DNA from: Eunapius fragilis
Lineage: Eukaryota > Porifera > Demospongiae > Spongillida > Spongillidae
DNA length: 64,000 nucleotides
NCBI GenBank assembly: GCA_963681505.1
Contig: OY811982.1
Location: 2,754,622-2,818,621, forward strand
Direction of reading: 5' to 3'
Positions 1 through 64,000 of the stretch are shown in pieces. The position numbers and the translations under genes are program-made. Within the stretch, counting starts at the first letter, position 1. Each line of letters opens with the position of its first letter. The notes beneath the pieces were generated by a model. That model was not told where the DNA came from, ran no database searches, and saw nothing but the letters and a program-made list of their open reading frames with translations.

Positions 1-856
1 CGCGCATAAACTTCACATCGCCATGAAAACGTGACACAAGAGGAGGAGGACGTCATCGTTCCGAACAGAAGGCGCCCGCCAAGATGGGAAGAATTTAAAG
101 ATCGTGTTTCGGTGTGGCAGCAAATTAGAGCGCTAGTAAGACCATACGCTATAAGACCTTCCGTAGGCTGCTGGCGTTTCCAATATATGGACTTGGGCTT
201 TAGGAAGCGCACTATTAGGTCCAGCCGAGCACACAGTGTGATTTTAATTAGAGCGCAGTAGTAATGTGATGCACCCTTTTCACGTACATGTAACTCCTAA
301 GATCGCTCTATTCACTCTCCCATGTATCCCCTTCCCCTCACCATCCCTCATCTCTTCCCTCCTCCACATGTACACCTCCCATCCCTTCACTCCCCCCATT
401 CCTTCCCTCCCATCACTCCTTCCCCCCTTCTCCCCCTCCCCACATAGTTTCTGAAGACCATATCCCTCCAGCTGAGGGCCATTTGGACCAACCTCTGCCA
501 GGTCTTCGTCCCCATGGTGATGGTCGTCTTTGCAGGCATAATGCAGGTGGTGGTCAACAGCCTCCTCTCCACAAGCGACGTGGTCCCAGGATCCAACGCC
601 ATTCCAATCCCCATCAACGTGGGGAACCTTGTGGCCTGCCTTTCCAACACCTCCTTTGGCTCAGTGCGCCCTGGTCTATGTTATGATGAGGTCTTTAACG
701 TCTTTGTGGACTACGGAGGACTGGCTGATGCGTTCTGTGAGAGCAATCCCAATAACACCTACTGTGCCTATCTGGGCGTGGCTGAAAACTTCACTGTACC
801 AAGCCAAGAGCTTCTCTTTGACTTACCCTTCTATTATGAAACTCGTAAGTTCAAGC

Positions 857-857
<1 letters not shown>

Positions 858-901
<44 letters not shown>
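858..901. repeat. (TG)n microsatellite
   Basis: Uninterrupted TG dinucleotide run just inside the intron after pseudogene exon 2. The same run is present at 56373-56431 in the intact copy, so it predates the duplication. Confidence 0.95.
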
Positions 902-903
<2 letters not shown>

Positions 904-1084
904 ATATATGTGTGAGTGTTTGTGTGCATGTACATGAGGTACCGGTAGGAGGGGCTTGGACACTATGCACTGATTGTGACCATGGCTGATAGGTAAGAGA
1001 ACGAACGCTTGTACGTACATGTATCCACATGCCCCACCCCCAACCCCGTGCCCTTCTCTACATGTGCATGTTGTCACAGTCATG

Positions 1085-4000
1085 TATGTACCCACATGTC
1101 CCCTATATCTGTGTACTCACATGTCCCCCATATCTATGTACCCACATGTCCCCCATATCTGTGTACCCACATGTCCCCCATATCTGTGTACCCACATGTC
1201 CCCCATATCTGTGTACCCACATGTCCCCCATATCTGTGTACCCACATGTCCCCCATATCTGTGTACCCACATGTCCCCCATATCTATGTACCCACATGTC
1301 CCCCATATCTATGTACCCACATGTCCCCCATATCTGTGTACCCACATGTCCCCCATATCTGTGTACCCACATGTCCCCCATATCTGTGTACCCACATGTC
1401 CCCCATATCTGTGTACCCACATGTCCCCCATATCTGTGTACCCACATGTCCCCCATATCTGTGTACCCACATGTCCCCCATATCTGTGTACCCACATGTC
1501 CCCCATATCTATGTACCCACATGTCCCCCATATCTATGTACCCACATGTCTCCCATATCTGTGTACCCACATGTCCCCCATATCTGTGTACCCACATGTC
1601 CCCCATATCTATGTACCCACATGTCCCCCATATCTATGTACCCACATGTCCCCCATATCTGTGTACCCACATGTCCCCCATATCTGTGTACCCACATGTC
1701 CCCCATATCTTTGTACCCACATGTCCCCCTTATCTATGTACCCACATGTCCCCCATATCTGTGTACCCACATGTCCCCCATATCTGTGTACCCACATGTC
1801 CCCCATATCTGTGTACCCACATGTCCCCCATATCTATGTACCCACATGTCCCCCATATCTGTGTACCCACATGTCCCCCATATCTGTGTACCCACATGTC
1901 CCCCATATCTTTGTACCCACATGTCCCCCTTATCTATGTACCCACATGTCCCCCATATCTGTGTACCCACATGTCCCCCATATCTGTGTACCCACATGTC
2001 CCCCATATCTGTGTACCCACATGTCCCCCATATCTATGTACCCACATGTCCCCCATATCTATGTACCCACATGTCCCCCTTATCTATGTACCCACATGTC
2101 CCCCATATCTATGTACCCTCATGTCCCCCATATCTGTGTACCCACATGTCCCCCATATCTGTGTACCCACATGTCCCCCATATCTGTGTACCCACATGTC
2201 CCCCATATCTGTGTACCCACATGTCCCCCATATCTATGTACCCACATGTCCCCCATATATGTGTACCCACATGTCCCCCATATCTGTGTACCCACATGTC
2301 CCCCTTATCTATGTACCCACATGTCCCCCATATCTGTGTACCCACATGTCCCCCATATCTGTGTACCCACATGTCCCCCATATCTGTGTACCCACATGTC
2401 TTCCATATCTGTGTACCCACATGTCCCCCATATCTGTGTACCCACATGTCCCCCATATCTATGTACCCACATGTCCCCCATATATGTGTACCCACATGTC
2501 CCCCATATCTGTGTACCCACATGTCCCCCATATCTGTGTACCCACATGTCCCCCATATCTATGTACCCACATGTCCCCCATATCTGTGTACCCACATGTC
2601 CCCCATATCTGTGTACCCACATGTCCCCCATATCTTTGTACCCACATGTCCCCCTTATCTATGTACCCACATGTCCCCCATATCTGTGTACCCACATGTC
2701 CCCCATATCTGTGTACCCACATGTCCCCCATATCTGTGTACCCACATGTCCCCCATATCTATGTACCCACATGTCCCCCATATCTATGTACCCACATGTC
2801 CCCCTTATCTATGTACCCACATGTCCCCCATATCTATGTACCCACATGTCCCCCATATCTGTGTACCCACATGTCCCCCATATCTGTGTACCCACATGTC
2901 CCCCATATCTGTGTACCCACATGTCCCCCATATCTGTGTACCCACATGTCCCCCTATCTGTGTACCCACATGTCCCCCATATCTGTGTACCCACATGTCC
3001 CCCATATCTGTGTACCCACATGTCCCCCATATCTATGTACCCACATGTCCCCCATATCTATGTACCCACATGTCCCCCATATCTGTGTACCCACATGTCC
3101 CCCATTTCTATGTACCCACATGTCCCCCATATCTGTGTACCCACATGTCCCCCATATCTGTGTACCCACATGTCCCCCATATCTGTGTACCCACATGTCC
3201 CCCATATCTATGTACCCACATGTCCCCCATATCTATGTACTCACATGTCCCCCATATCTGTGTACCCACATGTCCCCCATGTCTATGTACCCACATGTCC
3301 CCCATATATGTGTACCCACATGTCCCCCATATCTATGTACCCACATGTCCCCCATATCTATGTACCCACATGTCCCCCATATCTGTGTACCCACATGTTC
3401 CCCATATCTGTGTACCCACATGTCCCCCTTATCTATGTACCCACATGTCCCCCTATCTGTGTACCCACATGTCCCCCATATCTGTGTACCCACATGTCCC
3501 CCATATCTGTGTACCCACATGTCCCCCATATCTATGTACCCACATGTCCCCCATATCTGTGTACCCACATGTCCCCCATATCTGTGTACCCACATGTCCC
3601 CCATATCTGTGTACCCACATGTCCCCCTTATCTATGTACCCACATGTCCCCCTATCTGTGTACCCACATGTCCCCCATATCTGTGTACCCACATGTCCCC
3701 CATATCTGTGTACCCACATGTCCCCCATATCTATGTACCCACATGTCCCCCATATCTATGTACCCACATGTCCCCCATATCTGTGTACCCACATGTCCCC
3801 CATTTCTATGTACCCACATGTCCCCCATATCTGTGTACCCACATGTCCCCCATGTCTATGTACCCACATGTCCCCCATATCTGTGTACCCACATGACCCC
3901 CATATCTGTGTACCCACATGTCCCCCATATCTGTGTACCCACATGTCCCCCATATCTATGTACCCACATGTCCCCCATATCTGTGTACCCACATGTCCCC

Positions 4001-4129
4001 CATATCTGTGTACTCACATGTCCCCCATATCTGTGTACCCACATGTCCCCCATATCTATGTACCCACATGTCCCCCATATCTATGTACCCTCATGTCCCC
4101 CATATCTGTGTACCCACATGTCCCCCATA
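1085..4129. repeat. 25-bp minisatellite, about 122 units
   Basis: Tandem array of a 25-bp unit containing ACATGTCCCCCATATCT followed by G or A, then TGTA. Units differ mainly at that G/A site. Rarer variants have CTTATCT in place of CATATCT, or a 2-base shortening near 2951, 3452 and 3650. Variant groups recur 200 bp (8 units) apart, for example near 1711 and 1911, and near 3440 and 3640, which points to block duplication. The array lies in the intron before exon 4. The same intron in the intact copy has only about 16 units. The unit length is not a multiple of 3 and contains no stop, so all three plus frames stay open. Confidence 0.97.
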
Positions 4130-4300
4130 TGGGGAGGAGGGATTTGTAAATGTAAGGCCTTTTATTCCTCTTTGCTTCAGATTTGGCAGTGTCTCGTAGA
4201 TTCAACTTTACTCTCGACTTTACAATCAACCCTAACTACACTAACCGTTCATTTGCAGATAATGGAACGGTCAGTACATGTGAACTTGTATGTGCATGTA

Positions 4301-4489
4301 CAGGGTGGTCCAAAAGTTGCGCAAGATACTATAACTCCAGAGCGGAACATTAAATAAACTAAGCACTAACTTAATAACTACTAATCATTAATCATTGGTA
4401 TGTTTTTTGGTTTTAATAGCATAATTTTTCAATGCTCATTTCTGGAGTTAAACCAATTCTAAGATTTTGAACGACTTTTGGATCACCTG
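4301..4489. mobile_element. Palindromic MITE in ABCA intron 4, upstream copy
   Basis: About 189 bp with inverted ends: the left end CAGGGTGGTCCAAAAGTT pairs with the right end ending ACTTTTGGATCACCTG. An inner inverted pair (TAACTCCAGA / TCTGGAGTTA) makes the whole element a long hairpin. It has no coding capacity. The terminal CAGGGTGNTCCAAAAGT resembles Tc1/mariner-type ends, but no clean flanking TA duplication is seen. The same element sits at the same place in the other copy. Confidence 0.7.
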
Positions 4490-4726
4490 GCCTTGTATAT
4501 GTGCATGTGTGTGTATGCTCCACAGGATTAAATGTTCTCTCCCTCCCCTCCCCTCCCCTCCCCTCCCTCACCTCTCACTCCTCCCCATGTAGTACTCTAC
4601 CAATCGCACTATTCAGGTTCCTTTCTTCCTGTCCATTGACAGCAGAGATGAGATGGACAAATTGTTGGTTGAGGTACAGTGGGCGTGTGCCAGGAGTGGG
4701 GCGTGTCCTAGGAGTGGTGTGTGTGT

Positions 4727-4767
<41 letters not shown>

Positions 4768-4892
4768 GAGACATCTCAGTTGTCCCCACTTCCACCACAG
4801 GTTATCACCACGTATAATGACCTTGCTAATTCATCATCAAGTGTAACAGATCAGTACAGCAGGTACTCTGCACTAATGGTGATCACCACTCT

Positions 4893-5160
4893 CACATCAC
4901 ACCCCTCCACATCACACCCTTCACACTACCCACACATCACACACCTCCACACTACCCACACATCACACCCCTCCACACTACCCACTCACCACACCCTCCA
5001 CACTGCACACATCACACCACTCCACACTACCCACTCATCACACCCCTCCACACTACCCACACATCACACCCCTCCACGCTGCCCACACATCACACCCCTC
5101 CACACTACCCATGCATCACACACCTTAAAAATCATACCCCTCCACCACCACTCATTACAC
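4893..5160. repeat. Imperfect CCACACTACCCAC-type tandem repeat
   Basis: Degenerate C/A-rich repeats built on CACACCCCTCCACACTACC, in the intron between exons 6 and 7. They run into a (CA)n tract. Equivalent to 58048-58320 in the other copy. Confidence 0.8.
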
Positions 5161-5168
5161 CCTCTCAA

Positions 5169-5169
<1 letters not shown>

Positions 5170-5220
<51 letters not shown>
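5170..5220. repeat. (CA)n microsatellite
   Basis: CA run ending ten bases before the exon 7 acceptor. It forms most of the sequence where a polypyrimidine tract would be expected, as at several acceptors in this gene. Confidence 0.95.
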
Positions 5221-5226
<6 letters not shown>

Positions 5227-5891
5227 ACCAGGATGTACATTGTCACAGCCCAAAACCAAGGGCAGTACCAACAAGTACTACAACATGTACAAGCCAAGCA
5301 GTTCCAAAAGGTACATGTAACGTATTGATGGGTGGAGTCCATGTGGAGTGGGTACAATGCATCCATTGTGTGCTTGTCCTCACATCTCACAGGTTAGGCC
5401 TCATGGTGGCATCTTCATTGATGGGGTTACGCAGAGTGGGAGTGCGTACAGGATCAACTACACACTTGTGGTCAACGACCTCTCCCTTTACACCGTCCAT
5501 GGCCTCGGAGCGTTCTTTGCTTACGTTAACTTTGAAGTCCACCGACGGTGTGTGTGGGTGGGGTGTGGGGGTGTGCATGTGCCCACTTCTCACTCAATGA
5601 CCTTTTTATCTCCTTAGCACATCATTTAATCACCCTCCCCTCTCCCTCTCCTTTCTCCCTCTCCTCCCCTCCCTTCTTCCCTCCTCTTCCTCTCCTCCTG
5701 CCCTTATTTGGTTGTACATAAACTGATTGCGAAATCTATATTCTTCTGTTTCTGTCCCATCACCATAGCAACAATGTGATAAACATGATAAGCAATGGCA
5801 TAGTGAAGAATCTGACAAGTTAGTTTGATGTTATGGTCTACTGTGTATTTACCCCTTGTCTCTCCTGAATGTCCCTCTGTCTGCTCTATCT

Positions 5892-5892
<1 letters not shown>

Positions 5893-5967
<75 letters not shown>
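5893..5967. repeat. (CA)n microsatellite
   Basis: About 75 bp of CA ending just before the exon 10 acceptor (TTTTTAG). The tract is shorter in the intact copy (59085-59141). Confidence 0.95.
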
Positions 5968-5969
<2 letters not shown>

Positions 5970-8082
5970 TTTAGACAACACCAGTTCTGATCCAGTCATA
6001 GTGACGTTCATCGCCCCACTGCCAGCAAAGCCAACGTCCATCTCTCTGGATATCCTCACCCTCCTGTCTGGTCTCCTATTTCCCTTTGCAACATCTTTCC
6101 TTCTGCCTGTATGTCTGAAGCATTAACATTCAATTTTCACAGTGTAATATGTGTGTATGTGTGTGTGTGTGTGTATGTGTGTATGTGTGTGTATGTGTGT
6201 GTGTGTGTGCTTGTTGTAGGTATTTATTTCAAAGTTAGTGAAGGACAGGTTTGAGAAGCAGGTTATCATGATGGAACAGAACGGGTTGGACCGTTGGACC
6301 TACTGGTTTGTCACCTACCTGTTCGACTACCTCCTCTATATCTGCGTGGTAGTCATAGTGACTGTCACCTCTCTGGCCTTCTCCATGAGGCTCTTCACAC
6401 AGGTATGGTCTGGGGAGGAGGGCATGGTTTGTTGTTTTATTGTGGGGGGCAATCACCATACACTGTATTTAACCAGGACGTATTGAACTTGAAATGGGTG
6501 GTCATTTTATCTTGATGATGCAATGTCAGAGCTGAGCAATAAAGTAAATAAGTAGAACTTGTTTGTAATAATGATCTATACTCCATCTTTGATTTTTATC
6601 TCCTGTTCTGTCTGTGAATTTGAATTTCATTGTAACGTTCAAGAATGAAGTAATTAAGTTCTTTGTAGTGAAGATCCACACATGTCTATATACATGTATA
6701 GCCCAGTGACATTGTGGGTGTATATGGTGCCCACCACCACTGTTGGTGTGCCTCCTCCCCAGACCCACCCACTGGTCATCGTGGTGGTGTTCCTGCTGTG
6801 GGGACACGCCCAGGTGGTCCTGGCCTTCTTCCTGAGCAACTTCTTCAGCAGGCCGCGCACCTCCATCATCATCGGCTACCTCCTGGTCATCGCCAGCGTC
6901 ATTGTCTCTGAGATGCTCAGCTTCCTGCAGATATTCCCCTCTGATGACTCCCTTCTTCCTGTACATGATGTACCCACCTTTTACCTTCTACAGGTGAGAG
7001 GAGGACACACCCCCTTTTATAGCTACATGTATTTACATTGTAAAGGGTTGCATTGAAGTATGTGTACGTTTACTTGGGCCTAACAAAACAAAGTGTTCAA
7101 AACTCCAAAGGTCACCAATAGCATTACTTTGATGCAGAAGCCATGTATGTGTGCTGTGTTATGTACATGCAACCCTCATGGGAAATCAGATGGGGGGGGG
7201 AGGGGGAGCCTAAAGACGGGCTCATAGTATGATGTAATGCCAATGGAACGTTTTATGCTAATTTGGAATGGAAGTTTCGTCAATTCCATGCAACCTAAAT
7301 GTCAACATCAACATGGGCAAATTTTTGCATCTTATTGTTACCCATCAGCTTTCAATGATAATATGTAATTACTAAACTGCTAGATCTATGAGGTGTGCAG
7401 TTGTATATGACATGCTCATATACTGCACACACACACACATATATTACACTGTACACGTACTAACTGCTTACTATGTACACAATGGACATGTCCCCAATTT
7501 TATATCTTGTGCAAACTGTACATACACTGTACAGCTGTTGCTCTATCTACATGTGTACATGTATATGAGTTGCACACATGTGTACATGTATATGAGTTGC
7601 ACACATGTGTACACACTATAGGATCCTGTTCTACCTGTTCCAAGCGTGCTCCACACTTCAGTGCTACTCTTTTGACATCCTCTCGTCCTCCGGAGGGCTC
7701 AATGTGGTTACCACGGCGATACTTTACCTAGTTGGGGTGACCGTCTTGGTCATCTTGGCGTCCATCTACCTCTCCCATGTGCTACCTGGGGAGTATGGCG
7801 TGAGGAAGTCACCTCTGTTTCCTGTTTTGGTCACCTGGAGTTTGTAACCATGGTTACTTACAATGCCTTACTGCGGGAATATGTATGGCGGAATTATGGA
7901 CTGTTGCATGTGGGGATAGGGGAGTGGTGGTGGTGATGTGCATGTGGGGATACCACACCTTGCTTCCTTGTCACAGCTGCATACAATGGCTTTTGCAACA
8001 TCCTTGCTAAGTTGAAATGGATCAGTAAGCCTGTCCATATCAAAAGTATTTTTTAAACAGCTCCGCCTACCACGAGATCGCA

Positions 8083-8280
8083 TTGATTAGCTCACATTAA
8101 TTGGGTCACATTAATTAGCTTACATTAATTAGGTCATGTTAGTTAGCTCACGTCAGTTAGCTCACATTAATTAGGTCATGTTAGTTAGCTCACGTCAGTT
8201 AGCTCACATTAATTAGGACATGTTAGTTAGATCACATTAGTTAGATCATGTTAGTTAGATCAGATTAGTTAGCTCGATCA
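8083..8280. repeat. Short tandem repeats of TTAGTTAGCTCACATTAA type
   Basis: About a dozen degenerate units of roughly 14-16 bp (ATTAATTAGSTCACATT / GTTAGTTAGCTCACG) follow the broken exon 14. The intact copy has only one or two units near 61990-62030, so this array expanded in the pseudogene. Confidence 0.8.
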
Positions 8281-8728
8281 ATTAGTTCACAAGATCATAA
8301 AGCTGTATGTATGTACTTCTTGTGGTGCACTGACCACTCACATGTGTACACACGAGATGTGACTGCCTGTTGTGTGTTGTGTATTGTACAGCACCTCCTG
8401 GGTGAGTGTGAAGATGAGGTGGATGTGGACGTGCAAAACGAAGGTATGTGGGTGTGGAGGTGGAGGGTGTGTGGCATGGGCAGGTAGCTAGGGGAGGGAT
8501 GTGTGTGGGTGTGGCATGTGAAGGTGAGGCATGGGTAGGTGAATTAGGCAATGGAGGGGGTGGGGCATGGGAGGGGCCATGCTTGATGTAAACCTGCTCA
8601 TTTTTTGTTCATATTACCAGATGATATCACTCATTGTTACTATTTATAGCACAGCATTTTTGCATGACATCAGTAGCCCTAGGTGTCACCTTTGGACCAT
8701 GACCGATGTAAACCTGCTCATTTTTGTA

Positions 8729-8765
8729 CACACGTACATGTACACACACACATGTACACACACAT

Positions 8766-8801
<36 letters not shown>

Positions 8802-8831
8802 ACATGTACACACACACATGTACACACACAT

Positions 8832-8879
<48 letters not shown>
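8729..8879. repeat. (CA)n with duplicated GTACATGTAC-bearing block
   Basis: CA tract interrupted by GTACATGTAC and ACATGTAC palindromes. A block of about 70 bp is repeated twice in tandem (about 8729-8798 and 8799-8865), directly before the exon 16 acceptor. Confidence 0.85.
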
Positions 8880-8881
<2 letters not shown>

Positions 8882-9069
8882 GACAAAATCACTAGAGACT
8901 TCCCGGAAGATGCTCCAATGGTGATGTACAAGCTGAGGAAGGTGTACCCAGGGTCAAAGGGTAGACCACCTCATGTGGCTGTTAGCTCACTGTCATTGGT
9001 TATCGAACTTTGGACTCCTGGGTCCAAACGGTATGGCAAGCCTTCCCTCAGTGTTACATACAGTGTTAA

Positions 9070-9101
<32 letters not shown>

Positions 9102-9345
9102 TCCTCTGACCTCTGTGCTAACAGCTACATCTGGAGAAGCCAGGATTGCTGACTTCAACCTAAAAACCCAGCTATATACTGTTGTCAACCACACCTCCTT
9201 CATCCTCATGCTACCGTGGCAACATAACCACACAAATTGTTTCCCCTCCTTGTGGAAATGAAAGGATTGTTTTGACGGGGGAGGGGGGGGGGGGAGTGCT
9301 CATGTTTTGATTATAGTGCATGTATCTCTTTACAGTTGTGTTAAT

Positions 9346-9728
9346 GCAGTAACGCTTCCATGAACTATTTCAGTAAATAACAAGGCACTCGTACATTGAT
9401 ACTCAGAAATGCTCATGGTTACAGAGATATGTTTTAATTCTGAACCATTTTTAAATCTATGATTGGAGGGAGGGGTGGGGCTACGGTACATGTTGTGTAT
9501 GGGACTGCAGTAGTACAAGACATTGGGATGTAGTCCTGTGAGGCGACTCAGGCAGCTACACTCTTAAACAGGTTAGGGAAGGGGAGAGGGGGGATGGGGG
9601 AAGCACTTAGAGAGGTTGATGCATTCACATTTTGATCCTCACTCTTGTTGCCATGTATTTTTATAATCCACTAAATTATATAAATAGGCAATTTTAACTA
9701 TTCTGTTTCATTGTAATACTAACTATAG
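9346..9728. other. No gene seen; end of ABCA duplication
   Basis: Similarity to the intact ABCA copy stops at about 9345. The rest is noncoding by eye and shows no clear repeat. Confidence 0.5.
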
Positions 9729-10035
9729 GATCACCATTTCTTCAATACTGGTCTCCCAAGCACTTGCAACTGAATAGCATCGAGAACTTCCACACATACC
9801 CGGAGCTGAATACCTACAGCACACCACTCAGAAGGAAATTTTGCTGCAACATTATTTTAACTCTGGTATGAATGATAGGGGAAAGCTCTTCACCCACAAC
9901 AGTACATATGGAGCTTTTTTATAAGAGCTCTTGAAACACCTTCTGTTGGAGCATTGGATCTTGCAGTATTTCTGAAAACCAATTTGTACTTGCTCCACAC
10001 ACACTTCACACAATAGACCTAGAAAATATAATAGT
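9729..10035 (+). pseudogene. Stray ROCO Death-domain exon fragment
   Basis: A splice-acceptor-like CTATAG followed by GATCACC at 9729 matches the start of the Death-domain exon at 54208. From about 9885 to 10035 the DNA closely follows 54400-54560, covering the C-terminal Death-domain helices and the sequence past the stop, including the CCTAGAAAATATAATAG stretch. Between them, 9736-9872 is an open, coding-looking stretch (it includes NFHTYPELNTYSTPLRRK) that does not match the Death exon and that I do not recognise. It is probably the broken end of a second ROCO-like gene fused next to the decayed ABCA copy. Confidence 0.7.
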
Positions 10036-12289
10036 GTCTGTAGGACTTTACCCTCATATTGGTACATGTGTTTTGTACATGTGTTGTTTTTTTAATTAAT
10101 CATGAATTAAAATGAACGAATCACATCAAGTGCATGCATACTACGAACAACATTCATAACCCTAATCATAAATTAATTACCATAGCAATCTATAGCGCCA
10201 GATATATACCCATCCGTGTTTCAAATCACATTAATTGCGGTCATTCAAATGGAGCTTGATAACGGATTGAAATGATGGATGTCATGACCTTAGCGACGAC
10301 CTAGCTTGAGGCCTTTGGATTGTGTGATCACTCAAAAACATGCTGCGAATCGTATTTACTCTTAATTTGACATGTCCTGAGTGTGTGCCAGCATCAATGT
10401 CTGTACCTGATTCACGAATGACATCACCTAGGTACCACAAAAGCCCACCGCGCGCGATATATTTGCCGCTGGTTTAATTTGAAATGAAGGGAATGAGGAT
10501 ATTGAGGAGGTCATTGATATTTTGAGGGAAAGAAGAGTGCATAAGTGTGTGCATAAGAGATGGCAAGGGTGTATAAATAAATGGAATGGAATGGGTCGAT
10601 ACTTCATGATCAAGCGCGAAGTGAAGGTGATGATGTACGGAACAGTGCATATATAAGTAAGGTATCACGAAAGGGTGAGTACATAATAAGGGAAGGAATG
10701 GAGCAAATGAAGATACAGGCCAGGTGAAGTGCTACACTAATAATGGCTGCTAATAATTTTTTATTCAGTTCTTTTCTTTAAGTGCATGGTAATGCAGGTG
10801 GTGATCGGATACTATGCATGGGTTCTAGAATAACATGCAATGTAAGTACTTGCAGCAGTAAGATTTAAGGCCGTCTAATTGCTTTCCCTTCCATCCATTC
10901 TTTTCACTATAAAGCTCATTAGTTATGCATTGTCCTTTTGTTACAAATATTGTCTATTTGCATCCTAAATTGTGCTCCCCTGATTTTAGGTCTCGCCTCT
11001 CCCCTCTGTAGGTTACGGGGCCACCTATAACATATTCCTTCTTCCTACCTCCTTATGCGATACGCCGCATCCGTAGGCAACTTCATTTCTCTCAATGTTG
11101 CTACACTTCTACACTTCACATATGCTCCCTTCTCCTTTCAGCTTATTTTTACTATTTTCTGAGTCTTATCAATATGCCTGCATTCCAACCAACATGCTTG
11201 CACACTGCAGTGATAATCTTTCTAATTACTGCTGTTGGATCACATAAGTACCGCTCGCCTGCAAGCCGTGATGCAATTTTCTTTTCAAATGGCGGATTGG
11301 GCGTAACCGACATTTATGATCACGCGATAAATCCTTTTTAATTATTTTGGTTGTGATCGGTTGCATAGGAAAAATCCGCTGTCTTTCCTCGTAGACAGTA
11401 TATCAGCTAGCGTTAGGGATATAGTTGATCATGGGCCCCCAGCTGAATGAACCACGTGAAGGTATTGCTACATGTGTTTTTGTTGTATTGTTGTTACCTC
11501 TGAACGTTGTTTGGCATTCCAATTACATTAATACGTAAATGGGAGCAGGATTTGTTTATTTGCGTGAGGGTAAGATGATGGGTAGGCTCGGTAAGGCTAC
11601 TCCCGCCCATTAACTGTATGAGACAGCGTGGGTAACGCCCACGTCGTCTCAGAAGCCAACCCATTTAAGAATTATCGTCCGGATTGGTTTCTAGTTCCAC
11701 AGAGCCTATGGAGGCAGTGGCGGCAATGTCCTAACATTAACAAACATAACGCCCACGTCTCTGGGGCTCTGCCTCAGAAGCCAAACCATTTAAGACTTAC
11801 ACTTTTGCCATTGTTGACTTGTAGCAGCCAAACTGAGCCAATACCAGCGTATCCTGCGGTCATACTCGCTTCATTTTAAATGGTTGGGTTTAGCAGCAAT
11901 GTCACTGTGTGAATTCCAAAGCAGCTGGCTTGCCAAATTTGCAGTTATGTACAAGTATGTCTGTATGTTGTATGTAGTTGTCAGTGAGCCACACGAGCAA
12001 GCAACTCCATTTTGAAATCCTTCAAAGCAATCGGCTGTCTTAGACTTTGTGAGGATCCCACAGACATTTTTCTCGTTTGTTAACCTTCCTCCTTGTGGGC
12101 GTGTCCGGTAGGGTCACCAGTGCAGCTCTGCATTTTGGGGGTGTGGCCCGAAGGCACCTCCTTGAACGTGCAGGAGCCCTTTCCTGGGGGGTGGGGCTCC
12201 CACCCCCCAAACCCCTTCCTCAGATGCATTGCTTGTTAGATTCTCTTTACTATTATTATTTTAAGTACAGATTTTGCCTCCATAGCTAT
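10036..12289. other. Intergenic, no gene recognised
   Basis: No convincing coding exon. An imperfect direct repeat (CGCCCACGTC ... CAGAAGCCAA ... CCATTTAAG) occurs at 11636-11669 and 11748-11794 and may be a remnant of a mobile-element end. A short open stretch at about 10480-10655 lacks family features. Confidence 0.4.
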
Positions 12290-13910
12290 GTATGACGAGA
12301 GGCCCACCAGTGCAGGTCAGACCAGAAACCATGGGTCAGCCAAATTGGACGATACTTATTGCGGTACTGCTGTAGGATTGCGATCATACGTCTCAGAAAT
12401 GACCAACCTGGGCTAACAACCTTGCTTGCATGATTTTAGTGGCCCCACCAGTGACTCAACAGCTCCTTTCCGTTGCATGCCTTACTTCCTGCCCAATCGG
12501 CCCACGAGATTCCGAAGGCTCTCCAATATATCTGCCGGTAGACTGAGTTCCCCTCGCTTCCGTATCAATCATAATACCGTTCTAGTACATAGGCTACTGC
12601 CGTGAAGATTTTTGGTGCCTAGCAGAGACTGAACGGTGGCATTGGGACAATGTATGCCTTGTCTCCCAGCCTCAGGCTGAGTAGTGGACAGTCGTTGGGA
12701 TGAACGGGAACCAACCGGTTGGCCGATTCAATGTCCACCTTTGCAATGAGCGCCCCTGGGCTGAGTGATACTGCCTTCGATGCAACTATTTCCTCGGTGG
12801 TGTAACAAAGGCAGCAAAGTGCCGGGTTGATCCCATCGTTTACTCCTTACCCCATTGGATATGATAGGTCAGTTATGAGTCTCCACTTGCCCTTGTGCCA
12901 TTAAGGTATCACACCACATCTGCTGATCTGGATAGCCGATTGCAGCATATCTCTAAGGGAAAAGACCTAGAATTCTGCCCAGTTGGAGCTCCTTATCTAT
13001 ATAATATGTAATTGGTTTGGGATGTTGAATCGCGGACAATATGTTTGAAGTGGCACTTTGTAGTGTGCGGCGATGATCAAAACCGATCCTAAAGCTGAAC
13101 CACAGACCCGTGCAAATGTAGTGCACAAAATCCATATCTGGTGACCCTGCAGCGCCAATTCCCACGCAGAATAGTGCAGTGGAGTGACACCTCTGATGAC
13201 CTCCTGAACCACAGAAGGTATGCACGGCCTGTAAGGCCAGAAGGTCAGCTGTGTAGGTGTAGTGGAAGCTCTCATCTATACAGGTGGGTGGTGATGCAAT
13301 ATTTAACTCCTGACTGACCGCTCAGCCCTTTACCACCCCTGCACCCGTAACGTGCCAATTAAAAACGTGAGCGGCTTGCTTGGTCTCGTTATAGCCTGAT
13401 GACCAGGCAGACACACTCACATGAGTGGTCTAGTTCCTCCATGATCAATTGAACGAAGATTTCACTACGCCAATGTGCACCCCCATCTCATGCCAGTTAT
13501 GTCCGGCCCTGCCACTTTCCACCCTTCCTAGATGGTGACCTAGATCTCCCTAGATCGTTGCCTTTTTCTATTTTCTTGTATGAATTTTGTGGTTACCTGC
13601 TCCATGGGTGGGGGTAGTTGTACCTGCTACACACGTGGCGGTAGTGGCAACGGATATGCCTGCAGTGGCCGTCGTTGTACCCTCTGCAGGTCTCCTGTGG
13701 AGCTGAGGACTTGAACGTATCCGGGCCATTGGGGTTACTACCGTGAGTTGCAACAGAGCAAGCTGATAGGGTGTGGGTGTGGCTTATACACTGGTGACAC
13801 CACGGGATTGCCTTTGCCTGACCAGTGAAGGATTCATCGTACATCTGGTATTGCCTGTAGTAGGCCATCCACACACTCCCTTCAAAATCACGGGCTGTCC
13901 GCACAATGGA
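12290..13910 (-). mobile_element. Decayed YR-type (DIRS/Ngaro-like) retroelement, minus strand
   Basis: Reading the minus strand from 13904 down, I see a Gag-like tail with a CCCH-type finger (CRGYNDGHC..C...H, about 13600-13700). Next come a segment SATSNILSAIQHP..GRILG (about 12960-13080), reverse-transcriptase motifs KVDIESANRLVPVHP (about 12690-12760), and finally a thumb-like region with a CKRKEL/SLVGPL-type pattern (about 12400-12480). Frames shift several times and stops interrupt the RT. The order and motifs match the intact-looking element at 32934, at low identity. I could not find a recombinase or terminal repeats, so the ends are approximate. Confidence 0.7.
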
Positions 13911-14261
13911 AGCGCCTTTGTGAGGTTATCACAGCAGCCATATGCGAATAGCACTCGGTCCAGAGTGCTGTATCCTGGACCTGTGCCCTGCGACCGGGAT
14001 GATAGCACCATCCCATCGAGGGTCACCACTGGCCGGTTCTCCTCTTGAAGTCATGAATCAGGCAGTGGGTTAGATTTTCCCTTGGCTCTCTTGTTCATCC
14101 TCTCAAGTTTGCTCGATAAGAAAGATTTCTGTGCTCAATTAGGCAGCGTGCAGTGCTGATGCATGTGCACAGCCGTATATATGTGCCTGACTGTGATGAG
14201 CACGTGCACTGATAGTTGTCAACCCAAATTGTCGGTGAACTTGTTTTAAGTACCTTAAACT

Positions 14262-14375
14262 GTGTGTTTCTCAATCCTTCCACTACTGCCATGGGCCTCA
14301 CATCTGGAGGACAGTTTGGCTTGTCGTTAGCTATGAGGCTGCCTCCAGCTAAATGTTTAGCAACCTCTACAAAGA
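14262..14375 (-). mobile_element. Small reverse-transcriptase relic
   Basis: The minus strand reads LAGGSLIANDKPN...VRPMAVVEGLRN. This resembles the finger-region motif (KP.G.VRPIAVGE.LRR) of a reverse-transcriptase ORF repeated in many marine invertebrate genomes. Only about 35 codons are recognisable. Family assignment is from memory of the motif. Confidence 0.45.
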
Positions 14376-16088
14376 TTTATTACCTCTCTGAGAGATATGC
14401 AGATTGAAGTGGAAAGGCGAACCTATATGTGGCATCCAGTATATTTAGGTTTTGAATGCGTAGTCCTTAGGGGTCACATGCTGATGCTTTAGGAAAGGGT
14501 CTTAACACTGAAGGGGCATAAGTCGTGAGGAACAAGGGTACTATTCCCTGAAGACACATGAACGGGTGCATGGAACTGGGAAGTGACCTTGAAGGTGCTT
14601 GACGAGCAGTGATTGAAAGGTATATGCGTTATCAGCAGCAATTCCTGAGGAAGTTAGTACTTGACATCCTTTAACCCAAGAAGCCTTCTCTTGCTAGTGT
14701 GATTGTGGTGTTTAGCACGCATGTCAGATTGCTTATGCATATTTCGACTTAGTTTGTCGTGCGCCTCCAAAGGGTTTGTACTCACCCTTAATTGGCCACA
14801 AGTTACATGAGGAGAGGGGATTGAACTGTTCCTGTGTACCATCTTTTCTGTGAGGATGGTAATAATTGACACGTTTCCACAACATAACAATGCTTAATCT
14901 CCAGGTCATCGTCCTTATTAAAGCGTGGTTAGCATCCTAAATGAAGGATACACTTTTGTGAACTATATAGCCATGAAGAACAATACCTAAGAGCATTTTC
15001 TGATGGTCCAAAGGTCACCCCTTTTTCAACTTTGATTAAAATGATATCAAGAACAGCTGGTTTATCTAGAAATCGTCCACCTATATTGGTCCTTTTGTAA
15101 CAATGACTTTGACACAGCCTATTGATCGAATTATGAATGAAGAATTTAGAACGCTGATTGAGCATTACTTTCGTTTGTTTCGTTGAAATCAAGTGTGTAA
15201 TTTATACATTATTGGCAAATAAAGGTTTGTCATGCTTTTGAATACTTTAACATTTCTAATGTTACTTGATGCCTTCGATTTCCATATAAGGATTTGACAG
15301 ATGGCTGTGATAAAATTATCTTTAGTCATGTAACCAATTGTATGATATCTAAGTCTAGCTACCAAACTGACACCATTGTTTTTATACTTGAACTTGTCCT
15401 AATGTAAGGACGGCTCCTTAAATATAGACGATCAGAGATTAAGCGTTGTCCATGCTTCTTTGAGTATATTTGCTATGACTTCCCTTAATGCCCAAGATAG
15501 GCCTTGTGTTGGCAGGTATATGGTGGATCGTTGCACATTGAAATTTACAAATACATGTACTGTATCTTGAAAGGTTACTGAAGAAATTTAGTGCAGGGAC
15601 AGAATCCAAGGCACCTGGTTTGGACCTGCTTGGGTCTGTTGGTTGATCTCCTTATAATGTTATTGTCACAGTTAATGCACTGTAGTATCTATGACAACAA
15701 CGTGTATAGCATATTGGACTATCTCTTTTTTGCTCTAAAGCATATTCGCTATTTCCATCATTTCCATCCTTATCACAACAGAGTTCAGCAACTGATACCA
15801 AGACTTTAAGTTCATATTCTAAATCTGACTGGTAAGGGGCAGCATTTTTACTCTTTCATAGGTAAACACTTAACTAAATGACCTCCATTTCTTATTGCTA
15901 CTGTCATCTGTCACCAAGATATAAACTTTGTGACGAACAATCTTTCTGACTTTTAGCCCCATCTGAACAGTTTTAATACAGATTTCTAACCAGCAGATGT
16001 ACTTGCATGGCCTATTATGAAGTATTTGTATACCTGCTGCCTACTTCCCCAATCTCAGAGCTGTGATATAGAGAAGGAGAAACCCGAC
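14376..16088. other. Upstream region of ROCO gene, no gene recognised
   Basis: No coding similarity recognised. It may contain the ROCO promoter and 5' UTR. An open frame runs from 16017 into the proposed first coding exon. Confidence 0.4.
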
Positions 16089-17540
16089 ATGTCATTACGA
16101 AAAAGACCAATGCAAGAGGTACTGATAATTAGGTTTGCTTGTAACATGAAACTGTACCTATGTACTATACAGCTGCTGTCACCAATACCACCAAATGTAC
16201 TGGCTTTGGGAACTGCTGCTGAGAAGGGTGATGTGGAGAAACTAAAACAGTTATTAACTCTACCCGACGTTGACATCAATGCAGTGTGCAGTAAAGTAAG
16301 GATACATGTAGATTGAGAGAGGGGGGGGGGGAGAGACAGGAGCAGAGGGGGGGGGGGGGAGGGAGAGAGAGAGAGAGGGAGAGAGAGGTTAAGAGGCAAA
16401 AAGAGACAGAGTACCATTACCATACTTCATTAATTAAAGGTTTATTAGTGTTGCTTCCATTTACTTTTGTGTTCAATGGTCTACTAATCGCTGAAACATC
16501 AACCAACTAGTGTTATATAACAGGCACTCTTCCTTCAGAGCTATCTACACTACTACCTAGCTTCTCATTTAGATTACTTCACACATACAATTTTCTGTCC
16601 TTTGAAGGACGAATTAGACACAAAATATGCTTCCAGCATAATAAGGAGGTGTTCCCTACATGTATGTGATGTCATGTTACAGTACATGAGCTTGTAGACC
16701 AATAAGGATGATAGTGTGGAAACTTAGGGGTGTATGTGAATGTGCAGTCACATGAGCTATGGAGATATAAGGTTGGTGAGACATTTATAGAATCCGTCTA
16801 GGCATATTGTGCTCTGCTACTAACAGATCTAACCCGTGCACAATGGTCACTGCACCTATATTGAAGTCATAAGTGATATGGCCCCGTGTATTATCATGCA
16901 TGAGGCAGAGTATGTGATGTTGGGAGATGCACTATCCATTTTACCTACTTCTAATTATCAGCTGTGCATCACTGCATCATCATGTCTCCTGTGTTTCAGA
17001 AATAAAATAACAACTACTACTGTCCCTCTCTGGGAATATACGTGTGCATGTATTCTCAGACTGGTAGTCTCTCTCTCTGTAGGGTAATGCAGGGCACTCA
17101 TCATACACATATACATGTAGTACATTCTCTATGTACCATTTGTAGCATTATTGTTCACTGGCAAACCCTGTATGTCCCACTCTAGTGGGAGGAAACAGCA
17201 CTGCACTTGGCTTGTCGTCATAAACAATTGAGAAGTGTTGAAGTCCTACTGGCTATGGGAGCTGATCCGAACAAAATCAACTTTGTAAGTACATACATTT
17301 TCATGCATACAAATTTATGAGATCAAGATTCAGATTCACTCAATTAGCTACTCAGTGACCATCATGCAAGTAGTGTCAGACTCATGTGCATTCTATCAGG
17401 ATTGTAGATGTGACATTGAATACTGATTGTTCTTTCAGTATGGACACACAACACTACATTATGCATGTATGGTACATGATGCTGATATTGTGAAGAAGCT
17501 CCTGGAAAACAACGTAAATGTCAACACACAGACCACAAAG
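16089..17540 (+). CDS. ROCO exons 1-4: ankyrin repeats 1-3
   Basis: Exon 2 encodes an ankyrin helix pair (ALGTAAEKGDVEKLKQLL), exon 3 WEETALHLACRHKQLRSVEV and exon 4 YGHTTLHYACMVHDADIVKK. Exons 3 and 4 are 99 and 102 nt and phase 0, one repeat per exon, the usual way ankyrin arrays grow. Acceptors are CTCTAG (17185) and TTTCAG (17438); donors are GTAAGT and GTATGT. Confidence 0.85.
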
Positions 17541-20500
17541 GTATGTAGTGTACACATAAAGTACAGCACAGTGGTTTGGGGTGATGTAGACTTTTTTTTA
17601 AATGTTATGTACATATTACAATTTCCATTATATAAGCCAATATCAATTCCATAACCATTTATGAGTTATTGATTAATTTTAATAGATATAATCAAGCCAT
17701 AGTAATCAAGATATCAAAAATTTGAGATCTCACAGTATTTAATCATATTATTTTATTTAATTCTATTGGCCAATATCATTTCCATAACCATTTATGAGTT
17801 ATATTAAATTTAATATATGTAATCAAGCCATACTAATCAAGATATTTGAGATCTCACATTATTTAATCATAAGAATATTAGTTTATTTATTTCATTCTAC
17901 TGTCATTCTGCAACCATTGGCACTATTTTCTTCTGCTTCCTCTTGAAGTAGTGCCTACGTTTTCCTACTTCTTTCACATGGGCTGAGCTAATGTAATGCA
18001 GTGTTTCTACTCCTTCACTCCGACCTTCCAGCACACGAGCAATCTGTACCACAATCACTGATCCTTATACAGATATGCTGCTGATGTAGGCCTACATTCC
18101 TCTGCAGTGGTAAGATCAGCAGTTGTGGTTGCAGGTTCACAAACATTGCAGCTTAAACACTGCTTCTATAGATATATTGGAAAGCCTGGAAAGCAATTAT
18201 ACAATCCGCACTTCTTTGGATCTTCATCTTGGATGGCGCCATGTAGTTTGTTAGTAATAAAAGAAAGCGAAATGCACACTAGCTGCTTTTCTACAGCTTC
18301 CATACCTTCTAAAGATTGAACACCTTCTTCAGCCAGAAATTGTCTTGCAGAACCTATATTATGTGTTTCTAGACATACTTGTTTTAAGCTTCCACGATTG
18401 TAATTTTATTCTGTCGTGCGTGTGCCTGCATGAATTATTGTGGGTTATTAATTTTTTTTCATATGCTCGCGTAAGTGGGTAGCATTTAGTTCTAGCCTTA
18501 TTAATGACATTAAACAGAAAGCGGAGCATTGGCGGTGCGTATTTTCGGAATGCCAGCTGATGTCAGCAGCAATTTTTATGATCAAATTTTTTTAAATGGG
18601 CTCAAGTTTGTCCTACCTGATGAATGTTAGACACTACAATCCAATATTTTGCCATTACGCAAGCCTTTTGTTGCAAAAAAAGATATAGCTTAAATATAGC
18701 ATTATATATTTGGTATCTTTCTATACGTAAGAGAAACCACTATCTAAATACGTATTCATTTTGTTTCCCATTTTGCTCATTAAATGTGCAGTTGCATATA
18801 ATGATGGAAATGGAACAGGTCATAATATTTTTTTTTAGCTTCATCATTAACAATCTAACCAATTCTAAACAATTTTAGTGAAATGTGATTCTTTGGGCTA
18901 TTTTGAGCAACTTTATGTAAAAAAGCATTAAGGTCATACCCTAACCCCATGTCTACATCTTAAACCACTGTGCACAGGTAATGCATTGCCTTTGTTATTA
19001 ATTCTATATTAATTCAATAGTTGCTGTGATTGTGTGAAATGTGGAGTGTTGTAAATAGTATTATTGATATTAAGATATTCAATGCACACTTTACTGGATT
19101 TTGACATGCAATAGTGCATTCTGAAATACATGTATAGGAACAACTGATAATGCAATGGGTAACTAAGAATATCTTGAATTTGTTGGCAACATCATCAATT
19201 GGTGCATGATCTATGAATGTGAACGATAATATTATGTAATTTCTCCAAAGTGGCAAAAATTGTTAGAATTGATGCTTTCCAGCATGTCTATTTTATCCAT
19301 TCTATGATCATTTTTTTTAAAGAATGCAAGCTTATCATTCCCCGCGTACATGTATATTGCTAATTGTGAGGATGTTTGAGATAGGTTATTCCCTACATGT
19401 ATGTTAGTTAAGGTGTACATGAAGCATTCCCTTTGTATAGTGATTTGACTGTGCTGTCATAGAGTAATCTGTGGATGGGAGTGAATTAATAGTTATTTGT
19501 ATGCAACTTGTTAGTATCATGGATTGCACGAGATAGTGTTATGGTTTATGAATGTATAAAAGTGTAGATGGGAAAGACTATTAAAGGATGGGACAAGAAT
19601 GATCATTTTTAGTACGTTTAGTAAGTGACCAGGTAGTGCTCCTATAACATCTTTTGTTAAAATGTTGAGGCTAAAAAACAGTCACAAGAGGCATCCAGGT
19701 ACTGCGCTCAAAATGTTCATGTAAAAGTAAAAAAACAACCAGCCGTGCATTAAATAGAATGAAATGGATATTCGAACGAAGGACTTTTTTCGCTTCATAC
19801 AAAAGATTACAATGGTATCTATACATTTTCAAGAAGATAGAAGACTACCCTACCACCCGTATGAGGTCAGTGACAAACCTAAGCTTCTTGCAACAAAATT
19901 GTAACACTAGCATACGGTTTATAGAATGAAAAATCGCTGTTCTGATGTCGGTCTAGCGTTGACGCAATAGTCCACGGACATATACCACAAAATAACAAAC
20001 CATCTCTTACAAAACTTCATCAGTTTAAGTGCTGAACTAAGTTGATCGACGTAAGAGTTTTAAACAATAGCAAAATTAATTTGGCCGGAAGTGGGTTTGT
20101 GTAAATAAATTATTCAGCTGGTAATCAGTTAAAGGATGGGGCAAGAATGATTATTTTTAGTACGTTTGATAGGAGCCATTTTCAAGTTGCTGGTGAATGA
20201 AACTTTTATAAAGTGATGGGATAATTTTGGTTTGCTGTCCGTGCAGTTAGTACTTTTTGTATTTGGATAACTTCTCCCAAAATTGTTAGAGATTATCCTG
20301 AATTGATGGAACTGATTCGTTCTACTATACATAATTTTCAAATCTTTCTTCTTTATTGAAAGTTTGACTTTTCGCGTGTCCAATGTCTCATTTAGGCTAT
20401 AATTGTTGCTGGTCCAGGATGTTTGATGCAAGTTAGTATAATTGTGCGCAATACATTGCCTCTTTAATATGACAGTGGTGTAATGTATGGAGTGATTCAA

Positions 20501-23500
20501 ATGTTTACTAGTGATGATACTGAATGCTCCTTGTTAGCATCATGTATGGTATTTGAAGTATGGTTTGCAAGTGCGGAATTTGAAAGGTTTTGGCAAAATA
20601 AGTTTATTCACTAGGTCCACTGTGTCAAGTTTTTGTGCAGTAACCATTGAATCATTTCTTCCAAAATTTCTTGACATTGGCCTGAATTGATGGAACTGAT
20701 TCTTTTCACCTTGCGGAATTGTAAAACCTTTCTCCTTTTTTGCAGGATGTAAGTTTGTCTTTTCATGTGTCCAAAGTTGTCTAGTGTAGGTTGTCATTGT
20801 ATTTGCTGTTGCTGGTTGTTGATGTAATGCCAGGATGTTTGAGATTAGTTAATTCTGAATAATTGTACATTATACATCGCCTATATTTAATGGTTTTAGA
20901 CAATGCTGTCATGGGGTAATGTACATCTATTGAGTGATGTTAATTTGTATTGTTGATGATACTGAATGCTTCTTGTTAGTATAATTTGCGGCATTTGAAG
21001 TATGGTTTCTGTGTACGGATTAAGAAAGGTTGTGACAAATTAGACTATTTTGATGTTTTTCGCCAAGTCCATTGTGTCATGTTTTAGTGCATGGTCAACG
21101 AAACTTTTATCATGTGATGGGATAATTTGGGTTTGCTGTCCGTGCCGTTGATACTTTTACCATTCATCATTTATTCCAAAATTCCTTAACATTGGCCTGA
21201 ATTGATGGAACTGATTCTTTTCACCTTGCGGAATTGTAAAACCTTTCTCCTTTTTTGCAGTTGGTAAGTGTGTTCTTTTCACGTGTCCAACATTGTCTAG
21301 TGTAGGTTGTCATTGTGTTTGCTGTTGCTGGTTGTTGATGAAATACCAGGATGTTTGAGATTAGTTAATTCTGAATAATTGTACATTATACATTGCCTAT
21401 ATTTAATGGGTTTTAGACAATCCTGTCATGGGGTAATGTACATGTATTGAGTGATGTTAATTTGTATTGTTGATGATACTGAATGCTTCTTGTTAGTATA
21501 ATTTGCGGGATTTGAAGTATGGTTTCTGTGTATGGAATAAGAAAGGTTGTGGCAAATTAGTTTCTTCGTTGAAGTCCATTGTGTAAAGTTTAAGTGCATG
21601 GTCAACAAAACTTTTATCATGTGATGGGATAATTTGGGTTTGCTATACGTGCCGTTAGTACTTTACCATTGCATTATTTCTTCCAAAATTGTTTGACATT
21701 GGCCTGAATTGATGGAACTGATTCTTTTCACCTTGCGGAATTTTAAAACCTTTCTCCTTTTTTGCAGTTGGTAAGTGTGTTCTTTTCACGTGTCCAAAGT
21801 TGTCTAGTGTAGGTTGTCATTGTGTTTGCTGTGGCTGGTTGTTGATGTAATGCCAGGATGTTTGAGATAGGTTATTTCTGAATAATTGTGCATTATACGT
21901 TGCCTTTATTTAATGGTTTTAGACAATACTGTCATGGGGTAATGTACATGCATTAAGTGATGTTAAAATACATTGTTGAAGATACAGAATGCTTCTTGTT
22001 AGTATCATTTGCGGCATTTGAAGTATGGTTTCTGTGTGTGGATTAAGAAAGGTTGTGGCAAATTAGACTATTTTGATTTTATTCGCTAAGTCCATTGTGT
22101 CAAGTTTTAGTGCATGGTCAATGAAACTTTTATCATGTGATGGGATACTTTGGAATTGCTTTCCGTGCCGTTAGTACTTTTAACATTTCATAATTTCTTC
22201 CATAATTTCTTGACATTGGCCTGAATTGATGGAACTGATTCTATTCACTATGCGGAATTGCAAAACCTGTCTCCTTTATTGTAGATGGTAAGTTTATCTT
22301 TTCACGTGTCCAAAGTTGTCTAGTGTAGGTTGTCATTATGTTTGCTATTGCTGGTTGTTGATGAAATACCAGTATGTTTGAGATAAGTTAATTCTGAATA
22401 ATTGTACATTATACATTGCCTATATTTAATGGTTTTAGACAATGTTGTCATGGGGTAATGTACATGTATTGAGTGATGTTAATTTGTATTGTTGATGATA
22501 CTGAATGCTTCTTGTTAGTATAATTTGAGGGATTTGAAGTATCATCTCTGTGTATGGAATAAGAAAGGTTGTGGCAAATTAGTTTATGCTCTAAGTCCAT
22601 TGTGTAAAGTTTTAGTGCATGGTCAACGAAACTTTTATCATGTGATGGGATAATTTGGGTTTGCTGTCCGTGCCGTTGATACTTATACCATTGCATCATT
22701 ACTTCCAAAATTCCTTAACATTGGCCTGAATTGATGGAACTGATTCTTTTCACCTTGCTGAATTGTAAAACCTTTCTCCATTATTGCAGTGGGTAAGTGT
22801 GTCTTTTCACGTGTCCAACGTTGTCTAGTGTAGGTTGTCATTGTGTTTGCTGTTGCTGGTTGTTGATGAAATGCCAGGATTAGTTAATTCTGAATAATTG
22901 TACATTATACTTTGCCTTTATTTAATGGTTTTAGACAATGCTGGGGTAATGTACATGTATTGAGTGATGTTAATTTGTATTGTTCATGATACCGAATGCT
23001 TCTTGTTAGTATAATTTGCGGCATTTGAAGTATGGTTTCTGTGTGTGGATTAAGAAAGGTTGTGGCAAATTAGGCTATTTTGATTTTATTCGCCAAGTCC
23101 ATTGTGTCAAGTTTTAGTGCATGGTCAATGAAACTTTTATCATGTGATGGGATACTATGGAATTGCTTTCCGTGCCGTTAGTACTTTTAACATTCCATAA
23201 TTTCTTCCAAAATTTCTTGACATTGGCCTGAATTGATGGAACTGATTCTTTTCACTATGCGGAATTGCAAAACCTGTCTCCTTTATTGCAGTTCGTAAGT
23301 TTATCTTTTCACGTGTCCAAAGTTGTGTAGTTTAGGTTGTCATTGTGTTTGCTGTTGCTGGTTGTTGATGAAATACCAGGATGTTTGAGATAAGTTAATT
23401 CTGAATAATTGTACATTATACATTGCCTATATTTAATGGTTTTAGACAATACTGTCATGGGGTAATGTACATGTATTGAGTGATGTTAAAATATATTGTT

Positions 23501-26500
23501 GAAGATACTGAATGCTTCTTGTCAGTATCTTTTGCGGCATTTGAAGTATGGTTTCTGTGTACGGATTAAGAAAGGTTGTGGCAAATTAGACTATTTTGAT
23601 GTCTTTCGCCAAGTCCATTGTGTCAAGTTTTAGTGCATGGTCAACAAAACTTTTATCATATGATGGGATAACTTGGGTTTGCTGTACGTGCCATTAGTAC
23701 TTTACCATTGCATTATTTCTTCCAAAATTGCTTGACATTGGCCTGAATTGATGGAACTGATTTTTTTCACCTTGCGGAATTGTAAAACCTTTCTCCTTTT
23801 TTGCAGTTGGTAAGTGTGTTCTTTTCACGTGTCCAACATTGTCTAGTGTAGGTTGTCATTGTGTTTGCTGTTGCTGGTTGTTGATGAAATACCAGGATGT
23901 TTGAGATTAGTTAATTCTGAATAATTGTACATTATACATTGCCTATATTTAATGGGTTTTAGACAATCCTGTCATGGGGTAATGTACATGTATTGAGTGA
24001 TGTTAATTTGTATTGTTGATGATACTGAATGCTTCTTGTTAGTATAATTTGCGGGATTTGAAGTATGGTTTCTGTGTATGGAATAAGAAAGGTTGTGGCA
24101 AATTAGTTTCTTCGTTGAAGTCCATTGTGTAAAGTTTAAGTGCATGGTCAACAAAACTTTTATCATGTGATGGGATAATTTGGGTTTGCTATACGTGCCG
24201 TTAGTACTTTACCATTGCATTATTTCTTCCAAAATTGTTTGACATTGGCCTGAATTGATGGAACTGATTCTTTTCACCTTGCGGAATTTTAAAACCTTTC
24301 TCCTTTTTTGCAGTTGGTAAGTGTGTTCTTTTCACGTGTCCAAAGTTGTCTAGTGTAGGTTGTCATTGTGTTTGCTGTGGCTGGTTGTTGATGTAATGCC
24401 AGGATGTTTGAGATAGGTTATTTCTGAATAATTGTGCATTATACGTTGCCTTTATTTAATGGTTTTAGACAATACTGTCATGGGGTAATGTACATGCATT
24501 AAGTGATGTTAAAATACATTGTTGAAGATACAGAATGCTTCTTGTTAGTATCATTTGCGGCATTTGAAGTATGGTTTCTGTGTGTGGATTAAGAAAGGTT
24601 GTGGCAAATTAGACTATTTTGATTTTATTCGCTAAGTCCATTGTGTCAAGTTTTAGTGCATGGTCAATGAAACTTTTATCATGTGATGGGATACTTTGGA
24701 ATTGCTTTCCGTGCCGTTAGTACTTTTAACATTTCATAATTTCTTCCATAATTTCTTGACATTGGCCTGAATTGATGGAACTGATTCTATTCACTATGCG
24801 GAATTGCAAAACCTGTCTCCTTTATTGTAGATGGTAAGTTTATCTTTTCACGTGTCCAAAGTTGTCTAGTGTAGGTTGTCATTATGTTTGCTATTGCTGG
24901 TTGTTGATGAAATACCAGTATGTTTGAGATAAGTTAATTCTGAATAATTGTACATTATACATTGCCTATATTTAATGGTTTTAGACAATGTTGTCATGGG
25001 GTAATGTACATGTATTGAGTGATGTTAATTTGTATTGTTGATGATACTGAATGCTTCTTGTTAGTATAATTTGAGGGATTTGAAGTATCATCTCTGTGTA
25101 TGGAATAAGAAAGGTTGTGGCAAATTAGTTTATGCTCTAAGTCCATTGTGTAAAGTTTTAGTGCATGGTCAACGAAACTTTTATCATGTGATGGGATAAT
25201 TTGGGTTTGCTGTCCGTGCCGTTGATACTTATACCATTGCATCATTACTTCCAAAATTCCTTAACATTGGCCTGAATTGATGGAACTGATTCTTTTCACC
25301 TTGCTGAATTGTAAAACCTTTCTCCATTATTGCAGTGGGTAAGTGTGTCTTTTCACGTGTCCAACGTTGTCTAGTGTAGGTTGTCATTGTGTTTGCTGTT
25401 GCTGGTTGTTGATGAAATGCCAGGATTAGTTAATTCTGAATAATTGTACATTATACTTTGCCTTTATTTAATGGTTTTAGACAATGCTGGGGTAATGTAC
25501 ATGTATTGAGTGATGTTAATTTGTATTGTTCATGATACCGAATGCTTCTTGTTAGTATAATTTGCGGCATTTGAAGTATGGTTTCTGTGTGTGGATTAAG
25601 AAAGGTTGTGGCAAATTAGGCTATTTTGATTTTATTCGCCAAGTCCATTGTGTCAAGTTTTAGTGCATGGTCAATGAAACTTTTATCATGTGATGGGATA
25701 CTATGGAATTGCTTTCCGTGCCGTTAGTACTTTTAACATTCCATAATTTCTTCCAAAATTTCTTGACATTGGCCTGAATTGATGGAACTGATTCTTTTCA
25801 CTATGCGGAATTGCAAAACCTGTCTCCTTTATTGCAGTTCGTAAGTTTATCTTTTCACGTGTCCAAAGTTGTGTAGTTTAGGTTGTCATTGTGTTTGCTG
25901 TTGCTGGTTGTTGATGAAATACCAGGATGTTTGAGATAAGTTAATTCTGAATAATTGTACATTATACATTGCCTATATTTAATGGTTTTAGACAATACTG
26001 TCATGGGGTAATGTACATGTATTGAGTGATGTTAAAATATATTGTTGAAGATACTGAATGCTTCTTGTCAGTATCTTTTGCGGCATTTGAAGTATGGTTT
26101 CTGTGTACGGATTAAGAAAGGTTGTGGCAAATTAGACTATTTTGATGTCTTTCGCCAAGTCCATTGTGTCAAGTTTTAGTGCATGGTCAACAAAACTTTT
26201 ATCATATGATGGGATAACTTGGGTTTGCTGTACGTGCCATTAGTACTTTACCATTGCATTATTTCTTCCAAAATTGCTTGACATTGGCCTGAATTGATGG
26301 AACTGATTTTTTTCACCTTGCGGAATTTTAAAACCTTTCTCCTTTTTTGCAGGATGTAAGTTTGTCTTTTCACGTGTCCAACATTGTCTAGTGTAGGTTG
26401 TCATTGTGTTTGCTGTGGCTGGTTGTTGATGTAATGCCAGGATGTTTGAGATAGGTTATTTCTGAATAATTGTACATTATACGTTGCCTTTATTTAATGG

Positions 26501-29500
26501 TTTTAGACAATTCAGTCATGGGGTAATGTACATGTATTAAGTGATGTTAAAATACATTGTTGAAGATACTGAATGCTTCTTGTTAGTATCATTTGCGGCA
26601 TTTGAAGTATGGTTTCTGTGTGTGGATTAAGAAAGGTTGTGGCAAATTAGACTATTTTGATTTTATACGCTAAGTCCATTGTGTCAAGTTTTAGTGATGG
26701 TCAATGAAACTTTTATCATGTGATGGGATACTTTGGAATTGCTTTCCGTGCCGTTAGTACTTTTAACATTCCATAATTTTGTTCCAAAATTTCTTGACAT
26801 TGGCCTGAATTGTTGGAACTGATTCTTTTCACTATGCGGAATTGCAAAACCTGTCTCCGTTATTGCAGTTCGTAAGTTTATCTTTTCACGTGTCCAAAGT
26901 TGTCTAGTTTAGGTTGTCATTGTGTTTGGTATTGCTGGTTGTTGATGAAATACCAGTATGTTTGAGATAAGTTAATTCTGAATAATTGTACAATATACAT
27001 TGCCTATATTTAATGGTTTTAGACAATGCTGTCATGGGGTAATGTACATGTATTGAGTGATGTTAATTTGTATTGTTGATGATACTGAATGCTTCTTGTT
27101 AGTATAATTTGCGGGATTTGAAGTATCGTCTCTGTGTATGGAATATGAAAGGTTGTGGCAAATTAGTTTATTCACTAAGTCCATTGTGTAAAGTTTTAGT
27201 GCATGGTCAACGAAACTTTTATCATGTGATGGGATAATTTGGGTTTGCTGTCCGTGCTGTTGATACTTTTACTATTGCATCATTTCTTCCAAAATTCCTT
27301 AACATTGGCCTGAATTGATGGAACTGATTCTTTTCACCTTGCGGAATTGTAAAACCTTTCTCCTTTTTTGCAGTGGGTAAGTGTGTCTTTTCACGTGTCC
27401 AACATTGTCTAGTGTAGGTTGTCATTGTGTTTGCTGTTGCTGGTTGTTGATGAAATGCCAGGATGTTTGAGATTAGTTAATTCTGAATAATTGTACATTA
27501 TACTTTGCCTTTATTTAATGGTTTTAGACAATGCTGGGGTAATGTACATGTAGTGAGTGATGTTAATTTGTATTGTTGATGATACTGAATGCTTCTTGTT
27601 AGTATAATTTGCGGCATTTGAAGTATCGTCTCTGTGTATGGAATAAGAAAGGTTGTGGCAAATTAGTTTATTCGCTAAGTCCATTGTGTAAAGTTTTAGT
27701 GCATGGTCAACGAAACTTTTATCATTTGATGGGATAATTTGGGTTTGCTGTCCGTGCCGTTGATACTTTTACCATTGCATCATTTCTTCCAAAATTCCTT
27801 AACATTGGCCTGAATTGATGGAACTGATTCTTTTCACCTTGCGGAATTGTACGACCTTTCTCCTTTTTTGCAGTGGGTAAGTGTGTCTTTTCACGTGTCC
27901 AGCATTGTCTAGTGTAGGTTGTCATTGTGTTTGCTGTTGCTGGTTGTTGATGAAATGCCAGGATGTTTGAGATTAGTTAATTCTGAATAATTGTACCTTA
28001 TACTTTGCCTTTATTTAATGGTTATAGACAATGCTGGGGTAATGTACATGTATTGAGTGATGTTAATTTGTATTGTTGATGATACTGAATGCTTCTTGTT
28101 AGTATAGTTTGCGGCATTTGAAGTATCGTCTCTGTGTATGGAATAAGAAAGGTTGTGGCAAATTAGTTTATTCGCTAAGTCCATTGTGTAAAGTTTTAGT
28201 GCATGGTCAACGAAACTTTTATCATGTGATGGGATAATTTGGGTTTGCTGTCCGTGCCGTTAGTACTTTTACCACTGCATATTTTCTTCTACATTTACTT
28301 GACATTGGCCTGAATTGATGGATCTGATTCTTTTCACCTTGCGGAATTGTAATTAATTTCTCCTTTTTTGCAGTCGGTAAGTGTGTCTTTTCATGTGTCC
28401 AACATTGTCTATTGTAGGTTGTCATTGTGTTTGCTGTTGCTGGTTGTTGATGAAATGCCAGGATGTTTGGGATTAGTTAATTTTGAATCATTGTACATTA
28501 TACTTTGCCTTTATTTAATGGTTTTAGACAATGCTGGGGTAATGTACATGTATTGAGTGATGTTAATTTGTATTGTTGATGATACTGAATGCTTCTCGTT
28601 AGTATAATTTGCGGGATTTGAAGTATCGTCTCTGTGTATGGAATAAGATAGGTTGTGGCAAATTAGTTTATTCGCTAAGTCCATTGTGTAAAGTTTTAGT
28701 GCGGGGGTCATTGAAACTTTTGTCATGTGATGGGATAATTTGGGTTTGCTATCCGTGCCGTTGATACTTTTACCATTGCATCATTTCTTCCAAAATTCCT
28801 TGACATTGGCCTGAATTGATGGATCTGATTCTTTCACCTTGCGGAATTGTAAAACCTTTCTCCTTGTTTGCAGTCGGTAAGTGTGTCTTTTCACGTGTAC
28901 AACATTGTCTAGTGTAGGTTGTCATTGTGTTTGCTGTTGCTGGTTGTTATTGAAATGCCTGGATGTTTGAGATTAGTTAATTCTGAATAATTGTACATTA
29001 TACATAGCCTTTATTTAATGGTTTTAGACAATGCTGTCATGCAGTAATGTACTTGTATTGAGTGATGTTAATTTGTATTTTTGATGATACTGAATGCATC
29101 TTGTTAGTATAATATGCGGCATTTGAAGTATGGTTTCTGTATGTGGATTAAGAAAGGTTGTGGCAAATTAGACTATTTTGATTTTATTCGCCAAATCCAT
29201 TGTGTCAAGTTTTAGTGCATGGTCAATGAAACGTTTATCATGTGATGGGATACTTTGGAATTGCTTTCCGTGCCATTAGTACTTTTTACATTCCATAATT
29301 TCTTCCAAAATTTCTTGGTATTGGCCTGAATTGATGGAACTGATTCTTTTCACTATGCGGAATTGCAAAACCTGTCTCCTTTATTGCAGTTCGTAAGTTT
29401 TTCTTTTCACGTGTCCAAAGTTGTCTAGTGTAGGTTGTCATTGTGTTTGCTGTTGCTGGTTGTTGATGAAATACCAGGATGTTTGAGTTAAGTTAATTCT

Positions 29501-32500
29501 GAATAATTGTACATTATACATCGCCTATATTTAATGGTTTTAGACAATGCTGTCATGGGGTAATGTACATGTATTTAGTAATGTTAATTTGTATTGTTGA
29601 TGATACTGAATGCTTCTTGTTAGTATAATTTGCGGGATTTGAAGTATCGTCTCTGTGTATGGAATAAGAAAGGTTGTGGCAAATTAGTTTATTCGCTAAG
29701 TCCATTGTGTAAAGTTTTAGTGCATGGTCATTGAAACTTTTGTCATGTGATGGGATAATTTGGGTTTGCTATCCGTGCCGTTGATACTTTTACCATTGCA
29801 TCATTTCTTCCAAAATTCCTTGACATTGGCCTGAATTGATGGAACTGATTCTTTTCACCTTGCGGAATTGTAAAACCTTTCTCCTTTTTTGCAGTGGGTA
29901 AGTGTGTCTTTTCACGTGTCCAACATTGTCTAGTGTAGGTTGTCATTGTGTTTGCTGTTGCTGGTTGTTGATGAAATGCCAGGATGTTTGAGATTAGTTA
30001 ATTCTGAATATTTGTACATTATACTTTGCCTTTATTTAATGGTTTTATACAATGCTGTCATGGGGTAATGTACTTGTATTGAGTGATGTTACTTTGTGTT
30101 GTTGATGATACTGAATGCTTCTTGTTAGTATAATTTGCGGCATTTGAAGTAGGGTTTCTGTGTACGGATTAAGAAAGGTTGTGGCAAATTAGACTATTTT
30201 GATTTTATTCGCTAAGTCCATTGTGTCAAGTTTTAGTGCATGGTCAACGAGACTTTTATCATGTGATGGGATAATTTGGGTTTGCTGTACGTGCCGTTAG
30301 TACTTTAACCATTGAATCATTTCTTCCAAAATTGCTTGACATTGGCCTGAATTGATGGAACTGATTCTTTTCACCTTGCGGAATTGTAAAACCTTTCTCC
30401 TTTTTTGCAGTCGGTAAGTTTGTCTTTTCACGTGTCCAACATTGTCTGGTGTAGGTTGTCATTGTGTTTGCTGTTGCTGGTTGTTGATGTAATGCCAGGA
30501 TGTTTGAGATGGGTTAATTCTGAATAATTGTACATTATACGTTGCCTTTATTTAATGGTTTTAGACAATACTGTCATGGGGTAATGTACATGTATTGAGT
30601 GATGTTAAAATTTATTGTTGAAGATACTGAATGCTTCTTGTTAGTATAATTTGCGGCATTTGAAGTATGGTTTCTGTGTACGGATGAAGAAAGGATGTGG
30701 CAAATTAGACTATTTTGATGTTTTTCGCCAAGTCCATTGTGTCAAGTTTTAGTGCTTAGTCAACGAAACTTTTATCATGTGATGGGATAATTTGGGTTTG
30801 CTGTCCGTGACATAAGTACTTTTACCATTCCGAATTTCTTCCAAAAATTACTACACATTGTCCTGAATTGATGGAACTGATTCTTTTCACCTTGCGGAAT
30901 TGTAAAAACGTTCTCCTTTTATGCAGTTTGTAAGTTTATCTTTTCACGTTTCCTGAGTTGTCTAGTGTAGTTTGTCATTGTGTTTGCTGTTGCTCGTTGT
31001 TGATGTAATGCCAGGATGTTTGAGATTAGTTAGTTCTGAATAATTGTATATTACACGTTGCCTTTATATAATGGTTTTAGACAATGCTATCATGGGGTAA
31101 TGTACATGTATTGAGTGATGTTAATTTGTATTGTTGATGATACTGAATGCTTCTTGTTAGTATAATTTGCGGGATATGAAGAATTGTCTCTGTGTATGGA
31201 ATAAGAAAAGGTTGTGGCAAATTAGTTCATGCTCTAAGTCCATTGTGTAAAGTTTTAGTGCATGGTCATTGAACCTTTTGTCATGTGATGGGATAATTTG
31301 GGTTTGCTATCCGTGCCGTTGATACTTTTACCATTGCATAATTTCTTCCAAAATTCCTTGACATTGGCCTGAATTGGTGGAACTGATTCTTTTCACCTTG
31401 CGGAATTGCATAACCTGTCTTTTTTATTGCAGTTCGTAAGTTCATCTTTTTACGTGTCCAAAGTTGTCTCGTGTAGGTTGTCACTGTGTTTGCTGTTGCT
31501 GGTTGTTGATGAAATACCAGTGTATTTGAGATAAGTTAATTCTGAATAATTGTACATTATACATTGCCTATATTTAATGGTTTTAGACAATGCTGTCATG
31601 GGGTAATGTACGTGTATTGAGTGATGTTAATTTGTATTGTTGATGATACTGAATGCTTCTTGTTAGTATTATTTTTACCGGATTTGAAGTATCGTCCCTA
31701 TGTATGGAATAAGAATGGTTGTGGCAAATTAGTTTATGCGCTAAGTCCATTGTGCAAAGTTTTAGTGCATGGTCAACAAAACTTTTATCATGTGATGGGA
31801 TAATTTGGGTTTGCTGTCCGTGCCGTTAGTACTTTTACCACTGCATATTTTCTTCTACATTTACTTGACATTGGCCTGAATTGATGGATCTGATTCTTTT
31901 CACCTTGCGGAATTGTAATAAATTTCTCCTTTTTTGCAGTCGGTAAGTGTGTCTTTTCACGTGTCCAATATTGTCTATTGTAGGTTGTCATTGTGTTTGC
32001 TGTTGCTGGTTGTTGATGAAATGCCAGGATGTTTGAGATTAGTTAATTCTGAATAATTGTACATTATACTTTGCCTTTATTTAATGGTTTTAGACAATGC
32101 TGGGGTAATAATGTACATGTATTGAGTGATGTTAATTTGTATTGTTGATGATACTGAATGCTTCTTGTTAGTATAATTTGCGGCATTTGAAGTATGGTTT
32201 CTGTGTGTGGATTAAGAAAGGTTGTGGCAAATTAGACTATTTTGATTTTATTCGCTAAGTCCATTGTGTCAAGTTTTAGTGCATGGTCAATGAAACTTTT
32301 ATCATGTGATGGGATACTTTGGAATTGCTTTCCGTGCAGTTAGTACTTTTAACATTACATAATTTCTTCCAAAATTTCTTGACATTGGCCTGAATTGATG
32401 GAACTGATTCGTTTCACTATGTGGAATTGCAAAACCTGTCTCCTTTATTGCAGTTCGTAAGTTTATCTTTTCACGTGTCCAAAGTTGTCTAGTGTATGTT

Positions 32501-35500
32501 GTCATTGTGTTTGCTGTTGCTGGTTGTTGATGAAATACCAGTAGGTTTTAGATAAGTTATTTCTGAATAATTGTACATTATACGTTGCCTATATTTTATG
32601 GTTTTAGACAATGCTGTCATGGGGTAATGTACATGTATTGAGTGATGTTAATTTGTATAGTTGAAGATACTGAATGCTTCTCGTTAGTATAATTTGCGGG
32701 ATTTGAAGTATCGTCTCTGTGTATGGAATAAGAAAGGTTGTGGCAAATTATTTTATGCGCTAAGTCCATTGTGTCAAGTTTTAGTGCATGGTCAATGAAA
32801 CTTTCATCATGTGATGGGATAATTTGGGTTTGCTGTCCGTGCCGTTAGTACTTTTACCACTGCATATTTTCTTCCACATTTACGTGACATTGGCCTGTAT
32901 TGATGGAACTGATTCTTTTCACCTTGCGGAATTGTATTTGTTTTGGTACTAAACTTGGTTTAATGTCTGGTAAATGGAATCGGAGCCTATATGTCTGGAA
33001 AATCTCTGAGGACACTCTCACCTCTATTGAGACCAAATATGTCTAATTAGTGAGCCTATAGGTCTAGCAAAGCATAACCCTCACCTCTATTCAAACCATC
33101 ACACCTTTTTACCCCCTCAATGACACTGCTAAACTGATATGGTTCCAGGTCCATGCATATAAAAACAGTGGTGGTTGGTGGGCATCACTCAGTCTTACTT
33201 TCAGCTACATGTAAAGCACTGCTGCCTGAATCGCTTAAATCGCCATGGCACGTCAAGCATTAATGCGCCTCACTAACGAGGCACTGCGCGCCAAGCTTAC
33301 GGAGGCCAACCTCGACACGACCGGTATCAAAGTCGCCTTCGTGGAACGCCTTCTCCAGCACGAGGCAAGCTACGTACAGGGCTCGTCCGGACACCGCACC
33401 ACGAGGCCGCGAGGTCACGCTAACCGCCAGCTGACCTCCTCCGAGTCCGAGGGTGATGAGGATGCGGCGAACCCATCCGATGTTCCCAGCGAAACACCGG
33501 ACGCCGGAGCGGAGGTTGGAGCCGCCTCAGTTCCCGAAGTTCCCATCGGAACATCGGCAAGCGGTTCGGAGGCGCCGGAGATCGAGACGGACTACCGACG
33601 ACGCCCCAGCGGGCGTCGGGCTACCAGGTCTCCACAGCAGGCGGATAACAGCGACCAAACACAGCTCCCATAAGGCCAAGAGTGGCTCCGTGGGGAAAAA
33701 ACGTCATAGACAGCGATCCCCTTCACCGGAGAGCAGCTCCAGTAGCAGCAGCTCCAGCTCTAGTTCCAATAGCAGCTCCGGCTCCAGCAGTTCGTCCGAG
33801 TCAGAGTCCAGCGACTCTGATTCGCGATCGGACAAACGAAAGCGGAAGTCGAGGCGCCACAAGCGGGACCAGCGGGACAAGAGACGAACCCGGGACAAGA
33901 AGCGCAGGAGGCGTTCTCGATTGCGGGTCAGCAGTTTCCTCAACGCTCCTTTCACCGCGATGGTTCCCACTCCTTCGAGGCGCGAAGTGCGCAAAATTAA
34001 GAAGGGTAAGTACGCGCGATTTGATAAACTGCTCTCTCCTGTAGACGACCTTCTCACTGTCACTGGCGGGAAGCAGCCGAAAAAGAAGAACACGCGACAG
34101 GTTTGCGACCTGGGGAGCTGGCTGGTAGCGTGGAACATTTTCATTGCACTCCGGGTCCAAATCGCCCCCGCAACGGCCTTGGAGCTCGTGAAATATCAAT
34201 CCATCGTTTGCCAGCTGTTTGCCATACATTCTGCTGCAGCTGCCCTAAAGTATGACAAGCTTTTCAGGCAGGCCGCAGCCAGGGACAGGCAACAGTCCCT
34301 CCGATGGGATGCGCTAAAGGAGGATCTACTGGTGTGGTGCGTCACCAATCCGCCCTTTCGTTCCAGGCCACTACCCCCCACCAACCCACGAACGACAACA
34401 TCTACTGGCGTCGGACCATCAACACACCCAGGAGGCTCATCCGGCAGCTCTCACCATGCTACCCACACACCATCAGGGGAGGAGATCTGCCGGAGGTTCA
34501 ACTTCGGCAAGTGTACAAAGGGTGCAGAATGTACCTTCGCCCACAAGTGCTCGGTCACGGGCTGTAGTGGGGATCACCCTGCCAAGGCCTGCACCCGGGT
34601 CACTTCGGGAGCTACGTGCGCTCCAGAGAGCTCACACTCCACTACGACGCTCAGCCTTTGAGCACAAGTTGAAGGCACATCCGGACAAGGCCTGGGTCTC
34701 CTGGCTACTCAATGGCATCGACAACGGTGTTTCCTCTGGCTACAATGGTCCGCATTTTTCCTACACAGCACGCAACCTTACCTCTGCACTACAGCACCCT
34801 GAAGTTGTGGACGATGAACTGCAGAAAGAGGTGGAATCAGGACGCATCCTGGGCCCCTTTTGCCAGCCCTCCCTCAAGAACCTCCGCACATCCGGGCTTG
34901 GGGCAGTCCCAAAGAAAAACGGAAAATGGAGAGTGATCCTTCACCTGTCAGCACCGGAAGGATCGACTCAGCATCAACGAATTCATTTCGAAGGATGAGT
35001 TCTCAATGCACTACTCCACGCTAGACGACGCTGTAGCCCTGCTCATCAGATTTAAGAAGGGGTCCATGATGGCCAAGGTGGACCTGAAGTCGGCATTCAG
35101 GATGGTTCCAATCCAAGCCGTAGACTGGGAACTTCTTGGCATGTACTGGAGAGGGCAGTACTATGTCGACACATGTCTCCCGTTTGGTCTTCGCTCAGCC
35201 CCAAGTCTCTTTGACAACTACGCCAGCGCTCTGCACTGGATCCTGGAGAACAACTATGGAGCAACGTTACTCCACTACCTGGATGACTTCCTCCTAGTTG
35301 GACCTCCAGGACAGCCCACCTGCCAGGAGTCCATGACCACCATGATGCAACTCTGCGAGAGACTGGGAGTTCCAGTGGCCACCGAAAAGTGTGAAGGTCC
35401 AGCGACCTGCATCACCTTCCTCGGCATTGTCCTGGACTCCTCACTGCAGCAACTTAGATTGCCACCAGAGAAGCTGCAGGAAATATCATCCCTGACCAGG

Positions 35501-38500
35501 TCATGGCTTGGTCCACACAAAGTCACCAAGAGAGAACTGCTTTCTCTCATAGGAAAGCTTTCATTTGCAGCCAAGGTAGTTCCAGCAGGGCGCCTATTCC
35601 TTCGTAGGCTCATCCAGCTATCCACAACAGCAAGACGGCTCCACCACCACATCCGTCTCAACTCTGAGGCCAGGGCAGATATAAGATGGTGGAACAGCTT
35701 CCTGCCATCATGGAATGGCGTTGCCATGTTTATTTCACCCGAGTGGAGTGACGCCGACTCCCTCCAGTTGTTCACAGATGCATCTGGTTCTCTGGGATAT
35801 GGGGCCTACTTCAATGGAGCCTGGTTCCGAGGCAACTGGCAACCACACCAGCAGCTCCCCACACGTTCCATTCAGTGGCAGGAGCTCTTCGCCATAGTGG
35901 CAGCCGCTCTCACGTGGGGCCACCTCCTGGAGGGTCGACGAATCAGGTTCAACTGCGACAATCTACCCATAGTGCAGGCATGGAGCAACCAGTCCTCTAA
36001 GTATCCTGGTATAATGGAACTACTGAGGAAACTGTTCTTTATCGCTGCACAGCACAGCTTTACAGTCGCCCTCAAACATCTCGTGGGCAGACTGAACTAC
36101 ATTGCAGATGCACTATCCCGTAACCAGATCTCACGTTTCTTTTCCCTTGCTCTCCAGGCCAACCAGCAGCCAACACCAGTGTCCCACATACTGGAAGAGC
36201 TCTAGAAAGGCACCTGAGGCTCCTCCTGCACAGAGGCGTGGCCCCTTCAACATCAACCACCTACAGGGCTGGAATCCGGAAGTACTACACCTTCTGAAAT
36301 ACACTCGGCATCGCCCCCCCCCCTGCCAGGATCCAAGCACGCCATCAACTTGTTTGCAGCCTACCTCAGCCATACACTCCAGGCCAACACCATTCAGGTG
36401 TACCTCGCTGCAGTCAGTCACCTCCACCTCACCCATGGGTTTCGGAGCCCAACAAGCAACAACCCAACTCTCAACCTAGCCACCCGAGGCATACAGAGAT
36501 CTCAAGGTCCGGTACACCTCAGGCCCAAGAAACTACCTATCACTACCGGGATGCTGGAGGAACTGCTGCAGCTACTCGAGACTGACCCTTTCAGCAAACA
36601 TGACTGACTGATGCTGAAAGCAGCCCTGACCTTCAGTTTCTTTGGATTCCTGAGGGTCAGCAAGTACACTGTTACCACCAGGAGCAGATTTGACCCTAGG
36701 CTCCACCCTACAATGAGCAACATCACCTGGGTCAAAGATGGGATGCACTTTCTCATTAAGATATCAAAGACAGACCAGGTTGGGAGAGGCACGGCAATAT
36801 CCATAGGCTACACTGGTCGTAGATCATGTCCAGTCACCATGATGCAAGCCTACTTTGACCAGTGCAAAGAACCACCAGACTCCTCTCTCTTTCATTTTAA
36901 GACTGGAGGCCCACTCACAGCGAGGGCTATGAGAGCTACCCTGCGAAACCTTCTCCTGAGAGGTGGGTACGACACCTCCAGGTACACCCACAGTCTTCGC
37001 ATTGGGGCAGCAACAGCAGCAGCACAAGCAGGTCTCCCGACATCCACCATCCAGCAGCTGGGAAGATGGAGCAGCAACACGTACACCACCTACACCCGGC
37101 ATCCATTAACACATCCTTCAGACACAGCAACTATTGCATCTGCACAATGACACTTATATGCACACACTTGAACACACTTATTTGTACCAGCATTACACAC
37201 ACATACCTGGAACCAATCAGTCCAAAATCAATCCATTTTGGGGGGTTACACTTGGGCGGCACCCTTTGGGCTTCTACACCCTGACCTAACCAATTAACCT
37301 TGACCAGCGTCATGGTGTGGCACTGGCCGACCCAATGGTAACCAGCGTTACCCATTGGTCCCAATTAGGCTCAGCGGTGGGGGGTCAGCACCCCTTGGCA
37401 GACCCGACTGGCTGGCTGCTGCCTGCCCCCTTTATGGGCAAACAACATACTTATCAGTCAAACTCACAAAGGTGGACAGGGCAACTCATAGTTTACATGT
37501 GCAGGTACAACTGTCAGCATACGAGAGCATTTGGACAGCATTAAGTATTTGTTTAGGTACTAAACTTGGTTTAATGTCTGGTAAATGGGATCCGAGCCTA
37601 TATGTCTGGAAAATCTCTGAGGACACTCTCACCTCTATTGAGACCAAATGTGTCTAATAAGGGAGCCTATAGGTCTAGCAAAGCATAACCCTCACCTCTA
37701 TTCAAACCATCACACCTTTTTACCCCCTCAATGACACTGCTAAACTGATATGGTTCCAGGTCCATGCATATATAAACAGTGGTGGTTGGTGGGCATCACT
37801 CAGTCTTACATTCAGCTACATGTAAAGCACTGCTGCCTGAATCGCTCACCCACCCACCACTCCACCTGTGCATTGATTGTACTTGTACACATGTTTTGCT
37901 GTGTTATTGCTCAACTATCAATGGTGGGCGGCACCCTTCGGGCTTCTACACCCTGACCTAACCACTTAACCTTGACCAGCGTCATGGTGTGGCACTGGCC
38001 GACCCAATGGTAACCAGCGTTACCCATTGGTCCCAGTTAGGCTCAGCGGTGGGGGTCAGTACCCCTTGGCAGACCCAACTGGCTGGCTGCTGCCTGCCCC
38101 CTTTATGGGCAAACAACATACTTATCAGTCAAACTCACAAAGGGGGACAGGGCAACTCATAGTTTACATGTGCAGGTACAACTGTCAGCATACGAGAGCA
38201 TTTAGACAGCATTAATTCTCCTTTTTTGCAGTCGGTAAGTGTGTCGTTTCACGTGTCCAACATTGTCTAGTGTAGGTTGTCATTGTGTTTGCTGTTGCTG
38301 GTTGTTGATGAAATGCCAGGATGTTTGAGATTAGTTAATTCTGAATAATTGTACATTTTACGTTGCCTTTTTTTAATGGTTTTAGACAATGCTGTCATGG
38401 GGTAATGTACATGTATTGAGTGATGTTAAATTATACTGTCGAAGATACTGAATGCTTCTTGTTAGTATCAGTTGCGGCATTTGAAGTATGGTTTCTGTTT

Positions 38501-41500
38501 GTGGATTAAGAAAGGTTGTGGCAAATTAGACTATTTTGATTTTATTTGCTAAGTCCATTGTGTCAAGTTTTAGTCCACGGTCAATGAAACTTTTATCATG
38601 TGATGGGATACTTTGGAATTGCTTTCCGTGCCGTTAGTACTTTTAACATTCCATAATTTCTTCCAAAATTTCTTGACATTGGCCTGAATTGATGGAACTG
38701 ATTCTTTTCACCTTGCGGAATTGTATAAACTTTCTCCTTTTTTGCAGTATGTAAGTTTATCTTTTCACGTGTCCTAAGTTGGCTAGTGTAGTTTGTCATT
38801 GTGTTTGCTGTTCCTGGTTGTTGATGAAATGCCAGGATGTTTGAGATTAGTTAGTTCTGAATAATTGTATATCTATATTTTATGGTTTTAGACAATACTG
38901 TCATGGGGTAATGTACATGTATTGAGTGATGTTAAGGTATACTGTTGACGATACTGAATGCTTCTTGTTAGTATAATTTGCGGGATTTGAAGTATCGTCT
39001 CTATGTATGGAATAAGAAAGGTTGTGGCAAATTAGTTTATTCGCTAAGTCCATTGTGTAAAGTTTTAGTGCATGGTCATTGAAACTTTTGTCATGTGATG
39101 GGATAATTTGGGTTTGCTATCCGTGCCGTTGATACTTTTACCATTGCATCATTTCTTCCAAAATTCCTTGACATTGGCCTGAATTGATGGAACTGATTCT
39201 TTTCACCTTGCGGAATTGTAAAACCTTTCTCCTTTTTTGCAGTTGGTAAGTGTGTCTTTTCACGTGTCCAACATTGTCTAGTGTAGGTTGAGTGATGTTA
39301 ATATGTATTGTTGATGATACTGAATGCTTCTTGTTAGTATAATTTGTGGCATTTGAAGTATGGTTTCTGTGTGCGGATTAAGAAAGGTTGTGGCAAATTA
39401 GACTGTTTTGATGTTTTTCGCCAAGTCCATTGTGTCAAGTTTTAGTGCATGGTCAACGAAACTTTTATCATGTGATGGGATAATTTGGGTTTGCTGTACA
39501 TGCCGTTAGTACTTTTACCATTGAATCATTTCTTCCAAAATTGCTTGACATTGGCCTGAATTGATGGAACTGATTCTTTTCACCTTGCGGAATTGTAAAA
39601 CCTTTATCCTTTTTTGCAGGATGTAAGTTTGTCTTTTCACGTGTCCAACATTGTCTAGTGTAGGTTGTCATTGTGTTTGCTGTTGCTGGTTGTTGATGAA
39701 ATGCCAGGATGTTTGAGATAAGTTAATTCTGAATAATTGTACATTATTCATTGCCTATATTTAATGGTTTTAGACAATGCTGTCATGGGGTAATGTACAT
39801 GTATTGAGTGATGTTAATTTGTATTGTTGATGATACTGAATGCTTCTTGTTAGCATAATTTGCGGGATTTGAAGTATCGTCTCTGTGTATGGAATAAGAA
39901 AGGTTGTGGCAAATTAGTTTATTTGCCAAGTCCATTGTGTAAAGTTTTATTGCATGGTCATTGAAATTTTTGTCATGTGATGGGATAATTTGGGTTTGCT
40001 ATCCGTGCCGTTGATACTTTTACCATTGCATAATTTCTTCCAAAATTGCTTGATATTGGCCTGAATTGATGGAACTGATTCTTTTCACCTTGCGGAATTG
40101 TAAAACCTTTCTCCTTTTTTGCAGGATGTAAGTTTGTCTTTTCACGTGTCCAACATTGTCTAGTGTAGGTTGTCATTGTGTTTGCTGTTGCTGTTTGTTG
40201 ATGTAATGCCAGGATGTTTGAGATAGATTGTTTCTGAATAATTGTGCATTATACGTTGCCTATATTTAATGGTTTTAGACAATGCTGTCATGGGGTAATG
40301 TACATGTATTGAGTGATGTTAATTTGTATTGTTGATATACTGAATGCTTCTTGTTAGTATAATTTGCGGGATTTGAAGTATCGTCTCTGTGTATGGAATA
40401 AGAAAGGTTGTGGCAAATTAGTTTATTCGCTAAGTCCATTGTGTAAAGTTTTAGTGCATGGTCATTGAAACTTTTGTCATGTGATGGGATAATTTGGGTT
40501 TGCTATCCGTGCTGTTGATACTTTTACCATTGCATCATTTCTTCCAAAATTCCTTGACATTGGCCTGAATTGATGGATCTGATTCTTTCACCTTGCGGAA
40601 TTGTAAAACCTTTCTCCTTTTTTGCAGTTGGTAAGTGTGTCTTTTCACGTGTACAACATTGTCTAGTGTAGGTTGTCATTGTGTTTGCTGATGCTGGTTG
40701 TTAATAAAATGCCAGGATGTTTGAGATTAGTTATTTCTGAATAATTGTACATTATACATAGCCTTTATTTAATGGTTTTAGACAATGCTGTCATGGGGTA
40801 ATGTACTTGTATTGAGTGATGTTAATTTGTATTGTTGATGATACTGAATGCATCTTGTTAGTATAATTTGCGGCATTTGAAGTATGGTTTCTGTGTACGG
40901 ATTAAGAAAGGTTGTGGCAAATTAGACTGTTTTGATGTTTTTCGCCAAGTCCATTGTGTAAAGTTTTAGTGCATGGTCAACGAAACTTTTATCATGTGAT
41001 GGGATAATTTGGGTTTGCTGTACGTGCCGTTAGCACTTTTACCATTGCATCATTTCTTCCAAAATTGCTTGACATTGGCCTGAATTGATGGAACTGATTC
41101 TTTCACCTTGCGGAATTGTAAAACCTTTCTCCTTTTTTGCAGTTGGTAAGTTTGTCTATTCACGTGTCCAACATTGTCTAGTGTAGGTTGTCATTGTGTT
41201 TGCTGTTGCTGGTTGTTGATGTAATGCCAGGATGTTTGAGATAGGTTATTTCTGAATAATTGTACATTTTACGTTGCCTTTATTTAATGGTTTTAGACAA
41301 TACTGTCATGGGGTAATGTATGTCGATTTCCGCATGAATTATTAATTTCAATTATGTACCGCGCACGTGATTTAATTATAGTGTAATTCATTGCTGGGTG
41401 ATGCGTAAGCGTGCGGCGACGTCTCTGTGAATCCGTTTAGCATCGAGCTCCTTCTGTAATATACTACATGGTCCTTCGAGCCGAGGATATCTAGAAGATG

Positions 41501-44500
41501 GCTGAACAGGTTGGAGCTAAACAGAAACGAGTTCGCGCTGGACACAGAGCGTCCGCGTCGCGGCTAATCGCCCAAGCTAAGTCGACCGACGAATCGCCGG
41601 AATTGAACGCACCGATGATGAACAGAATAGTTCAAACATTAAAAGAGAAGTTAGATATTATTCGAAAGCTCGACGAAGAGATCCTTGAGGCTATTTCCGA
41701 AGAAGATGAGATCAAGGACGAAATAGAATAAGCGGACATCTACCGCGAGAAAATAGACATGGCTATAATATCCATGCAAATCCGGATAGCAGAATTGGAA
41801 CGAGCCGAAACGCTGTCCTTGAGAAGTCACGAAACGCGACAGCAGGAACCTTCAACACAAGCGTCGCAGCAACGAGCTGATGCGAGAGATGATGTTCGCG
41901 CGCCGTCTCAAAAAGACCACGAATGAACTCCAAGTCCTGAGCCAGCCAGAAGTATCACAGGAGCGCCGAACGTTCGTTCAACGCCTGTGCCAGAATCCGG
42001 AAGAGGGCCTAGGGTGAAGCTCCCGAAGGTAGTGCTCAAACGGTTTGATGGTCGCCCGACAGAGTGGGCCACGTTCTGGGACATGTTCCAGTCCTCAGTG
42101 TACACAATAACCCGGATCTTTCAGATATCGACCGATTCAACTACTTACACTCGTTGCTTGATGGCGTTGCAGCACACTCCATCTCCGGTCTATCGCTAAC
42201 TTCTGTCAACTACGCAGAAGCGATTGCTGTTCTCCAGAAGCGGTTTGGTAATAAGCAACAAGTCATCAATAAGCACATGGATGCACTCCTTGATCTTGAG
42301 GCAGTTTCATCAACGCGGGACCTGAAGAGGCTTCGTCATCTCTATGACCAAACCGAAGGACACATCCGAAGCTTGAAATCACTAGGCGTACCCTCGGAGT
42401 CGTACGGAAGCCTGTTGGCACCTATCCTGATGAAACGACTGCCCCACGAGCTTTGCATTATCATCAGTAAGGAAGTTAGCGCGGATTCCTGGAATGTGGA
42501 TGAGATAATGGAGATTGCAGGGAAGGAGATAGAAGCACGAGAGCGAGCAAGTATGAACATAGAGGCATCCACAACACAAATGAAGAAGCCTAGCAGTAAT
42601 CGTGAGCGAGCAACAGCATATGTCTTAGTCGCAACCAGTCCTACCTCAATGCACTGCTACTTCTGTGGAGAACAACACCTAGCCTCATCCTGTACAAAGG
42701 TGACAAATCCAGATGCCTGTTTGCAAGTACTACTGAAGGCTGGGAGGTGCTTTGTGTGTCTCAAGAAAGGACACATCTCAAGAGAATGCAGATCGTCACT
42801 CAAATGTGCAAGTTGTAATGGTAGACATCACTCTACTATCTGCAATAGCTCCAGAAGGACTAATCCTCCTACAGCAAGTGCTTCACCACAGCAAGCTCAA
42901 GCATCCACGTCTACTGTAACACAGCAGCCAAGAAGCAACACTTCTACCATGTCAATGTATGTTGACATGCGTACCCCTGTATTACTTCAAACAGCTGCTA
43001 CCATGGTGTATTGCAAGAACAGACCAGCTGATCCAGTGAAGGCTAGGTTGATCCTTGACAGTGGAAGCCAAAAATCTTACATATCTGCTGAGCTAAGGGA
43101 TATGCTGAACTTGCCACCGGAGCAGACTGTAGCTGTGTCCATTAAGACATTTGGGTCAGAGGCAGAGAAGACACAGATGTGTGATGTTGTCAAGATTCGA
43201 CTGGCAACAAGATTGGGACCAGACCTTGAACTCACATCATATGTGGTACCCTTCATCTGCGAACCACTATCTGGACAGCCAACAGACATTGCAGTAGAAC
43301 ATTTCCAGTACTTGTCTGGATTGGACCTGGCAGACCCTAATGACTCTTCTGAGAACCTACCAATCAGCATTCTGATTGGTGCAGACTATTACTGGAAAGC
43401 AGTAACGGGAAGAATCATTCAAGGAAGAGTTGGACCTACTGCTGTTCAGACTAGATTTGGATGGGTGCTTTCTGGACCTACTCCTGGACTTCTTGGATCT
43501 GAAAAAACCAATGCCCTCTGTTCTCACATTCTAAATGTGAGATGCTCTCCACGAGAAGACTGCGCCGATCTTGAGAAGAAACTGCAAGCTTTCTGGGAAC
43601 TAGACAGCTTAGGGATAAGGGAGGATGAAGACTCTGTGTATGGCAGATTCACTCGAAGCATCACATTACAGAATGGTCGCTATTGTGTTCAACTCCCATG
43701 GAAGGAGCCACATCCTCTACTTCCTGATAATTTTGAACTTATTAAGGCAAGACTCTTCAACCTCTTGAAACGACTCCAGCGGACTCCAGACATCCTGGAC
43801 CAATATGATGCAGTCATACGAGACCAGATGAAGAGTGGCATTGTCGAGATGGTAGCAGTACCAGGTGATGGAGCTGTTGGAACAACCCACTATCTTCCAC
43901 ATCATGCAGTTATTCGAGAGGACAAGCAAACCACCAAGTTGCGAATCGTGTTTGATGCCTCAGCAAGAAGTAATGGACCATCCCTTAATGACTGTTTATA
44001 TGCTGGTCCCACATTCGGGCAGAACATTTTGGACATCTTGCTGCGATTCCGTCTTTACCATGTTGCAGTGACCGCTGACATAGAGAAGGCCTTCCTAATG
44101 GTGTCAGTAGCTGAAGAGGACCGTGATGCATTGCGCTTTCTGTGGTTGGAAGACATCAAGAGTCATTTACCAAGGCTTATAACTCTGAGATTTGCCCGAG
44201 TGATGTTTGGTGTGTCATCTAGTCCCTTCCTTCTCAATGCCACGTTGCAACACCACATGGAGCACTACAGAAACAGTGACCCATCCTTTGTGAACAAGTT
44301 TGTTCGCTCAATCTATGTTGATGACCTGACATCTGGATCAGACACTGAAGAGGAGGCTCTGCTCTTGGCGAAGAAGGCACGAGAACGATTGGCAGAATCA
44401 GGCTTCAACCTCCGGAAGTTTGTGACTAACTCACCATCACTTCAGAGACATCTTTTGTCTGCAGATCTTCTACATCATCGATCGACAGTTACCGATGATC

Positions 44501-47500
44501 CAGTCACATGTGATGATGAGTCATATACCAAGAACACCCTAGGTGACAGGCTCCAGGCTCCAGAATGTGTAAAGGTGTTGGGTGTCAAATGGAAACCCTC
44601 AGAGGATGAACTGGTGTTTGACCTCAGTGCCCTCTTACACGACACCGCTGCTATCAAGCCTACCAAGAGGAACATTATTGGACTCTCTGCAAGGATTTAT
44701 GACCCTTTAGGCATTCTTTCTCCTGTCACTGTCCAATTCAAAATGCTCTTTCAGGATATTTGTGCGGCTAAGCTGAACTGGGATGAAATGCTGTCGGGGG
44801 AGCTGTTGGCAAAATGGAATTGTCTGCTATCAAGTCTGGAGAAATCCCAACCACTCTGCATCCCACGATGCTACTTCAACAATTTCACGAGTTCTACTTC
44901 TTGCACTTGCTCATTGGTCGGCTTCTGTGATGCATCCCAGAAGGCATATGCTGCTGTGGTCTTCCTGAGAATGAGGATGGCAGATCAATGTGTCACACGT
45001 CTTGTAGCCTCCAAGACAAGAGTTGCACCTCTCTGTACTCAGACTATTCCTCGTTTGGAAATGTTGTCTGCACTCTTGTTAGCTCGCCTCCTATCAAGCA
45101 TCACTCAAGCATTGGAACCTGAACAGGTCTTGGATCGTCCAGTTTGCTACACAGATTCAAAGATCACATTGTATTGGATCAGAAGGTTTGATAAGGAGTG
45201 GAAGCAGTTTGTCCAAAACCGTGTAAATGAAGGGCGAAGCTTAGTACCTATTGACTCTTGGTATCACTGCCCTGGTGAGCAGAACCCAGCAGACCTACCA
45301 TCAAGAGGAGCTCATATGTCGCAGCTCATTGACAACACACTATGGATCAATGGACCCTCGTGGATAAGTGACCCTGGGTTTGAACCACAGTCTCCTGACC
45401 TTCATTCTGTCCCAGATGAATGCTTCAAGGAAATCCGAGTAAAGGACCACCCTGCATTCAGTTTCCTCACTCAAAGTACCAGTCAAGTTGAAGCTATTCT
45501 CAACTGTGAGCATTTCAGTACTCTAGGTCGACTGCTAAAGGTGACTGCATACGTGATGAAGTTTGTTTCAGTTCTGAAGACCAAGATCAAGGGTACTTCA
45601 TTGACAGCTGAAGATATTGAAGGTGCAGAGATGTATTGGGTTCGGGTGTCACAGAAAATGCTTACTCAGGATAAACAGTTTGGACTTTGGCAGCAACAGC
45701 TTGGGTTGTATTGCAGTGCAGATGGCATATGGAGATGTGGAGGAAGATTACAACATGCCGATCTACCTGAGCCTGCAAGGCACCCGATACTACTTCACAA
45801 GGGGCATCACTTCACTCAGTTGATTGTAAGTGATTGTCATGCGAGAGTGATGCATAGTGGGGTGAAGGATACACTCACTCAGGGTAGTTAAGGCTGCCTC
45901 ACAGGAAAAATCATGTTAACATGTTGTCAACATTCATGTTCGTAATTACATCATTATGACGTCGTGTGATTCACTACGTTTCGGTCTACGTTTAGCGCAA
46001 GGACACTTTTTTAGTATCGTATTCATACATGTTACGACGTTACAGTGATCTAGAGCAAACCTTGCACGAAATGCAAACAAACGCACAAAGGAGTAACGAA
46101 AAAAGCGTGCAGCTGCCAAGCAATACAAATTTGGCGGGTGGTTATATTTTAATAACTACTGTACTTTGTATGGGTATATCGGAGATTCAAAACGCGGGGA
46201 TGAAAACGCAGCTATCAGGTACATTTATTCAGCTAGGCAAGCTCACCTAGGGTGCTAGTTATTCACCGCGACTGGATGCTTCGATAACTGCATAGGGTAT
46301 CGAAGATATATCACATTTCGAACATGTCGTCGGCCATTTTGACCCTTGTTAACGTTTGTTGTGACAACACCAAGCAAAGAATATCCTGCATCCAGTCGAT
46401 ATAGTGTGTGTGAGCATAGGGAGATTGTTTGTAGCCAATTAGTTTATTAAAAAATATACCGCAGAATCCCCGCCTACAGCCGTATTTGTTTACATAGCCG
46501 TTTTCCAAACAGTTCCGTACGATAGGTGTGTTAAAGAGCATACAACATAGCCATTAGAAGTAGCAGTATTTAACACACATATTCACATCAAGTTTCAAGC
46601 AAGTAGATGGTCCTTGCGTGAAATATAACTTTTTGGTACAAGCCGCCATTTTATATGACGTAAAATTATTTGGTGGCAGCCTTAACTACCCTGAGCACAC
46701 AACTACGGTCAAAGTATTGGGTTGTGAAGGGTAGACAGTTTGTCAGAAGGCTGTTGAATGGATGTATGGTGTGTAAACGTTTCAGCTCCCGTCCTCTCAG
46801 TGGTCCAACTGCACCGCCGTTACCTGATTTCAGGGTGAGAGTATCACCACCATTCAGCTGTGCTGGCGTGGACTATGCAGGACCCTTGTACCTGAAAAAT
46901 GGTGATAAAGTTTGGATCTGCCTGTTCACATGCTGTGTTGTTTGGGCTGTACATTTGGAACTGGTTCCAGACTTGACTGCTATTGCATTTGTTCGTTGCC
47001 TGAAACATTTCTCAGCAAGACGTGGTATCCCTCAAACGTTGTGTTCAGACAACAGCAAGACATTTAGATCTGCCAATAAGATTATCTCTTCAATACTGAA
47101 CATGCCGGAGACACAACAGCACTTCAGAGATGTACGCATACAGTGGACATTCATATTGGAGAAGGCACCTTGGTGGGGGGGATTTTATGAGAGAATGGTT
47201 CAGGCAATGAAGAGATGTTTGAGAAAGGTGATTGGCAAGGCAAGGATGACATACGATGAACTGCATACAGCATTGGTTGAGGTGGAGGCCATACTCAACT
47301 CTCGTCCTATCTCATACATATCTTCAGAAGATATGGATGAACCCCTTACACCTTCTCATCTATTGTTGGGTCACCGCTTGTGTACCTTACCTTGTTCAGT
47401 AACAAGGTCCAAGGATCCTGAGTCTGGAGGAAGTGAGGATCTGAGTCGACGGATGCAACATCTGAACCAGATTCTAGAGCACTTCTGGAAGCGGTGGAGG

Positions 47501-50500
47501 TCTGAATATTTGATGGGACTTAGGGAGAGCCACGCCCACTCACAGAAGCCAAGGAATGGACATCGTACTCTTGCACTGGGGGAGGTGGTGTTGATCTACG
47601 ATGCAGACCAGCCTAGGACTCAGTGGCGGATAGGAAGAGTTGAAGGGTTGCTGGAAGGATCAGATGGGGCTGTAAGAGGAGCATCTCTTCGTGTGCAGTC
47701 AGGCAAGAAGACTATATTACTCAATCGTCCCATCCAACACCTCTACCCACTGGAGACGAGTATTGCTGCTGATGCAAACACTTGTGCAACTGATCAAGCT
47801 TCTGTGGTCAGGGATGAAGAGGATACTGAACTAAGTCACACTGCTGCATCTGATGCGGAAGAGCCACCTGGAGGAGGCCGGAACGAGTCTCGCCCACAAC
47901 GAACTGCTGCTCAAGTTGCACGCTATCGATTAAAGGAGTTGGCTGGGGACCCGTATTGACTTGCTGTCAGCCAGTCAAGGGGGAGTGTCGAACATTTCCG
48001 CATGAATTATTAATTTCAATTATGTACCGCGCACGTGATTTCATTATAGTGTAATTCATTGCTGGGTGATGCGTAAGCGTGCGGCGACGTCTCTGTGAAT
48101 CCGTTTAGCATCGAGCTCCTTCTGTAATATACTACAATGTACATGTATTGAGTGATGTTAAAATATATTGTTGAAGATACTGAATGCTTCTTGTTAGTAT
48201 CATTTGCGGCATTTGAAGTATGGTTTCCGTGTGTGGATTAAGAAAGGTTGTGGCAAATTAGACTATTTTGGTTTTATTCGCTAATTCCATTGTGTCAAGT
48301 TTTAGTGCATAGTCAATGAAACTTGTATCATGTGATGGGATACTTTGGAATTGCTTTCCGTGCCGTTAGTACTTTTAACATTCCATAATTTCTTCCAAAA
48401 TTTCTTGACATTGGCCTGAATTGATGGAACTGATTCTTTTCACTATGCGGAATTGCAAATCCTGTCTCCTTTATTGCAGTTCGTAAGTTTATCTTTTCAC
48501 GTGTCCAAAGTTGTCTAGTGTAGGTTGTCATTGTGTTTGCTGTTGCTGGTTGTGGATGTAATGCCAGGATGTTTGAGATAGATTATTTCTGAATAATTGT
48601 ACGTAATACATTGTCTTTATGTAATGCATTTTGACATTGTTATGGGGTAATGGACATGTATAGAGTGATCTTGTTTTTGCAGTTGGTATTGTAATAGGTT
48701 ATTTCTAAATCAATTAAAGTGTCCGAGTAGCACTTCCTTTGTTTAGTGAGTTTTGACTGTGCTATCATAGTGTAATATATATTTTGATGTGTATACTGTG
48801 TGGCATAGTGCATTTGGAATAAATTTTACTTTGGTTAAATATCCTAAAGATAAGGTTATTTTGAGTTTTTAGGGTATGTGTTTTATGTGTATTTAATGTC
48901 ATTATTTCAGGATAGTTTAGGTTTTTGTGCACGCAATTCTTTTAACATTGTATTATTTTTCATATGCTTTAGTTATGTGATTTACCTTAATGATTTAAGG
49001 GATTCAAAGCGATGAAAAGTGATTCGTTTTCTTATACACTCATTTTTGCAATGCTGTAACTTGATCAAAACTGTGAGTACAGTTATGTGTTGTGTATTAA
49101 ACCTGAGGCTGTAATCCCTGGATACCATGTATGGTATGCATGTTGATGGGGAAATGAAGGGTACAACATAAAATGGATTTATAAAATAATTTGCATAAGC
49201 CCTGTATCAAGAAGGTTGATAACCAACCCTTATTATTTAGCCATCCCATTTACAATTTTCTAAACTTCAATGAAACAGCTACAAATTAACAAGGTATACC
49301 CGTACAGAAGTAATAAAGTTTAAAGTGGTTGTTGCAATGTTTCTGAGTACCACACCTCCATGAGCATACTAACAGTGCTCTTTGGCCTTACATCCCCCCA
49401 AGCTGGGCACAAAACTATGCCTCAATGGAATGTCATTGTTTAGCCAATACTATTTTGATATCAGGAGAAATAATGTTGTACCTAATTTTGAGTCCTTCTA
49501 TTCATCCCTGAGTTCTATTTTTAAGCTTAAGGTCTTTACTTATATCTTGTTTTGATCAAGAGAAATATTTTCATGTCAATTTGTTTTGTTCATGATATCT
49601 ATATCAGTTTGCTGGCACTACTGCTCTCCATATTTCATGCCATTTTGGAGATCACAAGATTGTCCAGCTATTGCTGTCGACACCGGGTATCAAGGTGGAC
49701 ATTAGAAATACATCAAATCAGTCTCCTGTGATGCTTGCCACAGATTATGATGTTTTAGCATTGCATCAGAATTACATGAAAAGTTGTGACAATTTTCCAA
49801 TCCATTCGGTTTGCAAACTAGTTTTATGCGGCAACTCACAAGCAGGAAAAAGCACTTTAACACAGGTATTGTTATTTTCTTCTGTCCTTTGCTCTTGTTA
49901 ATTGAAATACATGTAATGATTTGGTTTTATTATATAGAGCATTTTGAAATATTTGAGACCTCCAGTGGATAAGGTGAGTGATATGTGATTTATAGAACAC
50001 GTGTATATGGCTGATTTCTTTTGTTGACTACACCATTTGGCGTTGTGGTTCAGAAACTAGGTGGTCCGGAAGTGTTTTTTACATTGCAGATAACTAAGTG
50101 CAATAACAATAAATACATATATGATCAAAACCAGCCTATAATGAGACTCTGCCCTAATGTACTGCTAGAGCCAGATCACAATAAACCCAGTGGTGGTAAG
50201 AAGACCTGCTTCCTCGCAGGCACATGATAGCACCACGCAGTATGGCAAAAGACAGACGGCATCTCAGCCAGCCCATAATGAGGGAATACTTGTTTTTCAG
50301 ATAGTAGGTCGGCTGACCATTTGTAAAAAGTGGTGGCTTCTCTCCCCATTGCCCCCGAGATGGAATAAACAAGGGGTATGAAGACACCATGTTTAACATC
50401 CCGAATGCGTTGTCCATATTCCCTTTTCTTGGCTTGCTCATGGCTGCGAAAGAGAGCAGAAAGAGGTTTTGAAAATGTAGCTAGATGTATTAGGGTGAAA

Positions 50501-53500
50501 AACTCTTACGTCATAATATGCATCTTGGCTTTTTGACCAAAATCCTCTTGCTCTAATATCTGCCCTGGCCTCAGCATCTGTGTTCGCTGTAAGGTAAGAA
50601 AAAATTTCTCCATTAAGAGATTGTAATGTTGGCTCTGTTGCAACATTATAACAAACTTCCGTCAGCAATGTTTCTCATTTTGCACAAAGTTACCACTCTT
50701 TTTGGTTCGTTTGGACCTAGTCGGTTGCTGAACCGGAAACTGGTGCAAATAGTGAAAGATGGTTTCATTCTTTAGTAACAGCAACACTGTTTCTCATTAC
50801 CTTGTACCCATGCTGATTAGACGAACACTCAATATGCTGATCTCAAGGTCCTTCACATCTATAGGAACACATGACCGTGAAATAGCCCGCCTAAAATATA
50901 CGAATCCTTGTGAACCACTGCATCGTAATGTAAACATTGTACACAACAAATATGTTGATCTTTGGGGGCACCTTAGTTAGTCTACTGGAGAATCCCTAAC
51001 CATTACCCAACGTGCGTAAACTAATTACTTCTAATCCTACAGTTCATAGTTTTTATTTGTATATGCTGATATACATATAGCTATGATAACACATGTGATC
51101 ATCTACTAGTACAGTACTTCTTTACATAATCATTCAGGCTCACAAGTGACCATGGTAAAAGATTCGATGGTTGTAGCTTGGAGCAACCAGTACATAGGAT
51201 CCAATTCGTAGATCATGGCTTGTGCTTGAATATTGTTCGATGAAAATATGTTAAAACGATCGTGTCAGCAAGTATGATAACACGATAGGATGTGAAGTGC
51301 CGGGCCCAGTTGCAATTCATTGCAGTCATTAATTGCTAATGGCTACCTATGTCAACTGTGACGCAAATGCGGTTGTGCATTCAACGTAATGTACTGATCC
51401 GACGTGCACTTAAAATACAGTCCAAAATATGCAGTACCATATAACAAACTATTTGCACAGTGGTGCACAAAGTAATTGTGACAAACCCCTTTTACTTTTG
51501 TTATCTTGATATTGTGCATATACTAATATTCATCTGCGTACCTGCATGCTGGCTAGTTGAGGTAGATGCCTCCTTCCGCCCCATCACTCTCTAAGCCACC
51601 ATTGTAGTAAAGGTAGTGTTCTTTCAGATACCTGCAGGTGAAGACCACCCAAGCTGTGTGATGCCACTTACAACAGGAATCCAATCCCATGATGTTAAGC
51701 ACAAAGATGGGAGCATAAAGCTGTATGACCTTGCAGGTCATAAGGTGTACTATTCAAGTCATTGTTCTTGTCTGGAGGCTATCTCGCTTGGTAGTCCATC
51801 AACATACCTATTGCTGACTGACGTACGCAATGATGGGGCTAATGCGAAGGTGGAACTAAACTACTGGGCCACCATGATAGCAAACGTGTGCAGTAAATGT
51901 CCCCATCCATCTGAGATCATTGTAGTAGGCACCCACATTGATGAAGTGGAGGATAAAACTAAGCTGCCAGGTTTGTGTGCACTGCTTAAGTGTTATGCTG
52001 AGGATGCTGTGAAGAAAACAAGGCATCATTTTGCTGGGTTTATTTGCCTCAACACCACTGATTTTACAAGTCATGCCAAGGAATTTTTTCCTCTACTTTT
52101 CGCAACGAATGAGGTTGTGAGGAAGAACTGCCCAGCTATCTCTCTAAGTTGCCATGTTCTAAATGCTTTTCTGGATCAAAAGGTCCAATCTGATGTGGAG
52201 GCTATTACTCTGTCTTATCTCCACCTTCTTCTAGCCGAGGAAGGGAAACATGGTTTGAGTACCAATGAATCAGACATAGTCTCGTATCTCACAACGTTGG
52301 CAGATAAAGGTGCAATCATGTTTTTCCCAAATGCTGATCACACTGATAGCTGGATTGTGATCAGACAAGATGTGCTGCTCAAAACGGTCATTGGAAAGCT
52401 ATTTGCTCCAGCTTCTATCGATCCATCTTCAGTTAGCAGCAATACAGGAATTATTCCCATATCGGAACTCAAAAGAATCTTCCCAGAACACAATACCGAT
52501 ATGATTGTGCAATTCATGCTTAAAGGTGAGCTGTGTCATACCGTTGAGGATGAAGTGGGTGCATCAAAGATACGATCCGATTGTGTGTTTTGCCCAGCTC
52601 TGGTGCATGCTAATAGGCCTAGTGATGTCGTTACACCGGAAAACAGCTTCGAGTGGCAGGTGTGCACAGTGGCCAGCGATGAGTTTTTCACCACTCGAAG
52701 TCTTTATGCTATTATTCGCAGGCTATCTATAAAGTTTACTTCACCTTCAGGCGACCGCAGGTACAGCAAGAAATTGCGTCCTTTTAGCCGTTTGTGCCAA
52801 GTTTGGAGCCATGGCATCACATGGACAACTGAATTAGCCAAAACCTGCATCACATTCATTGTTGAAATGTGCAACTCCTTTCAGTGCATTTCTTTTGTTG
52901 CCTCTGGGTCAGATGAATGTAAAAATGACGCTGAATACCCAATCCAACTGAAATGCATTCTGGATGTGATACTGCAATGCTTGCGTGACTTTTGCCCCTC
53001 AGTTGCCATAGATGAATTCATTAGGTGTCCAAAGCAGCCAAGAGCCAAATCAGGTATAGTTAAACTACCTGAGTTGAAGAAGAAGCTTACTGAAGGATTT
53101 GAGATTCGGGATACTGAAGGTGGGGTGTTGAGCTTAAAAGAGTGGCTTAAAGTGGAACCTCAACTCATGCTTTTAACATGTGGGAAAATAGATAAAGGTC
53201 AGGTTTGTATGCAACATATGTAGTTTGTGTGTTATGTTATAAGCACTCTTTATGTGTATTTCGAATGTTCTGCATTTTCATATTCATTGAACAAAACAGA
53301 CTGTAATCATCGTCATAACCTTGCATGATTATATTCAGAACTGGATTGTTCTACAACCCTTGTGGATTTGTATGTATCATAGCATCAAAGCCAAGTGGCT
53401 ATGTGTTGAGAACATTCCTGTTTCAACACTTCATACCACCGTTTCATTATGCAAGTATACAATGTAATGCGATGCCTTTCACAAGCTGTGTACCGACGTT

Positions 53501-54512
53501 ATATGAGGCCCAGAGGGTCCAAATGGCACATCATCTCATTAAACCATTTAAATCACTTCATAAGCTGTGTACTTAGAAGGGTCCTACCACTATCAATTAG
53601 TTCTGTTCATTACAGCTGTACGCAATTTCTCGCTCGATTCATGCCAATTATATTTAGTCATAAAGGGGGCTGCCTTAATCATTGGCACTAATCTACTGGA
53701 AATTGTTTGCATAGCTATATCTCCCTAACAGATTAAGGAACAGAAATGTAATGCTTGTAACATTAGTACCCCACTTGCGCAAGACACCAAAAAATTTCCC
53801 CGTGTATAGAATGGTATGATATGGTTATGTAGTGCAAAAGGTATACCCAAGACCCATTTTCTCTTTATGCAAGGGCTAGTTGCATCCACTAAGTCCTCAG
53901 CTGTGTTTACTTATTTTTTTGATTAAAGGAACAATTGATGTCTGGAGATTAAAGTATTACTTCTGTGCAATTGTACAAAATAAAGCCATGTGAGTGCTTC
54001 TCTTGTGGGCCTGCTGATATCTGAGCATGAATTATCATTAGTCTATCAGTTCACAAAAGGTTTCCATTTTAAAGTTAAAATTCGTCATCTCATTATGTTG
54101 CATTTCCTTCTGTAATCTTTACTACTCAAAATTGAGCATGAATAGCAGGCAAAGTTTGAGTGATTGCTGGGGATTTAAACTATTATGTTTCATTCCAATA
54201 CTTATAGGATCACCCCAATCAATGATACCAGAGTTGAAAGATTTAATGAGTGATGTTGCAGCAAAAGTTCCTGCAAAGTGGAGGGCAGTAGGTATTCAGC
54301 TACAGGTGCCTGTGGAAGTCCTTGATGATATTCAACTGCAAGTGGCTGGGAGACCAAATAGCAATATTCATGCATTTGAACTGGTATTCGACAAATGGAA
54401 AGCTCTTCACCCACAACAGTACTTGTGGAGCACTGTTATAAGTGCTCTTGAAACAACTTCAGTTGAAGAATTGGATCTTGCAGCTTCTCTGAAAACCAAA
54501 TCCCGGTTATAA
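16089..54512 (+). CDS. ROCO protein: ankyrin-Roc-COR-Death, with 32-kb intron
   Basis: Eight-exon model, every junction GT-AG and in phase: 16089-16118, 16173-16295, 17186-17284, 17439-17540, 49608-49865, 49938-49973, 51628-53197, 54208-54512; about 840 aa. Residues 11-150 hold about four ankyrin repeats (TALHLAC, TTLHYAC, TALHISC cores). A Roc GTPase follows, with P-loop GNSQAGKST (about 193), DxxG as DLAGH (about 250) and THID (about 318). COR spans about 370-740 and a C-terminal Death domain about 745-840. The domain order matches the C-terminal part of animal DAPK1, without kinase or calmodulin-binding region, so a GTP-regulated scaffold in cell-death or stress signalling is likely (inference). 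The first exon is uncertain: an alternative ATG at 16017 reads through the 54-nt first intron in frame. The 17541-49607 intron is filled with satellite and transposons. Confidence 0.85.
17618..17880. repeat. Two-copy tandem duplication in ROCO intron 4
   Basis: Two imperfect copies of about 130 bp sharing TCCATAACCATTTATGAGTT and AATCAAGCCATA.TAATCAAG, at about 17630-17760 and 17768-17880. AT-rich and noncoding. Confidence 0.75.
17893..18385 (-). pseudogene. Unidentified decayed coding segment in ROCO intron
   Basis: The minus strand has a coding-looking region reading ...NIGSARQFLAEEGVQSLEG..., then KKCGLYNCFPGFP, a stop, then a cysteine-bearing stretch (CLSCNVCEP). After a frame change it continues VQIARVLEGRSEGVETLHYI through KRRHYFKRKQKK to a stop at about 17893. 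The amino-acid composition is protein-like but the frame is broken at least twice. I do not recognise the family. It is probably a transposon or retrocopy fragment. Confidence 0.45.
18386..20128. other. AT-rich intron sequence, degenerate satellite edge
   Basis: No gene seen. A stretch of about 45 bp (TTAAAGGATGGG.CAAGAATGAT...TTTTTAGTACGTTT) occurs at 19578-19622 and again at 20128-20172, bracketing about 500 bp. Phrases such as GACTGTGCTGTCATAGAGTAAT near 19440 look like a very diverged satellite monomer. Confidence 0.5.
20129..32933. repeat. About 510-bp satellite array, main block, in ROCO intron 4
   Basis: Tandem monomers of about 500-515 bp. Anchoring on the conserved phrase CTGAATTGATGGAACTGATT gives 26 copies here (about 20300, 20685, 21197, ... 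32893), at fairly even spacing. The first is diverged and short. Other conserved phrases are TGTCTAGTGTAGGTTGTCAT, TAATGTACATGTATTGAGTG and GGTTGTGGCAAATTAG. Two monomer subfamilies alternate: one with TTTTTTGCAG and TTTGGGTTTGCT, the other with TTTATTGCAG and TTTGGAATTGCT. Every complete monomer carries an AG-NNN-GTAAG site in the sense of the host gene. Confidence 0.95.
21218..26326. repeat. Higher-order tandem duplication, 2546-bp block
   Basis: Bases 21218-23780 reappear at 23764-26326 with a fixed offset of 2546, which equals five monomers. Rare variants match in both copies, including AATGGGTTTTAGAC (21405/23951), the shortened GCCAGGATTAGTTAATT (22873/25419) and the triplet order TTG-TTG-ATG-TGG-TTC. 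I saw no differences where I compared lines, so this is a recent event. Confidence 0.9.
32934..33235 (+). repeat. YR element left repeat A1
   Basis: 302 bp, starting GTATTTGTTTTGGTACTAAA and ending TGCCTGAATCGCT. It differs from A2 (37545-37846) at only a handful of positions. It presumably carries the promoter; TATAAAA lies near 33157. Confidence 0.92.
33245..34661 (+). pseudogene. YR-element Gag: SAP domain and CCCH finger, frameshifted
   Basis: The ATG at 33245 opens 142 codons whose first 40 residues form a SAP-like DNA-binding motif (LTNEALRAKLTEANLDTTG...VERLLQHE). The reading continues in another frame (open 33453-34661), so a frame change lies at about 33620-33670. The second part has a long serine run, an Arg/Lys-rich basic block (about 33830-33930), an alpha-helical middle, and a CCCH finger CRRFNFGKC..GAECTFAH near 34490-34540, followed by a cysteine-rich knuckle. 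Roles inferred from the family: RNA packaging by the finger, and chromatin or DNA tethering by SAP. Confidence 0.78.
34456..36205 (+). pseudogene. YR-element reverse transcriptase-RNase H, one frameshift
   Basis: The first part is open 34456-34998 and overlaps the gag end. It includes SALQHPEVVDDELQKEVESG and the KKNGKWRVI motif. The frame changes at about 34955-34970 and continues through 36205. The RT core shows MAKVDLKSAFRMVPI, LPFGLRSAPSLFD and the catalytic LLHYLDDFLLVG (YLDD box near 35275). RNase H follows: LFTDASGSLGYGAYF, WQELFAIVAAALTW, FNCDNLPIV and ADALSR supply the D-E-D-D set (about 35765-36115). This part is a dedicated RT-RH of the DIRS/Ngaro group. Confidence 0.85.
36206..37150 (+). 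pseudogene. YR-element tyrosine recombinase, interrupted
   Basis: An N-terminal SAM-like core-binding region can be read across a frame change near a C-run at about 36316. The catalytic part is open 36350-37150 except for one in-frame TGA at 36605-36607. Catalytic residues visible: Arg in FFGFLRVSKY (about 36650), HSLRIGAATAAAQAG (the H-x-x-R box, about 36990) and Tyr in TYTRHP (about 37090). In YR retroelements this enzyme joins circular DNA into the genome without target duplication. Confidence 0.85.
37253..37544 (+). repeat. YR element repeat B1
   Basis: 292 bp from TGGGCGGCACCCTTTGGG to ACAGCATTAA, directly abutting A2. Matches B2 at 37925-38215 with few differences. Confidence 0.92.
37545..37846 (+). 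repeat. YR element repeat A2
   Basis: 302-bp direct copy of A1. The B1-A2 junction (CATTAA then GTATTTG) should mirror the junction of the circular intermediate. Confidence 0.92.
37925..38215 (+). repeat. YR element right repeat B2
   Basis: 291-bp copy of B1, shorter by one G in a G run. It ends ACAGCATTAA directly before resumed satellite sequence. About 78 bp of unique sequence separates A2 from B2. Confidence 0.92.
38216..41320. repeat. Satellite array, middle block
   Basis: Six more anchored monomers (about 38688, 39178, 39556, 40066, 40566, 41077). The 39178-39556 interval is only about 378 bp because part of one monomer is deleted near 39290. The first partial unit completes the monomer split by the YR element. 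The block ends with ATGTA (41316-41320), the left target duplication of the BEL/Pao element. Confidence 0.93.
41321..41468 (+). repeat. BEL/Pao 5' LTR
   Basis: 148 bp, TGTCGATTTCCGCATG ... TAATATACTACA. It differs from the 3' LTR by a 3-base indel near its start and one substitution, so the insertion is young. Confidence 0.93.
41469..41486 (+). other. BEL/Pao primer-binding site candidate
   Basis: TGGTCCTTCGAGCCGAGG directly follows the 5' LTR. The initial TGG is expected of a site complementary to a tRNA 3' CCA end. The tRNA species is not determined. Confidence 0.5.
41498..42110 (+). pseudogene. BEL/Pao Gag N-terminal part, broken
   Basis: The ATG at 41498 opens 77 codons with a coiled-coil-like, acidic-rich stretch (KLDIIRKLDEEILEAISEED), stopped by TAA near 41731. 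The same frame has a second stop near 41925, then resumes with the family hallmark LPKVVLKRFDGRPTEWATFW. A frameshift near 42100 moves reading into the long downstream frame (NNPDLSDIDRFNYLHSLLDG). At least two stops and one frameshift block Gag production. Confidence 0.8.
42064..45879 (+). CDS. BEL/Pao Gag-Pol: zinc knuckles, protease, RT, RNase H, integrase start
   Basis: Open for 1275 codons. The meaningful frame starts near 42100. In order: the capsid-like Gag region; zinc knuckles CYFCGEQHLASSC, CFVCLKKGHISREC and CASCNGRHHSTIC (about 42650-42845); aspartic protease with LILDSGSQKSYIS (about 43050); RT with VTADIEKAFLMVSV (about 44070) and the YVDD box in SIYVDDLTSGSD (about 44310); the A17-type linker; RNase H with LVGFCDASQKAYAAV, TIPRLEMLSAL and VCYTDSKITLYWI (about 44920-45180) and NPADLPSRG; and the integrase zinc-finger histidines in CHARVMHSGVKDTL (about 45840). 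Coding is cut at 45880 by the nested element. It acted as the replication polyprotein, now probably inactive. Confidence 0.9.
45880..46693. mobile_element. Nested 814-bp TIR element in BEL/Pao integrase
   Basis: 19-bp terminal inverted repeats: CAGGGTAGTTAAGGCTGCC at 45880-45898 and its exact complement at 46675-46693. The terminal CAGGG resembles hAT-type ends. Flanking 8-mers (CACTCACT and AGCACACA) do not match, so no clear target duplication. The interior has only short unrelated open frames, so this is a non-autonomous element. It splits the integrase zinc finger, with the histidine pair on the left and the cysteine pair on the right. Confidence 0.85.
46694..47959 (+). pseudogene. BEL/Pao integrase, 3' part separated by nested insertion
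   Basis: Open frame continuing the integrase: RSKYWVVKGRQFVRR, the zinc-finger cysteines NGCMVCKRF, then the catalytic core with D in GVDYAGPLY (about 46870), D in LCSDNSKTF (about 47045) and E in WWGGFYERMVQAMKR (about 47180), a DD35E-type triad. The C-terminal domain (LGEVVLIYDADQPRTQWRIG ... PIQHLYPLE) is typical of BEL/Pao elements. The frame differs from the upstream part, so the protein is broken here. Confidence 0.88.
47971..47985 (+). other. BEL/Pao polypurine tract
   Basis: CAAGGGGGAG immediately precedes the 3' LTR, the usual site for plus-strand priming. Confidence 0.6.
47986..48136 (+). repeat. BEL/Pao 3' LTR
   Basis: 151 bp from TGTCGAACATTTCCGC to ATATACTACA, followed by the right target duplication ATGTA. 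Confidence 0.93.
48137..48640. repeat. Last satellite monomer
   Basis: Continues the monomer split by BEL/Pao, contains the 33rd anchor (about 48417) and a TTC-type AG-NNN-GTAAG site (about 48480), then decays. A weak echo with TTTTTGCAGTTGGTA near 48673 lacks the GTAAG. Confidence 0.9.
48641..49607. other. 3' end of ROCO intron 4
   Basis: AT-rich noncoding sequence up to the acceptor TATATCAG at 49607. No gene or clear repeat seen. Confidence 0.5.
49608..49865 (+). CDS. ROCO exon 5: ankyrin repeat 4 and GTPase P-loop
   Basis: 86 codons, phase 0 at both ends. It starts FAGTTALHISCHFGDHKIVQ (ankyrin) and ends with the Roc P-loop CKLVLCGNSQAGKSTLTQ. The neighbouring 36-nt exon 49938-49973 encodes SILKYLRPPVDK. 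The join between exon 4 and this exon is where a 3-nt microexon from the satellite would enter. Confidence 0.9.
50154..50668 (-). mobile_element. Decayed C-terminal part of repetitive RT-type ORF
   Basis: The minus strand has two overlapping open pieces. The first contains ARADIRARGFW and DAYYDVRVFHPN (about 50520-50570), the second WLRCRLSFAILRGAIMCLRG (about 50195-50275). These motifs recur together at the C-terminus of a reverse-transcriptase ORF repeated in marine invertebrate genomes. This is likely the same family as the fragment at 14262. A frame change and missing sequence between the pieces mark it as a relic. It lies antisense in the ROCO intron before exon 7. Confidence 0.55.
50669..51627. 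other. ROCO intron 6, no further gene seen
   Basis: Noncoding by eye up to the acceptor TTTCAG at 51627. Confidence 0.5.
51628..53197 (+). CDS. ROCO exon 7: Roc GTPase remainder and COR domain
   Basis: 523 codons without a stop. The Roc part shows IKLYDLAGHKVYY (DxxG) and EIIVVGTHIDEVED (the THxD guanine-recognition motif of Roc domains). COR follows, including SWIVIRQDVLLKTVIG and FCPALVHANRP, and is the dimerisation module of ROCO proteins. The exon ends in phase 1 (GATAAAG then GTCAGG) and joins the Death exon in phase. Confidence 0.92.
53198..54207. other. ROCO last intron
   Basis: About 1 kb AT-rich intron. Nothing recognisable beyond splice signals (GTCAGG donor, CTTATAG acceptor). 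Confidence 0.6.
54208..54512 (+). CDS. ROCO exon 8: Death domain and stop
   Basis: 100 residues: SMIPELKDLMSDVAAKVPAK, then WRAVGIQLQVPVEVLDDI, FELVFDKWKALHP and VISALETTSVEELDLAASL. The six-helix pattern with a central Trp-x-x-hydrophobic-G and the KW...LHP and LI.AL.....E.LA signatures is typical of Death domains. TAA at 54510. A possible ATTAAA poly(A) signal lies at 54665. A partial copy of this exon is at 9885-10035. Confidence 0.85.
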
Positions 54513-55470
54513 TTGTATTCGCTCCGCACACACACCTCACACAGTAGACCTAGAAAATATAATAGTTTGCAAGGGCACTGGAAAATGATGTATAGGACTT
54601 TATTGGTCTTATTGGTGTGTGTTGGTTTTTTATGCTTTATTGATTGCGTAAAGCTTTTTTTTAAATTAAACATTAATGATTTTAAAGTTGAAGTAAAAGG
54701 AATGAATACACATATGTGACTGATGTCAAGTGCAGGATATGACCACCAATTGTAACCCAACCACACATTAATAATGAAATTCCAGGCTGTGTCAGGCACA
54801 TGGCAGACAGCCACCCTTTAAGTGAATATACATTTGAACCATCCTGTCCACGATGTGCAGAAACATAAGCATACATGTAAGCTGGGTCATGATCAGATGC
54901 ATCTACACCGAACGTTTTAGCCTCATGCTTATCACGTCACCTTTGAAAGGGTTCATTAGCTTGCTGCAGTGACGACAGATCTATGTAAACAGAGTGGGTG
55001 GAACAAATAGCCAGTGGTGCACGTAGACACTCAGTCTCAGGGTCTGGAAACGAGACTATAGAGACCCTATCGTGTTTCACTGCTACGCTATACATAACTG
55101 AGCTACATCTGTTGCCGTTCAAATGGAGCCTGATCACGTACGTATAGAAAGAGAGAAGATAAAAAACATGATTATAGAGTATGTATTTGTCCGATTCAAA
55201 TCGTCTAGCTATGTCCGCGGAACAAGTAACGTTTGCATGGGAATAACTTATAATTAACCGCCAAACTGTATTCACATGTATATGCACCCTAGTTAGCTAC
55301 CTGATTCTAAACTGAGTCATATTTGAATTTTTGAGAAGGTAGTTTAGAACATCGTACCATATGCCTCCTGGCTACGTGCAGAAAGAAGCTAGGCTGTTGT
55401 GTGTGCATTCATTCTCTATCCGTCGACTTTTATGATGCAAGATCAAACTATTCAGCCCCACCCCTATCCA
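54513..55470. other. Intergenic between ROCO and ABCA copy 2
   Basis: About 1 kb holding the ROCO 3' UTR and ABCA upstream sequence. A small inverted repeat (AGTCTC ... GAGACT) lies near 55030-55055. No gene recognised. Confidence 0.5.
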
Positions 55471-55504
55471 TGACGTCAACTATTATTCTGGTGCCCAGGC
55501 CAAT
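55471..55504 (+). promoter_or_regulatory. Candidate promoter of intact ABCA gene: CRE and CCAAT
   Basis: A perfect cAMP-response palindrome TGACGTCA at 55471-55478 and a CCAAT box at 55500-55504 lie 67 and 38 bases upstream of the ATG at 55538. Spacing fits a short TATA-less promoter. No functional evidence. The matching region of the upstream copy is outside the window. Confidence 0.4.
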
Positions 55505-55537
55505 CACGAGTCATGCGCGCATAAACTTCACATCGCC

Positions 55538-56372
55538 ATGAAGCTCAACGTGACACAGGAGGAGGAGGACGTCATCGTTTCGAACAGAAGGCGCCCGCCA
55601 AGATGGGAAGAATTTACAGATCGTGTTTCGGTGTGGCAGCAAATTAGAGCGCTAGTAAGACCGTACGCTATAAGACCTTACGTAGGCTGCTGGCGTTTCC
55701 AATATATGGACTTGGGCTTTAGGAAGCGCACTATTAGGTCCAGCCGAGCACACAGCGTGATTTTAATTGGAGCGCAGTAGTAATGTGATGCTCCTAAGAT
55801 CGCCCTATTCACTCTCCCATGTATCCCCTTCCCCTCACCATCCCTCATCTCTTCCCTCCTCCACATGTACACCTCCCATTCCTTCTCTCCCCCCATTCCT
55901 TCCCTCATCACTCCTTCCCTCCCATCACTCCCTCCCCCCTTCTCCCCCTCCCCACATAGTTTCTGAAGACCATATCCCTCCAGCTGAGGGCCATTTGGAC
56001 CAACCTCTGCCAGGTCTTCGTCCCCATGGTGATGGTCCTCTTTGCCGGCATAATGCAGGTGGTGGTCAACAGCCTCCTCTCCACAAGCGACGTGGTCCCA
56101 GGATCCAACGCCATTCCAATCCCCATCAACGTGGGGAACCTTGTGGCCTGCCTTTCCAACACCTCCTCTGGCTCAGTGCGCCCTGGTCTATGTTATGATG
56201 AGGTCTTTAACGTCTTTGTCGACTACGGAGGACTGGCTGATGCGTTGTGTGAGAGCAATCCCAATAACACCTACTGTGCCTATCTGGGCGTGGCCGAAAA
56301 CTTCACTGTACCAAGCCAAGAGCTTCTCTTTGACTTACCCTTCTATTATGTAGGAAACTCGTAAGTTCAAGC

Positions 56373-56433
<61 letters not shown>

Positions 56434-57862
56434 ATATATGTGTGAGTGTTTGTGTGCATGTACATGAGGTACCGGTAGGAGGGCTTGGACACTATGCAGG
56501 GATTGTGGCCATGGCTGATAGGCTAAGCACACTAGGAGGGGGGGGGGGGGGGGGGGTGGAGGATGGAGTTAGTTATACATGCTGACATAGTGGCTACCTA
56601 AGAACTATTGATGACTGTTGTGTTGCTATCTCGTGTGCTCAGGTCAAACATCAACTTGGGCAATGTCTCCTCTAGTGGTGAAAGCCATGGTTTCCTAGGT
56701 AAGAGAACGAACGCTTGTACGTACATGTATCCACATGCCCCACCCCCATCCCCGTGCCCTTCTCTACATGTGCATGTTGTCACAGTCATGTATGTACCCA
56801 CATGTCCCCCATATCTGTGTACCCGCATGTCCCCCATATCTATGTACCCATATCTGTGTACCCACATGTCCCCCATATCTATGTACCCACATGTCCCCCA
56901 TATCTGTGTACCCACATGTCCCCCATATCTATGTACCCACATGTCCCCCATATCTGTGTACCCACATGTCCCCCATATCTGTGTACCCACATGTCCCCCA
57001 TATCTATGTACCCACATGTCCCCCATATCTGTGTACCCACATGTCCCCCATATCTGTGTACCCACATGTCCCCCATATCTGTGTACCCACATGTCCCCCA
57101 TATCTATGTACCCACATGTCCCCCATATCTGTGTACCCACATGTCCCCCATATCTGTGTACCCACATGTCCCCCATATCTGTGTACTCACATGTTCCCCA
57201 TATGGGGAGGAGGGAATGGGTGGGGAGGAGGGATTTGTACTTGTAAAAAAAATTTTCTCTTTGCTTCAGATTTGGCAGTGTCTCGTAGATTCAACTTTAC
57301 TCTTGACTTTACAATCAACCCAAACTACACTAACCGTTCATTTGCAGATAATGGAACGGTCAGTACATGTGTACTTGTATGTGCATGTACAGGGTGATCC
57401 AAAAGTTGCACAAGATATTATAACTCCAGAGCTGAACATTAAATAAACTAAGCACTAACTTAATAACTACTAATCATTAATCATTGGTATGTTTTTTGGT
57501 TTAAATAGCATAATTTTTCAATGCTCATTTCTGGAGTTATACCAATTCTAAGATTTTGCACGACTTTTGGATCACCTGGCCTTGTATATGTGCGTGTGTG
57601 TGCATGTGTGTGCATGTGTGTGTATGCTCCACAGGATTAAATGTTCTCTCCCTCCCCTCCCCTCCCCCTCCCCTCTCCCTCCTCCCCTCTCTCCCCTCTC
57701 CCTCCTCCCCTCCCTCCCCTCTCCCTCCTCCCCATACAGTACTCCACCAATCGCACCATTCAGGTTCCTTTCTTCCTGTCCATTGACAGCAGAGATGAGA
57801 TGGACAAATTGTTGGTTGAGGTACAGTGGGCGTGTCCCAGGAGTGGGGCGTGTCCTAGGAGT

Positions 57863-57923
<61 letters not shown>

Positions 57924-58375
57924 GGGAGAGGAGACATCTCAGTTGTCCCCACTTCCACCACAGGTTATCACCACGTATAATGACCTTGCTAATTCATCAT
58001 CAAGTGTAACAGATCAGTACAGCAGGTACTCTGCACTAATGGTGATCACCACTCTCACATCACACCCTCCACATCACACCCTCCACACTACCCACACATC
58101 ACACACCTCCACACACCCACACATCACACCCCTCCACACTACCCACTCACCACACCCTCCACACTATGCACACATCACACCACTCCACACTACCCACTCA
58201 TCACACCCCTCCACACTACCCACACATCACACCCCTCCACGCTGCCCACACATCACACCCTCCACACTACCCATGCATCACACACCTTAAAAATCATACC
58301 CCTCCACCACCACTCATTACACCCTCTCAACCACACATGCACATGCACACACACACACACACATACACACACACA

Positions 58376-58419
<44 letters not shown>

Positions 58420-59083
58420 AGGATGTACATTGTCACGGCCCAAAACCAAGGGCAGTACCAACAAGTACTACAACATGTGCAAGCCAAGCAGTTCCAAAAG
58501 GTACATGTGAAGTATTGATGGGTGGAGTCCATGTGGAGTGGGTACAATGCATCCATTGTGTGCTTGTCCTCACATCTCACAGGTTAGGCCTCATGGTGGC
58601 ATCTTCATTGATGGGGTTACGCAGAGTGGGAGTGCGTACAGGATCAACTACACACTTGTGGTCAACGACCTCTCCCTTTACACCGTCCATGGCCTCGGAG
58701 CGTTCTTTGCTTACGTTAACTTTGAAGTCCACCGACGGTGTGTGTGTGGGTGGGGTGTGGGGATGTGCATGTGCCCACTTCTCACTCAATGACCTTTTTA
58801 TCTCCTAAGCACATCATTTAATCACCCTCCCCTCTCCCTCTCCTTTCTCCCTCTCCTCCCCTCCCTTCTTCCCTCCTATTCCTCTCCTCCTGCCCTTATT
58901 TGGTTGTACATAAACTGATTGCGAAATCTATATTCTTCTGTTTCTGTCCCGTCACCATAGCAACAATGTGATAAACATGATAAGCAATGGCATAGTGAAG
59001 AATCTGACAAGTTAGTTTGATGTTATGGTCTACTGTGTATTTACCCCTTGTCTCTCCTGAATGTCCCTCTGTCTGCTCTATCT

Positions 59084-59143
<60 letters not shown>

Positions 59144-62100
59144 TTTAGACAACACCAGTTCTGATCCAGTCATAGTGACGTTCATCGCCCCACTGCCAGC
59201 AAAGCCAACGTCCATCTCTCTGGATATCCTCACCCTCCTGTCTGGTCTCCTATTTCCCTTTGCAACATCTTTCCTTCTGCCTGTATGTCTGAAGCATTAA
59301 CATTCAATTTTCACAGTGTAATATGTGTGTATGTGTGTGTGTGTGTGTGTGTATGTGTGTGTATGTGTGTGTATGTGTGTGTGTGTGCTTGTTGTAGGTA
59401 TTTATTTCAAAGTTAGTGAAGGACAGGTTTGAGAAGCAGGTTATCATGATGGAACAGAACGGGTTGGACCGTTGGACCTACTGGTTTGTCACCTACCTGT
59501 TCGACTACCTCCTCTATATCTGCGTGGTAGTCATAGTGACTGTCACCTCTCTGGCCTTCTCCATGAGGCTCTTTACACAGGTATGATCTGAGAAGGCGGG
59601 CATGGTTTGTTTGTTTTATTGGGGGAGGGGTGTGTGTGTGGGGGGGCCAATCACCATACGCTGTATTTAACCAGGACGTATTGAACTTGAAATGGGTGGT
59701 CATTTTATCTTGATGATGCAATGTCAGAGCTGAGCAATAATGTAAATAAGTAGTACTTGTTTGTAATAATGATCTATACGCCATTTTTGATTTTTAATCT
59801 CCTGTTCTGTCTGTGAATTTGAATTTCATTGTAATGTTCAAGAATGAAGTAATTAAGTTCTTTGTAGTGAAGATCCACACATGTCTATATACATGTATAG
59901 CCCCAGTGACATTGTGGGTATAAATGGTGCCCATCACCACTGTTGGTGTGCCTCCTCCCCAGACCCACCCACTGGTCATCGTGGTGGTGTTCCTGCTGTG
60001 GGGCCACGCCCAGGTGGTCCTGGCCTTCTTCCTGAGCAACTTCTTCAGCAGGCCGCGCACCTCCATTATCATCGGCTACCTCCTGGTCATCGCCAGCGTC
60101 ATTGTCTCTGAGATGCTCAGCTTCCTCCAGATATTCCCCTCTGACGAGACTCCCTTCTTCCTGTACATGATGTACCCACCTTTTACCTTCTACAGGTGAG
60201 GGGAGGACACACACCCTTTTATAGTTATGTACATTGTAAATGGTTGCATTGAAGTATGTGTACGTTTACTTGGGCCTAACAAAACAAAGTGTTCAAAACT
60301 CCAATGGTCACAAATAGCATTACTTTGATGCAGAAGCCACGTATGTGTGCTGTGTTATGTACATGTTACCCTCATGGGAAATCAGATGGGGGGGGGGGGC
60401 GGAGGTCTAAAGACGGGCTCGTAATACATGTACATGTATGATGTAATGTCAACGTAATGTTTTAAGCACGTAACATCAACGGATGCTAACATTGGAATGG
60501 AAGTTTTATCTATTCCAACCTAACTGTAATGTCAACATGGGCAAAGGTGATCTCAATTTGCATCTTATTGTTGTCCATCAACTTTCAATGATAAGATGTA
60601 ACAGAGACCTGAAGTAATCCTACATGTACCTGAAGTAATCCTACATGTACCTGAAGTAATCCTACATGTACCTGAAGTAATCCTACATGTACCTGAAGTA
60701 ATCCTACATGTACCTGAAGTAATCCTACGTGTACCTGAAGTAATCCTACGTGTACCTGAAGTAATCCTACGTGTACCTGAAGTAATCCTACGTGTACCTG
60801 AAGTAATCCTACATGTACCTGAAGTAATCCTACATGTACCTGAAGTAATCCTACATGTACCTGAAGTAATCCTACATGTACCTGAAGTAATCCTACATGT
60901 ACCTGAAGTAATCCTACATGTACCTGAAGTAATCCTACATGTACCTGAAGTAATCCTACATGTACCTGAAGTAATCCTACATGTACCTGAAATATTCCTA
61001 GATGTGCCGGAAGTGTTCCTAGCTGAAGGAATCCTAGTTGTATAATCCTAGATGTACCTAAAGTAATCCTAACTGTACCTCTCTTAATGTACCTTAAGTA
61101 ATCCTAGATGTACCTGACATGTTCACCTTCACGGGGGTATACTCTGCAAAGCTGTAGTGCACACACATATGCAAACTGTATATACACTGTACAGCTGTTG
61201 TTCTATCTACATGTGTACATGTATATGAGTTTGCTCACATGTGTACATGTATATGAGTTGCTCACATGTGTACACACTATAGGATCCTGTTCTACCTGTT
61301 CCAAGCGTGCTCCACACTTCAGTGCTACTCTTTTGACATCCTCTCATCCTCGGGAGGGCTCAATGTGGTTACCACGGCGATACTATACCTGGTTGGGGTG
61401 ACCGTCTTGCTGATCTTGGCGTCCATCTACCTCTCCTATGTGCTGCCTGGGGAGTATGGCGTGAGGAAGTCGCCTCTGTTTCCTGTTTTGGGTGAGTGGT
61501 GTTAGCCATTGGCTTTGTCACTTCAGGTGGATTGGAGCGTGCGAGTGTGTGTACATGTATGTGTGCGCATGCATGTGTGTTGGCATGTATACAGTTGTAC
61601 ATGTGTGAGTACATGTGTGTGTTGTGTTTGTGTGTGTGTGTATACATGTACATGTGCATCTTGTGGGATCGTTACACAAGTTTCTGTACTATCAAAATGA
61701 AATCCGTGACTCAAAATGTCTTGTTGGTTACCTGGAGTTTGTAACCATGGTTTCTTACAATGCCTTAATGTGGGAATAACATATGACGGAGTTATGGTCT
61801 GTTGCATGTGGGGATAGAGGGGTGGTGGTGGTGATGTATGTGTATGTTAGTGTGTATACCACACCTTGCTTTCTTGTCACAGCTGCATACAATGGCTTTT
61901 GCAACATCCTTGCTAAGTTGAAATGGATCAGTAAGCCTGTCCATATCAAAAGTGAATATGTGGTGAGTTTTTTTTTTTAACAGCTCCGCCTACCACGAGA
62001 TCACATGAATTAACTCACATTAATTCTTTAGGTTCCTGCTATTTGAAAGCAATTGGGGGGGGGGGGGGGGGGGGGTAATAGTATCCAATAATGTCATATC

Positions 62101-63991
62101 CAAAGCCCTCCCTGTTCTTAAAGCTGTATGTATGTACTTCTTGTGGTGCACTGACCACTCACATGTGTACACACGAGATGTGACTGCCTGTTGTGTGTTG
62201 TGTATTGTACAGCACCTCCTAGGTGAGTGTGAAGATGAGGTGGATGTGGACGTGCAAAACGAAGGTATGTGGGTGTGGAGGTGGAGGGGGTGTGGCATGG
62301 GCAGGTAGCTAGGGGAGGGATGTGTGTGGGTGTGGCATGTGAAGGTGAGGCATGGGTAGGTGAATGAGGCAATGGAGGGGCCATGCATGGTGCACAAACA
62401 TCTGATCAGCTGTTCATGTCATATTTATTGCCTAATGATATCACTCATTGTTACTATTTATAGCACAGTACATGTATTTTTGCATGACATCAATGCTGCG
62501 GTAGGCCTACACCTTGAACTGCATGTTTACAGTGTCACCTTAGGACCATGACCGGTGCAAACCTGTTCATTTTTTGTGCAATACATGTGTGTACACATAC
62601 ACACACACATGCACATACATGTACATTTACACACACATGCACACACACATGCACACACACACACACGCACACACATACATGTACACATGCACACACACAC
62701 ACAGAGGACAAAATCACTAGAGACTTTCCGGAAGACGCTCCAATGGTGATGTACAAGCTGAGGAAGGTGTATCCAGGGTCAAAGGGCAGACCACCTCATG
62801 TAGCTGTTAGCTCACTGTCATTGGTCATCGAACGTAACGAATGCTTTGGACTCCTGGGTCCAAACGGTATGGCAAACCTTCCCTCAATGCTACATAACCT
62901 TCACACACACACTCACACTCACACACACACACATACACACCACACACACATCCCCAGGAGCTGGGAAAACTACTCTGATCTCAGTGCTAACAGGACTGTA
63001 TGAACCTACATCTGGAGAAGCCAGGATTGCTGGCTACGACCTCGAAACCCAGGTATGTGCTGTTGTCTGCCAACAGATAACCACACCTCCTCCATCCTCA
63101 TGTTACCATGGCAACATAACCACACCAATTATTTCCCCTACTTGTGGTCATTTTTTTTTTTGGGGGGGGGGGGGGGGGAGGAGGCTCGTGTTTAGATATC
63201 GTATCTCTTTAACTGTTACATTTGTATGTCTCAATACCTGTATGTACCGTATTACTTACCCACGGTACGTGTGGATTCAGGCCTTGTGATCAAATGTTGG
63301 GTTGTGATTATATGTCTCCTCCCCAGACCAGCGAGATACATCGCCATCTAGGGGTGTGTCCCCAGTTTGATATCCACCATCCTGAGCTGACGGCCAAGGA
63401 ACACCTCCTGTTCTATGCCCGCCTCAAGGGAGTGAAGAGAAGCAAGGAGATGTTTGTGGTGGATAGAGCCCTAAGAGAGGTGGGAAGGGGGCGGGGCCTC
63501 AGAGTGGTGAGGAGGGGCGGGGCCCCAGAGAGGTGGGGGGAGGGGTGGGGCCTCAGAGAGGTGGGGGAGGGGCGGGGCCTCAGAGAGGTGGGGAGGGGCG
63601 GGGCCTCAGATAGGTGGGGAGGGGGAGGGCATCCTTAGAGCGGTGGGGAGGGGGCGGGGCCTCAGAGAGGTGGGGAGGTGTCCCTAGAGAGAAGGCATTT
63701 GTGTGGGGAGTGGTCAAGCCTTTAGTCTAAGAGATGAAAGACTTGTGGGGAGAGGGATCTTACAGAGGAGGTATTTGTTAAGGTTAGGGGTTGGGGGAAG
63801 CCCTTAGAGGAAAGATTATGTGTGGGTAGATGTACTGTATCACTATGCGTTCTTGTCACTTGTCGTCTTCCCATGTCAGGTCAACCTCCTGGTGGCTGCA
63901 AATAAGAAGTCCTCTGAGCTCTCTGGTGGGATGAGGAGGAGGCTGTCTGTTGCCATGGCGTGCATCGGGAATCCAGACATCCTCATATTGG
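55538..63991 (+). CDS. ABCA-family ABC transporter, N-terminal half (partial)
   Basis: Exons, all in phase: 55538-55654, 55960-56360, 56643-56698, 57270-57358, 57740-57820, 57964-58025, 58422-58500, 58583-58737, 58961-59010, 59149-59282, 59398-59580, 59963-60195, 61283-61491, 61883-61962, 62213-62264, 62705-62866, 62958-63052, 63327-63479, 63880-63991; about 834 codons. First membrane helix near residue 60 ([18 protein letters not shown]), then a large extracellular loop with N-glycosylation sites, then helices in exons 10-13 (the [17 protein letters not shown] stretch before one is typical of ABCA). NBD1 has Walker A GPNG/AGKTT split by an intron, Q-loop CPQFD, and signature [12 protein letters not shown]; Walker B (PDILIL) is cut by the window end. 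ABCA proteins are full-length exporters or flippases of lipids; the substrate here is unknown. No disabling lesion seen. Confidence 0.9.
56373..56431. repeat. (TG)n microsatellite
   Basis: TG run just after the exon 2 donor, followed by TACATATATGTG. Counterpart of 858-901. Confidence 0.95.
56791..57204. repeat. 25-bp minisatellite, about 16 units
   Basis: Same unit, same intron and same flanks as 1085-4129, but about 414 bp long, with one shortened unit near 56840. It is probably closer to the state before expansion. Confidence 0.95.
57390..57578. mobile_element. Palindromic MITE in ABCA intron 4, downstream copy
   Basis: Counterpart of 4301-4489: ends CAGGGTGATCCAAAAGTT and ACTTTTGGATCACCTG with a nested inner inverted repeat. 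The better-preserved pairing suggests the ends were once near-perfect. Confidence 0.7.
57864..57921. repeat. (TG)n microsatellite
   Basis: In the intron between exons 5 and 6. Longer and purer than its counterpart at 4713-4758. Confidence 0.92.
58048..58418. repeat. CCACACTACCC-type repeats running into (CA)n
   Basis: Degenerate tandem C/A-rich units, then a CA tract with ATACAC interruptions directly before the exon 7 acceptor. Confidence 0.85.
59085..59141. repeat. (CA)n microsatellite
   Basis: About 57 bp of CA before the exon 10 acceptor (CCTTTTAG). Confidence 0.95.
60604..60992. repeat. 21-bp minisatellite, about 18 units
   Basis: Units built on CTGAAGTAATCCTACATGTA, four adjacent ones having ACGTGTA instead. 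A decayed tail continues to about 61110. In the intron before exon 13. Absent from the upstream ABCA copy, so it arose or was lost after duplication. Confidence 0.95.
62053..62076. repeat. Poly-G run
   Basis: More than 20 consecutive G in the intron before exon 15. Other G runs lie at about 56538-56556 and 63161-63178. They are prone to length errors and to G-quadruplex formation. Confidence 0.85.
62583..62703. repeat. (CA)n with TACATGTAC interruptions
   Basis: CA-rich tract before the exon 16 acceptor, counterpart of 8729-8879 but without the internal block duplication. Confidence 0.85.
63480..63690. repeat. G-rich minisatellite in intron after exon 18
   Basis: Six to seven imperfect units of about 28 bp on the pattern GGGGCGGGGCCTCAGAGAGG then TGGGGAGGG. 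The first unit overlaps the exon 18 donor (GAG then GTGGGA). Repeated runs of three or more G could form quadruplexes. Confidence 0.85.
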
Positions 63992-64000
63992 GTCAGTGCA

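Follow-up and report, generated by a model that had tools for sequence, protein, structure and literature searches.

Arrays of putative one-codon exons in ankyrin-Roc genes of the sponge Eunapius fragilis

Can an exon consist of a single codon, and can such exons be multiplied in tandem within one intron? The question is raised by a gene of Eunapius fragilis whose fourth intron contains 32 pairs of acceptor and donor splice sites, each pair spaced exactly three nucleotides apart, in a window (the whole stretch of DNA analysed) of 64,000 nucleotides. An initial annotation read these as putative one-codon microexons or ratchet splice sites, with shared descent of the repeat monomers as the null explanation. 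Our analysis suggests that a receptor protein is varied here by splicing: the arrays probably consist of genuine one-codon exons, used alternatively, through which residues of an ankyrin hairpin loop differ in an expanded, immune-like receptor family.

The host gene and its array

The features of the window gene and of its array, with "module" standing for the YAG-NNN-GTAAG motif, are as follows.

16089-16118, 16173-16295, 17186-17284 and 17439-17540, + strand: predicted exons 1-4, ankyrin repeats, all phase 0; exon 4 ends in VNTQTTK before gtatgt
17541-49607, + strand: array-bearing intron 4, 32 kb, phase 0, from the predicted limits of exons 4 and 5
19238-19520, + strand: very degenerate leftmost monomer; aligned by eye, its module site reads AAG-AAT-GCAAGC
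20131-20555, + strand: degenerate edge monomer without module, with the same copy in the sister array
20556-32936, + strand: main array block of tandem monomers, the first truncated, the last cut by an insertion
32934-38215, + strand: LTR-type insertion, 300-nt direct repeats (97%), reverse-transcriptase frame
38216-41323, + strand: second array block
41326-48136, + strand: Pao-like LTR retrotransposon interrupting the array, 143-nt repeats (99%)
48136-48672, + strand: third array block, with a degenerate CAG-TTG-GTATTG fragment after it (~48680)
20746..48482, + strand: 32 putative one-codon exons of 3 nt each, T-rich tract and YAG before, GTAAGT after
First bases of putative one-codon exons 1-11, + strand: 20746, 21261, 21768, 22285, 22790, 23292, 23807, 24314, 24831, 25336, 25838
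First bases of 12-22, + strand: 26353, 26869, 27374, 27874, 28374, 28874, 29390, 29895, 30411, 30927, 31433
First bases of 23-32, + strand: 31940, 32454, 38232, 38748, 39243, 39620, 40125, 40628, 41143, 48480
49608-49865, + strand: predicted exon 5, beginning FAGTTALH, phase 0, ankyrin repeat and start of Roc
49938-49973, + strand: predicted exon 6
51628-53197, + strand: predicted exon 7, Roc, weakly COR-like
54208-54512, + strand: predicted exon 8, Death-like by eye only

All exon limits are predictions, those of exons 1-4 being backed by a conserved copy in the sister gene, a tandem paralogue; they agree with the earlier description of exons 4 and 5 as both phase 0 and separated by a 32-kb intron. 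The ankyrin and Roc domains of the host protein score above the curated Pfam cut-offs, COR-A reaches 19.5 bits, under its cut-off of 35.3, and a Pfam search of exon 8 for a Death domain gave no match. With 106 family matches in the genome, the array genes are part of an ankyrin-Roc family of ~100 loci, which from its architecture and number looks like an expanded innate-immune receptor family. Five arrays were found in it: A1 in the window gene, A2 in the sister gene, and P16a, P16b and P16c in three paralogues on another contig (C16).

Ankyrin exons 3-5 of the window gene, like the ankyrin exons read in P16b, are phase 0 and start at the hairpin. The first codons of exons 3-5 are all unlike between the A1 and A2 genes (TTG/TGG, TTT/TAT and CTT/TTT for exons 3, 4 and 5), and over exons 2-5 these genes differ by 23.5 nonsynonymous and 3.5 synonymous changes (pN/pS 1.98, from small numbers and without a significance figure). 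A direct join of exons 4 and 5 gives an ankyrin loop that is already two residues longer than in designed ankyrin proteins, so an extra residue is not required.

In a motif scan of the window, the + strand holds the YAG-NNN-GTAAG module exactly 32 times, all within 20743-48477, and the - strand once, at 12491, in agreement with the count and orientation first reported. The triplets are TTG 7, TTC 7, TGG 5, TCG 5, GAT 4, ATG 2, TTT 1 and TAT 1, the eight forms already listed, with no stop codon. Monomers are ~490-517 nt long, and in the main block five of them form a higher-order repeat of 2546 nt. Both LTR insertions are outside the system, the one at 32934-38215 dividing a monomer immediately upstream of its T-tract. 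Since these 32 modules were selected by motif, we also took 59 window and sister copies that span the site, selected by monomer similarity alone: 57 have YAG-NNN-GTAA (56 GTAAG, one GTAAC), and the two without the module are one degenerate edge monomer present in both arrays. The invariance of YAG and GTAAG asserted earlier thus holds for the motif-picked 32 but not for every copy, and other edge fragments have weak donors (GTATTG, GCAAGC). The upstream CTGAT, also said to be conserved, is retained in 52 of 56 window and sister copies.

Genome-wide, YAGNNNGTAAG occurs 14255 times, versus 11697 for a reversed control. Of the 50 matches to the strict pattern TTTTNCAGNNNGTAAGT, 35 lie in the two arrays on C12 (window and sister) and 15 elsewhere, single or as distant pairs; five of these other places (two on C7, two on C14 and C12:2874070) show no similarity to the host protein. 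Chance occurrence of the motif was rejected on this dense clustering. With TTGYAGNNNGTAAGT, which has 143 matches, no further dense cluster appears among the 100 matches listed (to C14). All 56 matches to a window-type module with at most one mismatch fall on the + strand within the C12 arrays, in a search of limited sensitivity, and the only antisense copies seen are a C16-type monomer and a short fragment at the margin of P16a. Within the reach of these searches, the satellite is not common outside genes or in antisense, the distribution that the initial annotation had regarded as fatal to its proposal.

Site rates within the monomer

Thirty-two copies of a single founder module count as one event, and the presence of the module is therefore weak evidence by itself; it is the site-specific rates, and the recurrence of their pattern in other arrays, that go beyond chance. 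Rates were obtained from 57 module-bearing monomers of the window and sister arrays (53 distinct tree rows). Here AG plus GTAAG is the slowest seven-site template (rank 1 of 494 placements), and the triplet is the fastest three-site block (rank 1 of 502), with site rates of 4.9, 7.5 and 7.5 versus a median of 0.67; it takes 11 codons, with a heterozygosity of 0.861 (rank 1 of 474). Pairwise differences per site are 0.005 at AG plus GTAAG, 0.552 at the triplet and 0.110 in the rest, and in the 274 pairs closer than 0.08 the triplet value is 0.489 versus 0.061. The acceptor and donor are, as the initial annotation would have it, more conserved than the neighbouring monomer positions. The sister array, to which the initial annotation had no access, by itself gives rank 1 for the contrast, rank 3 for the slow template and rank 2 for the triplet. 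Monomer exchange raises tree-based rates at shuffled sites; where 12-nt flanks are identical the triplet differs in 37 pairs versus at most 11 elsewhere, and where 25-nt flanks are identical it is not the extreme (4 differing pairs versus at most 7 elsewhere).

A neutral intronic satellite, whose module would be an accident of the founder monomer kept by shared descent, would fit the single ancestry of the window and sister arrays and the many other monomer sites that are as invariant as the module; the C16 arrays may also share a remote ancestor with window and sister. However, sites that were named beforehand rank slowest and fastest of ~500, with ranks of 3, 2 and 1 in the sister and of 1 throughout in P16b, and we consider this explanation very improbable; its class was set aside on the site-specific rates together with the gene-tied location among the matches listed. 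Such a satellite accounts for the modules poorly. Alternatively, the AG/GT pairs could be decoys or regulators, by which splicing factors are bound and the excision of the long intron is timed or repressed, with no codon entering the mRNA. Such a role, which we regard as quite unlikely, explains the constraint on splice signals without any protein effect, but leaves unexplained why the triplet is the fastest block, why monomers so unlike one another keep exactly 3 nt, and why stops are missing. If the triplets are instead one-codon exons, selection that retains the splice signals and favours new codons would make them outpace the surrounding intron.

Arrays in paralogous genes

The three C16 paralogues are ~60% identical and carry their arrays upstream of exon 5. 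All five arrays lie on their own gene's strand, upstream of its own exon 5; flanking exons were located on both sides for A1, A2 and P16b, and are phase 0 on both sides of the array in the window gene and P16b. C16 monomers have at best marginal similarity to window monomers, yet they carry the same module with exactly 3 nt, a spacing found in all 34 P16b and 29 P16a copies collected by similarity; in P16c, the module context is unmatched in 4 of 56 monomers. None of the 34 similarity-aligned P16b copies differs at AG/GTAAG, and the triplet rates are 51, 51 and 3.9 versus a median of 0.46, the slow, triplet and contrast ranks all being 1. In P16a, AG plus GTAAG has slow rank 18 of 409, and the triplet ranks 5 of 411 for heterozygosity and 3 of 411 for distinct codons, without excess in 55 close pairs (0.024 vs 0.019). 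The rate signature thus recurs fully in P16b and partly in P16a; the splice-site constraint seen in window plus sister and in P16b is weaker in P16a, and clear constraint across the 60 nt before the AG is found in P16b only.

A permissive blastn search with a window monomer reached a P16b monomer at E 0.004. Upstream of the module, the window-C16 similarity is reached 8 times in 500 shuffles with P16b and 71 times with P16a; downstream there is no signal (148 and 215 times in 500). The best matches of a window profile were E 0.37 in P16a and 1.3 in P16b, and a C16 monomer model had no match to the window at E 10. Window and C16 monomers may share a remote ancestor, in which case the arrays would be one old lineage rather than independent origins.

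Across the five arrays, the 200 counted modules (26 to 57 per array), all on their gene's strand, hold 26 codons for 19 amino acids, with 198 GTAAG, one GTAAC and one GTAAA donor. No stop codon occurs among the 200, versus 18 expected with positions shuffled within arrays, a deficit that is significant per array (P 0.008) but neither with codons unique per lineage (P 0.12) nor overall (P 0.17). Together with the slowest AG plus GTAAG, the fastest triplet, their full or partial recurrence on C16 and the restriction to the gene strand, this supports the one-codon microexon half of the initial annotation.

The ratchet half finds no support. Ratchet (recursive) splicing, with the triplet as a neutral leftover, is suggested by acceptors that repeatedly adjoin donors in introns of ~18 to 32 kb, and 28 of the 200 triplets end in AG, which places a second AG against the GT as an overlapping, zero-length acceptor-donor pair. 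But three nucleotides separate the tract-bearing AG from the GT, and a step through that first AG would deposit a codon in the mRNA, unlike ratchet points, which leave no bases; nor does stepping give a reason for a fixed 3 nt, or for a neutral leftover that outpaces intron sites, and we think it highly improbable. All array codons could also be included constitutively and in order, as a linker of ~26 to 57 residues whose length tracks copy number. This too is unlikely, although the sites are alike in strength, the 200 modules are free of stops and the 40 fetched P16a modules read in order as an alanine-rich, helix-like string: the window array in order spells F, L, W and S, a strongly hydrophobic stretch within the ankyrin domain, ~27-58 successive splices of 3-nt exons would be needed per transcript, and there is no clear reason for a linker residue to outpace the intron.

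A possible mechanism and its relation to known systems

If the one-codon exons are used alternatively, the monomer would be a phase-0 unit made of an intron end, one codon and an intron start, which unequal exchange would multiply, each copy offering one selectable codon between exons 4 and 5 with the frame intact. Exon 4 would splice to the AG of one monomer (constraint on AG and donor is observed, their use being our inference), and the codon so joined would bring a fresh GTAAGT, for which either exon 5 or another monomer could be the next partner. A 3-nt exon is too small for both splice-site complexes at once, so stepwise splicing would be the natural route of inclusion. The mature receptor would gain one or a few variable residues in an ankyrin inter-repeat loop, beside the variable residues of the presumed binding face. 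That this amounts to an RNA-level receptor repertoire, in which stepwise splicing strings one or several array codons into the hairpin loop in at least five genes of ~100, we put forward tentatively and hold to be rather doubtful.

Dscam has a tandem exon array in which each exon is part of a domain; in Dscam-like arrays one copy enters each transcript, often via docking/selector pairing. Here too putative exons are tandem, homologous and diverged in coding content, and as putative microexons they have AG and GT around exactly 3 nt, in frame with their neighbours. No docking-like complementarity stands out from background: a 12-nt complement in the 3' flank is longer than any from 50 simple shuffles, where 11 was the maximum, but 12 is also reached in 9 of 72 other stretches, and the candidate is present in only 23 of 57 copies. 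A longer exon from the same AG was dismissed on inspection, as some copies differ in length by 1 nt just 3' of GTAAG, which would break any longer frame.

Our literature searches turned up no array of one-codon exons, although 3-nt microexons that stand alone and tandem arrays of exons are both on record. As far as the part of the source used here goes, micro-exon 8 of Drosophila hth is a 3-nt microexon with proven inclusion, and 3-bp exons are named for troponin T and NCAM (PMC7392893). The likeness to hth is a one-codon, frame-keeping exon amid larger exons; unlike these single exons, the putative ones here stand in tandem, with 26 to 57 copies counted, and their codon is hypervariable. Schistosome micro-exon genes share small symmetrical exons, few-residue variation, fast evolution and a host-facing role, but small exons make up most of their coding region and, in the portion of that account considered, are not described as one-intron tandem copies of one codon (PMC4350168). 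Brown-algal ROCO genes with tandem LRR exons, alongside which Dscam exon arrays are mentioned, are likewise ROC-COR receptor candidates with tandem exons, alternative splicing and selection on binding-face residues, but there an exon is a whole repeat or domain part, as against one codon in an ankyrin domain (PMC11378527, in part). Recursive splicing and RS-exons resemble the arrays in forming a donor right after an acceptor and in stepwise splicing; in the relevant part of PMC6224609, an RS-site leaves no sequence behind or is in competition with a longer exon, whereas the putative exon here is a fixed, hypervariable 3 nt.

If our reading is right, an early-branching animal would have, in its immune-like receptors, the smallest possible unit of exon-array diversification: a single codon, duplicated in large numbers and without frame cost; such an array would be a splicing-built counterpart of an antibody variable loop, and would test the splicing of 3-nt exons at scale. 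According to the parts considered of PMC8831610 and PMC8042270, exons this small are difficult to map and annotation often misses them, so one-codon arrays may be overlooked elsewhere.

The host gene and its intronic array

The gene that carries the array has eight exons and 840 codons (exon limits being our own prediction from the sequence), and its predicted exons and splice sites are conserved in a sister gene about 48 kb upstream on the same contig, C12. The window is thus part of a tandem duplication, with 94% protein identity between the two genes, in a genome of 219 Mb. The protein scores above the curated Pfam cut-offs for ankyrin repeats and a Roc domain and below that for COR-A, and its C-terminus is Death-like by eye only. 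In a protein search one top match shared 99.8% identity with the protein of the sister gene, and the best named relatives came from Ephydatia muelleri, a freshwater sponge (the top one has 37% identity over 84%). A recount of the sequence bore out the 32 YAG-NNN-GTAAG modules of the initial annotation, with their triplet counts, strand and location in a single intron, and the predicted exons on both sides of that intron are indeed of phase 0. The intron and the other repeats of the window are:

17541-49607, intron 4, holding the array
32934-38215, LTR-type insertion with 300-nt direct repeats, its breakpoint immediately upstream of one module's T-tract
41326-48136, Pao-like LTR retrotransposon interrupting the array (143-nt repeats 99% identical; open frame of 1280 aa)
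1087-4130, 25-nt minisatellite (about 122 copies)
56793-57203, the same minisatellite, within a stretch that duplicates the first minisatellite locus

Given the breakpoint of the insertion at 32934-38215, the AG of that module retains its tract and has lost its branch region. No interruption corresponding to the Pao-like element was found in the sister array, whose monomers differ from one another by 12.6% on average. Since the corresponding intron of the sister gene also holds an array of this monomer, and most of the flanking pieces are about 90-97% alike, the array predates the duplication. A third array of this monomer was not found: module-context matches with at most one mismatch all fell within the two C12 arrays (56 of 56). 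The sole match of a DNA search beyond the window was an isolated 78-nt monomer piece, 94% identical, at G000:C1:21909116-21909193 (G000 being the source genome), although this search was insensitive, failing to recover the sister array as well as much of the array in the window itself.

Site rates along the monomer

We chose 59 copies from the two C12 arrays by whole-monomer similarity and by their spanning the module position, excluding two degenerate copies without a module and collapsing four exact duplicates for the tree; one copy's gap was shifted by hand, with an identical result before the shift. When splice-signal rates were compared with the rest of the monomer, as the initial annotation had suggested, the constancy of the signals held up: in IQ-TREE site rates over 504 positions, AG+GTAAG was the slowest among 494 placements of the template, the triplet was the fastest among 502 three-site blocks, and the contrast between them ranked first. 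As the motif was originally picked from the window's array, a less biased test comes from the sister array, in which, taken alone, the contrast ranked 1, slowness 3 and the triplet 2. Pairwise comparison without a tree gave 0.005 differences per site in AG+GTAAG, 0.552 in the triplet and 0.110 over the remaining positions. The triplet takes 11 codons, while 3-mers not overlapping it take 4.2 forms on average and at most 10. Where flanks are identical over 8 to 20 nt the triplet is the position with most differing pairs; at 25 nt it is no longer on top (4 differing pairs, versus 7 elsewhere).

Constrained splice signals around a codon that changes faster than intron DNA are what one would expect, on this sequence evidence, of real, diversifying coding microexons. 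One may also consider decoy splice sites, ratchet sites or neutral satellites, but each would leave unaccounted for at least one of three observations: the constraint on the signals, the codon outrunning intron DNA, and the recurrence of this combination in two array lineages of related genes.

Arrays in paralogous genes

The second lineage comes from the same family, of which a protein search of the sponge's own genome gave at least 106 ankyrin-Roc matches, many on contigs C1, C2 and C12 (a minimum figure, to which the C12 genes contribute two second matches and in which a few frames contain stops); in this it resembles an expanded innate receptor family. For the five closest genes besides the C12 pair, 10-20 kb upstream was examined. 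Two paralogues on contig C16, P16a and P16b, have arrays upstream of the homologous exon 5, with periods of about 417 and 432, and the module is present without any AG or GTAAG difference in 29 of 29 and 34 of 34 similarity-aligned copies, respectively. A third, P16c, has one module within 20 kb upstream, its array lying farther away at C16:1320012-1368884 by pattern and DNA searches. There, 52 of 56 monomers from the similarity listing match the module and five more modules lie outside them, these modules having been collected by pattern with at most three mismatches, so that their conservation is biased upwards. The more distant genes at C12:8363311, where exon 5 was not located, and C1:16850008 had no array in 10 kb upstream. 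In all, five of seven genes examined have arrays, every counted module being on its gene's strand. In P16b the predicted end of exon 4 and start of exon 5 are both of phase 0, as in the window gene. The P16a array is bordered on its left by one C16-type monomer in inverted orientation (G000:C16:708955-709297), and one short piece at its edge is inverted too.

The rate signature of P16b exceeds that of the window (triplet rates 51, 51 and 3.9, against a median of 0.46; all ranks 1). In P16a, where most copies are of recent origin, the signature is less marked: the triplet and the contrast rank 1, but AG+GTAAG ranks 18 of 409 for slowness and the triplet 5 of 411 for heterozygosity.

C16-type monomers are 67-82% alike between arrays, and all matches listed by the pattern and DNA searches lie on C16 (the 100 listed of 122 matches, 87 of 87 and 86 of 86). 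A profile search gave no match between them and the window monomer, and pairwise similarity was marginal and upstream of the module. If both types descend from one remote ancestral array, the module and its spacing would have been kept while the rest of the monomer altered almost beyond recognition; such retention under common ancestry would not weaken the functional case.

Codon content and the encoded protein

The 200 counted modules (26 and 32 in the C12 arrays A1 and A2; 49, 36 and 57 in P16a, P16b and P16c), of which 198 have GTAAG, encode 19 amino acids through 26 different codons, none of them a stop, where 18 stops are expected when positions are shuffled within arrays, although the copies are related. 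Counting distinct codons, the P value for absence of stops is 0.008 per array, 0.12 per lineage and 0.17 overall; 109 of the 200 triplets are one base away from TAG. In the C16 arrays the triplets GAG (20), AAG (5) and CAG (3) place a second AG adjoining GTAAG, so that 28 of the 200 modules contain, overlapping the acceptor of the one-codon exon, a ratchet acceptor of zero length.

The analysis establishes the anatomy and evolution of these arrays, from which we infer that their codons enter mRNA and, likewise, how many would do so per transcript. Among the open-access papers listed in our literature searches, none reports an array of one-codon exons; the closest cases among them concern single 3-nt microexons, micro-exon genes, LRR-exon ROCO genes and recursive-splicing exons.

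Aligned to designed ankyrin proteins, whose ligands are contacted by hairpin positions, the exon 4-5 junction maps to an inter-repeat loop that exceeds theirs by two residues even without an added codon. Added residues may bear on binding, if the sponge protein binds anything. Exons 3, 4 and 5 each start at the hairpin preceding the repeat helices; in all three, the two C12 genes have different first codons. Across exons 2-5 these genes show 23.5 nonsynonymous versus 3.5 synonymous differences (pN/pS 1.98, a descriptive figure from small numbers); for exon 7 pN/pS is 0.92.
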